46,361 nucleotides of DNA, from NCBI GenBank assembly GCA_017537245.1, contig JAFYLD010000004.1, forward strand, positions 1 to 46,361, in the 5' to 3' direction. Of the stretch, positions 1-46,361 are shown piece after piece. The position numbers and the translations under genes are program-made. The stretch's first letter is position 1. The number at the start of each line of letters is the position of its first letter. The notes below the pieces were generated by a model that made no database searches, had not been told where the DNA came from, and worked only from the letters and a program-made list of their open reading frames with translations. Source of the stretch: Clostridia bacterium (GTDB lineage: Bacteria; Bacillota; Clostridia; Oscillospirales; Acutalibacteraceae).

Positions 1-560
1 CCATATCTCATTTTTATGATATCGAGTTCACGTTTATCTAGGGTTTTATATAGTATATCGTTTAATCTTGGAATTCTTATTTTTGTTTCAATTTCTTCTT
101 CAATATTTCCTTCGTCTGCGATAACGTCTATTAGTGTTAGCGCGTTACCATTTTTATCGGTATCTATGGGGTCGCTTATATATACGTCTTGAGCATATTT
201 TTTATTGTTTCTAAAGTGCATTAAAATTTCATTTTCGATACACCGAGCGGCATAGGTCGCAAGACGAATTTTTTTATCACATTTAAACGTATTTATTGCT
301 TTTATTAAACCTATTGTACCAATAGAAATTAAGTCGTCTTGGTCTTCGTCGGTATAATATTTTTTTACAACGTGTGCAACAAGTCTTAAATTGTGTTCAA
401 TAAGTTTATTTCTAGCGTTTTCATCTCCGTTTTCTTTTAATTTTAGTAATTCAGCCTCTTTTTTATTAGATAATGCAGGTGGAAATGAGCCGGAATTAGT
501 GACGTGTAAAGCCAAATAAAATATATTAGATACGATTTGCAATAGTGATTGAAAAAACAT
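1..560 (-). CDS. sigK: RNA polymerase sporulation sigma factor SigK (3' end outside window)
   Basis: Mother-cell-specific sigma factor of late sporulation. Reading the minus strand from the ATG at 560-558 gives an uninterrupted frame to the window edge. It contains the sigma-70 region 2 core typical of SigK/SigE: NARNKLIEHNLRLVAHVVKK, then DLISIGTIGLIKAI and LATYAARCIENEILMH, then a DPI-D-G dipeptide region leading into region 3/4. About 30 mostly hydrophobic residues precede PPALS, which matches the SigK pro-sequence that SpoIVFB removes in Bacillus. A GTTAAGGGGG ribosome binding site lies just upstream. The C-terminal region 4 is off the window. No skin-type element interrupts the visible part. 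SigE is the alternative paralogue, but the pro-sequence and the AHVVKK context favour SigK. Confidence 0.88.
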   Translation of the reverse strand, partial: MFFQSLLQIVSNIFYLALHVTNSGSFPPALSNKKEAELLKLKENGDENARNKLIEHNLRLVAHVVKKYYTDEDQDDLISIGTIGLIKAINTFKCDKKIRLATYAARCIENEILMHFRNNKKYAQDVYISDPIDTDKNGNALTLIDVIADEGNIEEEIETKIRIPRLNDILYKTLDKRELDIIKMRY

Positions 561-602
561 AAAAATCCCCCTTAACAAAATATATGAAAAAGCAGGAGAA
601 AT

Positions 603-640
603 AATCAAAAAATTATATGCTTTTTTACGCTTTTTTGATT
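603..640. repeat. 10-bp perfect inverted repeat between divergent sigK and pyrC
   Basis: AATCAAAAAA at 603-612 is the exact reverse complement of TTTTTTGATT at 631-640, with 18 bases between the arms. The right arm runs into the -35 box of the pyrC promoter and the spacer holds the candidate sigK -10 box. It could be an operator shared by the two divergent genes or simply an A/T-rich hairpin; the sequence does not decide. Confidence 0.45.
612..619 (-). promoter_or_regulatory. candidate -10 element for sigK
   Basis: On the minus strand this reads CATATAAT, resembling the -10 box used by the sporulation factors SigE/SigK (CATA-type). It lies about 50 bases upstream of the sigK start codon. I could not find a convincing -35 partner at the right distance, so this is tentative. 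Confidence 0.3.
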
Positions 641-667
641 GACAATATATATATGATATGATAAAAT
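639..667 (+). promoter_or_regulatory. sigma-A promoter of the pyr operon
   Basis: TTGACA at 639-644, a 17-base spacer, then TAAAAT at 662-667: a full-consensus -35 and a five-of-six -10. Transcription would start near 674, leaving a leader of only about 57 bases before pyrC. That is too short for a PyrR-type anti-antiterminator/antiterminator/terminator set. Confidence 0.85.
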
Positions 668-730
668 AATTTAGATAAATTGAGGTACTATGTGTATCCA
701 TGTTTTTTGATAATTGAAAGGATGGTTTTT

Positions 731-1978
731 ATGTCTATAAAGTTTGAGCAAAATATCTATAAACCTGAATTTCTTTCTCGCTTTGTCCCTGTTACAGACA
801 AGGCGGTTTTGTCACCTTTTTTTGCTGACTCTAAAAATAATTATTGTATTTTACCCGGTTTTTGCGATGTGCATGTGCATTTTCGTGAGCCGGGTTTTTC
901 TTATAAAGAAACCATTTCATCGGGATCTCGCGCTGCGGCGCACGGCGGTTATACCGCGGTATGTACAATGCCTAACTTAAACCCTGTGCCAGATAGCGCA
1001 GAACATTTAAACAAGCAGATTAGAATTATTGAAAATGATTCTGTTATAAACGTGTATCCATACGCTTCAATTACTATCGGTCAAAACGGTGAGCAACTTT
1101 CTGATATGGATGGTATGGCAAAAAAATGCGTTGCCTTTTCCGATGATGGACGCGGCGTACAATCTCGTGAACTTATGCGCGAAGCAATGCTTAAAGCAAA
1201 GTCGCTCGGTAAAATGATAGTTGCTCATTGCGAAGATAATTCACTTTTGTATGGTGGCTATATCCACGATGGTGAATACGCAAAAGAGCACGGTCATAAA
1301 GGTATTTGCTCCGAGAGTGAATGGGGACCAATTAAACGCGACTTAGAGCTTGTAAGAGAAACGGGCTGTAGATATCACGTTTGCCATATTTCTTGTAAAG
1401 AAAGTGTTGAGTTAATTCGCCAAGCAAAGGCCGAAGGTTTAGACGTTACTTGTGAGACAGGTCCACATTATTTAATACTTGATGATAGCGACTTGCAAGA
1501 AGACGGTAAGTTTAAAATGAATCCACCACTTCGTGCAAAGGAAGATAAGTTGGCGCTTATCGAAGGTATAAAAGACGGTACTATTGATATGATAGCTACT
1601 GACCATGCGCCACATAGCGCCGAAGAAAAAAGTAGAGGACTAGAAAAAAGCGCGTTTGGTATAGTCGGTATTGAAACTGCATTCCAGCTTATGTACACAT
1701 ATTTTGTAAAAAGCGGAATAATTACTTTTGAACGTCTAATCGATTTATTAGTTTATAATGCGCGTGAGCGTTTTGATATACCGCTTGACGACGGCGATTA
1801 CACAATATGGCGCCTTGACGAAGAAATAGTCGTAAATCCAGACGATTTTGTTTCTCAAGGTAAGGCAATGCCGTTTGAGGGGTACAAACTTTTTGGTAAA
1901 TGTTACCTAACTGTTTGCGGCGGTAAAATAGCATATAAAGATGATTTAATATATTCAGGAGGAAAAATAAATGGCTAA
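731..1978 (+). CDS. pyrC: dihydroorotase
   Basis: Zinc amidohydrolase that interconverts N-carbamoyl-aspartate and dihydroorotate, the third step of UMP synthesis, in the cytoplasm. The signature DVHVHFREPG lies near residue 50 and supplies the first metal-binding histidines. ATDHAPH about two thirds of the way along gives the catalytic aspartate region, and AHCED supplies a further ligand region. Start chosen at 731 (protein of 415 residues beginning MSIKFEQ) because GAAAGGATGG sits 6-14 bases upstream; an upstream TTG at 680 has no ribosome binding site. It is the first gene of the operon and its last 8 bases overlap carB, suggesting translational coupling. The length is normal for the type I/III bacterial dihydroorotase family. 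Confidence 0.95.
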   Translation: MSIKFEQNIYKPEFLSRFVPVTDKAVLSPFFADSKNNYCILPGFCDVHVHFREPGFSYKETISSGSRAAAHGGYTAVCTMPNLNPVPDSAEHLNKQIRIIENDSVINVYPYASITIGQNGEQLSDMDGMAKKCVAFSDDGRGVQSRELMREAMLKAKSLGKMIVAHCEDNSLLYGGYIHDGEYAKEHGHKGICSESEWGPIKRDLELVRETGCRYHVCHISCKESVELIRQAKAEGLDVTCETGPHYLILDDSDLQEDGKFKMNPPLRAKEDKLALIEGIKDGTIDMIATDHAPHSAEEKSRGLEKSAFGIVGIETAFQLMYTYFVKSGIITFERLIDLLVYNARERFDIPLDDGDYTIWRLDEEIVVNPDDFVSQGKAMPFEGYKLFGKCYLTVCGGKIAYKDDLIYSGGKING

Positions 1979-4900
1979 GAGAACAGACATTAAAAAGGTA
2001 CTTATAATAGGTTCGGGTCCTATTGTTATAGGTCAAGCTGCTGAGTTTGACTATGCAGGCACACAAGCGTGTTTGGCGCTTAAAGAAGAAGGTTATGAGG
2101 TAATTCTTTGTAACTCTAACCCTGCAACAATTATGACCGATACTTCAATTGCAGATAAGGTATATATGGAGCCACTTACTCTTGAATATATGGCAAAGAT
2201 TTTGCGCTATGAGCGTCCTGACGCTATTGTTCCCGGTATTGGTGGACAAACCGGTCTTAATCTTGCGATGCAACTCGAAGAAAAGGGTATTCTTAAAGAG
2301 TGTGGCGTTGAACTATTGGGTACTTCAAGAGATAGTATTGAACGCGCAGAAGACCGTGAAATGTTCAAAGAAATGTGCGAATCAATTGGCGAGCCTGTAA
2401 TTCCTTCTGAAATTACATACAGTATTGAAGAAGCTAAAGAAGCTGCAAAACGCATTGGTTATCCTGTTGTATTGCGTCCTGCATTTACACTTGGCGGTAC
2501 TGGCGGCGGCTTTGCTTATAGTGAAGAAGAACTTATTGAAGTTGGTCTTAATGCATTTAAACTTTCACCAGTAAATCAAGTACTTATCGAGAAGAGCGTT
2601 AAGGGTTACAAAGAAATTGAGTTTGAAGTTATGCGTGACTCAAACGACCACGCTATTACTATCTGCGGTATGGAAAACATTGACCCTGTTGGTGTTCATA
2701 CCGGTGACTCGTTGGTTGTAGCGCCAATTATGACACTTAACGATCATGATCTTAAAATGCTTAACGATAGCGCTATTAAGATTATTCGCGAACTTAAAAT
2801 CGAAGGCGGTTGTAACGTTCAGTTTGCGTTAGATCCAAATTCTAGCAACTACTATTTGATAGAAGTAAACCCACGCGTTTCTCGTTCATCGGCGCTTGCG
2901 TCAAAAGCATCTGGTTATCCTATTGCGCGAGTTACTGCTAAAATTGCTGTAGGTATGTCACTTGAAGAAATCAAGATTGCTAATACTACCGCTGCATTTG
3001 AACCAAAGCTTGACTACGTAATTACAAAACTTCCACGTTTCCCATTCGATAAATTCACAACTGCTTACAACGTACTTGGTACACAGATGAAGGCTACCGG
3101 TGAAGTAATGGGTATAGGTTCTACCTTAGAAGAAAGTTTGCTTAAAGGTACTCGTTCACTTGAAATTGGTGTTAACCACTTGTATCATCACAAATTTGAT
3201 AATATGACCGATGATGAACTCAAAGCATATATTGGCGAGTTTAGAGATGATAACCTTTTTGCTATTGCAGAACTTCTTTATCGTGGAACTACAGTTGAAG
3301 AGATTCACAACATTACAAAGATTACTGCATTCTTCCTAGAAGCAATTAAACGTATTATTGATATGGAGAGAAATCTTAAAGAAAATCCTCGTAATCTTGA
3401 TGTTTTGCGTGATGCTAAGAAGATGGGATTTTCTGATAAATACGTTGCAAGAATGTGGGAGTGCAGTGAAATCGACGTTTATAATTTCCGCAAAGAAAAT
3501 AAACTTACTCCTGTATTCCGCATGGTTGATACCTGTCACACAAATGCTTATATTCCATATTTCTATTCATCATACAGCGGTGAAAATACTTCACGCTTAA
3601 CCGATAAAAAGAAGATAGTGGTGCTTGGCGCCGGTCCTATTCGTATAGGTCAGGGTGTTGAATTTGACTATTCTACCGTACACGCTGTATCAACAATTAA
3701 GAACTCGGGTTATGAAGCTATTATTATCAACAATAACCCAGAAACTGTTTCTACCGACTATACAACTGCTGATAAGCTTTATTTTGAGCCACTTACTCCA
3801 GAAGACGTAATGAATATCATCGATTTTGAACAACCAGAGGGTGTTGTAGCATCTCTTGGTGGTCAAACTGCAATTAACCTTGCTCAACCACTTATGGATC
3901 GCGGAGTTAAGATTATCGGTACTGATTGTGCTGCAATTGAACGCGCAGAAAACCGCGATAGTTTTGAGAAAATATTACAGGAACTTAATATTCCTCAACC
4001 AAAGGGTAAGGCAGTTACCAAAATTGAAGATGGTGTTGCTGCCGCTGCTGAAATTGGCTATCCTGTTCTTGTTCGTCCAAGCTTTGTTTTGGGTGGTCGC
4101 GCAATGCAAATCGTATCAGATGAAGAACAACTACGTCATTATCTAAAAACTGCCGTTGAAATTGATGCCGACAAGCCAGTTCTTGTTGATAAATATATTC
4201 AAGGTAAAGAAGTTGAAGTTGACGCTATTTGTGACGGTCAAGACGTATTTGTGCCAGGTATTATGGAACTTGTAGAGCGTACCGGTGTTCACTCTGGTGA
4301 CTCTATCAGCGTTTATCCAACCTTTAGTATTTCTGATAAAGTTCGTGGAACAATTTTGCAATACGCAAAGAAATTAGGTCTTGGTATTGGCATTGTTGGT
4401 CTATATAACATTCAGTTTATCGTTGACGAGCACGATGACGTATATATCATCGAGGTTAATCCTCGTTCTTCAAGAACCGTTCCGTTCCTTTCAAAATCAA
4501 CAGGTTACTCTCTTGCTGATATTGCTACCGAGGTTATTCTTGGTAAGTCACTTAAAGAGCAAGGTATTTTCTGTCTATATCCAGAAGAAAAGAATCGTTA
4601 CTACGTAAAAGTTCCTGTATTCTCATTTAATAAGATTAAGGGTCTTGACGCATATCTTTCACCAGAAATGAAATCAACTGGTGAAGCAATCGGTTATGAC
4701 GATAAGCTTAATCGTGCGCTTTATAAGGCATTACAAGCTTCGGGTACACACGTACAAAATTACGGTACTGTATTTGTAACCGTTGCAGATAAAGACAAGG
4801 ACGAAGCATTGCCGTTAATTCGCAGATTCTATAATCTTGGATTTAATATTGAGGCAACTGCCGGTACCGCCGCTTTCCTTAAAGAAAATGGTATTCGTAC

Positions 4901-5144
4901 TCACGTTCTTAAAAAGATTAGCGAAGATGCTGACGTAATTCCAGATGCAATCAGACAGGGCCATATTGCTTACGTTATCAATACTAAGGATATTGGCGCT
5001 TCTTCACAGGATAGTGACGGTCAACAAATTCGTCGTCTTGCTACCGAAAATAACGTTACAATATTTACTTCACTTGATACAGTAAAAGTATTGCTTGACG
5101 TTCTTGAGGAAACAACACTTACTATTTCAACTATTGATGCATAA
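1971..5144 (+). CDS. carB: carbamoyl-phosphate synthase large subunit
   Basis: Makes carbamoyl phosphate from bicarbonate, ammonia and two ATP, feeding PyrB. The 1057 residues match the full-length CarB plan of two homologous ATP-grasp halves: KVLIIGSGPIVIGQAAEFDY at the start of the first, KIVVLGAGPIRIGQGVEFDY near residue 545 for the second. Each half carries an EVNPR metal/ATP motif, and a C-terminal methylglyoxal-synthase-like allosteric domain follows (from about residue 930). An AGGAGGAAAAATA ribosome binding site lies inside the end of pyrC. The glutaminase partner carA, which normally sits next to carB and supplies the ammonia, is not in this operon or elsewhere in the window. It must be encoded elsewhere, or the enzyme uses free ammonia. 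Confidence 0.96.
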   Translation: MAKRTDIKKVLIIGSGPIVIGQAAEFDYAGTQACLALKEEGYEVILCNSNPATIMTDTSIADKVYMEPLTLEYMAKILRYERPDAIVPGIGGQTGLNLAMQLEEKGILKECGVELLGTSRDSIERAEDREMFKEMCESIGEPVIPSEITYSIEEAKEAAKRIGYPVVLRPAFTLGGTGGGFAYSEEELIEVGLNAFKLSPVNQVLIEKSVKGYKEIEFEVMRDSNDHAITICGMENIDPVGVHTGDSLVVAPIMTLNDHDLKMLNDSAIKIIRELKIEGGCNVQFALDPNSSNYYLIEVNPRVSRSSALASKASGYPIARVTAKIAVGMSLEEIKIANTTAAFEPKLDYVITKLPRFPFDKFTTAYNVLGTQMKATGEVMGIGSTLEESLLKGTRSLEIGVNHLYHHKFDNMTDDELKAYIGEFRDDNLFAIAELLYRGTTVEEIHNITKITAFFLEAIKRIIDMERNLKENPRNLDVLRDAKKMGFSDKYVARMWECSEIDVYNFRKENKLTPVFRMVDTCHTNAYIPYFYSSYSGENTSRLTDKKKIVVLGAGPIRIGQGVEFDYSTVHAVSTIKNSGYEAIIINNNPETVSTDYTTADKLYFEPLTPEDVMNIIDFEQPEGVVASLGGQTAINLAQPLMDRGVKIIGTDCAAIERAENRDSFEKILQELNIPQPKGKAVTKIEDGVAAAAEIGYPVLVRPSFVLGGRAMQIVSDEEQLRHYLKTAVEIDADKPVLVDKYIQGKEVEVDAICDGQDVFVPGIMELVERTGVHSGDSISVYPTFSISDKVRGTILQYAKKLGLGIGIVGLYNIQFIVDEHDDVYIIEVNPRSSRTVPFLSKSTGYSLADIATEVILGKSLKEQGIFCLYPEEKNRYYVKVPVFSFNKIKGLDAYLSPEMKSTGEAIGYDDKLNRALYKALQASGTHVQNYGTVFVTVADKDKDEALPLIRRFYNLGFNIEATAGTAAFLKENGIRTHVLKKISEDADVIPDAIRQGHIAYVINTKDIGASSQDSDGQQIRRLATENNVTIFTSLDTVKVLLDVLEETTLTISTIDA

Positions 5145-5158
5145 AGGATAGTTTTATA

Positions 5159-5893
5159 ATGAAACAAGGTATTTTTAAAATATCACTTAATGAAAAATTA
5201 GTAGATAACGTTTACAAGATGGTGCTTATCGGAGATACCTCCGATATCACCGCTTGCGGACAGTTTATCAATATTCAACTTGATGGACTTTATCTTCGTC
5301 GTCCAATTTCGGTTTGTGACTGCGATGAAAATTCTGTTACTATTATTTACAAGGTTGTAGGTAAGGGAACAGAGCAAATGTCACAAATGTCAGTGGGCGA
5401 AGAACTTGACGTTCTTACCAGTCTTGGTAATGGTTATGATTTATCATTGTCGGGTGATGCCCCTGTTTTGCTAGGTGGCGGTGTTGGTGTTCCACCACTT
5501 TATATGACTGCTAAAAAACTTATTGCAGATGGTAAAAAAGTTTCTGTGATTTTGGGCTTTAATACCGCGAGTGAAGTTTTTTATGAGCAAGAGTTTAAAG
5601 CGCTTGGTTGTGACGTAACAGTTACTACCGTTGATGGTAGTTATGGTGTTAAAGGCTTTGTGACAAACGCTTATCCTGAAAACTATACATATTTCTATAC
5701 CTGCGGTCCTGAACCAATGCTTAAAGCAATTTATAAAACTGCTACTACCAGTGGTCAAATGAGCTTTGAAGAGCGTATGGGATGTGGTTTTGGCGCATGT
5801 ATGGGTTGTAGCTGTAAGACAATTACCGGCTATAAGCGTATTTGTAAAGATGGTCCTGTTATGTTAAAGGAGGAAATATTATGGGAAGATTAA
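5159..5893 (+). CDS. pyrK: dihydroorotate dehydrogenase B, electron-transfer subunit
   Basis: FAD and [2Fe-2S] subunit that passes electrons from dihydroorotate oxidation in PyrD to NAD+. The ferredoxin-reductase-type fold is shown by RRPISVCD (FAD binding, about residue 48), GGGVGVPPLY (nucleotide binding, about residue 103) and TCGPEPMLKA. The [2Fe-2S] ligands are the cysteines of GCGFGACMGCSC plus the later RICKDGPV cysteine. Its 244 residues are usual for the family. It overlaps pyrD by 13 bases, as expected for subunits of one heterotetramer. The pair is the NAD-linked class 1B enzyme typical of anaerobic and facultative Firmicutes. Confidence 0.95.
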   Translation: MKQGIFKISLNEKLVDNVYKMVLIGDTSDITACGQFINIQLDGLYLRRPISVCDCDENSVTIIYKVVGKGTEQMSQMSVGEELDVLTSLGNGYDLSLSGDAPVLLGGGVGVPPLYMTAKKLIADGKKVSVILGFNTASEVFYEQEFKALGCDVTVTTVDGSYGVKGFVTNAYPENYTYFYTCGPEPMLKAIYKTATTSGQMSFEERMGCGFGACMGCSCKTITGYKRICKDGPVMLKEEILWED

Positions 5894-6792
5894 GCGTTAA
5901 TCTTTGTGGATTAGAGATGGATAATCCTGTAATTCCTGCTTCGGGAACGTTTGGTTTTGGTTATGAATTTGCTGAAATTTATGATATAAATTGCCTTGGT
6001 ACTTTTTCTTTTAAAGGTACTACAAAGGATGCTCGTTTTGGTAATCCGACACCACGTATCGCTGAGTGCACCTCTGGTATGATAAATGCCGTAGGTCTTC
6101 AAAATCCGGGTGTTGAAAAGGTTATTAGCGAAGAATTACCTAAACTTGCTAAATGTTTTAGTAAACCTGTAATGGCAAATATTAGCGGTTTTGCAGTTGA
6201 AGATTATGCATACACCTGTGAAAAACTCGACAAAGAAAGTCAAGTAGGTTGGCTAGAAGTAAACGTTAGTTGCCCTAACGTTCACGGTGGTGGTATGAGT
6301 TTTGGTACAAGTCCAGAGGCTGCGGCAGAGGTTGTAAGAGCGGTTAAGAAGGTTACAACAAAACCTGTTATTGTTAAACTTTCACCAAACGTTACAGATA
6401 TTGTCGCTATAGCAAAGGCTTGTGAAGAGGCTGGCGCCGACGGTATTAGCCTTATCAATACAATGCTTGGTATGAGAATTGATCTTAAAACTCGTAAGCC
6501 GGTTATTGCTAATAAAATGGGCGGTTTTTCGGGTCCTGCAATTTTCCCGGTAGCCGTTAGAATGGTTTATCAGGTTGCACATGCGGTTAATATACCGGTT
6601 ATCGGTATGGGTGGTGTATCCAGCGCCGAAGACGTTATTGAAATGATGCTTGCAGGCGCTACTGCTGTTGAAGTTGGTGCTGCAAATCTTATAAATCCAT
6701 GCGCTTGTCGCGATATTATAAACGATTTACCTCGTGTAATGGACAAGTATGGAATTGAAAATTTAAGCGATATTATAGGAGGAGTTAAATAA
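5881..6792 (+). CDS. pyrD: dihydroorotate dehydrogenase B, catalytic subunit
   Basis: FMN TIM-barrel enzyme oxidising dihydroorotate to orotate. Class 1 features are visible: NPVIPASGTFGFG near the N terminus, NVSCPNVHGGG around residue 128 with the active-site cysteine of the class 1 enzymes, and IGMGGVSSAEDV near the C terminus for FMN phosphate binding. It has no N-terminal membrane helix, unlike the quinone-linked class 2 enzyme. The start ATG lies inside the end of pyrK behind an AAAGGAGG ribosome binding site. It ends with a TAATG overlap onto pyrF. Confidence 0.96.
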   Translation: MGRLSVNLCGLEMDNPVIPASGTFGFGYEFAEIYDINCLGTFSFKGTTKDARFGNPTPRIAECTSGMINAVGLQNPGVEKVISEELPKLAKCFSKPVMANISGFAVEDYAYTCEKLDKESQVGWLEVNVSCPNVHGGGMSFGTSPEAAAEVVRAVKKVTTKPVIVKLSPNVTDIVAIAKACEEAGADGISLINTMLGMRIDLKTRKPVIANKMGGFSGPAIFPVAVRMVYQVAHAVNIPVIGMGGVSSAEDVIEMMLAGATAVEVGAANLINPCACRDIINDLPRVMDKYGIENLSDIIGGVK

Positions 6793-7490
6793 TGGGTAAG
6801 GACGTAATTATTGCTTGCGATTTCGCGAGTGCTGAAAAGACATTTGAATTTCTTGATAAGTTTACCGGTCGTAAACCATTTGTAAAAATTGGTATGGAAC
6901 TTTTCTATGCAGAGGGTCCATCTATTGTTAAAGAAATTAAAAAACGTGGTCATAAAATCTTTTTGGATTTAAAACTCCACGATATTCCAAATACCGTTAA
7001 AAAGTCTATGGCTGTGCTTTCACACCTAGACGTTGATATGACAAATCTTCACGCGGCTGGTACCATCTCTATGATGGAAGCAGCTCTAGAAGGTCTTACT
7101 CGTGAAGATGGCACAAGACCGCTTCTTATTGCTGTAACACAGCTTACTTCTACCGATCAAGAAAGAATGGAAAACGATCTACTCATTAAAGAACCTATTG
7201 ATAAGGTTGTTATGCATTATGCAGCAAATGCTGCAAAAGCAGGTCTTGATGGTGTAGTATGTTCACCACTTGAGGCAGGTAAAGTACATGATACTTGCGG
7301 CAAAAATTTCTTAACAGTAACACCTGGCGTTCGTTTTGCCGATGGCGATATCGGTGATCAAAAGCGCGTTATGACTCCTGCCGAAGCTAAGAAAATTGGT
7401 AGTGACTATATTGTTGTTGGTCGTCCAATTACTGCAGCAGAAGATCCAGTAGCAGCTTATGAACGTTGTGTAGCTGAATTTGTAGATTAA
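6792..7490 (+). CDS. pyrF: orotidine 5'-phosphate decarboxylase
   Basis: Decarboxylates OMP to UMP, the last step of the pathway. The catalytic tetrad region DLKLHDIPNTV (DxKxxD) is present around residue 59, with VTPGVRF and VVGRPI near the C terminus for phosphate binding. Its 232 residues match group I bacterial PyrF. The ATG shares one base with the pyrD stop codon, behind a GGAGG six to ten bases upstream. Confidence 0.96.
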   Translation: MGKDVIIACDFASAEKTFEFLDKFTGRKPFVKIGMELFYAEGPSIVKEIKKRGHKIFLDLKLHDIPNTVKKSMAVLSHLDVDMTNLHAAGTISMMEAALEGLTREDGTRPLLIAVTQLTSTDQERMENDLLIKEPIDKVVMHYAANAAKAGLDGVVCSPLEAGKVHDTCGKNFLTVTPGVRFADGDIGDQKRVMTPAEAKKIGSDYIVVGRPITAAEDPVAAYERCVAEFVD

Positions 7491-7503
7491 GGAGATTTTT
7501 ATC

Positions 7504-8160
7504 ATGGAAGGTTATAAAAGAGAGTTTATACAGTTTTTAGAGAGTGCAGGCGTATTAAAATTTGGTGATTTTACTGCTAAATCTGGTAGAAAAATTCCTT
7601 ATTTTATTAACGCTGGCGATATTAAAACAGGCGATCAAATTTCAAAACTTGGCGAATTTTATGCTAAGGCTTATTTTGAAAAGGTAGGTAATCGTCGCAC
7701 CGTTCTTTACGGACCTGCTTACAAGGGTATTCCGATTGCTGTTTCTGTTGCTTGTGCGCTTTCAAAAGAAGGTCTTGACGTTCCATTTTTCTTTAACCGT
7801 AAAGAAGAAAAAGATCATGGTGAAGGCGGTGTGTTTGTAGGTTACAAGCCAACAGCAGGTGAGGAAATCGTTATTGTTGAAGACGTTATCACTGCTGGTA
7901 CCGCTATTAGAGAGAGCATGGCTATTCTTTCTGGTCTTGAGGGCACAAAAGTTGCTGCTACCTTTGTTATGGTTGACCGTAAAGAAAAGGGTAAAACAGA
8001 TAAGTCAGCAATGGCAGAAGTAGGCGAGGAATATGGTTTCCCTGTATATTCTGTTGTTGACGTTTATGATATTATTGAATATCTTGAAGAAGACGAAGCA
8101 AACCGCGAAAACGTTGATAGAATTAAGAATTATCTCGCTATTAACGGCGCTAAGGAATAA
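7504..8160 (+). CDS. pyrE: orotate phosphoribosyltransferase
   Basis: Joins orotate and PRPP to give OMP. The PRPP-binding motif IVIVEDVITAGTA is near residue 121, and YGPAYKGIPIA contributes to the active site. The flexible catalytic loop appears as FNRKEEKDHGEGG. The 218 residues are within the usual range. It follows pyrF by 13 bases with AAGGAG as ribosome binding site. Confidence 0.95.
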   Translation: MEGYKREFIQFLESAGVLKFGDFTAKSGRKIPYFINAGDIKTGDQISKLGEFYAKAYFEKVGNRRTVLYGPAYKGIPIAVSVACALSKEGLDVPFFFNRKEEKDHGEGGVFVGYKPTAGEEIVIVEDVITAGTAIRESMAILSGLEGTKVAATFVMVDRKEKGKTDKSAMAEVGEEYGFPVYSVVDVYDIIEYLEEDEANRENVDRIKNYLAINGAKE

Positions 8161-8186
8161 TTTAATTACTCTTTAAGGAGAAAAGT

Positions 8187-9110
8187 ATGAGAAGCGTAAT
8201 TGATATTTTGGATTTAACTGTCGAAGAGCTAGAAGAACTTATCACAACCGCTCTTGATATTATTGATAATCCTAAAAAGTATGCACATATATGTGAGGGC
8301 AAAAAATTAGCAACATTGTTTTTTGAGCCATCTACAAGAACTCGTCTTAGCTTTGAAGCGGCTATGTATGAACTTGGCGGCAACGTTTTAGGTTTTTCTG
8401 AGGCAAAAAGTTCGTCCGCATCAAAGGGTGAAAGTATTGCCGATACTGCAAAGGTTGTGAGCTGTTATGCCGATATTATTGCTATGCGTCATCCTAAAGA
8501 GGGCGCTGCATTGGTTGCCGCTAACAACGCTACTATTCCTGTTATTAATGCAGGCGACGGCGGTCATTGCCATCCAACACAGACTCTTGCAGATTTGCTA
8601 ACTATTCGTCGTGAAAAGGGTAAATTTGACGGTCTTACCGTTGGTTTTTGCGGTGACTTAAAGTTTGGTAGAACAGTGCATTCGCTAATCAATGCTTTAA
8701 GTCGTTATAACAACATCAAAATAGTTCTTATTTCTCCTGATGAATTAAAGTTGCCAAGCTACGTTAAAAAGGATGTTTTACAAAAGAATAACATTCCTTA
8801 CGTACAAACAACTGATTTAGAATCAGCTATGCCTGAACTTGATATTCTTTATATGACACGTGTTCAGCAAGAACGTTTCTTTAACGAGGAAGATTATTTA
8901 CGTCTTAAAGATAGTTATATTTTAACACCTGATAAGCTCAATAATGCAAAGTCAGATTTAGCTATTTTGCATCCGCTACCACGTGTTAATGAAATAAGTG
9001 TTGCTATTGATAAGGATCCACGTGCTTGCTATTTTAAACAGGTATTAAACGGCAAATATATGCGTATGGCTCTCATACTTAAATTACTAAAGGAGGCAGG
9101 AACAATATGA
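8187..9110 (+). CDS. pyrB: aspartate carbamoyltransferase catalytic chain
   Basis: Condenses carbamoyl phosphate and aspartate. The carbamoyl-phosphate loop [13 protein letters not shown] is at about residues 47-59, the second-subunit loop is SSSASKGES, and the aspartate-binding loop [11 protein letters not shown] is near residue 266. The 307 residues are standard. It ends in a 4-base ATGA overlap with pyrI, consistent with the class B holoenzyme made of catalytic and regulatory chains. Confidence 0.95.
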
Positions 9111-9520
9111 ATATAGATTCTATTCAAAACGGTGTTGTAATTGATCATATTACCGCTGGCCTTGGTATGCGTTTATATGAACTATTAGGCCTTGCTTCAC
9201 TTGATGTTTCTATTGCGCTTATTAAGAACGTTGGCAGTAAAAAGATGGGCAAAAAAGATATTATCAAGATTGACGCCGATATAGAACTTGATCTTGACGT
9301 CATCGGCTTTGTTGATCCTGATGCTACCGTTAATATTATTAAAGACGGCGTATTGGTTGAAAAGCGTAGTATCGATATGCCCGAAACACTAACAAATGTT
9401 ATTAAATGCAAGAATCCAAGATGTATAACAACATGCGAACAAGAACTTGATCACATTTTTAAACTTACCGATAAAGAAGATAAAGTTTATCGTTGTATTT
9501 ATTGCGAAACAAAGGCTTAA
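9107..9520 (+). CDS. pyrI: aspartate carbamoyltransferase regulatory chain
   Basis: Nucleotide-binding regulatory chain that makes PyrB allosteric. The zinc site that contacts PyrB is intact: CKNPRC followed about 25 residues later by CIYC, the four-cysteine pattern of the family. The N-terminal half carries the allosteric ATP/CTP-binding fold. At 137 residues it is slightly short of the E. coli chain. It is translationally coupled to pyrB and is the last gene of the operon; only a weak A/T-rich hairpin, not a convincing terminator, follows it. Confidence 0.94.
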
Positions 9521-9571
9521 AATTTTAGAAATTTTTGGTCAATTTTATATGACAATTTTCGTGTTTGCCCA

Positions 9572-9600
9572 TTGACATAATTTTTATAAAATGATATACT
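9572..9600 (+). promoter_or_regulatory. sigma-A promoter of the pur operon
   Basis: TTGACA at 9572-9577, a 17-base spacer and TATACT at 9595-9600. Transcription would begin near 9607, just before the ZTP aptamer. Confidence 0.85.
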
Positions 9601-9621
9601 AACAGTGTACTTTAAAGTACC

Positions 9622-9698
9622 GTTCTTTGTGACTGACGGAATAAAAGTGGAGCACCACTAAGGAACAAAGATTGTTTATATTAGCCGACCGTCTGGGC
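9622..9698 (+). promoter_or_regulatory. ZTP (pfl motif) riboswitch aptamer
   Basis: Senses ZMP/ZTP, the AICAR nucleotides that accumulate when 10-formyl-tetrahydrofolate is short, and switches on purine and one-carbon genes. P1 is formed by CTTTGT (9625-9630) and ACAAAG (9665-9670). The conserved GACTGACGG follows the first P1 strand, and GTGG/CCAC (9647-9657) makes the next hairpin. The hallmark GCCGACCGTCTGGGC closes the pseudoknot at 9684-9698. Genes downstream (purE through fhs, including AICAR transformylase and formate-THF ligase) are exactly the expected regulon. Confidence 0.9.
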
Positions 9699-9741
9699 AC
9701 ACTTGAACACTCTTTTCAAGTGCGCCCTTTTATATTTTTAT
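9695..9741 (+). terminator. ZTP-riboswitch expression-platform terminator
   Basis: GGGC-A-CACTTGA (9695-9706) pairs with TCAAGTG-C-GCCC (9716-9727) with one A/C mismatch, followed by a T-rich run (TTTTATATTTTTAT). The first four stem bases, GGGC, are also the last bases of the aptamer pseudoknot. Ligand-stabilised aptamer and terminator are therefore mutually exclusive, which gives an ON switch. Confidence 0.88.
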
Positions 9742-9752
9742 GGAGGAAATTT

Positions 9753-10241
9753 ATGAAAAAAGTTGGAATTATTATGGGTAGCGATAGCGATTTACCTATT
9801 ATCAAAAAAGCTACCGATATGTTAAAAACGTTGGAAATACCTTTTGAGGTTCATATATATTCTGCGCATCGTACACCTGTTGAGGCTCGCGATTTTGCGT
9901 TAAATGCACGTGAAAACGGCTTTGGTGTTCTTATTGCAGCGGCGGGTATGGCGGCGCATCTAGCAGGCGCTATTGCGGCAAATACCACTTTGCCTGTAAT
10001 CGGTATTCCTTGCAAGTCAAGTAACCTTGATGGTATGGACGCTTTGCTTTCTACAGTTCAGATGCCTACTGGTATTCCTGTGGCAACGGTTGCGATTAAC
10101 GGCGCCGCTAACGCAGCGCTTCTAGCGGCTCAAATTATTGCGGTAGAAGATAAAGAATTAGCATCAAAGCTTAACGCAAAACGCGCAAGCGATGCAGCAG
10201 CAGTTTTAGAAAAAGATAAGACTGTTATGGAAAATTTGTAA
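9753..10241 (+). CDS. purE: N5-carboxyaminoimidazole ribonucleotide mutase
   Basis: Converts N5-CAIR to [16 protein letters not shown] near the N terminus and SAHRTP at about residue 45 are the phosphate and active-site motifs of class I PurE. Start chosen at 9753 (162 residues, [13 protein letters not shown]), with TGGAGG upstream; an in-frame TTG further left falls inside the riboswitch. There is no purK beside it, so either N5-CAIR synthase is elsewhere or the CO2-rich anaerobic habitat supplies the carboxylated substrate chemically. Confidence 0.95.
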
Positions 10242-10264
10242 TTTATTTAAAGGAGTAATATATT

Positions 10265-10951
10265 ATGGAAAACAAACTTTTGTACACTGGTAAAACCAAG
10301 AACGTTTATGCACTTGAAAATGGCAACTGCCTTTTAAAATTTAAGGATGATTGCACCGGTAAAGATGGTGTTTTTGATCCAGGCGAAAATTCAGTAGGTC
10401 TTACAATTGAAGGCGTTGGCGACGTTAATCTTCGTATGTCAATTTACTTCTTTGAAAAAATCAACGCTGCAGGCATTTTTACCCACTACGTAAATGCTAA
10501 CCTCGAAGATACTACTATGGAAGTTCTTCCAGCTAAGGTTTTCGGTCACGGTCTTGAAGTTATCTGCCGTTATAAGGCTGTTGGTAGCTTTATTCGTCGT
10601 TATGGCGATTATATTGAAGAAGGCGCTGATCTTCCAGCATACGTTGAAATGACCTTCAAAAACGATGAAAAGGGCGATCCACTTGTAATTAAAGACGCTC
10701 TTGTTGCTCTTGGCGTTATGACCGATAAACAGTATGAAGATATTAAAGATATGACCCAAAAGATTACAAAGATTGTTGCTGACGATCTTAAAGAAAAGGG
10801 CCTTGATCTTTATGATATTAAGTTTGAGTTTGGTTATGCTCCAAACGGCGACGTAATGCTCATTGACGAAATCGCTTCAGGCAATATGCGTGTTTATAAG
10901 GATGGCGAGTATATCGATCCAATGACACTTTCAAAACTTTTCTTTGCTTAA
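10265..10951 (+). CDS. purC: phosphoribosylaminoimidazole-succinocarboxamide synthase
   Basis: ATP-dependent ligation of aspartate to CAIR, giving SAICAR. The N terminus [13 protein letters not shown] and [17 protein letters not shown] in the middle are the family signatures, and [12 protein letters not shown] near the C terminus binds metal/ATP. The 228 residues are typical. An AAAGGAG ribosome binding site lies upstream. It is second in the riboswitch-controlled operon. Confidence 0.95.
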
Positions 10952-10979
10952 TTTGTTTTTTTATAGAAAGTAGGTCTTT

Positions 10980-12404
10980 ATGGGCGGATTTTTTGGAATC
11001 ACCTCAAAAAGCGACTGTTTGATGGACGTGTTCTTTGGTGTGGATTATCATTCACACCTTGGCACTCGTCGCGGCGGTCTTGCTGCATATGATAGCGAAA
11101 TCGGTTTGCAGCGCAAAATACATAATATTGAAAATTCACCTTTTAGAACAAAGTTTGAAAAAATCTTTGAAGAGATGAAGGGTACTTCGGCTATAGGTTG
11201 TATTAGTGACACCGATCCACAACCTATGCTTATTCGTTCAAAATTTGGTACGTATGCTATTTGTACTGTAGGTCTTATCAACAATACCGAGGAACTTATT
11301 GATAAGTGCCTTGCTCAAACGGGTGTGTATTTTGACGCAATGACAGGCGGCAAAGTAAACACAACCGAGCTTGTTGCGGCGCTTATAAATCAAAAAGAAA
11401 CCTTTGTTGACGGTATAAAATACGCACAAGACCAAATTGACGGTACAATGTCTATTTTGATTTTGACGAGCAAGGGTGCCATTATTGCCGCTCGTGATAA
11501 GCTTGGCAGAATACCGATTCTCATAGGTAAAAACGATGATGGTTACGCAGTTACATTTGAGTCGTTTGCTTATCAAAAGCTCGGTTATACCGATGAACGC
11601 GAATTAGGACCTGGCGAGATAGTAAAGATTTCTACCAAGGGTCTTAAACAGTTGTCAGAACCCAGCAAGAAAAAACGTGTTTGCGCATTCCTTTGGAGTT
11701 ATTACGGTTATCCAACTTCTACTTATGAGGGAATTAACGTTGAAGCCATGCGTTGTCGCAATGGTGAAATCATGGCAGAAAACGACCGTAAGATTGGTGT
11801 TGCTCAAGACGTTGATTACGTTGGTGGTGTGCCTGATTCTGGTATTCCACATGCTATTGGTTACGCAAATGAGAGTGGTAAAAAATACGCTCGTGCTTTT
11901 ATTAAATACACTCCAACGTGGGCGCGTAGTTTTACTCCTGCAAAGCAGACCGAACGCAATAAAGTAGCTCGTATGAAGCAAATACCGGTTCACGATTTTA
12001 TTGTTGATAAGAATTTGCTTTTTGTTGACGATTCTATCGTTCGTGGTACTCAACTTAAAGAAACAGTTGATTTTCTTTATGAAAACGGTGCTAAATCGGT
12101 ACACATGCGTTCTGCGTGTCCGCCAATTATGTATGGTTGTAAATATCTTAACTTCTCACGTTCTACAAACGATATGGAGCTTATCGCTCGTCGTGTTATT
12201 GTTGAACTTGAAGGTGAAGAAGGATTTAAATATATAGACGAATATTCAAACGGCGAAACAGAACGCGGCAAGAAATTGCGCAAAGTTATTTGCGATAAGC
12301 TTGGTTTTGCATCGCTAGAGTTCCAATCACTCGAAGGTATTATTAAAGCGATCGGATTACCCGAATGCGACCTTTGCACTTACTGTTGGAACGGAAAGGA
12401 ATAA
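10980..12404 (+). CDS. purF: amidophosphoribosyltransferase homologue lacking the N-terminal cysteine
   Basis: PurF commits PRPP to purine synthesis as phosphoribosylamine. The C-terminal transferase half is well preserved: PDSGIPHAIGYA, and the PRPP loop FVDDSIVRGTQL near residue 343. The cysteines that would hold the [4Fe-4S] cluster also look preserved (VCAFLW, YGCKY, CDLCTYC at the C terminus). The N-terminal glutaminase half begins MGGFFGI instead of the usual (M)CGIFGI, so the catalytic Cys1 nucleophile is replaced by glycine. A stop codon three codons upstream (TAG at 10971-10973) excludes a longer, cysteine-containing start. A subfamily with the same GGFFG start is known to me from Bacteroidetes and Clostridia. 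It probably uses ammonia or a separate glutaminase, but this is not proven. The ribosome binding site is weak. Confidence 0.85.
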   Translation: MGGFFGITSKSDCLMDVFFGVDYHSHLGTRRGGLAAYDSEIGLQRKIHNIENSPFRTKFEKIFEEMKGTSAIGCISDTDPQPMLIRSKFGTYAICTVGLINNTEELIDKCLAQTGVYFDAMTGGKVNTTELVAALINQKETFVDGIKYAQDQIDGTMSILILTSKGAIIAARDKLGRIPILIGKNDDGYAVTFESFAYQKLGYTDERELGPGEIVKISTKGLKQLSEPSKKKRVCAFLWSYYGYPTSTYEGINVEAMRCRNGEIMAENDRKIGVAQDVDYVGGVPDSGIPHAIGYANESGKKYARAFIKYTPTWARSFTPAKQTERNKVARMKQIPVHDFIVDKNLLFVDDSIVRGTQLKETVDFLYENGAKSVHMRSACPPIMYGCKYLNFSRSTNDMELIARRVIVELEGEEGFKYIDEYSNGETERGKKLRKVICDKLGFASLEFQSLEGIIKAIGLPECDLCTYCWNGKE

Positions 12405-12410
12405 ATTATT

Positions 12411-13451
12411 ATGCATAATAATTCTAAATCAGAAGCATACGCAGCTGCGGGCGTTGATATTACCGCAGGTTATAAATCGGTTGAACTTATGAAACAGCAT
12501 ATCGCTCGTACCAAAAACGCTGGATGTTTTGACGACCTCGGTGGCTTTGGCGGTTGCTTTGGTCTTCCAGTAGGTTATGAAGAGCCTGTTTTAGTAAGTG
12601 GAACTGATGGTTGCGGCACAAAAGTTAAACTTGCAATTTTAATGGATAAGCACGACACAATCGGTATAGATGCCGTTGCTATGTGCGTTAACGATATTAT
12701 TTGCTGTGGCGCAAAACCACTATTTTTCCTAGATTATATTGCTTGCGGCAAAAATATTCCTGAAAAAATCGCTTCAATTGTTAGCGGTGTTTGTGAAGGT
12801 TGCGTTCAGTCAGGCGCAGCACTCATCGGTGGTGAAACTGCTGAACATCCTGGTATGATGCCTGTTGAAGATTACGACCTTGCAGGTTTTGCTGTTGGTA
12901 TTGTTGATAAGAAAAAGATTCTTGATAATAAATCAGTAAACAGCGGCGACGTTGTAATTGCTCTTGCCTCAAGCGGTGTTCACTCAAATGGTTTTTCACT
13001 TGTTCGTAAGGTTTTTGATATTGAAAACTGCGACCTTACTGCATACAAAGAAGAACTTGGCGGTAAAACACTTGGCGAAACGTTACTTACACCAACCAAG
13101 ATTTACGTTAAATCTGTTCTTGCACTTTTAGAGCAGGTAAACGTTCATGCTATTTCTCATATCACTGGTGGTGGCTTCTACGAAAATATTCCAAGAAGCT
13201 TGCCAAAGGGTTATTCTGTAAAGGTTGATAAATCTTCTCTCAAGATTCTTCCAATATTTAGTCTTATTCAAAACGTTGGCGGAATTTCTGAACGTGATAT
13301 GTTTAACACCTACAATATGGGGGTTGGTACGAGCATTGTAGTAGCAAAAGAAGATGCCCCAAAAGCACTCGAAATTCTAAATGCTAATGGTGAAGATGCT
13401 TATATCATTGGTTCAGTTATAGAAAGTGACGAGGGTGTTATCATTGAATAA
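12411..13451 (+). CDS. purM: phosphoribosylformylglycinamidine cyclo-ligase (AIR synthase)
   Basis: ATP-dependent ring closure of FGAM to AIR. YAAAGVDITAGYKSVELM at the N terminus, GTDGCGTKVKLA near residue 65, and GGETAEHPGM near residue 142 are the family motifs, with HITGGGF near the C terminus. Its 346 residues are usual. GGAAAGGA precedes the ATG, and the stop overlaps the start of purN. Confidence 0.96.
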   Translation: MHNNSKSEAYAAAGVDITAGYKSVELMKQHIARTKNAGCFDDLGGFGGCFGLPVGYEEPVLVSGTDGCGTKVKLAILMDKHDTIGIDAVAMCVNDIICCGAKPLFFLDYIACGKNIPEKIASIVSGVCEGCVQSGAALIGGETAEHPGMMPVEDYDLAGFAVGIVDKKKILDNKSVNSGDVVIALASSGVHSNGFSLVRKVFDIENCDLTAYKEELGGKTLGETLLTPTKIYVKSVLALLEQVNVHAISHITGGGFYENIPRSLPKGYSVKVDKSSLKILPIFSLIQNVGGISERDMFNTYNMGVGTSIVVAKEDAPKALEILNANGEDAYIIGSVIESDEGVIIE

Positions 13452-14079
13452 TACTAAGAATATTGTTGTTTTGGTATCGGGTGGCGGTACTAATTTACAA
13501 GCGCTTATCGATGCGCAAAATCGCGGTGAACTAGGCTGTGGCAAAATTAGTTGCGTTATTGCTTCAAAGGCTGATGCTTATGCTCTTACAAGAGCTGCCG
13601 ATAATGGTATTAAAACGCGTACGCTTATAAGAAAAGATTATGCAGATATTGCTTCGTACAGTATTGCTATGCGTGATCTTTTAATAGAAGAGGAAGCCGA
13701 CGTAATTGTTTATGCTGGTTTTATGACAATTTTAGACGAAAACGTTTGCGATGCATTTGCAGGCAAGATGGTAAACGTTCATCCTGCTCTTATTCCTTCT
13801 TTTTGTGGTAAAGGTTTTTATGGACTACACGTTCATGAAGAGGCTCTCAAAAAGGGTGTTAAGGTGTCGGGCGCAACAGTTCACTTTGTAACCGCTGAGT
13901 GTGACGCAGGTCCAATTATATTGCAAAAAGCAGTAGAAGTTATGGACAATGACACGCCCGAAACTTTGCAAAGACGCATTATGGAGCAAGCGGAGTGGAA
14001 AATTTTGCCACGAGCAGTACAACTTCTATGTGATGATAAAATTGTTATAGAAGATGGAAAAACTTGTATTAAAGATTAG
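13444..14079 (+). CDS. purN: phosphoribosylglycinamide formyltransferase
   Basis: Transfers the formyl group from 10-formyl-THF to GAR. VLVSGGGTNLQALID at the N terminus binds the phosphate, NVHPALIPSF near residue 105 holds the catalytic histidine region, and GATVHFVTAECDAGPI contains the catalytic aspartate. The start is uncertain. TTG at 13444 (211 residues) is preferred because GAGGGTG lies about seven bases upstream; in-frame GTG codons at 13426 and 13435 are alternatives. It overlaps the end of purM by 8 bases. Confidence 0.93.
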   Translation: MNNTKNIVVLVSGGGTNLQALIDAQNRGELGCGKISCVIASKADAYALTRAADNGIKTRTLIRKDYADIASYSIAMRDLLIEEEADVIVYAGFMTILDENVCDAFAGKMVNVHPALIPSFCGKGFYGLHVHEEALKKGVKVSGATVHFVTAECDAGPIILQKAVEVMDNDTPETLQRRIMEQAEWKILPRAVQLLCDDKIVIEDGKTCIKD

Positions 14080-14092
14080 GGAGAAATTAAGT

Positions 14093-14809
14093 ATGGAAAT
14101 TAGAACTCTTGAAAACGAACTTAATTCCTTAGCATATCACGGCAGAGGAATTGTAATAGGAAAAAGTGCTGACGGAAAGAAGGCAATTACTGCATATTTC
14201 ATTATGGGACGTAGTGAAAATAGCCGTAATCGCGTATTTGTTGAAGATGGTCAAGGCATTAGAACACAGGCTTTTGATGAGTCTAAAATGACCGATCCTC
14301 ATCTTATCATTTATGCGCCTGTTCGAGTTCTTGGTAATAAGACAATTGTTACCAATGGTGACCAAACCGACACTATTTATGAACTTATGGACAAGCAAAT
14401 GACGTTTGAGCAAGCTCTTAGAACACGTGAGTTTGAGGACGATGCACCAAACTATACACCACGTATTTCGGGCATTATTCGTCTAGAAAACGGTGATATG
14501 AACTACGCTATGTCTATTCTTAAATCAGCAGACGGTGATGGTAGTTCTTGTCAAAGATATACCTTTGCATATTCTAATCCTATTGCAGGTAGAGCAAAAT
14601 TTATCCATACTTATAAATGTGATGGTAATCCACTTCCAAGCTTTGAAGGCGAACCAAAAACACTAGAACTTCCAGATACTGATATCGATACACTTACCGA
14701 TTTAATTTGGAAAAATTTAAATAAGGACAACAAGGTTTCTTTGTTTGTTAGATATATTGATTTAGCTACTGGTGAGTACGAATCAAGAATTGTTAACAAA
14801 AACGTTTAA
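14093..14809 (+). CDS. purO: PurO-type IMP cyclohydrolase
   Basis: Closes FAICAR to IMP, the final step of the pathway. The sequence is of the archaeal PurO / IMP_cyclohyd family rather than the PurH cyclohydrolase domain: YHGRGIVIGKSADGKKAITAY, then MGRSENSRNRVF, and DPHLIIYAPVR. Start chosen at 14093 (MEIRTLENEL, 238 residues) behind TAGGGAGAA; an ATG at 14054 lies in the end of purN without such a site. It sits directly before a stand-alone AICAR transformylase, so the two together replace bifunctional PurH. Confidence 0.82.
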   Translation: MEIRTLENELNSLAYHGRGIVIGKSADGKKAITAYFIMGRSENSRNRVFVEDGQGIRTQAFDESKMTDPHLIIYAPVRVLGNKTIVTNGDQTDTIYELMDKQMTFEQALRTREFEDDAPNYTPRISGIIRLENGDMNYAMSILKSADGDGSSCQRYTFAYSNPIAGRAKFIHTYKCDGNPLPSFEGEPKTLELPDTDIDTLTDLIWKNLNKDNKVSLFVRYIDLATGEYESRIVNKNV

Positions 14810-14821
14810 GGAGATTTTAAA

Positions 14822-16006
14822 ATGAAAGAATTTGAACTTAAATATGGCTGTAACCCTAATCAAAAGCCATCAAAAATATATATGAAAAACGGTAGTGAAC
14901 TACCAATTGAGATTTTGTGCGGCAGACCGGGTTATATTAACTTTCTTGATGCGTTCAACTCATGGCAGCTTGTTAAAGAATTAAAAGAAGCTTTAGGTCT
15001 TCCTGCTGTTACTTCTTTTAAACACGTAAGTCCTACTTCTGCAGCAGTTGGCGTTCCGCTAAACGACAAGCTTAAAAAAGCGTGTTTTGTTGACGATATC
15101 GAAGGTCTAGACGAATCTCCACTTGCTTGCGCTTATGCTCGCGCTCGTGGTACTGACCGTATGTGTTCTTTTGGTGACTGGGTAGCTCTTTCCGACGTTT
15201 GTGACGTTACTACCGCTTTAATGATCAAGCGTGAGGTATCTGATGGTGTTATTGCTCCGGGTTATGAACCAGAAGCGCTCGAAATACTCAAATCAAAGAG
15301 AAACGGTAACTACAATATCGTTAAAATCGATCCCGACTACGTACCTGAAGTTCAAGAAACAAAGCAGGTATTTGGTATTACTTTTGAGCAGGGTAGAAAT
15401 AACTTTGAAATTAATCGTGAGTTACTTTCAAATATCGTTACCGATAATAAAGAGTTACCAGAAAGCGCAATTCGTGACTTGATAATTGCTCTTATCACTC
15501 TAAAATATACACAGTCCAACTCTGTTTGTTACGCAGTAGACGGTCAGGCAATTGGCGTTGGCGCTGGTCAACAGTCACGTATTCACTGTACTCGTCTTGC
15601 AGGTACAAAAGCAGATACATGGTTCTTGCGCCAACATGATAAGGTATTGAATCTTCCTTTCAAATCAACGATCGGTCGTCCTGATCGCGATAACGTTATC
15701 GATGGTTATATTAACCAAAACGAAGAAGACGTTTGCGCAGATGGCAATTGGCAGAAGTATTTTACTGTTCAACCAGAGCCATTCACTCTTGAAGAACAAA
15801 AGGCATATCTTTCAACAATTGACGGTGTAGCGCTTGGTTCTGACGCTTTCTTCCCATTTAGCGATAATATCGAACGCGCAAAACGTAGTGGTGTTAAGTA
15901 CATTGCTGAACCGGGCGGTTCAATTCGTGATGACGTTGTAATTGAGTGTTGCAACAAATATGATATGGCAATGTCATTTACAGGAATGCGTTTGTTCCAT
16001 CACTAA
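14822..16006 (+). CDS. purH: AICAR transformylase (stand-alone, PurH C-terminal domain type)
   Basis: Formylates AICAR with 10-formyl-THF to FAICAR. The 394 residues cover only the transformylase part of PurH. YGCNPNQKPSKIY starts the domain, SFKHVSPTSAAVG holds the catalytic Lys-His of the family, and GAGQQSRIHC and a C-terminal DAFFPFSDNI region follow. The MGS-like IMP cyclohydrolase domain is absent, in keeping with the PurO-like gene 12 bases upstream. Its substrate is the nucleotide sensed by the operon's riboswitch. Confidence 0.93.
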   Translation: MKEFELKYGCNPNQKPSKIYMKNGSELPIEILCGRPGYINFLDAFNSWQLVKELKEALGLPAVTSFKHVSPTSAAVGVPLNDKLKKACFVDDIEGLDESPLACAYARARGTDRMCSFGDWVALSDVCDVTTALMIKREVSDGVIAPGYEPEALEILKSKRNGNYNIVKIDPDYVPEVQETKQVFGITFEQGRNNFEINRELLSNIVTDNKELPESAIRDLIIALITLKYTQSNSVCYAVDGQAIGVGAGQQSRIHCTRLAGTKADTWFLRQHDKVLNLPFKSTIGRPDRDNVIDGYINQNEEDVCADGNWQKYFTVQPEPFTLEEQKAYLSTIDGVALGSDAFFPFSDNIERAKRSGVKYIAEPGGSIRDDVVIECCNKYDMAMSFTGMRLFHH

Positions 16007-16027
16007 TATTTTATTTTTGGAGTTATT

Positions 16028-17299
16028 ATGAATATATTAGTTGTAGGTGGTGGCGGTAGAGAACACGCTATCATCAAAAAAATAAAAGAAAATAAAAACG
16101 TAAAAGAGATTTACGCATTGCCCGGTAATGGTGGTATCGCGGCTGATGCTACGTGCGTTAACATTGCTGCAACAAACACCGAGGCAATTGTTGATTTTGC
16201 GATTAATAATAAAATTGATTATGCGGTTGTAGCGCCTGATGATCCTCTAGTATTGGGTTGTGTAGATGCCCTAAGCGACAAGGGAATACCTTGCTTTGGT
16301 CCTAATAAAGCTGCCGCTATAATCGAAGGTAGTAAGGTTTTTTCAAAAAATCTTATGAAGAAATATGGTATTCCTACCGCGGCTTACGAAGTATTTGATG
16401 ATGCTAATAAAGCTATCGAATACCTTGAAACCGCACCAATTCCTACCGTAATTAAGGCGGATGGTCTAGCACTTGGTAAAGGTGTTATTATTGCAATGAC
16501 ACGCGACGAGGCTAAAGACGCTGTTATATCAATTATGCAGGACAAGCAGTTTGGTAAAAGCGGTGACAATATCGTTATTGAGGAGTTTTTAACCGGTCCT
16601 GAAGTTTCTGTATTATCATTTACCGATGGTAACGTTGTTGTACCTATGATTTCATCAATGGATCATAAGAGAGCAGGAGATAATGACACAGGTCTAAATA
16701 CCGGTGGTATGGGCACAATTGCGCCAAACCCTTACTATACTGATGATATTGCCGAAGAATGTATGCAAAAAATCTTTTTGCCAACTATTCGCGCAATGAA
16801 AGCCGAAGGCAGAACATTTAAGGGTTGCTTGTATTTTGGTCTTATGCTTACTCCAAACGGTCCAAAGGTTATTGAGTACAATTGCCGCTTTGGTGATCCT
16901 GAAACACAGGTTGTTTTACCACTTCTTGAAAGTGATTTACTTACCGTTATGCAGGCCGTAACCAACGAAACACTTGCAGATACGGAAGTTAAGTTTAGTG
17001 ACAAGCACGCTTGTTGTGTAATTATGGCTTCAAAAGGTTATCCAGAGGCTTATGAAAAAGGATATGAAATAACAATTCCTACCGATTTGCTTGATAGTAC
17101 TTACGTTGCTGGCGCTGTTTTAAAGGATGATAAACTTCTTACAAACGGCGGACGTGTTTTAGGTGTTACTTCAATTGATGATACACTTAAGGGCGCAATT
17201 GAAAGATCGTACGCAAAGGTAGAGAATATTAAGTTTGATAATCGTTATTATCGTAACGATATCGGTGCCAAAGCTTTAAAAGCAGGGGAGGAAAACTAA
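16028..17299 (+). CDS. purD: phosphoribosylamine-glycine ligase (GARS)
   Basis: ATP-grasp enzyme joining glycine to phosphoribosylamine. NILVVGGGGREHAIIKKI at the N terminus, IKADGLALGKGVIIA near residue 140, LNTGGMGTIAPNP, and the metal-binding EYNCRFGDPETQ near residue 285 identify PurD. The 423 residues are standard. It ends with a TAATG overlap onto purL. Confidence 0.96.
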   Translation: MNILVVGGGGREHAIIKKIKENKNVKEIYALPGNGGIAADATCVNIAATNTEAIVDFAINNKIDYAVVAPDDPLVLGCVDALSDKGIPCFGPNKAAAIIEGSKVFSKNLMKKYGIPTAAYEVFDDANKAIEYLETAPIPTVIKADGLALGKGVIIAMTRDEAKDAVISIMQDKQFGKSGDNIVIEEFLTGPEVSVLSFTDGNVVVPMISSMDHKRAGDNDTGLNTGGMGTIAPNPYYTDDIAEECMQKIFLPTIRAMKAEGRTFKGCLYFGLMLTPNGPKVIEYNCRFGDPETQVVLPLLESDLLTVMQAVTNETLADTEVKFSDKHACCVIMASKGYPEAYEKGYEITIPTDLLDSTYVAGAVLKDDKLLTNGGRVLGVTSIDDTLKGAIERSYAKVENIKFDNRYYRNDIGAKALKAGEEN

Positions 17300-20200
17300 T
17301 GGTTTACAGAGTATATGTTGAAAAGAAAAAAGAACTTGCTAATGAAGCAAAAGGTTTGCTTAGCGAAGCTAGAAATCTTCTTGGTATTACCAATCTTACA
17401 GACGTAAGAGTTTTTAATCGCTATGATGCTGAAAATATTACCGAAGAACTATTTAACTATGCTATCGGTACAGTTTTTTCAGAACCACAGCTAGATATTG
17501 CAACTGCTGATATTGACGCTGATGATGCAGTTGTTTTTGCGGTAGAATTTTTGCCAGGTCAGTTTGACCAACGCGCTGATTCAGCGGCTCAATGTATTCA
17601 GATTATTTCTCAGGGCGATCGTCCACTTATTCGTTCAGCAAAGGTATATGCTCTTTATGGCGCTCTTACCGATGCAGATATTGCAGAGATTAAAAAGTAC
17701 GTTATCAACCCTGTAGAAGCTCGTGAAGCGGCTCTAGAACTTCCAGAAACTATCGTTGCGAAATACGATATTCCAACAACCGTTGAAACTCTAAACGGCT
17801 TTTTAGCGCTTGATCGTGCCGGCCTTGAAAAGTTTGTAAAAGATATGGGTCTTGCAATGGACGCTGATGATATTGCTTTTTGTCAAAACTACTTCAAGAC
17901 AGAGGGTAGAGAGCCAACTATCACCGAAATTCGTATGATAGATACCTATTGGTCTGACCACTGCCGTCATACTACTTTCTTGACTGTTATTGATGACGTT
18001 AAATTTGAAGATGAACTTTTACAAAGCGCTTATGACGAGTATATTGCTGTTCGTAAGGAACTTGGTCGTACAAAGCCAATTTGCCTTATGGATATCGCTA
18101 CCGTTGCCGTTAAATATTTAAAAGAAAACGGCAAACTCGAAAAACTTGATGAATCAGAAGAAATTAACGCTTGTACAGTAAAAATTAACGTTGACGTTGA
18201 TGGCGTTAGTGAACCATGGTTATTGCTCTTTAAAAACGAAACACATAACCACCCAACAGAAATCGAGCCATTCGGTGGCGCGGCTACTTGTATCGGCGGC
18301 GCTATTCGTGACCCACTTTCAGGTCGTGCATACGTTTACGGCGCTATGCGTGTAACCGGTGCGGCTGATCCTACCGTTCCTGTAAGTGAAACAATCCCTG
18401 GTAAATTACCACAGCGCAAGATAGTTACAACTGCAGCGGCCGGTTATTCATCTTATGGTAACCAAATTGGTCTTGCAACCGGTATTGTTGATGAAATATA
18501 TCATCCAGGTTATGCTGCAAAGCGTATGGAAATTGGTGCGGTTATCGCGGCTGCTCCTGCCGAGAACGTTCGTCGTGAAGTTCCGGCGCCAGGTGACGTT
18601 GTAATTCTTTTGGGCGGCAGCACAGGTCGTGACGGCGTTGGTGGCGCAACAGGTTCATCTAAAGCGCATAACATGCAGTCGGTTGAAACATGTGGCGCAG
18701 AAGTTCAAAAGGGTAATGCTCCCGAAGAACGCAAACTTCAAAGATTATTCCGCAACAAAGCCGCTACTCAAATGATCAAACGTTGTAACGACTTTGGCGC
18801 AGGCGGTGTTTCTGTTGCTATTGGCGAACTTGCTGACGGTCTTGAAATTAATCTTAATGCCGTTCCAAAGAAATACGAAGGTCTTGATGGTACTGAAATC
18901 GCTATCAGTGAATCGCAAGAGCGTATGGCAGTAGTAATTGAACCACATAACGTTGACGCTTTCTTGGCTCTCGCTGCTGAAGAAAACTTGCAAGCATGCG
19001 TTGTTGCCGAGGTTAAGGCTGAACCACGTCTAGTTATGCATTGGAATGGTCAAACTATTGTTGATATTAGCCGCGAGTTCCTTAATTCTAACGGTGCTGA
19101 TAAGCACATTACAATTACACCAGAAGCTCCAAAAGCGTTTGGCGGTCCTGTTGACGGCGGTTTTGTAGATAATTACAAAGCAATTGCAAAAGACCTTAAT
19201 ATGTGCTCAAAACGCGGCCTTTCAGAGCGTTTTGACTCTACTATCGGCGCTGGTACAGTTCTTATGCCATTTGGTGGTAAGAATCAGCTTACACCAATTC
19301 AGGCGATGGTTCAAAAGATTTCGGTTGAGAAAAAGCACACTGACGATTGCTCTCTTATGTCTTGGGGTTATAATCCATTTATTACTGAGCAAAGTCCATA
19401 TCACGGCGCTTATCTAGCAGTTGTTGAATCTGTTGCAAAACTTATCGCAACTGGTGCTAAATTCGAGGACGTATATCTTACTTTCCAAGAATATTTTGAA
19501 AAGCCAGGTACCGATGGCAAGCGTTGGGGCAAGCCACTTGCAGCGCTTCTTGGTGCGTTTAAGGCGCAAAAAGAATTGGGTATTGGTTCAATCGGTGGTA
19601 AAGACTCTATGAGTGGTTCTTTCGAAGATCTCGATGTTCCACCAACACTTGTTTCTTTTGCCGTTACTACCGAAAAGATCAAAGATATCGTATCTCCTGA
19701 ATTTAAAGCCGCTGGTAACAAACTTTATTTGCTCAGTCCAATTTATGACGAAGATACAAATCTTCCTAATACAAAGTCACTTCTCAATACTTTTGATAAA
19801 GTTACCGAGCTTACACGTTCCGGTAAAGCCGTTTCTGCATATACTCCTTGCATTGGCGGTATTGCTGAAGCAGTTATGAAAATGTGCTTTGGTAACGGTC
19901 TAGGCTTTAAGTATGAAGACTACATGAGCGTTGCTAAGATGTTTGATTATTCTTATGGCGCATTCTTGCTTGAAACAACAGAAGAAATCGACGACGGTAT
20001 CTTGGTAGGTACTGTTACCGACGATAATAAGATTTCACTAGGTAGCGAAAGCGTAGCGCTAGATGAATTACTTGGCATTTATGAGGATAAACTAGAATCA
20101 GTTTATAGTTGCAATATCAAGGACGAAAAGACTCCAATGCAAAACTTTGAGTTTAAAGCTAGCGAGTATCCTACGCCTGCTATTAAGGTTGCAAAACCAA

Positions 20201-20991
20201 AGGTTCTTATTCCTGCGTTCCCAGGAACTAACTGTGAATTTGACAGTGCAAAGGCAGTACGCGATGCAGGCGCAGATCCTGAAATCGTTGTTATCAAAAA
20301 CCTAACTTCTGCTGGTATTCAGGCAAGTGTTGAAGAGTTTGCTACCAAACTTAAATCGGCTCAAATGATTTTTGTTCCTGGTGGTTTCTCTGGCGGTGAC
20401 GAACCTGATGGTAGTGGTAAGTTTATTACTGCGTTCTTCCGTAACGCTGCTATTAAAGAAGGTGTAACAGATCTTCTTGATAATCGCGACGGTTTAATGT
20501 GTGGTATTTGTAACGGTTTCCAAGCGCTTATTAAATTAGGTCTTGTACCTTATGGTAAGATTATTGATACCGATGAAAACTGTCCAACTCTTACCTTTAA
20601 TACAATTGCGCGTCACCAATCACGCATTGTTCGCACACGCGTTGCATCTAACAAGTCACCATGGCTTTCTCTTACAAACGTTGGCGATATCTACAACGTG
20701 CCGATTTCTCACGGTGAGGGTAGATTCCTAGCTAGCGAAGAACTAATTAAAGAGCTTGCTGCAAATGGTCAAATCGCTACACAGTACGTTGATCTTGATG
20801 GTAATGCAACAAGCGACGTTCACTTTAATCCTAACAACTCAATGTACGCTATCGAAGGTATCACTTCACCAGATGGCCGTGTATTTGGTAAGATGGGTCA
20901 TAGCGAACGTATTGGCGAAGGACTATATAAGAACGTTCTTGGCGAATATGATATTCGTATGTTCGAGGCAGCAGTTAAGTATTTTAAATAA
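17299..20991 (+). CDS. purL: phosphoribosylformylglycinamidine synthase, single-chain
   Basis: Converts FGAR to FGAM using glutamine. At 1230 residues it is the large single-chain form, with an N-terminal linker domain, two PurM-like ATP-binding halves and a C-terminal class I glutaminase. The central motif is ETHNHPTEIEPFGGAATC-like; DSMSGSFEDL is in the second half. In the glutaminase, PGTNCEFD starts the domain, the nucleophile is Cys1071 in CGICNGFQ, and HGEGRF carries the His-Glu pair. This glutaminase is intact, in contrast to the degenerate one in PurF. No separate purQ or purS is needed or seen. Confidence 0.95.
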   Translation: MVYRVYVEKKKELANEAKGLLSEARNLLGITNLTDVRVFNRYDAENITEELFNYAIGTVFSEPQLDIATADIDADDAVVFAVEFLPGQFDQRADSAAQCIQIISQGDRPLIRSAKVYALYGALTDADIAEIKKYVINPVEAREAALELPETIVAKYDIPTTVETLNGFLALDRAGLEKFVKDMGLAMDADDIAFCQNYFKTEGREPTITEIRMIDTYWSDHCRHTTFLTVIDDVKFEDELLQSAYDEYIAVRKELGRTKPICLMDIATVAVKYLKENGKLEKLDESEEINACTVKINVDVDGVSEPWLLLFKNETHNHPTEIEPFGGAATCIGGAIRDPLSGRAYVYGAMRVTGAADPTVPVSETIPGKLPQRKIVTTAAAGYSSYGNQIGLATGIVDEIYHPGYAAKRMEIGAVIAAAPAENVRREVPAPGDVVILLGGSTGRDGVGGATGSSKAHNMQSVETCGAEVQKGNAPEERKLQRLFRNKAATQMIKRCNDFGAGGVSVAIGELADGLEINLNAVPKKYEGLDGTEIAISESQERMAVVIEPHNVDAFLALAAEENLQACVVAEVKAEPRLVMHWNGQTIVDISREFLNSNGADKHITITPEAPKAFGGPVDGGFVDNYKAIAKDLNMCSKRGLSERFDSTIGAGTVLMPFGGKNQLTPIQAMVQKISVEKKHTDDCSLMSWGYNPFITEQSPYHGAYLAVVESVAKLIATGAKFEDVYLTFQEYFEKPGTDGKRWGKPLAALLGAFKAQKELGIGSIGGKDSMSGSFEDLDVPPTLVSFAVTTEKIKDIVSPEFKAAGNKLYLLSPIYDEDTNLPNTKSLLNTFDKVTELTRSGKAVSAYTPCIGGIAEAVMKMCFGNGLGFKYEDYMSVAKMFDYSYGAFLLETTEEIDDGILVGTVTDDNKISLGSESVALDELLGIYEDKLESVYSCNIKDEKTPMQNFEFKASEYPTPAIKVAKPKVLIPAFPGTNCEFDSAKAVRDAGADPEIVVIKNLTSAGIQASVEEFATKLKSAQMIFVPGGFSGGDEPDGSGKFITAFFRNAAIKEGVTDLLDNRDGLMCGICNGFQALIKLGLVPYGKIIDTDENCPTLTFNTIARHQSRIVRTRVASNKSPWLSLTNVGDIYNVPISHGEGRFLASEELIKELAANGQIATQYVDLDGNATSDVHFNPNNSMYAIEGITSPDGRVFGKMGHSERIGEGLYKNVLGEYDIRMFEAAVKYFK

Positions 20992-21011
20992 CCTTGTAGG
21001 AGGTAAATAAT

Positions 21012-22688
21012 ATGGCTTATTTATCTGATATTGAAATTGCACAACAATGCGAAATGAAACCTATAACCGAAATTGCTAAAAAAGCAAAAGTAGATGAAAA
21101 ATACATTGAACAGTATGGTAAATACAAGGCAAAAATTGATTTATCTTTGCTTAACGATGCAGATCGTAATGACGGTAAATTGGTACTTGTAACAGCTATT
21201 ACTCCTACACCAGCAGGCGAGGGCAAGACCACCACAACAATCGGTCTTGCCGATGGTCTTGCTCGTATTGGTAAGGACGTTACTGTTGCTCTTCGTGAAC
21301 CATCACTTGGACCTGTTTTTGGTGTTAAGGGTGGCGCTGCAGGCGGCGGTTACGCACAGGTAGTACCTATGGAAGATATAAATCTTCATTTTACAGGTGA
21401 CTTTCACGCTATTGGCGCGGCAAATAATTTGCTTGCTGCTATGCTTGATAACCATATTCAACAAGGTAATGCGCTTGGTATTGACGTGCGCAAAATCACA
21501 TGGAAGCGTTGCGTTGATATGAACGATCGTCAGTTGCGTTTTGTGCTTGACGGTATGGGTGGCAAGGCAAACGGTGTTCCGCGTGAAGATGGTTTTGATA
21601 TTACCGTTGCTAGTGAGATTATGGCAGTGTTCTGTTTGGCATCTTCTATAACCGATCTTAAAGAGCGTCTTTCACGTATAATAGTTGGTTATACCTATGA
21701 TGACAAACCTGTTACTGCGGGTGATTTAAAGGCTGTTGGCGCTATGACAGCTCTACTTAAAGACGCAATCAAACCAAACCTAGTTCAAACTCTCGAGGGT
21801 ACTCCTGCGTTTGTTCACGGTGGTCCATTTGCCAATATCGCCCATGGTTGTAACTCTGTTATGGCAACAAAACTCGCTCTTAAAATGGGCGATTACGCTA
21901 TTACCGAAGCAGGTTTTGGCGCAGACTTAGGCGCTGAAAAGTTCCTTGATATTAAGTGCCGCATGGCTGGTCTTACACCAGATGCAGTTGTAATAGTTGC
22001 TACAGTTCGTGCTCTTAAAATGCACGGCGGTCTTGATAAAAAACAACTTGATACCGAAGATTTAGTAGCTCTCGAAAAGGGTATTCCAAATCTTTTGCGT
22101 CACGTTTCTAATATTAAAAACGTTTATAAACTTCCTTGTGTTGTTGCTGTTAACCGTTTCCCAACCGATAGTGATGCTGAAATTGACTTTATTATCGCTA
22201 AATGTAAAGAACTTGGTGTAAATACCGTTCTTTCTACCGTTTGGGCAGAAGGCGGTAAAGGCGGCGAGGATCTCGCACGAGAAGTTGTACGCCTTTGTGA
22301 AGAAGAGAAGGGTGACTTTACTTTCTCTTACGAACTTGATGGTACAATTGAAGATAAGATAGAAGCAATTGTTAAGAAAGTTTACGGCGGTAATGGTATT
22401 GCAATTCTTCCAAACGCTAAAAAGCAAATTGCTCAACTTACCGAACTAGGTTTTGACAAACTTCCAATTTGTGTTGCTAAGACACAATACAGTTTTTCTG
22501 ACGATCCTACCAAACTTGGCGCGCCAGAAAACTTTACAGTAACAATCAAAAACGTAAAAGTATCTGCTGGTGCTGGATTTATTGTTGTTTTAACAGGTGA
22601 TATACTCACTATGCCCGGACTTCCAAAATCTCCCGCTGCAGAGCGTATTGACGTTGATGAAAACGGCAAAATTAGCGGTTTGTTCTAA
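21012..22688 (+). CDS. fhs: formate-tetrahydrofolate ligase
   Basis: Makes 10-formyl-THF from formate, THF and ATP, supplying the one-carbon units used by PurN and the AICAR transformylase upstream. The P-loop [18 protein letters not shown] is near residue 65, and [18 protein letters not shown] follows. The 558 residues match the family. It is the last gene of the ZTP-controlled operon (GTAGGAGG ribosome binding site, 20-base gap after purL) and is followed by a strong terminator. Its presence here fits control by a sensor of 10-formyl-THF shortage. Confidence 0.97.
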
Positions 22689-22703
22689 TCACTAATATAT
22701 TTT

Positions 22704-22742
22704 AACACCTATTACAAAAACTGTTGTAATAGGTGTTTTTTT
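22704..22742 (+). terminator. intrinsic terminator of the pur operon
   Basis: A 14-bp perfect stem, AACACCTATTACAA (22704-22717) with TTGTAATAGGTGTT (22724-22737), a 6-base loop AAACTG and a run of T residues to 22742. Confidence 0.93.
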
Positions 22743-22767
22743 GTGTTAATATAGATTTGGTGATTTT

Positions 22768-23409
22768 ATGTATAATATTATTTTGTTTGATCTTGATGGT
22801 ACGCTCACTGACCCAGGTGAGGGTATTACTAATTCGGTAGCGTATGCATTAAATAAATTTAATATCAACGTTGAGGATAAAAAAGAGTTATATAACTTTA
22901 TTGGTCCTCCACTTATCGATTCGTTTATGAAATTCTATGGTATGAATTACGAGGACGGATTAAAAGCGGTTGAGTATTATCGCGAGTATTTTGGTGTTAC
23001 AGGTATTTTTGAAAATACAATGTTCGATGGTATACCAGAACTTCTAGATACTATAAAAAAATCGGGGCGCAAAATATCTTTGGCAACCTCAAAGCCAGAG
23101 CAATACGCGGTTCGCATTCTAGAGCATTTTGGATTGACAAAATATTTCGATTTTATTGGTGCTGCCACAATGGACGAATCACGTTCAAAAAAAGCAGACG
23201 TTATTACATATACTCTTAGTAATTTAGGCGTTACCGATAAATCACAAGTTGTTATGATAGGTGACAGACACCACGATATTGAGGGTGCTAATCAAAACGG
23301 ACTTGATTCTATTGGTGTTTTATTTGGTTATGGCGATCGCAAAGAGCTAGAAACGGCCGGAGCTACTTACATTGTTGAAACGATAGAAGATATTATTAAG
23401 TTTTTATAA
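22768..23409 (+). CDS. HAD-family phosphatase (phosphoglycolate phosphatase/5'-nucleotidase-like)
   Basis: Small cytoplasmic haloacid-dehalogenase hydrolase. Motif I is FDLDGTLTD at residues 6-14, with a subclass IA cap following. Motif II is the ATSK segment near residue 108, and motif III/IV is VMIGDRHHDIEGA near residue 165. GVLFGYGDRKEL near the C terminus is common in the Gph/PNT5-like group. The substrate cannot be told; given the purine operon next door a nucleotide is possible but this is only context. Its own promoter is unclear because the pur terminator ends only 25 bases upstream. It is followed 11 bases later by the GH20 gene, so the two are probably cotranscribed. Confidence 0.82.
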   Translation: MYNIILFDLDGTLTDPGEGITNSVAYALNKFNINVEDKKELYNFIGPPLIDSFMKFYGMNYEDGLKAVEYYREYFGVTGIFENTMFDGIPELLDTIKKSGRKISLATSKPEQYAVRILEHFGLTKYFDFIGAATMDESRSKKADVITYTLSNLGVTDKSQVVMIGDRHHDIEGANQNGLDSIGVLFGYGDRKELETAGATYIVETIEDIIKFL

Positions 23410-23420
23410 GGAGAACATTT

Positions 23421-25016
23421 ATGGAAAATTTTAATAAATTTGGCGTAATGGTCGATTGTTCACGAAATGCAGTAATGACAGTTGATCAACTTAAAAAATT
23501 TATAACCGTTATTAACAAAATGGGTTATAATCAAGTTCATCTTTATATGGAAGATACCTATGAAGTAAATGGTGAGCCATATTTTGGTTATTTGCGCGGC
23601 AAATATACAAAAGAAGAATTAAAAGAGCTTGACGATTTTGCTGATAGTATTGGTGTTGAATTGGTACCGAATATTCAAACGTTGGCACACATGGCGGCAT
23701 TTTTGCGCTGGCGTCACGATATAAGAGATGCCGAAGATATAATGCTTGCTGGTGATGATAGAGTATATGATTTAATCGATCGTATGTTTGCATCTCTTCG
23801 CGAATGTTTCCGTACAAAGAATTTACATATTGGTATGGACGAGGCGCATCTACTAGGCCGTGGTAGATATTTTGATATTCATGGTAACGTTAATAGATTT
23901 GACATTCTTTTAAACCATCTTAACCGTGTTTGTGAAATTGCAGATAAGTATGATTTTGAACCTATGATGTGGAGCGATATGTTCTATCGTCTGGCAAATG
24001 GTGGTAATTATTATGCTGTTTCATCAAAATTTGATGAGACTATTAAAGAAAAAATCCCTAAAAAATTAACAATTGTATATTGGGATTATTATAATCTAGA
24101 AAAGAAAACTTATGACCGCATGATCAAGGGACATAAGCAACTTTCTGATAAAATTGCCTTTGGTGGCGGCGCTTGGAAATGGTCGGGTTTTGCGCCACAC
24201 AATTATTTCTCTAACAGAACCACAAAACTTGCAATTCGCGCTTGTTTAGATGGTGGAATCAAAGACGTGTTCATGACAATGTGGGGTGACAACGGCGCTG
24301 AGTGTTCATCGTTTGCCGTATTACCAACGTTGTGTTATGCCGCTTGCCTTGCTCAAGGAATTACAAAAATGGCAGACGTTAATCAAAAATTCTATGAGTG
24401 TGTTGGCGTTAAGTACGACGATTTTATGTTGCTTGATGCTCCAAATCTTATAGAAAATAATAAAAACGTTGTAAACCCATCTAAATATTTCTTTTATGCA
24501 GACTGTTTTATGTCAATCTTCCAAAACACCGAAAAGGCTGAATATTGTGATAAATATGCGTCCATTGCTCGCAAATTAAAACTCGCTTCAAAAAGAGCAG
24601 GGGAATACGGCTATTTATTTGATAATCTAGCAGGCCTTTGTAAGGTTCTTTCTGTAAAGGTTGATATATGCACACGTACTCGCGATGCTTATAATAGCGG
24701 CGATAAATCACAGTTAGATGCTGTTATAGCCGACTACAAAAAGATGATTAAACTAACAAAAGCATTCTACAAAGATTTTCAAAATCAGTGGTTTATTGAA
24801 AATAAACCACACGGCTTTGATATTCAAGATATTCGTTTTGGTGCCCTTATAGGTCGTATGCAAGCATGTCTTGAAAGACTAGAATTGTATCGTGATGGTA
24901 AGATAACTAATATTCCTGAACTTGAAGAAGCGATATTACCTTTAACTGATAAAATCATTAACTACAATAGTTGGAGAAATAACGTTTCGGCTAATATGTT
25001 TGATTTCTTGTATTAA
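23421..25016 (+). CDS. cytoplasmic GH20 family beta-N-acetylhexosaminidase
   Basis: Glycoside hydrolase with a TIM barrel from the first residues, related to the GH20C-type enzymes of Firmicutes. The catalytic Asp-Glu pair is Asp140-Glu141 in HIGMDEAH, the substrate-assisted GH20 arrangement. Asn-Gln and Trp-rich loops (YNQVHLYMED, MMWSDMFYR) fit sugar binding. There is no signal peptide or cell-wall anchor, so it should act on imported or recycled GlcNAc- or GalNAc-containing saccharides inside the cell. The last 130 or so residues are helical and unassigned. The start is supported by AAGGAGAA upstream. No transporter or sugar kinase lies nearby. Confidence 0.8.
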   Translation: MENFNKFGVMVDCSRNAVMTVDQLKKFITVINKMGYNQVHLYMEDTYEVNGEPYFGYLRGKYTKEELKELDDFADSIGVELVPNIQTLAHMAAFLRWRHDIRDAEDIMLAGDDRVYDLIDRMFASLRECFRTKNLHIGMDEAHLLGRGRYFDIHGNVNRFDILLNHLNRVCEIADKYDFEPMMWSDMFYRLANGGNYYAVSSKFDETIKEKIPKKLTIVYWDYYNLEKKTYDRMIKGHKQLSDKIAFGGGAWKWSGFAPHNYFSNRTTKLAIRACLDGGIKDVFMTMWGDNGAECSSFAVLPTLCYAACLAQGITKMADVNQKFYECVGVKYDDFMLLDAPNLIENNKNVVNPSKYFFYADCFMSIFQNTEKAEYCDKYASIARKLKLASKRAGEYGYLFDNLAGLCKVLSVKVDICTRTRDAYNSGDKSQLDAVIADYKKMIKLTKAFYKDFQNQWFIENKPHGFDIQDIRFGALIGRMQACLERLELYRDGKITNIPELEEAILPLTDKIINYNSWRNNVSANMFDFLY

Positions 25017-25023
25017 GTATGTT

Positions 25024-25053
25024 AAAACCCTCCCGAATTTACGGGAGGGTTTT
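25024..25053. terminator. bidirectional intrinsic terminator
   Basis: AAAACCCTCCCG (25024-25035) pairs perfectly with CGGGAGGGTTTT (25042-25053) around a 6-base loop. T runs on both strands let it serve the GH20 gene from the left and the convergent ABM gene from the right. Confidence 0.93.
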
Positions 25054-25056
25054 GTT

Positions 25057-25344
25057 TTATAGAAGTTCAATCTCACCTAAAACGGTATTTGTTATATAGT
25101 CGTTTTTAAAACTACGTAACGTATCCATGTGAGGTTGTGTAATATGAATTTGTTGGTGCTCTTTGCTTTCCCATTGCTCAATTAGTAAAAGCTCGTTAGG
25201 ATTTTTTTCTGATAGATAGTAATCATATTTTATACAACCATCTTCATTTCTAATAGCATTTAAAACGCCTGTTTCTTTTACCTTTTCGATAAAAGCCTCG
25301 CGTTTATTTGGCAAGCAATCAAACTTTACGTATATTGTGTACAT
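25057..25344 (-). CDS. ABM-domain putative quinol monooxygenase
   Basis: Small ferredoxin-like alpha+beta barrel protein of the antibiotic-biosynthesis-monooxygenase superfamily (95 residues). The family signature is the segment EDGCIKYDYYLS followed by LLLIEQWESKEH, then a histidine-rich helix (HQQIHITQPHM). YgiN-like members act on quinols, others on reactive aldehydes; the function here is unknown. It has its own promoter (25376-25404) and an AAAGGAGAA ribosome binding site, and its mRNA ends at the shared terminator. Confidence 0.8.
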   Translation of the reverse strand: MYTIYVKFDCLPNKREAFIEKVKETGVLNAIRNEDGCIKYDYYLSEKNPNELLLIEQWESKEHQQIHITQPHMDTLRSFKNDYITNTVLGEIELL

Positions 25345-25375
25345 AGAATTTCTCCTTTAATATTATATTATATTT

Positions 25376-25404
25376 ATTATATAAAATCGAATGATAAATT
25401 TCAA
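25376..25404 (-). promoter_or_regulatory. sigma-A promoter of the ABM gene
   Basis: Minus strand TTGAAA (25404-25399), 17-base spacer, TATAAT (25381-25376); start expected near 25369. The -35 box overlaps the T tract of the terminator of the upstream permease gene. Confidence 0.8.
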
Positions 25405-25440
25405 TAAAAAAATAAAGCCATCCGACTGGATGACTTTATT
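25404..25440 (-). terminator. intrinsic terminator of the NCS2 permease gene
   Basis: On the minus strand AATAAAG-T-CATCC pairs with GGATG-G-CTTTATT (one mismatch, loop AGTC), followed by TTTTTT. It lies 13 bases after the permease stop codon. Confidence 0.87.
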
Positions 25441-25453
25441 TAATAGTAGTTAA

Positions 25454-26854
25454 TTATAGAGCACCAAATAGGAACTTACCAACGAAGAGAAGAGCAATAA
25501 CTGTTACTGCGATATCTCTCTTTTTAAACTTACCGGTGAATAGTGTAATCAATACGTAAGATATTGAACCAATACCGATACCGTTTGCAATTGAATATGT
25601 AAGTGGCATCATAGCGAGTGTTAAGAACGCCGGAACTGCGCTACGAATATTTTCCATATTAACTTTAGAGAAGTTCTTAAGCATTAATACGCCAACAAAT
25701 ATAAGAGCTGGTGCAGTAGCAGCCTTAGGAATAATGCTAGCTATAGGTGACAAGAATAAGCACAACGCAAAGCAAATAGATGTTACTAAACTTGTAAGAC
25801 CTGTTCTACCGCCAGCAGCAACACCAGAAGCGCATTCAACGAATGTAGTTACTGTAGACGTACCACAAACAGCGCCAGATACAGTTGCGATAGAGTCACA
25901 CGCCATAGACTTGTTAATATCAATTGGGTCGCCGTTTTCGTCAAGCATATCAGCTTCTGAAGCAGCGCCATAAAGTGTACCGATAGTATCGAACATATCA
26001 ACCAAGCAGAATGTTACAATAAGCATAATTACTGAGAAGATACTACCGATCATTTCGCCAGAGAAAGCGTTTTTCCAAGATTCGCCAGTAAATACTGCAG
26101 TAATACCGATATCTGCAAAATCCTTAAATGGTTGTGTCATAGAGCTTAAATCAAGGTTTGGCATTTGCCATGTTGCAAGGTAATAAATAACTGTTGTTGA
26201 AATAATACCTAAAAGAACAGCGCCCTTAACCTTGAGCTTAGAAAGAATGCTGATAATTATGAAACCGAGTAGAGCAATGATTGCGGGAGCAATTTCTGCC
26301 CACTTAGCGCCATTGATCTTAACGAACTGAACCAATGTGTATTCATTGTTTTGAATAATACCAACGTTTTGGAAACCAATAAATGCAATAAATAGACCAA
26401 TACCGGCAGGAATTGCTTTTTTGATACAATCAGGCATTGCTTTTGCAATATAGCTTCTAGCGCCTGTGATAGAAAGTAACAAAAATACAAAACCAGAAAT
26501 AAGTATGATAACTAAACCTGCTTGATAACCTTTTACTACGTCGCCACCACTAATAACTTGTGGTAACACAAACGAAGTAAAGAAGAACGAGTTCAGTCCC
26601 ATACCGCACGCCTGAGCAAAAGGCATTTTTGCATAGAAAGCATAGAGAAGGGTACCAATAACTGCCGCAATGATTGATGCAATGTAAACTGCGTTCCAAA
26701 TAGTTGAAATACCTGGAATTCCAAAACTAAAGCCAACGATTTGATTTGGATTTACAACAATGATGTATGCCATAGCAAAGAAAGTTGTAAGACCGGCTAT
26801 AATTTCGGTTTTTACGTTGGAGCCACGCTCCGAGATTTTAAAGAACTTGTCCAT
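25454..26854 (-). CDS. NCS2-family purine nucleobase permease (AzgA/PbuG-like)
   Basis: Polytopic membrane protein of 466 residues with about a dozen hydrophobic segments. It probably imports hypoxanthine, guanine or adenine by proton symport. The AzgA-branch signatures are EIIAGLTTFFAMAYIIVVNP near the N terminus, QACGMGLNSFFF in the third segment, LVDMFDTIGTLYGA in the middle, and GTSTVTTFVECASGVAAGGR. It has its own promoter and a GGAGAG ribosome binding site. A purine-riboswitch aptamer, common upstream of this family in Firmicutes, does not fit in the roughly 35-base leader. Its role would be salvage complementing the de novo operon nearby. Confidence 0.9.
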   Translation of the reverse strand: MDKFFKISERGSNVKTEIIAGLTTFFAMAYIIVVNPNQIVGFSFGIPGISTIWNAVYIASIIAAVIGTLLYAFYAKMPFAQACGMGLNSFFFTSFVLPQVISGGDVVKGYQAGLVIILISGFVFLLLSITGARSYIAKAMPDCIKKAIPAGIGLFIAFIGFQNVGIIQNNEYTLVQFVKINGAKWAEIAPAIIALLGFIIISILSKLKVKGAVLLGIISTTVIYYLATWQMPNLDLSSMTQPFKDFADIGITAVFTGESWKNAFSGEMIGSIFSVIMLIVTFCLVDMFDTIGTLYGAASEADMLDENGDPIDINKSMACDSIATVSGAVCGTSTVTTFVECASGVAAGGRTGLTSLVTSICFALCLFLSPIASIIPKAATAPALIFVGVLMLKNFSKVNMENIRSAVPAFLTLAMMPLTYSIANGIGIGSISYVLITLFTGKFKKRDIAVTVIALLFVGKFLFGAL

Positions 26855-26877
26855 GTCATCTCTCCTTAATATATATT

Positions 26878-26891
26878 GTGGTTCACACCAC
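26878..26891 (-). promoter_or_regulatory. small 5'-end hairpin in permease leader
   Basis: Minus strand GTGGT-GTGA-ACCAC: a perfect 5-bp stem with a 4-base loop placed almost exactly at the predicted transcript 5' end. It could protect the RNA end or be a short operator; nothing in the sequence decides. Confidence 0.4.
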
Positions 26892-26895
26892 GATG

Positions 26896-26924
26896 ATTAT
26901 ACAATATATGACAAAAAAATGCAA
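26896..26924 (-). promoter_or_regulatory. sigma-A promoter of the NCS2 permease gene
   Basis: Minus strand TTGCAT (26924-26919), 17-base spacer, TATAAT (26901-26896); start expected near 26889. Confidence 0.82.
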
Positions 26925-26955
26925 TAGATTTAGATTTACTTTTTAAAAAATTATT

Positions 26956-27594
26956 TTATAAATCAATTTCACTGTAATTATTAATAAAAATATCTGCTAT
27001 TTCTTTTACTTCATTAGGGTTTCTTTGGCTTTCGTCAAATATACCCACAACGTTATAACCATTTGTCTTTGCGGTTTTTACGGCGTAAATTGCGTCTTCA
27101 AAAACCCAAGTTGTTTTAATATCGACACCCAATTCTTCGCGAACTACGTCATATACCTTTGGATACGCCTTTGATGCGCCTACTGTGTATGTCGAATATA
27201 TAGAAGTAAAATAATGCAGCATATTAAATTTTTCGAGCAGGGGAATTAAAGCCGCTTCGCCCGTAGCGGTAGCAATACCCATTTTAACGCCTTTTGCTTT
27301 TAACTTTTCAAGAAAAGGAATAATATCATTTTTAGGAACAGCTTTTTCAAGATATTTATCTTTTAAAAGTTCAAAAAACATTGATAGTAATTCTTCAACA
27401 CTTTCTTTAAGATTAAATCTTTCTTTAGCTAGTGGAATAGCGTCCATCAAAAACAAACCGCTAATATCCTTTTTGTCTTGTTCTGTAAGTTCTACGCCAA
27501 TGTTTTTTAAAAACTCAAATTTCAAGCCTTTCCATATCGGCATAGAGTCAAACAGTGTTCCGTCGAAATCAAAAATTGCACCAGTAATATTCAT
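26956..27594 (-). CDS. HAD-family phosphatase (beta-phosphoglucomutase/GPH-like)
   Basis: Second small HAD hydrolase, 212 residues. Motif I is FDFDGTLFDSMP at residues 8-19. A four-helix cap follows, motif II is GIATATGE near residue 109, the motif III lysine lies in KAYPKVYD, and motif IV is WVFEDAIYAVKTA near residue 165. The substrate is unknown; the cap type is that of sugar- or nucleotide-phosphate phosphatases. GGAG lies upstream, and it starts 12 bases after the TraB/GumN gene, so the two appear to form one transcript. Confidence 0.82.
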   Translation of the reverse strand: MNITGAIFDFDGTLFDSMPIWKGLKFEFLKNIGVELTEQDKKDISGLFLMDAIPLAKERFNLKESVEELLSMFFELLKDKYLEKAVPKNDIIPFLEKLKAKGVKMGIATATGEAALIPLLEKFNMLHYFTSIYSTYTVGASKAYPKVYDVVREELGVDIKTTWVFEDAIYAVKTAKTNGYNVVGIFDESQRNPNEVKEIADIFINNYSEIDL

Positions 27595-27606
27595 ATAAAC
27601 TCCAAT

Positions 27607-28611
27607 TTATTTTTTTATAAGTTCTACTGTGTATCCGCGTTCTTGCATCAAATCAGCAATTGCGCCATCACCGATAACATGAGCAGAACCAACGCAAATA
27701 AAAACTTCTTTACCGGATTTTAAAGCGGTTTCTGCGTAATTGGTCATATTTATATTTCGGTTAACGGTCATCGCATCGTTATATTCTTTATATAAAGCTA
27801 ACTCATATTCGGAAAATTCGCTTGTATCTTCTATTAAATATTCCGCAAATTCTTTCTCGTTACCCGATGCCCATAAATCAAGCATCATTTCAATTCCGCT
27901 TTCAACAGTATCGAGATCACGGGACATTTCTACGCTTTCTTCAAGTAAAAAAATTTGTAATTCTTCCGAATAATTTGAAAGCATCGAATATTGAAATTCG
28001 CAAGACTCTATTTCATATATTTCTTTATTTTTGTCATTTGCGCGATTGATAAGATGTCTATCAATACCCAAATCGTAATTTGCGCCTAATTCTTCAAAAA
28101 TAACGTTTTCTATTATCGAGCACCAAAAGGACGCGTTAAAGTAATTGTATTGTGGCAAATATGAATCATACTCTTTCAATACGTTAACGGCATCATTATA
28201 TAATTCTTCCGATATATGGTCGTAAATCTTACTTCCATCAGCATACATAAAAAGTTGCAAATCTTTTGATTGCTGTATGTAGTTTTTTTCATAAGCTACA
28301 ATATCAGCCTCAACCGCAAGCGTGTCTGCCGAATCGAATGCGTTTAATACGTAATCGGGTAGGGGGTAGTATTCTTCGCGACCAATATGTATTGAGCCAA
28401 ATAGCCAAAGCACGTTACCGTTATCGTCGGTTACTTTATATAAAAGCGGTTGATTACCTTGACTTTGGTCATCGTTGCTTGAGGTACTGATATTTTCTGT
28501 TGATGAATTTGGTGTTTGAGAGTAGTTTGTCGTGGTTTTATTGGTGCATGCAGTTAACGACATACACAAAATAAAAGCTAATAACCAAGCTATGATTTTT
28601 TGGAATTTCAT
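27607..28611 (-). CDS. TraB/GumN-family lipoprotein
   Basis: Predicted exported lipoprotein of 334 residues. A lysine-containing start, a hydrophobic stretch IIAWLLAFILCMSL and the lipobox LTAC give lipid attachment to Cys22. A Thr/Ser/Asn-rich linker follows. The TraB/GumN (ChaN/TIKI-type) domain begins with WLFGSIHIG and ends with the second conserved motif CVGSAHVIGDGAIADLM. Members with these GxxH motifs are thought to be metal-dependent peptidase-like proteins; the function in bacteria is unsettled. Start chosen at 28611 because GGGATGGTGG precedes it; an ATG four codons upstream is possible. Confidence 0.83.
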   Translation of the reverse strand: MKFQKIIAWLLAFILCMSLTACTNKTTTNYSQTPNSSTENISTSSNDDQSQGNQPLLYKVTDDNGNVLWLFGSIHIGREEYYPLPDYVLNAFDSADTLAVEADIVAYEKNYIQQSKDLQLFMYADGSKIYDHISEELYNDAVNVLKEYDSYLPQYNYFNASFWCSIIENVIFEELGANYDLGIDRHLINRANDKNKEIYEIESCEFQYSMLSNYSEELQIFLLEESVEMSRDLDTVESGIEMMLDLWASGNEKEFAEYLIEDTSEFSEYELALYKEYNDAMTVNRNINMTNYAETALKSGKEVFICVGSAHVIGDGAIADLMQERGYTVELIKK

Positions 28612-28725
28612 TAGTGCCACCATCCCGTTAAATTTATTTATATTTCATTTTTAATATACCATATTAGAACGATTAAGTAAAGAAAAAAGCTTTAAAAATT
28701 ATTGCAAAAACATTGCCCAAAACCC

Positions 28726-28754
28726 TTGATTTTTTCGACATAAAATGATATAAT
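28726..28754 (+). promoter_or_regulatory. sigma-A promoter of the rex-led redox operon
   Basis: TTGATT at 28726-28731, 17-base spacer, TATAAT at 28749-28754; start near 28761, leaving about 113 bases before rex. I see no clear Rex box (TTGTTAA-N4-TTAACAA type) around it. The 262-base gap between the divergent TraB/GumN and rex genes otherwise holds only A/T-rich sequence and the ATCGAT pair listed separately. Confidence 0.8.
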
Positions 28755-28794
28755 GCATAAGATTGAAATAGTGTGGGTATTTTTAATTTTGTAA

Positions 28795-28815
28795 ATCGAT
28801 ACCATTATTATCGAT
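28795..28815. repeat. paired ATCGAT palindromes in rex leader
   Basis: ATCGAT occurs at 28795-28800 and 28810-28815, centres 15 bases apart, inside the transcribed leader of rex. The extended context is roughly symmetric. It could be a protein-binding site, for example for autoregulation, or chance in A/T-rich DNA. Confidence 0.3.
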
Positions 28816-28873
28816 ATTATCTATATTGATTTTAAAACGCACTAATTCAAAATCAAGACAAGGGGGAACGAAG

Positions 28874-29512
28874 ATGGAAAAGGTTTCTATTTCAAAGGCA
28901 ACTTTAGGTAGGATACCAAGATATCTAAATTTCCTAAAAGAATTGTCTGTAGATAACGTTCCGTACATATCTGCTACAACTATTTCAAAAGAACTTAATC
29001 TGGGCGAGGTTCAAGTGCGAAAAGACCTTGCCGCCGTAAGTGGCGCCGGAAAACCCAGACTTGGTTATGAGACAGAGTTTCTAATTGAACAGTTAGAGGA
29101 TTGTCTAGGTTACAAACAATTAACCAATGCCGTATTAGTTGGCGCGGGTAAGTTAGGTAGAGCGCTACTTCAGTATGATGGTTTTGAACATTTTGGAGTA
29201 AAAATTAAAGCGGCTTTTGATTCTAATGATAAAGTTATCAATTTTGATTCCAGGACAGAAATTTTACCGATTAGCCAATTTGATACTTTTTGTAAAGAAA
29301 ACAATATATGCCTTGGCATAATTACGGTAGGCGAAGGTTCGGCGCAGGACGTATGTAATCAAATGGTACAAAGCGGTATAAAAGCAATTTGGAATTTTGC
29401 TCCGTGTAAATTACAAGTTCCAAACGGCATTTTACTTCAAAACGAAAATTTGGCATTATCTTTGGCCCATTTGAGAAATCAACTTTCTCGCGGTCAAGGT
29501 TCAATAGTTTAA
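28874..29512 (+). CDS. rex: redox-sensing transcriptional repressor Rex
   Basis: DNA-binding repressor that reads the NADH/NAD+ ratio and controls fermentation and hydrogenase genes in Gram-positive bacteria. The N-terminal winged helix contains ISKATLGRIPRYL and the recognition region LGEVQVRKDLA (residues 43-53). The Rossmann domain starts with NAVLVGAGKLGRALLQY (about 85-101). The C-terminal swap helix ends with LAHLRNQL. Start chosen at 28874 (212 residues) behind AAGGGGGAACG. It heads a co-directional train of redox genes with short gaps, so NADH excess would be expected to release this whole locus, though no clear operator was found. Confidence 0.95.
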   Translation: MEKVSISKATLGRIPRYLNFLKELSVDNVPYISATTISKELNLGEVQVRKDLAAVSGAGKPRLGYETEFLIEQLEDCLGYKQLTNAVLVGAGKLGRALLQYDGFEHFGVKIKAAFDSNDKVINFDSRTEILPISQFDTFCKENNICLGIITVGEGSAQDVCNQMVQSGIKAIWNFAPCKLQVPNGILLQNENLALSLAHLRNQLSRGQGSIV

Positions 29513-29546
29513 AAATATTATTACATATATTTCAGGGGGAAAAACA

Positions 29547-29786
29547 ATGAAGGTTACAGTATGTATTGGTAGTTCATGCCACGTGAAAGGTTCACGTCAG
29601 GTTGTAGAAACATTACAACAACTTATTTCTGACAACAATCTTTCCGAAAAAGTAGAACTTGCAGGTACTTTTTGCATGGGTAAATGTCAACAAGGCGTTT
29701 GTGTAAACGTTGATGATGATTTTTATTCAGTAACTCCAGATAGCGCTGCCTACTTCTTTGAAGAAAACATTAAAGCGAAGGTATAA
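29547..29786 (+). CDS. thioredoxin-like [2Fe-2S] ferredoxin (NuoE/HydC C-domain type), copy 1
   Basis: A 79-residue stand-alone version of the NuoE-type thioredoxin-fold ferredoxin. The four cluster cysteines are Cys6 and Cys11 (VCIGSSCHVKG) and Cys43 and Cys47 (FCMGKC), with an extra Cys52. It likely passes single electrons to the hydrogenase-type proteins that follow. It is a tandem paralogue of the next gene, separated by only 4 bases. There is no NuoF-type NADH-binding subunit beside it, so the donor is not evident. A GGGGG ribosome binding site precedes it. Confidence 0.85.
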   Translation: MKVTVCIGSSCHVKGSRQVVETLQQLISDNNLSEKVELAGTFCMGKCQQGVCVNVDDDFYSVTPDSAAYFFEENIKAKV

Positions 29787-29790
29787 GATT

Positions 29791-30045
29791 ATGATTATAC
29801 AAGTATGTGTTGGTAGTTCTTGTCATCTAAAGGGTTCGCCCGAAATCGTAGAGCTTTTGCAAAACGCAGTTGCAGAATATCATCTAGACAACGACGTAAC
29901 ACTCGCCGGTAGTTTTTGTATTGGTAAGTGCAATCGCGAGGGTGTTACAATTCAAGTTGACGACGATATTCATATCGGTATTACAAAAGAAAACTTTAAA
30001 GAATTTTTTACAGAACAGGTACTTAAAAAGTTAGGAAAGGTGTAA
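29791..30045 (+). CDS. thioredoxin-like [2Fe-2S] ferredoxin, copy 2
   Basis: An 84-residue paralogue of the preceding gene, with identical placing of the four cluster cysteines: Cys6, Cys11 (VCVGSSCHLKG), Cys43 and Cys47 (FCIGKC). Start chosen at 29791, just after the stop of copy 1 and with AAGG upstream; an earlier ATG at 29758 lies inside copy 1. The stop is 6 bases before the sensory hydrogenase gene. Divergence between the copies suggests separate partners, for example one for the sensor and one for the catalytic hydrogenase, but this is inference. Confidence 0.85.
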   Translation: MIIQVCVGSSCHLKGSPEIVELLQNAVAEYHLDNDVTLAGSFCIGKCNREGVTIQVDDDIHIGITKENFKEFFTEQVLKKLGKV

Positions 30046-30051
30046 CGGTAT

Positions 30052-31731
30052 ATGCCCAATTGTTTGACTTTAAAAAAATCCAATTGTAAAAACTGTTATA
30101 AATGTATTCGTCATTGTCCCGTTAAGGCTATTCGCTTTTCGGGAAATCAGGCGCACATTATCGGTAACGAGTGTATTTTGTGTGGTCAGTGTTTTGTTGT
30201 ATGTCCACAAGACGCAAAGCAAATAGTTGACGAAACCGAAAAAGTAAAGGTACTGCTTCAAAGTGGCGATCCTGTTGTTGTTAGCCTTGCTCCGTCGTTT
30301 ATCGCCAACTATGATGGTGTTGGCATTACAGCCATACGTGACGCGCTTAAAAAGTTAGGTTTTTACGACGTAGAAGAAACCGCTATCGGCGCTACAATCG
30401 TTAAAAACGAATATGAAAGAATGCTTCGCGAGGATGAAAGAGACGTTATTATTTCTTCTTGCTGTCATTCTATTAACCTACTAATTCAAAAACATTACCC
30501 ACAAGCGCTTGAATATTTGGCAGACGTTATTTCTCCGATGCAGGCGCACTGTAATGATATTAAAAATAGAATACCTAATGCAAAGACCGTATTTATCGGT
30601 CCGTGTGTTGCAAAAAAAGATGAAGCCGAGCATTACGAGGGCATTGTTGACGCGGTTCTTACTTTTGAAGAATTGACAAGATGGCTAGCAGAAGAGGGAA
30701 TAGTGCTTAACGGCGAAATGGACAACGAGGTTAATTCTCGCGCGCGTTTCTTCCCAACAACCGGCGGCGTTCTCAAGACAATGGCTCAAGACATACCGGG
30801 TTATACTTATCTCGCACTTGATGGCGTTGATAACTGTATCGCAGCAATTAAAGACGTTTTAAACGGCAATATTCATAAGTGCTTTATTGAAATGTCTGCT
30901 TGCGTGGGTAGCTGTGTTGGCGGTCCTGTTATGGAAAAATATCACCGCACCGAAACGGTAAGAGATTATATCACTATCGCCAAGTATGCCGGAGCAAAAG
31001 ATTTTGAAGTTTCACAGCCAAAACCAATGGCGCTTCAAAAGAATTTTGAATATATTGAACAAAGATATCAAACACCATCTGATATTGAAATTCAAAATAT
31101 TCTTCGTCAAATGGGCAAATTTAAACCTTCTCAAGAACTTAACTGTGGCTCTTGCGGTTATAACACTTGCCGTGAAAAAGCAATTGCTATTATTCAAGGC
31201 AAGGCTGAAATTTCAATGTGCTTGCCTTATTTGAAGGACAAGGCCGAGAGTTTCTCTGACACAATTGTAAATAATTCCCCCAATGGTCTTATCGTTTTAA
31301 ATGAGAATCTCGAGGTTCAACAAATTAACAATTCCGCTAGAAGAATGATGAACATTCGCTCTGCTAACGACGTTTTGGGCGATCAAGTAATTCGTATTCT
31401 TGATCCTACCGCTTTTATGAACGTATTAAAAAGCGGTCGCGACGTACGTGACGAGAGAGTTTATCTTGCTGAATATAATCGTTACGTTGAGCAATCAATC
31501 GTATATGATAAGGAATCGCATCTTCTTGTTACAATTATGCGTGACGTTACCGATGAACAAAACGAACGCGAAAAGAAAGAAAACATCAGTCGTCAAACAA
31601 TTGAGGTTGCCGATAAGGTTGTTGATAAACAAATGCGTATCGTTCAAGAAATTGCGTCACTACTTGGTGAAACTGCGGCCGAAACAAAGATCGCCCTTGC
31701 AAAGTTGAAGGAGTCTATCCAAGATGAATGA
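30052..31731 (+). CDS. sensory-type [FeFe]-hydrogenase with PAS domain (HydS-like)
   Basis: Putative H2/redox sensor, 559 residues. Two 4Fe-4S ferredoxin motifs (Cys12-Cys22 and Cys41-Cys51) lead into an H-cluster domain with all cluster cysteines: L1 ISSCCHS (Cys137, Cys138), L2 FIGPCVAKK (Cys185), L3 EMSACVGSCVGG (Cys284, Cys288). L1 differs from the catalytic TSCCPxW, with His for Pro. A further four-cysteine cluster follows (Cys365, 368, 373, 390), then a PAS domain (about 400-515) and a C-terminal helical, probably coiled-coil, segment. This is the domain order of group C/D sensory hydrogenases. Its end overlaps the phosphatase gene by 8 bases, implying a sensor-effector pair. Confidence 0.88.
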   Translation: MPNCLTLKKSNCKNCYKCIRHCPVKAIRFSGNQAHIIGNECILCGQCFVVCPQDAKQIVDETEKVKVLLQSGDPVVVSLAPSFIANYDGVGITAIRDALKKLGFYDVEETAIGATIVKNEYERMLREDERDVIISSCCHSINLLIQKHYPQALEYLADVISPMQAHCNDIKNRIPNAKTVFIGPCVAKKDEAEHYEGIVDAVLTFEELTRWLAEEGIVLNGEMDNEVNSRARFFPTTGGVLKTMAQDIPGYTYLALDGVDNCIAAIKDVLNGNIHKCFIEMSACVGSCVGGPVMEKYHRTETVRDYITIAKYAGAKDFEVSQPKPMALQKNFEYIEQRYQTPSDIEIQNILRQMGKFKPSQELNCGSCGYNTCREKAIAIIQGKAEISMCLPYLKDKAESFSDTIVNNSPNGLIVLNENLEVQQINNSARRMMNIRSANDVLGDQVIRILDPTAFMNVLKSGRDVRDERVYLAEYNRYVEQSIVYDKESHLLVTIMRDVTDEQNEREKKENISRQTIEVADKVVDKQMRIVQEIASLLGETAAETKIALAKLKESIQDE

Positions 31732-32896
31732 TTTATGTGCTGATATAGGATATAAAAGTATAAATCATTACGGCGAACAACTTTGCGGTGATCATATCGA
31801 CGTTGTCGAGCCTAGTGATGATTCTACGGTTATAGTATTGTCAGACGGTCTAGGAAGCGGTGTAAAGGCGAGTATTCTTTCAACTCTTACTTCAAAAATT
31901 ATTTCAACCATGTTGGCTGAAGGGTTGTCGTTAGAAGAGTGTGTAGAAACAATTGCCGCGACTTTGCCTGTTTGTTCGGTACGAGGCGTAGCTTATTCTA
32001 CTTTTACTATTATACATCTAAAAAACAATGAGGTTGCCGAACTAATACAGTATGATAATCCGCACGCTATAATTATTCGTGATGAACAGGTTTGGGATTA
32101 CCCTAAAACTGAAATGAATATTGGTGGCAAAAAGATTTACAAATCTGTTATAAAGTTGCAAGAAAACGATATATTCGTTGCAATGAGTGATGGTTGTCCT
32201 CACGCAGGTATTGGTACCGCGTTTAACTTTGGTTGGAAGCGTGAAGAAATTGCTCAATTTATGGAGTCACTTTCTCATGCAGGTTATACTGCCAAAACGC
32301 TTTCTACAATGCTTGTTGATGAATGCGACAAGTTATATGGTTACAAGCCGGGCGATGACGCTACTGCGTGCGTTGTTCGTATTAGAAAACGCGTACCAAT
32401 GAATATGTTATTTGGTCCTCCATTTAATCGTGATGATGCTGACCGCATGATGTCGCTTTTCTTCTCAAAAGAGGGTAAGCATATTATCTGTGGTGGTACT
32501 ACTTCATCTATTGCGGCCAAATTCTTGCGTAAGCCATTAAAGGCGAGTCTAAATTTTGAAAAAAGCGATATTCCACCAACAGCTACAATTGAGGGTGTTG
32601 ACCTTGTTACAGAGGGCGTTATTACCGTCAATCGTGTTGTTGAATATGCAAACGACTATCTAGGCGAAAACAAACATTATGAACAATGGAGTTTTAACCG
32701 TGATGGCGCATCGCTTATTTGCCGATTGCTTTTTGAAGAAGCAACCGATATTAATTTTTACGTAGGCAGAGCGGTAAATCCCGCTCACCAAAACCCAGAT
32801 CTACCAATTAATTTTAATATTAAAATGAATTTGGTGGACGAGCTATCTAAATGCCTAAGAAAAATGGGCAAGAAGATAAAAGTAAGTTACTTCTAA
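31724..32896 (+). CDS. SpoIIE-family PP2C serine phosphatase
   Basis: Probable output enzyme of the upstream hydrogenase sensor. The PP2C/SpoIIE fold is shown by CGDHID (metal Asp23), VLSDGLGSG (Asp41), AMSDGCPHAG near residue 155 and PGDDATACVV near residue 212. Cytoplasmic, with no membrane segment, so it is not the sporulation SpoIIE itself. About 160 C-terminal residues after the phosphatase domain form a second, unassigned domain beginning around FGPPFNRDDADRM and containing CGGTTSSIAAKFL. Its target is not evident: no STAS-domain, anti-sigma or kinase gene is nearby. Translation is coupled to the sensor gene by an 8-base overlap. Confidence 0.88.
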   Translation: MNDLCADIGYKSINHYGEQLCGDHIDVVEPSDDSTVIVLSDGLGSGVKASILSTLTSKIISTMLAEGLSLEECVETIAATLPVCSVRGVAYSTFTIIHLKNNEVAELIQYDNPHAIIIRDEQVWDYPKTEMNIGGKKIYKSVIKLQENDIFVAMSDGCPHAGIGTAFNFGWKREEIAQFMESLSHAGYTAKTLSTMLVDECDKLYGYKPGDDATACVVRIRKRVPMNMLFGPPFNRDDADRMMSLFFSKEGKHIICGGTTSSIAAKFLRKPLKASLNFEKSDIPPTATIEGVDLVTEGVITVNRVVEYANDYLGENKHYEQWSFNRDGASLICRLLFEEATDINFYVGRAVNPAHQNPDLPINFNIKMNLVDELSKCLRKMGKKIKVSYF

Positions 32897-32907
32897 GGAG
32901 AAAAATT

Positions 32908-34335
32908 ATGGGAGTAAGAAAGTTTGATACAAAGGTACAGCACTTAAAATACAAAGTGCTTCGCGAAGTAGCACGTCATGCTTGGAACGACACCTTGCTT
33001 GATAATCTTCTCAGTATTCCAGAGACGATTGCACCGGGTAAAACTCCGACAATGAGATGTTGTGTTTATAAAGAACGCGCTATTTTATCTGAACGTGTAA
33101 AAATGGTTATGGGTGGCGACAAAGACAACCCTAACGTTATTCAGGTAATTGATATCGCTTGCGATGAATGCCCATCTGCCGGTTATGAAGTTACTGATTC
33201 ATGTCGTGGTTGTTTGGCTCACCGTTGCGAAGACGTATGTAAACGTGGCGCAATAACTTTTGATCAAAATCACGTAGCGCATATCGATAAATCAAAGTGT
33301 GTTGAATGTGGTCAGTGTGCAAAGGTTTGTCCATTTACGGCTATCATCAATCGCAAACGTCCTTGTCAAAATGCGTGCAAGGTAAAGGCTATTTCTATTA
33401 ATGAAGATAACGCTGCTGCAATTGATAACAGCAAATGTATTCAATGTGGCGCTTGCGTATATCAGTGTCCTTTTGGCGCGATAACCGATAAATCATATAT
33501 TCTCGACGTAATTGACATGATTAAAAAGAGTGAGAACAATCAAAAGTATAAGGTTTATGCTATTGTTGCTCCATCAATTTCCAGCCAGTTTGTTTATGCA
33601 AAATTAGGTCAGGTAATTAAGGGACTTAAAGAACTTGGTTTCTTTACGGTTATTGAAGCGGCTCTTGGCGCTGATATGGTAGCACAAGCAGAATCACAAG
33701 AACTTGCTGAAAAAGGATTTTTAACAAGTTCATGTTGTCCTGCATTTGTTCAGTACATTAAATCTGCATTCCCGGATTTATTACCACTTGTGTCACATAA
33801 TCTTTCTCCTATGGCAGCACTTGCACAGTATATTAAGAAAACTGATAAGGATGCAAAGGTTGTATTTATAGGACCATGTACCGCCAAAAAGGCAGAAGCG
33901 CAGCTCGAAAGTGTAAAACCACACGTAGATGCGGTTATGACTTTTGAAGAATTGCAAGCGCTCTATGATAGCAAAGACGTTGATATTACAACACTAGGTG
34001 AAGACGTGCTTGATAATGCGTCATACTTTGGTAGAATCTTTGCTCGTTTAGGCGGTCTTTCTGATGCAGTAGCTCAAGGTCTTAAAGAACAAAATATTGA
34101 ATTTGATTTAAAGGCTATCGCTTGCGATGGTATTGAAGAATGTCGTATGGCGCTTCTTAAAAAGAGCAAAAACGTTCTTGACGCTAACTTTATCGAGGGT
34201 ATGGCGTGTGTCGGCGGTTGTATTGGCGGCGCGGGTTGCTTAACTCATGGCGAAAAGAACAAGGCCGAAGTTGACAAGTACGGCAGAGAAGCATTTGAAA
34301 AAACAATTAGCGACGCAGTTGCTATTTTAAAATAA
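32908..34335 (+). CDS. group B monomeric [FeFe]-hydrogenase (CpIII-like)
   Basis: Catalytic hydrogenase interconverting H2 with protons and ferredoxin electrons, 475 residues. A cysteine-rich N-terminal region (Cys51, 52, 85, 88, 99, 102) precedes two 4Fe-4S motifs (Cys131-141 and Cys177-187). The H-cluster ligands are intact: L1 TSSCCPAF (Cys276, Cys277), L2 IGPCTAKK (Cys324), L3 EGMACVGGCIGG (Cys434, Cys438). The TSSCCPAF form and lack of a CpI-like N-terminal [2Fe-2S] domain mark group B, exemplified by Clostridium pasteurianum hydrogenase III. The start at 32908 has AAGGAG eight bases before it; an in-frame ATG at 32851 lies inside the phosphatase gene. The maturases HydE, HydF and HydG are not in the window. 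Confidence 0.9.
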   Translation: MGVRKFDTKVQHLKYKVLREVARHAWNDTLLDNLLSIPETIAPGKTPTMRCCVYKERAILSERVKMVMGGDKDNPNVIQVIDIACDECPSAGYEVTDSCRGCLAHRCEDVCKRGAITFDQNHVAHIDKSKCVECGQCAKVCPFTAIINRKRPCQNACKVKAISINEDNAAAIDNSKCIQCGACVYQCPFGAITDKSYILDVIDMIKKSENNQKYKVYAIVAPSISSQFVYAKLGQVIKGLKELGFFTVIEAALGADMVAQAESQELAEKGFLTSSCCPAFVQYIKSAFPDLLPLVSHNLSPMAALAQYIKKTDKDAKVVFIGPCTAKKAEAQLESVKPHVDAVMTFEELQALYDSKDVDITTLGEDVLDNASYFGRIFARLGGLSDAVAQGLKEQNIEFDLKAIACDGIEECRMALLKKSKNVLDANFIEGMACVGGCIGGAGCLTHGEKNKAEVDKYGREAFEKTISDAVAILK

Positions 34336-34356
34336 TTAAGTTTGAGGAGTAAAATC

Positions 34357-35298
34357 ATGAATAAAATTACCGTAATTGGTTCTGGTAACGTTGGTTCTAC
34401 CATTGCCTATACACTTACAATCATGGGAATCGCATCTGAGATTGTTATGATTGACGTTAACGAAGAAAAATCACTTGGTGAAGCGCTTGATATTAGACAG
34501 GGCGTATCATTCTGTAATCCTGTTTCGGTTTATGCAGGTTCTTATGCAGACGCTGTAAATTCTGATATCGTTGTTATTACTTCTGGTATGGCAAGAAAGC
34601 CAGGTCAGTCAAGACTAGATCTTGCTCAGGCTAACGTTGATATCATCAAGAGCATTGCAGATAAAATTGTTCCTGTAGCTCCAAAAGCTACATACGTTAT
34701 CGTTAGTAATCCTGTTGACGTTTTAACCTACGTTTTCTTAAAGCATACAGGTTTACCACAAGAACGCGTAATCGGTTCTGGTACAGTTCTTGATACTGCA
34801 AGACTTCGTTCAAGAATTTCAGAATATTATTCTGTAAACCAAAAGAACGTTCACGCTTACGTTTTGGGTGAGCACGGCGACAGTTCATTTGTGCCATGGT
34901 CACTTGCTAATATCTCTAACGTACCTGTTGAAACGTTTAGCGACGCAATTCAAACAAAGGAAATCTATCCTGAGTTTATTTTAAAGGACGTAGAAGACTA
35001 TATGCGCAAATCGGGTGCTAGAATTATTCAGCGCAAGGGCGCTACATTCTATGCAGTATCTATTTCTGTTTGCCATATATGTAAATCAATCCTTAGTGGT
35101 ATTGATACAACTCTTACCGTATCAACAATGCTTAATGGTGAATATGGTATCGATGACGTATGTTTAAGCCTTCTTAACGTTGTAGGCGATAAGGGTGCGC
35201 ACGCTAAGATTATGCTTCCTCTTAACGAAGAAGAAACAGCAGCGCTCCACAACAGCGCAAAGGTACTTAAAGATTTGATTAACAGTCTTGATATATAA
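34357..35298 (+). CDS. mdh: LDH-fold dehydrogenase, predicted malate dehydrogenase
   Basis: NAD-dependent 2-hydroxyacid dehydrogenase of the LDH/MDH superfamily, 313 residues. The Rossmann motif GSGNVGSTIAY is at residues 8-18, and Asp33 at the end of strand 2 favours NAD over NADP. The catalytic GEHGDSSFVPWS lies near residue 175. Overall it looks LDH-like, but the substrate-specificity loop reads GMARKPGQSRLDL, placing Arg80 where lactate dehydrogenases have Gln (Gln102 in Bacillus numbering). Arg there is the classic malate/oxaloacetate determinant. The next gene is fumarase, which supports oxaloacetate reduction to malate. Start chosen at 34357 behind TGAGGAG. Lactate activity cannot be excluded from sequence alone. 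Confidence 0.8.
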   Translation: MNKITVIGSGNVGSTIAYTLTIMGIASEIVMIDVNEEKSLGEALDIRQGVSFCNPVSVYAGSYADAVNSDIVVITSGMARKPGQSRLDLAQANVDIIKSIADKIVPVAPKATYVIVSNPVDVLTYVFLKHTGLPQERVIGSGTVLDTARLRSRISEYYSVNQKNVHAYVLGEHGDSSFVPWSLANISNVPVETFSDAIQTKEIYPEFILKDVEDYMRKSGARIIQRKGATFYAVSISVCHICKSILSGIDTTLTVSTMLNGEYGIDDVCLSLLNVVGDKGAHAKIMLPLNEEETAALHNSAKVLKDLINSLDI

Positions 35299-35314
35299 GA
35301 AAGGAAAAAAGATA

Positions 35315-36691
35315 ATGGAATATCGTATTGAACATGACTCAATGGGCGAAATGAAAGTTCCTGCTGACCGTCTTTGGGCAGCGCAAACTCAAAGAAGCCA
35401 CGAAAACTTTGAAATTGGCGTAGGTATTGAAACAATGCCACGTGAAATAATTCACGCATTTGGCGTACTTAAAAAGGCGGCTGCTATCACAAATCATGCC
35501 CTCCGTCCTGAAAAGATGACTGCTGAAAAGCTAGACGCTATCAAGGCTGCTTGTGATGAAATCATGGCAGGCGAGCTTAACGGTCATTTTCCACTTGTTG
35601 TATGGCAGACAGGCTCTGGTACACAGTCTAACATGAACTCTAACGAGGTTATTGCTAACCGTGGTAATCAAATTGCCGGCAAAGCTCTTTTACATCCAAA
35701 CGATGACTCAAATATGAGCCAGTCTTCTAACGATACTTTCCCAACTGCTATGCATATTGCAGCAGTATTAAGTCTTGAAGATAAGCTTATTCCTGCAGTT
35801 GAGGAATTAATTGCTACATTTAACAGACTTGAAAAAGAAAACGAAGGTATTGTTAAGAGTGGTAGAACACATCTTCAAGATGCAACACCTATCACATTTA
35901 GTCAAGAAATTAGCGGTTGGCGTTCAAGCCTTGAAAAAGACGTTGAACTTATCAAGCGTTCTATTGATCCACTTCGTGAATTAGCGCTTGGTGGTACTGC
36001 GGTAGGTACCGGTCTTAACGCTCCAAAGGGCTTTGATACAGGCGTTGCTGAAGAAGTTTCAAAAATTACTGGTAAAAAGTTTGTTACCGCTGCTAACAAG
36101 TTCCATGCTCTTACTTCAAAAGATGAACTTGTATTTGCTCACGGTGCAGTAAAAGCACTTGCTTGCGATATGATGAAGATAGCTAACGACGTTCGTTGGT
36201 TGGCATCTGGTCCACGTGATGGTCTTGGTGAAATCTTTATTCCTGAAAATGAGCCGGGTTCTTCTATCATGCCAGGTAAGGTTAACCCAACACAGTGCGA
36301 GGCTGTAACAATGGTTGCAGTTCAAGTAATGGGTAACGACGTGGCTATTGGTATGGCTGCTTCTCAAGGTAACTTTGAACTTAACGTATTTATGCCTGTT
36401 TGCATTTATAATTTCTTGCAGTCAGCTCGTCTTTTGGCTGAAGCAATTGTTTCATTCAACAAGAACTGCGCTGTTGGTATTAAAGCAAACAAAGAAAAGA
36501 TGCACCACAACTTGCATAACTCTTTGATGCTCGTTACCGCTCTTAATCCATATATCGGTTATGAAAATGCTGCAAAGACTGCTAAAAAGGCATTTAAAGA
36601 TAACATTTCACTAAAAGAAGCTTGCGTTGAACTCGGCTTCTTAACTGCTGAAAGATTTGATGAGGTTTTCCATCCGGAAGAGATGGTATAA
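35315..36691 (+). CDS. fumC: class II fumarate hydratase
   Basis: Oxygen-stable, iron-free fumarase that interconverts malate and fumarate, 458 residues. MEYRIEHDSMGEMKVPAD at the N terminus, WQTGSGTQSNMNSNEVI near residue 100, SGRTHLQDATP (catalytic His region), and the superfamily signature GSSIMPGKVNPTQCEA near residue 315 identify FumC. Start chosen at 35315 behind AGAAAGGA. Lying between malate dehydrogenase and fumarate reductase genes, it should run towards fumarate. The clostridial preference for class I iron-sulfur fumarases makes this choice worth noting. Confidence 0.95.
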   Translation: MEYRIEHDSMGEMKVPADRLWAAQTQRSHENFEIGVGIETMPREIIHAFGVLKKAAAITNHALRPEKMTAEKLDAIKAACDEIMAGELNGHFPLVVWQTGSGTQSNMNSNEVIANRGNQIAGKALLHPNDDSNMSQSSNDTFPTAMHIAAVLSLEDKLIPAVEELIATFNRLEKENEGIVKSGRTHLQDATPITFSQEISGWRSSLEKDVELIKRSIDPLRELALGGTAVGTGLNAPKGFDTGVAEEVSKITGKKFVTAANKFHALTSKDELVFAHGAVKALACDMMKIANDVRWLASGPRDGLGEIFIPENEPGSSIMPGKVNPTQCEAVTMVAVQVMGNDVAIGMAASQGNFELNVFMPVCIYNFLQSARLLAEAIVSFNKNCAVGIKANKEKMHHNLHNSLMLVTALNPYIGYENAAKTAKKAFKDNISLKEACVELGFLTAERFDEVFHPEEMV

Positions 36692-36706
36692 ATCGGAGGT
36701 AAATAA

Positions 36707-37498
36707 ATGAAGGTTAGTTATTTCCCTGGATGTACCTTAAAAAACAAGGCAAAAGATCTTGATATGTACGCATACAAGTCAGCTGAAGTTTTAGGTGTTA
36801 CTCTAGAAGAAATTGAAAACTGGCAATGCTGCGGCGGTGTTTTTACAACCGCAAATGATGAAGTTGCTACAAAGCTTTCTTCAATCCGCGCATTGAAATA
36901 TGCAGGCGATAAAGAACAACCACTTGTTACTGTTTGTTCCGCTTGTCATAACGTTATAAAACAAACCAATCATGCAATGCAAACAAATTCTGCATTTGCT
37001 GATAAGGTTAATCGTTATATGGCTGCTGATGGTTCATATAAGGGTGAAACCGAAGTGTATCATTACCTTGAAATGTTGCGTGACCTAGTAGGTTTTGACG
37101 TAATTAAAGAGAAGGTAGTTAATACTCTAAAGGGCAAAAAGATTGCAGCATATTATGGTTGCTTGCTTTTGCGTCCTAACAAGGTTATGAGAATGGATGA
37201 TCCTGAAAATCCAACCATAATGGAAGATTTAATTAAATCTTTGGGTGCTGACGCAGTAGTTTATGCAAAAAGAAACGAATGCTGCGGTGGTTATATTTCA
37301 CTAGAGAGTCCAGACGCTGCTAAAAAGAATAGTATTGCAATTATTGAAAACGCAAAGGTTAATGGCGCACAGATGATAATTACTGCATGTCCACTTTGTA
37401 AGTATAATCTTGAAAAGTGCGGCGCAGATATTCCGGTTGTTTATTTTACCGAGCTTTTGGCCGAGGCTCTTGGCGTAAAGGAGGATACAAATGCATAA
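36707..37498 (+). CDS. hdrB: heterodisulfide reductase-like subunit HdrB
   Basis: Two-CCG-domain protein, 263 residues. The first domain has Cys9, Cys41-Cys42, Cys77 and Cys80; the second has Cys152, Cys192-Cys193, Cys228 and Cys231. Both match the CX(n)CCGX(n)CXXC pattern that binds the noncubane [4Fe-4S] clusters of the disulfide-reducing site. In methanogens HdrB reduces CoM-S-S-CoB; here the acceptor is unknown, as bacteria lack those cofactors. A GGAGG site precedes it, and its last 8 bases overlap hdrC. It could alternatively deliver electrons to the fumarate reductase encoded downstream. Confidence 0.88.
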   Translation: MKVSYFPGCTLKNKAKDLDMYAYKSAEVLGVTLEEIENWQCCGGVFTTANDEVATKLSSIRALKYAGDKEQPLVTVCSACHNVIKQTNHAMQTNSAFADKVNRYMAADGSYKGETEVYHYLEMLRDLVGFDVIKEKVVNTLKGKKIAAYYGCLLLRPNKVMRMDDPENPTIMEDLIKSLGADAVVYAKRNECCGGYISLESPDAAKKNSIAIIENAKVNGAQMIITACPLCKYNLEKCGADIPVVYFTELLAEALGVKEDTNA

Positions 37499-37880
37499 CA
37501 ATAAGTATCTTCGCGATGAAATTATACGTATCAGTGGCGCTGACGTTAGTAAATGTATGCGTTGTGGTAAATGCTCTGCAACGTGTCCTGCATACGATGA
37601 GATGGAATATCATCCACACCAGTTTGTAAACATGGTTGAATGTGGTGATATTGAACCACTTCTTAATTCAGAGTCGCTATATAAATGTTTATCGTGTTTT
37701 GCTTGTATCGACAGATGTCCTCGCGGTGTTCAACCTGCAAAGGTTGTAGAGGCAGTTCGTCTTACCGCTATAAGAAAACAAGGTGCAAACCATATTACTG
37801 CTGACGATATTCCTGCTGTTGTAGATGCTGATACACCACAACAGTTGCTAGTTAGCGCATTTAGAAAATATACAAAGTAA
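37491..37880 (+). CDS. hdrC: heterodisulfide reductase-like subunit HdrC
   Basis: Electron-wire subunit of 129 residues linking HdrA to HdrB. Two 4Fe-4S motifs are seen: Cys22, 25, 28, 32 (CMRCGKCSATCP) and Cys66, 69, 72, 76 (CLSCFACIDRCP). It has the soluble HdrC form, without the membrane helices of HdrDE systems. An AAAGGAGG site precedes the start, inside the end of hdrB. Confidence 0.9.
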   Translation: MHNNKYLRDEIIRISGADVSKCMRCGKCSATCPAYDEMEYHPHQFVNMVECGDIEPLLNSESLYKCLSCFACIDRCPRGVQPAKVVEAVRLTAIRKQGANHITADDIPAVVDADTPQQLLVSAFRKYTK

Positions 37881-37895
37881 AGGAGGAAAAGACAA

Positions 37896-39890
37896 ATGCA
37901 AAGAGTTGGTGTTTTTGTATGTTGGTGTGGTAGTAACATTGCTGGTACAGTTGACGTAGAAGCAGTGTCAGAAGCCTTGAAAAGCGAACCTGGTGTAGTC
38001 TTTTCCACCAATTATCAATATATGTGTTCACAAGCAGGTCAAGATATGATTAAAGACGCTGTAAAAGAACACAATCTTACTGGTATCGTAGTATGTTCTT
38101 GTTCACCAAGAATGCACGAAGCAACCTTCCGCAAAACCGCGGCGGCTGCTGGTCTTAATCCATATATGGTTGAGATTGCAAATATTCGTGAACAGTGTTC
38201 TTGGGTACATAAAGACGTACTCACAGGTACCGAAAAAGCTATTATTTTAGGTAAAGCAGCGGTTGCTAAGGTTAATCTTAATACTCCACTTATTCCTGGT
38301 GAATCACCAGTTACAAAGCGTGCTTTGGTTATTGGTGGCGGCATTGCCGGTATTCAAACCGCTCTTGATATTGCTGACGCAGGTTTTGAGGTAGATATTG
38401 TCGAAAAGAAACCTACAATCGGTGGTAAAATGGCACAGCTCGATAAAACTTTCCCAACACTTGACTGTGCCGCTTGTATCTTGACACCTAAAATGGTTGA
38501 CGTAGCACAAAACGAGAAGATTAGAATTTTCTCATATAGTGAAGTTACCGAGGTACAAGGTTTTGTTGGTAACTTTGATGTAACTATCAAGAAAAACGCC
38601 CGATATGTTAAAGAAGAAATTTGTACCGGTTGTGGCGCTTGTGTTGAAAAGTGTCCAATGAAGAAGATTCCTAACGAGTTTAATCTTGGTATGGATAATC
38701 GTAGTGCTATTTATATTCCTTTTGCACAAGCAGTGCCAAAGGTTGCTACCATTGATCCAAACGCTTGTAATATGCTTAAAAACGGCAAATGTGGCGTTTG
38801 TTCAAAGGTTTGCGCAGCAGGCGCTATTGACTATACACAAAAAGATGAATATATCAATGAAAAGTATGGCGCTATCGTTGTAGCAACAGGCTTTAATCCG
38901 ATTAGCATGGATAAGTTTGACGAGTTTGCTTACAATCAGTCAAAAGACGTTATCACTTCACTTGAATTTGAGCGTCTTACTAATGCGGCAGGTCCTTCTG
39001 CCGGTAAGTTGGTTCGTCCATCTGACGGTAAACATCCACATACTATCGTTTTTGTACAGTGTGTAGGCTCTCGTTGTGAGTCATGCGCAGAAAAGGGTAA
39101 AGAATATTGCTCAAAGATTTGCTGTATGTATACTGCAAAACACGCAATGCTTACTCGTGATAAATATCCGGATACTGAGGTTTACGTATTCTATATTGAC
39201 GTACGTACACCAGGTAAAAACTTCGACGAATTTTATCGTCGTGCTGTTGAAGAATACGGTGTTAAATACGTTAAGGGCATGGTAGGTAAGGTAACACCAG
39301 AAGGCGATAAGTTAAAGGTTCAAGCATCTGACCTAATTGCTAACAAGCAGTTACACATTGATGCCGATTTGGTTGTATTAGCTGCTGCTATCGAGCCTGA
39401 TAAATCGGCTCGTCCGCTTGCTACAATGCTTACAGCTAGTATGGATACAAACGATTTCTTTACCGAGGCTCATCCAAAGCTTCGTCCTGTAGAGAGCCCA
39501 ACTGCCGGTGTGTTCCTTTCCGGCGCTTGTCAAGGACCAAAAGATATTCCAGAAACCGTATCACAAGCTGGTGCAGCGGCTTCTAAAGTTATTGGTCTTC
39601 TTGCAAAAGACAAACTTACAGGTAACCCTTGCGTTGCAAATTCTAACGAACTTATGTGTAATGGTTGTTCTTCTTGCGCAAACGTTTGTCCTTATGGTGC
39701 AATCAGTTACGAAGACAAAGAATTCCGTATGCCAGATAGAACAACAAAGGTAAGAAGAGTAGCTGTTGTTAATCCTGCGGTTTGTCAGGGTTGTGGCGCG
39801 TGTACCGTTGCTTGTCCTTCGGGTGCTATGGACCTTAAGGGATTTGCAAATTCACAAATTATGGCGGAGGTTGACGCAATATGCAAGTAA
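37896..39890 (+). CDS. hdrA: heterodisulfide reductase-like subunit HdrA (FAD, electron-bifurcation site)
   Basis: Central flavoprotein of 664 residues, the site of flavin-based electron bifurcation in characterised HdrABC complexes. The N-terminal cluster domain starts RVGVFVCWCGSNI and includes VVCSCSPRMHEATFR. The FAD Rossmann motif is VIGGGIAGIQTALDIA (about 145-160), followed by TFPTLDCAACILTPKM. An inserted ferredoxin pair (ICTGCGACVEKCP near 242, then CGVCSKVCAAGAI) and a C-terminal pair (MCNGCSSCANVCP and CQGCGACTVACP) supply further clusters. No in-frame UGA/selenocysteine is used. It overlaps the FlxD gene by 10 bases. Confidence 0.93.
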   Translation: MQRVGVFVCWCGSNIAGTVDVEAVSEALKSEPGVVFSTNYQYMCSQAGQDMIKDAVKEHNLTGIVVCSCSPRMHEATFRKTAAAAGLNPYMVEIANIREQCSWVHKDVLTGTEKAIILGKAAVAKVNLNTPLIPGESPVTKRALVIGGGIAGIQTALDIADAGFEVDIVEKKPTIGGKMAQLDKTFPTLDCAACILTPKMVDVAQNEKIRIFSYSEVTEVQGFVGNFDVTIKKNARYVKEEICTGCGACVEKCPMKKIPNEFNLGMDNRSAIYIPFAQAVPKVATIDPNACNMLKNGKCGVCSKVCAAGAIDYTQKDEYINEKYGAIVVATGFNPISMDKFDEFAYNQSKDVITSLEFERLTNAAGPSAGKLVRPSDGKHPHTIVFVQCVGSRCESCAEKGKEYCSKICCMYTAKHAMLTRDKYPDTEVYVFYIDVRTPGKNFDEFYRRAVEEYGVKYVKGMVGKVTPEGDKLKVQASDLIANKQLHIDADLVVLAAAIEPDKSARPLATMLTASMDTNDFFTEAHPKLRPVESPTAGVFLSGACQGPKDIPETVSQAGAAASKVIGLLAKDKLTGNPCVANSNELMCNGCSSCANVCPYGAISYEDKEFRMPDRTTKVRRVAVVNPAVCQGCGACTVACPSGAMDLKGFANSQIMAEVDAICK

Positions 39891-40315
39891 ATGAATATAA
39901 GCCTTTAATTGTTGCATTTTGCTGCAACTGGTGTTCTTATGCGGGTGCTGACCTTGCCGGTAACAATCGCTTGGCATATCCTGCTGACGTTAAAATTATT
40001 CGTGTGCCATGTTCATGCCGTGTAAATCCTATGTTTATTTTGCGTGCATTTCAGCGTGGTGCTGACGGTGTAATTATTTGTGGTTGTCACCCGGGTGACT
40101 GTCACTATACTTCGGGTAACTATTATACCCGTCGTCGTATGGCGGCTCTTTTCTCAATGCTAGATTACTTAGGTATTGAAAAAGAACGTACCCGCGTTGA
40201 GTGGGTATCTGCTGCTGAAGGCGCTAAGTTTGCTGCAACTATGAATGATTTTGCAAAAACAGTAGCTTCACTCGGCGAAAACAAAAGATTGGAGGATTTA
40301 AGATGCAAAAAATAA
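39881..40315 (+). CDS. flxD: MvhD/FlxD-type [2Fe-2S] electron-transfer protein
   Basis: Connects HdrA to its electron-donating module. The 144-residue protein has the conserved cysteine pattern of the MvhD/FlpD family: Cys14, Cys15, Cys18 (FCCNWCSY), Cys44, Cys46 (PCSCRV), then Cys67, Cys69, Cys74 (ICGCHPGDCHY). The family normally docks a hydrogenase, formate dehydrogenase or Flx module on HdrA; here the three genes that follow suggest the Flx (NADH) type. The start lies inside hdrA and its end overlaps the next gene by 13 bases. Confidence 0.9.
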   Translation: MQVNEYKPLIVAFCCNWCSYAGADLAGNNRLAYPADVKIIRVPCSCRVNPMFILRAFQRGADGVIICGCHPGDCHYTSGNYYTRRRMAALFSMLDYLGIEKERTRVEWVSAAEGAKFAATMNDFAKTVASLGENKRLEDLRCKK

Positions 40316-41301
40316 CTCGTGATCAATTAGTTAGCAAAGCATCAGAACTCCTTTCTAACGGTACTGTTTGTTGTGTTCTAGGTTGGGGAATGGGTGAGTT
40401 CGATTACGACGTAACTCCTACCGTTTTCAATACAGTTGAAGAACTTAACAATGGTTTTGTTTTCAATGATTTCTGTGGCGCTAACTTCTCTAAATATTTA
40501 GTATCAAAGGCTGCTAAATGCGATGGAAAAATCCTTGTTTTATTAAAGCCTTGTGATACTTATAGTTTTAATCAACTTTTAACCGAGCATCGCTTTGATA
40601 GGGAAAAGGTTTACGTTGTAGGTATACCATGCGAGGGTATGGCTGACGTATCAAAAGTTAAGGCAATTTGTGGTGAAGGTATATTAGCTATCAGCTCAAA
40701 TGGCGATAACATAAACGTAACAACACTTTATGATGAAAATCCAATTGTTATAAATGCTGCTGACGTTTTAGCAGAGCGTTGTGTTAATTGCAAGAGCAAA
40801 AAGCACGTTGCTTATGATGAACTTTTGGGTGATGAGGGCGAAGTTATCGAGTCAAATCGTTTTGATGAGGTTGCTCGTCTTGAGGCAATGAGCGCTGATG
40901 AAAGATTTGCTTTTTGGCAAAACGAACTTTCACGTTGTATTCGTTGCAACGCTTGTCGTGACGCTTGTCCTGCATGTACTTGTGAAAAATGTGTTTTTGA
41001 CAATCCAAATTCTGGTGTTGAAAACAAATCACCTGCAAATAGTTTTGAAGAAAAACTATTCCATATTATTCGTGCATATCACGTAGCAGGTCGTTGTACT
41101 GACTGCGGTGAATGTTCACGTGTTTGCCCACAAAATATTCCTCTTCACCTGCTTAACCGTAAATTCATCAAAGATATAAATGAATTTTACGGCGACTATC
41201 AAGCAGGTGAAGAGGTTGGTATGCGTGCTCCTTTGGTTAACTATACAACCGAAGATTTAGAGCCGGGCGAGGTTTTTGATAGGGGGGCTGACAATGCGTA
41301 A
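40303..41301 (+). CDS. flxC: FrhB/FdhB-like iron-sulfur protein (FlxC-like)
   Basis: 332 residues. The N-terminal half resembles the FrhB/FdhB beta-subunit family (GWGMGEFDYDVTPTVF, LLKPCDTYSFNQLL, GIPCEGM). A C-terminal 4Fe-4S pair is formed by CIRCNACRDACPACTCEKC and CTDCGECSRVCP. Its place between the MvhD-type protein and the AsrA-like protein matches the Flx gene clusters that accompany HdrABC in anaerobes; the letter C is a tentative assignment. Probable role: electron relay, possibly flavin-containing. An AGATTGGAGG site precedes the start. Confidence 0.72.
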   Translation: MQKITRDQLVSKASELLSNGTVCCVLGWGMGEFDYDVTPTVFNTVEELNNGFVFNDFCGANFSKYLVSKAAKCDGKILVLLKPCDTYSFNQLLTEHRFDREKVYVVGIPCEGMADVSKVKAICGEGILAISSNGDNINVTTLYDENPIVINAADVLAERCVNCKSKKHVAYDELLGDEGEVIESNRFDEVARLEAMSADERFAFWQNELSRCIRCNACRDACPACTCEKCVFDNPNSGVENKSPANSFEEKLFHIIRAYHVAGRCTDCGECSRVCPQNIPLHLLNRKFIKDINEFYGDYQAGEEVGMRAPLVNYTTEDLEPGEVFDRGADNA

Positions 41302-42322
41302 GTGTTCTCTTGATAAAATTAATCTTATTTTTGCTGAGATTGCAAAAAACGCTGAGCTCTATCTTCCTGTCGATCAAAACGACGGAAGCGCCGCTTACAA
41401 GAAGTGGGAGGAAGGTACCGCTTGGAGCAACAAACTCAACACTGTTAAAAGCCCTAAAGACTTCTTTTTTCCTCAAACTGAAGATTTAATGCAGTTTAAA
41501 ACTCAAGGCAAAAACATCGAAATAGTTGATACTAGATCAGCTCTCCAAGATTTTGTTATATTTGGTGTTAGAGCGTGTGACGTAAAGAGCTTTGATATAC
41601 TTGATCGTGTATTTTTAAGCGAACCTGTAGATAGTTTCTACGCGTCACGCAGAAAACACGGCGTTATCATTTCTCTTGCGTGTACAAGACCTTCAGAAAC
41701 TTGTTTCTGCAAGACTTTTGATATTGACCCTGCAAATCCAACAGGCGATATTTCTGCTTGGAAAACCGAAAGCGAAATTTTCTTTGCGGCTAATACCGAA
41801 AAGGGCGCAGCGCTACTTGATAAACTTTCTTCACTTACCGAAGAATGCGACGATGCTGCTGTATTAGAGCAAAAGGAAAAGATAAACGCTATTATGGATA
41901 AGCTACCACTTAAGAATCTTACAACAGATGCTTTTGGCGGCGGTAAAACAAACGAACTCTTTAACGCTCCTGAATGGGACGAGTTATCTAGCGCGTGTTT
42001 AGGTTGCGGCACCTGTACTTTTGTGTGTCCTACTTGTCAATGCTATGATATTAAAGACTTTAACACCGGTAACGGCGTTGTTCGTTTTAGATGTTGGGAT
42101 TCTTGTATGTATTCCGACTTTACAAAGATGGCGCATGGTAACAACCGTCTAACTCAAAAAGAACGTTTCCGTCAGAGATTTATGCACAAGCTTGTATATT
42201 ATCCTGAAAACAATGATGGTTTATTTAGCTGTGTAGGTTGTGGTCGCTGTCTTGCAAAATGCCCAATTTCTATGAATATTGTTAAGGTAATGAAAAAGAT
42301 TGGAGGAAAAAAAGATGAATAA
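41294..42322 (+). CDS. flxB: 4Fe-4S dicluster protein, HydB/AsrA-like (FlxB-like)
   Basis: 342 residues. The N-terminal domain is related to the sulfhydrogenase beta / anaerobic sulfite reductase A family (VIFGVRACDVKSFDILDRVF, LACTRPSETCFC). Two ferredoxin motifs follow: CLGCGTCTFVCPTCQC near residue 235 and CVGCGRCLAKCP near residue 315. It would move electrons between the NADH-binding FlxA and the rest of the complex. Start chosen at 41294 because AGGGGGG lies 6 bases upstream; it overlaps the previous gene by 8 bases and the next by 8. The letter B is a tentative assignment. Confidence 0.75.
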   Translation: MRKCSLDKINLIFAEIAKNAELYLPVDQNDGSAAYKKWEEGTAWSNKLNTVKSPKDFFFPQTEDLMQFKTQGKNIEIVDTRSALQDFVIFGVRACDVKSFDILDRVFLSEPVDSFYASRRKHGVIISLACTRPSETCFCKTFDIDPANPTGDISAWKTESEIFFAANTEKGAALLDKLSSLTEECDDAAVLEQKEKINAIMDKLPLKNLTTDAFGGGKTNELFNAPEWDELSSACLGCGTCTFVCPTCQCYDIKDFNTGNGVVRFRCWDSCMYSDFTKMAHGNNRLTQKERFRQRFMHKLVYYPENNDGLFSCVGCGRCLAKCPISMNIVKVMKKIGGKKDE

Positions 42323-43148
42323 TATTAACGAAACTTTAATTCCAAAAATCGGTGTTATTACCGATGTTCGTATCGATACACCAGACATAAAAACGTTTAG
42401 AGTTGTAACTCCAGATGGTAAAAAAGCGTTTGACCACAGACCAGGTCAGTGCGCAATGCTTTCAGTACCTGGTGTTGGCGAAGCAATGTTTTCTATTACC
42501 TCTTCACCAACAAATGAAGAGTATATGGAGTTTTCTATTAAAAAGTGTGGCTGTGTAACCGATTGGCTACACCAAGCTGAACCGGGTCAACAAATCACTA
42601 TTCGTGGACCTTATGGTGAACCATTCCCGGTTGACGACGTTTTTGCTGGCAAGGATCTTTTGTTTATTGCGGGCGGTGTTGGTCTTGCACCTCTTCGTTC
42701 TGTAATCAACTACTGCCGTCATTATCGTGATCGTTATGGTAAAATTGATATCGTTTACGGTTCTCGTAGTAAAGACGATCTTCTTGACTATAAAGAAATT
42801 ATCGAAGAGTGGTCAACCGATACCGGCGTAAACGTTCACTTGACTATCGATAATCCTCAAGAAGGTTGGGATGGCCACGTAGGTTTTGTTCCAAATTACG
42901 TAAAAGAACTTGGATTTGATACTAACAAGGTAGCCGTTTTGTGCGGACCACCTATTATGATTAAATTTACACTTGATGGACTTTGTGAAATCGGTTTTGA
43001 TAAAACTAACGTTTACACAACACTCGAACTTCGCATGAAATGCGGTGTAGGTAAGTGCGGTAGATGTAACGTTGGCGCAAAGTACGTTTGCAAAGATGGT
43101 CCGGTCTTTCGTTGTGACGAATTGGAAGAGCTTCCAAGCGAGTATTAA
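42315..43148 (+). CDS. flxA: FAD/NAD-binding oxidoreductase (FlxA-like, HydG/AsrB type)
   Basis: Probable NADH-oxidising subunit, 277 residues, ferredoxin-reductase fold. FAD is held by HRPGQCAMLSV and MFSITSSP (about residues 43-65). The pyridine-nucleotide site is IAGGVGLAPLRS near residue 113 with a CGPPIMIKFT motif near residue 211. The C-terminal [2Fe-2S] ligands are in MKCGVGKCGRCNVG plus a later YVCKDGP cysteine. It has the same plan as PyrK and sulfhydrogenase gamma. Start chosen at 42315 behind TTGGAGG. With the preceding three genes it makes a complete FlxABCD-like set beside hdrABC, the arrangement described for NADH-linked Hdr complexes in Desulfovibrio. Confidence 0.85.
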   Translation: MNNINETLIPKIGVITDVRIDTPDIKTFRVVTPDGKKAFDHRPGQCAMLSVPGVGEAMFSITSSPTNEEYMEFSIKKCGCVTDWLHQAEPGQQITIRGPYGEPFPVDDVFAGKDLLFIAGGVGLAPLRSVINYCRHYRDRYGKIDIVYGSRSKDDLLDYKEIIEEWSTDTGVNVHLTIDNPQEGWDGHVGFVPNYVKELGFDTNKVAVLCGPPIMIKFTLDGLCEIGFDKTNVYTTLELRMKCGVGKCGRCNVGAKYVCKDGPVFRCDELEELPSEY

Positions 43149-43160
43149 AGGAGAAAAAAC

Positions 43161-43835
43161 ATGGAAAAAATGGTTAATATTTACCTTTATGGTAAAAAAT
43201 ACGAGGTTCCTTCAAGCCTCACCATAATGAACGCTATGGAATATGCTGGTTATCAGCTTGTTCGTGGCGTTGGTTGTCGTTGTGGTTTCTGTGGCGCATG
43301 TGCAACAATTTACCGCATTAAAGGTCAACAAGAGATCAAGACTTGTCTTGCTTGTCAAACAAAGGTAGAGGACAATATGTATATTGCAACTCTTCCTTTC
43401 TTCCCACTTGTTAAAAAGCCTTATGAAATCGAAAACGTTAAACCTACCGAGCAGATTATGATGCAATTGTATCCTGAAATTTATGCTTGTATCGGTTGTA
43501 ACGCTTGTACCAAGGCTTGTACCCAGGAACTTAACGTTATGCAGTACATCGCATTCGCACAACGCGGCGATTTTGAAAAATGCGCAGAAGAGTCATTTGA
43601 CTGCGTAATGTGCGGTGTTTGTTCATCACGTTGTCCTGCTGGTATTACTCATCCTCAGGTTGGCTTGCTTGCTCGCCGTCTAAATGGTAAGTATCTAGCT
43701 CCTGAAACACAACACCTTTTAGAGCGTGTTGCAGAGGTTGAAAATGGTGGTTGTGAAGCCGATCTTCAAGAAATTATGAAGAAGACTGCTGAAGAACTTA
43801 AAGAAATGTATAATAATCGTGATTTTGAGAAATAA
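43161..43835 (+). CDS. tfrB: fumarate reductase iron-sulfur subunit, TfrB-like without CCG domain
   Basis: 224 residues. A plant-type [2Fe-2S] domain (Cys39, 44, 47, 62 in GCRCGFCGAC...TCLAC) is followed by two 4Fe-4S motifs (Cys110, 113, 116, 120 and Cys148, 151, 154, 158) in the HdrC-like arrangement. It ends in a charged helical tail. Methanogen TfrB continues into an HdrB-like CCG domain that binds the thiol cofactors; here that part is missing, while a free HdrB is encoded 6 kb upstream. It pairs with the flavoprotein gene 14 bases downstream. No membrane-anchor gene (SdhC/FrdC/FrdD) is present, so the reductase should be cytoplasmic. Confidence 0.8.
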   Translation: MEKMVNIYLYGKKYEVPSSLTIMNAMEYAGYQLVRGVGCRCGFCGACATIYRIKGQQEIKTCLACQTKVEDNMYIATLPFFPLVKKPYEIENVKPTEQIMMQLYPEIYACIGCNACTKACTQELNVMQYIAFAQRGDFEKCAEESFDCVMCGVCSSRCPAGITHPQVGLLARRLNGKYLAPETQHLLERVAEVENGGCEADLQEIMKKTAEELKEMYNNRDFEK

Positions 43836-43849
43836 GGAGGTGCGATAGA

Positions 43850-45499
43850 ATGTATACACAGGAAATGTTAGAATCCATAAAAAAGGTTGAGGCTACCCGT
43901 GAGGAGCGTCTTAAACAGGTTCTCGCAGGCAATCATCCTAGAAGAATGACTGCCGAAGAAAAAGATCAGGTTTTGCTTGAAAATCATCCTGACCACATTA
44001 AATCGCAGTTTGCCGAACTCAAAATTGGTCCAAACAAGGGTGAAAAAGTGCCTCTAGAACTTGCAGAAACATTGCAAGCAAATCCTAGAGTAAATCCTGA
44101 CGATATTGATCTTTCTAAGGTTGATTACGATGTTGACGTTCTCGTTATCGGTGGCGGCGGCGCAGGTTCTGCAGCAGCTATTATGGCACACGAAAACGGC
44201 GCAAACGTTATGATCGTTACTAAGCTTCGCCATGGTGACGCTAACACAATGATGGCTGAAGGTGGTATTCAGGCTGCCGATAAACCAAACGATAGCCCAG
44301 CTCAACACTATCTTGACGTTATGGGTGGCGGTCACTTCAAAAACGTTCCAGAGCTTGTTTACAAGCTTGTAAACGATGCTCCTGTATGTATCAAGTGGCT
44401 AAACGACCTTGGCGTTATGTTTGATAAAGAAGCTGATGGTACAATGGTTACAACCCATGGTGGCGGTACTTCAAGAAAGCGTATGCACGCTTGTAAGGAC
44501 TACTCAGGCGCAGAAATCATGAGAGTTTTGCGTGATGAGGTTCAAAACCGTCAAATTCCGGTTGTTGATTTTACTTCTGCTATCGAAATTATCAAGGATG
44601 AAAACGGTAAGGCTGCTGGTGCGGTTCTTATGAATATGGAAACCAACGAGATTCTTATTGCTCGCGCTAAAACTGTTGTTATTGCAACAGGTGGTGCTGG
44701 TCGTATGCACTATCAAGGTTTCCCAACTTCTAACCACTACGGTGCTACTGCCGATGGTCTTGTTATGGCTTATCGTGCAGGCGCTCCACTACTATATGCT
44801 TATACATTACAGTACCATCCAACAGGTGCTGCTTATCCTTCGCAGATTTTTGGTGCGCTTGTTACCGAAAAGGTTCGTTCTATTGGCGCTCAGCTTATTA
44901 ACTGTGATGGCGAAGCATTTATGTACCCACTCGAAACACGTGACGTTTGCGCATCAAGCGTTATTAGAGAATGTCGCAAGGGTAAGGGTGTTGATACTTT
45001 TGACGGCGGTAAGGGTATTTGGCTTGACTCTCCAATGATCGAAAAGATTCATGGCGAGGGTACAATCGAAAAGAGAATTCCTGCTATGATGCGTATGTAT
45101 CTTAAGTATGGTATTGATATGCGTAAGCAACCAATCCTTATTTACCCAACTCTCCACTACCAAAACGGCGGTATCAAGATTGCTGCAAACGGTATGGCAG
45201 ACGTTGAAAACCTCTTTGTTGCGGGTGAGGCGGTAGGCGGTATCCATGGCGAAAATCGTCTTATGGGTAACTCATTGCTCGATATTATCGTATTTGGTCG
45301 TAATGCAGGTATTAACGCTGCAAAGGCGGCTAAAGATACTGCTGTTGCTGAAAAATTGAGCCTTGACCACGTTAAGAGCTTTATGAAAGAAATGGATGAC
45401 GCAGGCATCAAGACCGATGCTGTTTCTCCAAAACTTTTACCACGTTATACTCACGGCAATCCATTGTTTGATGAGCCTAACGCAAAGTTTATGAAATAA
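43850..45499 (+). CDS. tfrA: fumarate reductase flavoprotein, TfrA-like
   Basis: Predicted FAD subunit reducing fumarate to succinate, 549 residues. The FAD motif VDVLVIGGGGAGSAAAIMA starts near residue 95. TMMAEGGIQAA, HGGGTSRKRMHACKDYSG, VIATGGAGRMH, QYHPTGAAYP and ENRLMGNSLLDIIVFGRNAG are the SdhA/FrdA family blocks, including active-site His and Arg residues. Two departures from the usual plan are clear. About 95 residues of charged, NHP-containing sequence lie before the FAD motif, and the C-terminal capping domain of SdhA/FrdA is very short. The start at 43850 has a strong AAGGAGGTG. L-aspartate oxidase is the main alternative but does not fit the context. Confidence 0.83.
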   Translation: MYTQEMLESIKKVEATREERLKQVLAGNHPRRMTAEEKDQVLLENHPDHIKSQFAELKIGPNKGEKVPLELAETLQANPRVNPDDIDLSKVDYDVDVLVIGGGGAGSAAAIMAHENGANVMIVTKLRHGDANTMMAEGGIQAADKPNDSPAQHYLDVMGGGHFKNVPELVYKLVNDAPVCIKWLNDLGVMFDKEADGTMVTTHGGGTSRKRMHACKDYSGAEIMRVLRDEVQNRQIPVVDFTSAIEIIKDENGKAAGAVLMNMETNEILIARAKTVVIATGGAGRMHYQGFPTSNHYGATADGLVMAYRAGAPLLYAYTLQYHPTGAAYPSQIFGALVTEKVRSIGAQLINCDGEAFMYPLETRDVCASSVIRECRKGKGVDTFDGGKGIWLDSPMIEKIHGEGTIEKRIPAMMRMYLKYGIDMRKQPILIYPTLHYQNGGIKIAANGMADVENLFVAGEAVGGIHGENRLMGNSLLDIIVFGRNAGINAAKAAKDTAVAEKLSLDHVKSFMKEMDDAGIKTDAVSPKLLPRYTHGNPLFDEPNAKFMK

Positions 45500-45504
45500 T
45501 TTAG

Positions 45505-45535
45505 TTTGAGCGGGCAAGGGAACTGTCCGCTCAAA
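45505..45535 (+). promoter_or_regulatory. intercistronic stem-loop without T tract
   Basis: TTTGAGCGGGCA (45505-45516) pairs with TGTCCGCTCAAA (45524-45535) with one G-U wobble and a 7-base loop. No T run follows, so it is unlikely to terminate fully; it may stabilise or process the mRNA and lower expression of the transporter gene. Confidence 0.6.
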
Positions 45536-45554
45536 GAACGACTGGTGAAATAAA

Positions 45555-46361
45555 ATGGAATTATTTAAAATTGGAAGTTTTAGTCTTTCAATTAGTGGCG
45601 TTGCATTTTTGATTTTTTCAATTCTCGCTATCGCTGCTATTGGTTATTTGTTAGGCAAAGTAACTATTAAAGGCGTTAACTTAGGTACTGCTGGCGTTTT
45701 TCTTATTGCGTTATTGTTTGGTTGTCTTTTCTATGGACCTCTTAACGATCAGCTTGCAGTCGAGGGTGTTAAATACACAACCAACGCCTTAAAGGTTGTT
45801 GAAAATTTAGGACTAATGTTATTCGTAACATCCGTTGGTTTTATAGCAGGTCCAAAATTCTTTGGCGACTTAAAAAGAAATTTTAAAACTTATATACTTC
45901 TAGGACTTATTATTATTTGCTCTGGCGCGCTTATTTGCGCAGGCTGTATTGTTATTGCCAAAATGACAATGGACGTTCCAGCTGAGGAATTAAACGCTGT
46001 AATGACCGGTCTTTTCTCTGGCGCACTTACTTCAACTCCTGCTTTCTCTGCAGCGAAAGAGGCGATCGGCAAGGATTATGAAAGCTTTGTAGCGGTTGGT
46101 AATGGTATCGCATATATCTTTGGTGTTATTGGTGTTGTACTTTTTGTTCAACTTATTCCAAAATTCACAAAAGCAGATATGGCAGTAGAACGCGCAAAAT
46201 TAAGCGGTGGCGATGGTAACGCTGAAGATCCAGTAGAAAGAAATGGCAGTAAAATGCTAATCAATATCGATTCGTTTGGTATCGCTCCTTTTGCTATTGC
46301 TGCGATTGTAGGTTTGCTCATTGGTAGCATTAAGTATGGTTCTTTCTCACTTACCACTACC
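45555..46361 (+). CDS. AspT/SucE-family transporter (aspartate-alanine exchanger family), 3' end outside window
   Basis: Open frame of 269 codons to the window edge. Multiple hydrophobic segments start at ISGVAFLIFSILAIAAIGYL. The family hallmark is GLFSGALTSTPAFSAAKEAIG near residue 155, preceded by LGLMLFVTSVGFIAGPKFF. The AAEx family includes AspT (aspartate:alanine exchange) and the SucE succinate exporter of Corynebacterium. Placed directly after a fumarate reductase, a dicarboxylate exporter releasing succinate is the natural reading, but the substrate is inferred from context. ACTGGTGAAA gives a weak ribosome binding site. A soluble TrkA-C-type domain usual in the second half lies beyond the window. 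Confidence 0.82.
   Translation, partial: MELFKIGSFSLSISGVAFLIFSILAIAAIGYLLGKVTIKGVNLGTAGVFLIALLFGCLFYGPLNDQLAVEGVKYTTNALKVVENLGLMLFVTSVGFIAGPKFFGDLKRNFKTYILLGLIIICSGALICAGCIVIAKMTMDVPAEELNAVMTGLFSGALTSTPAFSAAKEAIGKDYESFVAVGNGIAYIFGVIGVVLFVQLIPKFTKADMAVERAKLSGGDGNAEDPVERNGSKMLINIDSFGIAPFAIAAIVGLLIGSIKYGSFSLTTT

Follow-up and report, generated by a model that had tools for sequence, protein, structure and literature searches.

How do gut Clostridia without a membrane fumarate reductase form succinate, and do they gain energy from doing so? The locus studied here bears on both points. The window, that is the whole stretch of DNA analyzed (46,361 bases, an entire contig), carries from position 28874 to 46361 a single co-directional run of genes on the + strand, which overlap or are separated by at most 55 bases. 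According to their family matches, the order is rex, two small 2Fe-2S proteins, a probable sensory-type [FeFe] hydrogenase, a phosphatase, a group B hydrogenase, malate dehydrogenase, fumarase, hdrBCA, flxDCBA, "tfrBA" and a transporter (Table 1). All the genes named in a preliminary description of this DNA were thus recovered, in the arrangement it had given. Our analysis suggests, with a probability of about 0.6, that the core mdh-fumC-hdrBCA-flxDCBA-tfrBA-transporter serves as an operon for succinate fermentation, and that its products bifurcate electrons from NADH to ferredoxin and fumarate. Its host, a gut bacterium, would then probably form succinate by a soluble enzyme that also charges ferredoxin and so saves energy.

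Table 1. Features of the locus, with their coordinates in the window and the matches behind each assignment
Feature	Coordinates	Strand	Match
Promoter-like site TTGATT-17-TATAAT, TG before second hexamer	28726..28754	+	Consensus match only
Rex, NADH/NAD-sensing repressor	28874..29512	+	NF003994, 248 bits (cut-off 130)
Small thioredoxin-like [2Fe-2S] protein no. 1, 79 aa, missing from the preliminary list	29547..29786	+	PF01257, 36.2 bits (cut-off 24.8)
Small thioredoxin-like [2Fe-2S] protein no. 2, 84 aa	29791..30045	+	PF01257, 37.7 bits
HydS-like [FeFe] hydrogenase, FeS and PAS domains	30052..31731	+	PF02906, 163.6 bits; FeS above cut-off
SpoIIE-type phosphatase, adjoining the probable sensory-type hydrogenase	31724..32896	+	PF07228, 55.8 bits (cut-off 25)
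Group B monomeric [FeFe] hydrogenase, ferredoxin-dependent type	32908..34335	+	TIGR04105, 566.8 bits (cut-off 450)
Malate dehydrogenase, LDH/MDH family	34357..35298	+	Pfam Ldh_1_N/C
Class II fumarase FumC	35315..36691	+	TIGR00979, 722.8 bits (cut-off 664.75)
HdrB-like, two CCG motifs	36707..37498	+	PF02754 above cut-off; five of five solved matches are HdrB chains
HdrC-like, two [4Fe-4S] motifs	37491..37880	+	TIGR03290, 62.2 bits (below cut-off 160)
HdrA-like flavoprotein, presumed bifurcation site	37896..39890	+	5odc_A, E 2.2e-203; HdrA2 model, 777 bits (cut-off 1100)
FlxD, MvhD-like	39881..40315	+	PF02662, 185.4 bits (cut-off 22.3); matches C-terminal part of fused HdrA2 model
FlxC, [4Fe-4S] dicluster protein	40303..41301	+	Fer4_8, 36.5 bits (cut-off 27)
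FlxB, resembles NAD(P)H-dependent sulfhydrogenase beta subunit	41294..42322	+	PF17179, 104.7 bits
FlxA, NAD(P)H-binding flavoprotein with [2Fe-2S]	42315..43148	+	NAD_binding_1, FAD_binding_6, DHODB_Fe-S_bind above cut-off
TfrB-like iron-sulfur subunit: N-terminal [2Fe-2S] and C-terminal HdrC-like domain, without CCG half	43161..43835	+	
TfrB helix 126–135, kept in Hdr-linked proteins, changed in three Hdr-less genomes	43536..43565	+	
TfrA/FrdA-like fumarate reductase flavoprotein, N-terminal extension of about 92 aa	43850..45499	+	PF00890, 223.7 bits (cut-off 20.4)
AspT/YidE-type transporter, cut by contig end	45555..46361	+	PF06826, 101.9 bits (cut-off 27)

A break after rex was ruled out: the space of some 280 bases up to the small ferredoxin gene, seemingly empty, contains the first of the two small open reading frames. 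At the other end, the transporter gene is incomplete because the window ends with the contig; its product is possibly a succinate exporter. Terminator-like sites across the region numbered 21, against a mean of 15.1 (sd 4.3) in shuffled sequences, which is not a clear excess. Promoter-like matches were at chance level over the whole region (46 vs. 45.2), and the site listed in Table 1 is the sole one well placed ahead of rex.

The Flx-Hdr genes carry the features of an FlxABCD-HdrABC set, namely the FlxA domains, an MvhD-like FlxD whose gene adjoins and overlaps hdrA, the FAD site and cluster cysteines of HdrA, the CCG pair of HdrB, and HdrC. HdrA keeps 27 of its 33 cysteines together with Lys415, which we take to be the flavin-site lysine, in 79/79 rows. 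All eight HdrC cysteines are present in 81/81 rows, and the ten conserved CCG cysteines of HdrB, with both sets intact, in 78/78. The window proteins stay below the curated thresholds of the archaeal Hdr models, and FlxB (175 bits) stays below that of the sulfhydrogenase beta models. The best-scoring NCBIfam model for HdrB is SdhE, far below its cut-off (164.7 vs. 500 bits). SdhE is the CCG protein of an FrdAB-type enzyme, the 8-methylmenaquinol:fumarate reductase SdhABE, and in this respect parallels HdrB, but no membrane or quinone role is expected in the window. The Desulfovibrio vulgaris FlxABCD-HdrABC (Ramos 2015) reportedly has the same subunit set and domains and a role in ethanol metabolism; it is not known to include fumarate reductase subunits.

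TfrA, in alignments to solved chains, retains H323, T339, E340, R364, H436 and R470, the FrdA-type catalytic set, in 104/104 rows. At the position of the covalent-FAD histidine, all 104 rows have an asparagine (Asn132); E. coli FrdA variants without this histidine are said to keep fumarate reduction and to lose succinate oxidation. An identity as L-aspartate oxidase was rejected, as the NadB model TIGR00551 gives 272.6 bits (cut-off 452.75), below the 340 bits obtained with the methanogen TfrA model, whose own cut-off of 718 is not reached. The TfrA structure model has a pLDDT of 82, with low values around the FAD site. Neither the MAG that carries the window (79.6% complete) nor the four genomes whose TfrA is most similar yielded a further SdhA/FrdA-type protein.

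TfrB (224 aa) matches only positions 18–92 of the 488-position methanogen TfrB model and has no PF02754 match. With the predicted structure of the window TfrB, ferredoxin domains of CODH and RnfC give matches comparable to those of HdrC, which counts against the scheme favored below. Methanogen TfrAB shares with the window the TfrA family and catalytic residues, and the methanogen TfrB model covers parts that are here divided among TfrB, HdrC, and HdrB. Nevertheless, the label "TfrBA" of the preliminary description is too narrow, since both proteins score far below the methanogen cut-offs and TfrB lacks the CCG half. The system also differs from membrane quinol:fumarate reductase and complex II, by the missing covalent-FAD histidine, by a score of 29.1 bits against the FrdB/SdhB model dhsB (cut-off 88), and by the absence of anchor genes: no membrane anchor subunit is encoded in the operon, where hdrB to tfrA all belong to iron-sulfur or flavoprotein families and are followed by the AspT-type transporter.

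The putative malate dehydrogenase exceeds the curated cut-offs of two L-lactate dehydrogenase models and falls just below that of the malate dehydrogenase model NF004863 (282.1 vs. 283), so that its assignment rests on the substrate loop. The residue there is Arg80, with Arg, not Gln, in 60/60 rows, which we take as the malate dehydrogenase mark of the family. We therefore rejected a lactate dehydrogenase despite the model scores, in agreement with the earlier assignment. Beside the hdr/flx/tfr unit, two unrelated fumarase types swap across loci; as most of these loci were taken with 10-kb flanks, an mdh or fumarase gene farther out would escape detection.

The scheme that we favor builds on gene content, inheritance as a unit, conserved catalytic and cluster-type residues, and the presence of an Rnf cluster. 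From these we infer an electron path, a physical contact between Hdr and TfrB, bifurcation and its direction, and control by H2. Malate dehydrogenase and fumarase would convert oxaloacetate to fumarate, which TfrA would reduce to succinate in the cytoplasm. NADH electrons would enter at FlxA and go via FlxB/FlxD to the HdrA flavin, where they would be split, one passing to ferredoxin and the other through HdrC/HdrB and the HdrC-like domain of TfrB to TfrA. The net reaction would be 2 NADH + fumarate + oxidised ferredoxin → 2 NAD + succinate + reduced ferredoxin (two electrons), and the reduced ferredoxin would feed Rnf, giving an ion gradient, or a hydrogenase. The preliminary description suggested that reduced ferredoxin could feed the group B hydrogenase. 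We do not favor this as its main fate: the genome has an Rnf cluster, which that description, limited to the window, could not take into account; Rnf would save energy, and the hydrogenase would serve solely as an electron outlet. As to oxaloacetate supply, a search limited to the ATP-type PEPCK gave no match in 8/8 same-genus genomes including its own, and a match in 2/2 genomes outside the genus.

The synteny that had been proposed for checking is conserved, with hdrBCA upstream in 58/58 named loci having sufficient contig. Among 391 genomes of the class, TfrA and HdrA occur together in 53, TfrA alone in 1 and HdrA alone in 4 (the Fisher values of this linkage analysis ignore kinship). In one lineage the gene order is rearranged and the genes are still together. 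A scan of genome contigs, of which the best 80 of 580 matches, close relatives only, were considered, places the operon in Blautia glucerasea MSK.21.93 (L118) and Dorea sp. 5-2. These results support the fumarate reductase and Flx-Hdr genes being one inherited unit across many gut bacteria. Three genomes (97–99% complete) nevertheless carry tfrBA with no HdrA detected, their TfrA being 62–69% and their TfrB 57–67% identical; the two modules are therefore separable, and TfrBA can use another donor. Moreover, six relatives from the same order share 85–92% identity with the window in HdrA but 71–73% in TfrA. The nearest relatives thus differ by module, which argues for exchange of modules between lineages. 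The proposal that fumarate is the high-potential acceptor accordingly stands in part: unit inheritance, FrdA-type residues, the lack of another SdhA/FrdA and feasible chemistry speak for it, and the three genomes without detectable HdrA against it.

In TfrB of these three genomes, 13 near-invariant columns are changed, compared to 0–5 in twelve chosen linked triples (not every one of which is a clade) and to a mean of 0.14 and a maximum of 6 in 200 random linked triples. Judging from this pattern, helix 126–135 is a candidate docking surface. Its hypergeometric value of 0.00018 is not a clean test because this helix window was picked after the changes had been seen, and the two sets of triples are the better controls. 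The motif may also be partly structural, as RnfC has part of it, and the Hdr-less rows have long branches, without a genome-wide control.

These data can also be read as two enzymes of one pathway, Flx-Hdr bifurcating while HdrB reduces a thiol/disulfide carrier, and TfrBA being fed by that carrier, ferredoxin, or another donor. The intact CCG cysteines of HdrB, as in disulfide reductase, the occurrence of tfrBA alone and the exchange of modules agree with such a division, as does the description of Flx-Hdr as an electron donor to ferredoxin and thiols in the accessible part of PMC7282089. However, TfrB is without the CCG half for thiol oxidation, the linkage is near-absolute and survives rearrangement, and the TfrB helix is altered where Hdr was lost, which makes two separate enzymes unlikely. 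We consider it more doubtful still that a single complex passes electrons from NADH to fumarate without ferredoxin reduction, bifurcation being lost or uncoupled. This transfer is strongly exergonic alone, and the literature searched yielded no experiment or biochemical evidence that a Flx-Hdr-fumarate reductase bifurcates; against this reading stand the conserved HdrA cysteines and flavin-site lysine, and an Rnf at hand to use ferredoxin.

Flavin-based systems being reversible in principle, the complex could also oxidize succinate and confurcate ferredoxin and succinate electrons to NAD. We regard this as very improbable given the invariant Asn132 and the thermodynamic cost of that direction. 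The transporter, Rex, and hydrogenase genes suit a fermentative sink, and a PEPCK gene adjoins the operon in locus L110. Returning to the proposed bifurcating fumarate reductase, its parts can be combined into a wider reading, in which TfrBA would be the high-potential arm and dock HdrBC via helix 126–135, with Hdr replacing a membrane anchor. In this lineage the operon would respond to NADH through Rex and to H2 through the sensory hydrogenase and phosphatase, since at high H2 ferredoxin could no longer be disposed of and succinate formation would come to a halt. The system would be a main route to succinate and extra, Rnf-derived ATP in gut Clostridia without membrane fumarate reductase and in some Blautia. 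This combination is tentative, and we think it somewhat more apt to fail in one of its parts than to hold throughout. The B. glucerasea genome encodes two further full-length SdhA-family proteins, so TfrA is not its sole fumarate reductase candidate.

The core idea is not new, although the preliminary description knew of no characterised example; what is new here is the support for joint inheritance of the gene set in many gut bacteria. The available text of PMC7282089 describes the same operon and idea, the "succinate operon" (CDQ83_RS03365–RS03315) of the succinate producer Pseudoclostridium thermosuccinogenes, and refers to a preprint from 2019 that proposed bifurcation, with the same ferredoxin-linked fumarate reduction. 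By that description, the order is as in the window (fumarate hydratase, Flx-Hdr set, two fumarate reductase genes, possible succinate transporter), to which the window adds mdh and the upstream Rex/H2-sensor/group B hydrogenase cassette. The same excerpt reports that a redox potential lowered by Na2S acts opposite to H2, which its authors find confusing. For genetic work on this species, CRISPRi is available (PMC9044749). A similar TfrAB/Flx-Hdr complex is proposed in PMC6315080 for tubeworm symbionts and Thioflavicoccus mobilis, where korABCD/tfrAB are interspersed with flxABCD-hdrABC. There, as in the window, Flx-Hdr is intermixed with a Tfr-like fumarate reductase; those Gammaproteobacteria use it in a reverse TCA cycle with 2-oxoglutarate synthase, whereas the window suggests fermentation in Clostridia.

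Blautia luti is another gut Clostridia succinate producer, with highly transcribed frdAB, Rnf, and a group B hydrogenase. Its succinate pathway has been measured; in the available text of PMC12773636, the fumarate reductase assay relies on methyl viologen, an artificial donor, while an NADH-dependent enzyme figures in one of the schemes. A term search of that text for "Hdr" or "heterodisulfide" gave no match; the operon is present in another Blautia, B. glucerasea. The phrase "electron-bifurcating fumarate reductase" had no match in the literature searched, mostly without subscription papers, and in the accessible parts of PMC6776011, PMC5861303, PMC12887300, and PMC11187502 a link between Flx-Hdr and fumarate reductase is absent or merely mentioned. 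If the operon works as proposed, each succinate would come with reduced ferredoxin, ATP estimates would rise, and succinate would be tied to H2 levels. Since it occurs in the named strains B. glucerasea MSK.21.93 and Dorea sp. 5-2, the published proposal is directly assayable.

Upstream of the core, Rex, the sensory-type hydrogenase and the phosphatase would form a cassette for control by H2 and NADH, and the group B hydrogenase would drain ferredoxin. The preliminary description placed H2 sensing and hydrogenase within the system; we find the cassette in few lineages, as an add-on, yet a recurrent one (counts of its genes are lower bounds, most named loci being taken with 10-kb flanks). Control by Rex through a nearby operator was rejected: the pattern TTGTTAANNNNTTAACAA, with up to 3 mismatches, has 9 matches in the window vs. 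11.3 expected, none directly before rex. The HydS-like hydrogenase is probably of the sensory type (group C); it scores 196.8 bits with the group B model (below the cut-off of 450), and its PAS domain scores 21.1 bits (cut-off 22.6) in the window and 29.5 in the L110 relative. A HydABC-type hydrogenase lies near the operon in L130 and L079 only, 5.7–7.4 kb beyond the tfrA start.

The genes of the run, which begins at 28874 and reaches the contig end, all lie on one strand with gaps of at most 55 bases, and family matches (Table) confirmed the joined, co-directional run from rex to the transporter given in the preliminary description. The window is one entire contig (C52, 46,361 bases) of the host genome (G000), which comprises 1.59 Mb in 56 contigs and is 79.6% complete.

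Table. Predicted genes of the run, in order
Feature	Position	Basis or remark
Rex	first gene, from 28874	family match
Small thioredoxin-like [2Fe-2S] protein, first of two	29547-29786	overlooked in the preliminary description
Second small thioredoxin-like [2Fe-2S] protein	after the first	family match
Hydrogenase with FeS and PAS domains	after the 2Fe-2S genes	family match
SpoIIE-type phosphatase	after PAS-type hydrogenase	family match
Group B [FeFe] hydrogenase	after phosphatase	TIGR04105, 566.8 bits (cut-off 450)
Malate dehydrogenase, then FumC	after group B hydrogenase	family matches
HdrB, HdrC, HdrA, then FlxD, FlxC, FlxB, FlxA	after FumC	family matches
TfrB, iron-sulfur protein, 224 aa	after FlxA	family match
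TfrA, FrdA-like flavoprotein, 549 aa	after TfrB	family match
AspT-type transporter	last gene, interrupted at contig end	family match

The operon core (mdh to the transporter) is of a published kind, for which we found no biochemical proof; its membership of this kind is new and well supported. No characterised example had been known to the preliminary description and, in the literature portions consulted, none characterised biochemically was found, but the idea itself is in print, so the core has little novelty (PMC7282089; PMC6315080). In tubeworm symbionts, tfrAB are interspersed with flxABCD-hdrABC, and the available part of that paper suggests a complex (PMC6315080). According to the accessible text of PMC7282089, limiting CO2 raised the succinate operon of Pseudoclostridium thermosuccinogenes about 4-fold, significance not being reached for all subunits, and an older study cited there had succinate formation almost abolished by 85% H2. 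Its authors consider that the H2 effect fits a ferredoxin-linked enzyme; Na2S, which lowers redox potential, acted opposite to H2.

Our survey of 149 genomes, own included, detected TfrA (≥62% identity) in 22 and HdrA (≥72%) in 18. The hdrBCA-flxDCBA-tfrBA synteny that had been proposed as a check was found: 17 of the 21 fetched relatives' loci carry the full core, at one (G021) the contig starts inside flxC, and the remaining three have tfrBA without hdr/flx. Among the best 80 of 580 confirmed relatives in a named collection, counting loci with enough contig, the genes upstream include hdrB, hdrC and hdrA in 58/58, flxD in 62/62, flxC in 63/63, flxB in 65/65, flxA in 71/71, tfrB in 72/72, mdh in 42/55 and fumC in 42/57. 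These relatives are mostly gut Clostridia from ruminants, chickens and other animals; the core is widespread among gut Clostridia.

Across 391 genomes of the class (E 1e-100), TfrA and HdrA occur together in 53, on the same contig and strand and 1.3-4.2 kb apart in 47 and on separate contigs in 6. The sole TfrA-only genome (G218) has a contig that stops within flxC. Four have HdrA only: one contig (G180) stops within flxB, and the HdrA of the others (G170, G184 and G212; loci read for the first two) is 42-49% identical. The locus of G184 holds a different Flx set together with several stretches that resemble HdrA, and its best match to HdrA crosses one in-frame TAG. In the genus of Blautia glucerasea, both proteins are present in the same 15 of 64 genomes, on a single contig in 13. 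Gene order in G411 (class I fumarase, tfrB, tfrA, hdrB, hdrC, hdrA, flxDCBA) is changed, still with linkage.

HdrA, FlxD and FlxA of the window are 81-96% identical to those of six order relatives, whose TfrA reaches only 71-73% (36707-45499); therefore tfrBA or hdr-flx has probably been exchanged between lineages. Five of the best 80 of 580 records (L067, L088, L108, L122 and L124) are titled spirochaetes (Treponema or other) and have tfrBA with flx/hdr genes wherever the contig reaches, which hints at inter-phylum transfer or else at mis-binned contigs.

HdrA was not found in three genomes with tfrBA (G055, G004 and G011; 97-99% complete). In a midpoint-rooted tree of 98 rows, these form a single clade (support 99) nested in an eight-row group (support 98) otherwise made up of Hdr- or Flx-linked rows. 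The branches of the three are long (0.22-0.63), those of the nearest linked rows being 0.045 and 0.077. Of 104 TfrB columns conserved at ≥95% across 96 linked rows, 13 are altered in at least two of the three, compared to a mean of 0.14 (maximum 6) for 200 random linked triples and 0-5 for twelve chosen ones, spirochaetes among them. TfrA gave a weaker signal (9/259 columns; random mean 0.22, maximum 11). Six of the 13 TfrB columns fall within a single helix (126-135), chosen post hoc, which is a candidate docking surface; L133, the most divergent linked row and excluded from the linked set, retains three of these six residues. Against docking, RnfC has part of the helix motif in common and, because tfrBA stands alone in three genomes, another electron donor for TfrBA must exist.

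Fumarate as substrate is consistent with the genes and residues present. Within the fetched range of 79 hdrB loci (two near-copies included), 58 have fumC, 16 have a two-subunit class I fumarase that is unrelated to FumC (one subunit seen in L036), none has both and 5 have neither. TfrA keeps the FrdA-type catalytic residues in 104/104 rows, with Asn replacing the covalent-FAD His of FrdA/SdhA. E. coli FrdA lacking this His still reduces fumarate but no longer oxidises succinate. Neither G000 nor the four genomes whose TfrA is most similar yielded another SdhA/FrdA-type protein; the Blautia glucerasea genome encodes two further full-length SdhA-family proteins, and a Dorea genome and two spirochaete genomes have one SdhA-family match each.

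For reduced ferredoxin, G000 offers an rnfCDGEAB cluster on contig C20 (5/6 subunits above curated cut-offs; RnfA 224.8 vs 229.3) and, on contig C12, genes for a hydrogenase of the HydABC type. RnfC is present, and NiFe hydrogenase absent, in 8/8 same-genus genomes tested, own included. Rnf would conserve energy from ferredoxin, and the group B hydrogenase would serve electron disposal only. The available part of PMC12578642 shows that group B hydrogenases reoxidise ferredoxin and are responsible for much of the H2 formed in the human gut, and says that group A3 enzymes dominate in ruminants. Among the HydABC-type genes, another [FeFe] hydrogenase-like protein of 418 aa (G000:C12:17643-18329; L142:3419-4675) scores below the group A and group B family cut-offs.

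The proposal of a bifurcating NADH:fumarate reductase joined to H2 sensing and metabolism is partly supported: the core genes form a unit with a putative bifurcating role, and the H2/Rex cassette is a lineage-specific extra. Upstream of the operon it is whole in the window, G063 and G027; G016, whose TfrA is 93% identical, has only two of its genes, rex and that of the group B hydrogenase. In G001 both cassette-type hydrogenases are on a different contig from the operon. In 104 loci (near-copies dropped, mostly 10-kb flanks, either operon end; counts are lower bounds), we found rex in at least 15, a small 2Fe-2S protein in at least 18 and the PAS-type hydrogenase in at least 5, all on the operon strand, the phosphatase in at least 4 and the group B hydrogenase in at least 7, six on the same strand. 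Since few loci have these genes, at either operon end, the cassette is a recurrent add-on. L110 has the cassette genes on the other side: past the transporter, and on the operon strand, come rex, a 228-aa ORF (13617-14303, same direction), a gene for a small 2Fe-2S protein, and those of the PAS-type hydrogenase, phosphatase, group B hydrogenase and PEP carboxykinase, the last seen in this locus only within the set. The operon would benefit from H2 and NADH sensing because, at high H2, ferredoxin would not be drained and bifurcation would stall. Rex operator matches did not exceed chance in the window.

Elsewhere in the window, a 531-aa ORF (23421-25016) had no NCBIfam match at E 1e-30. The + strand at 680-22688 carries pyrimidine genes (dihydroorotase, CarB, PyrD, aspartate carbamoyltransferase) and purine genes (PurF-like, PurM, PurH-type, PurL), then formate-tetrahydrofolate ligase.
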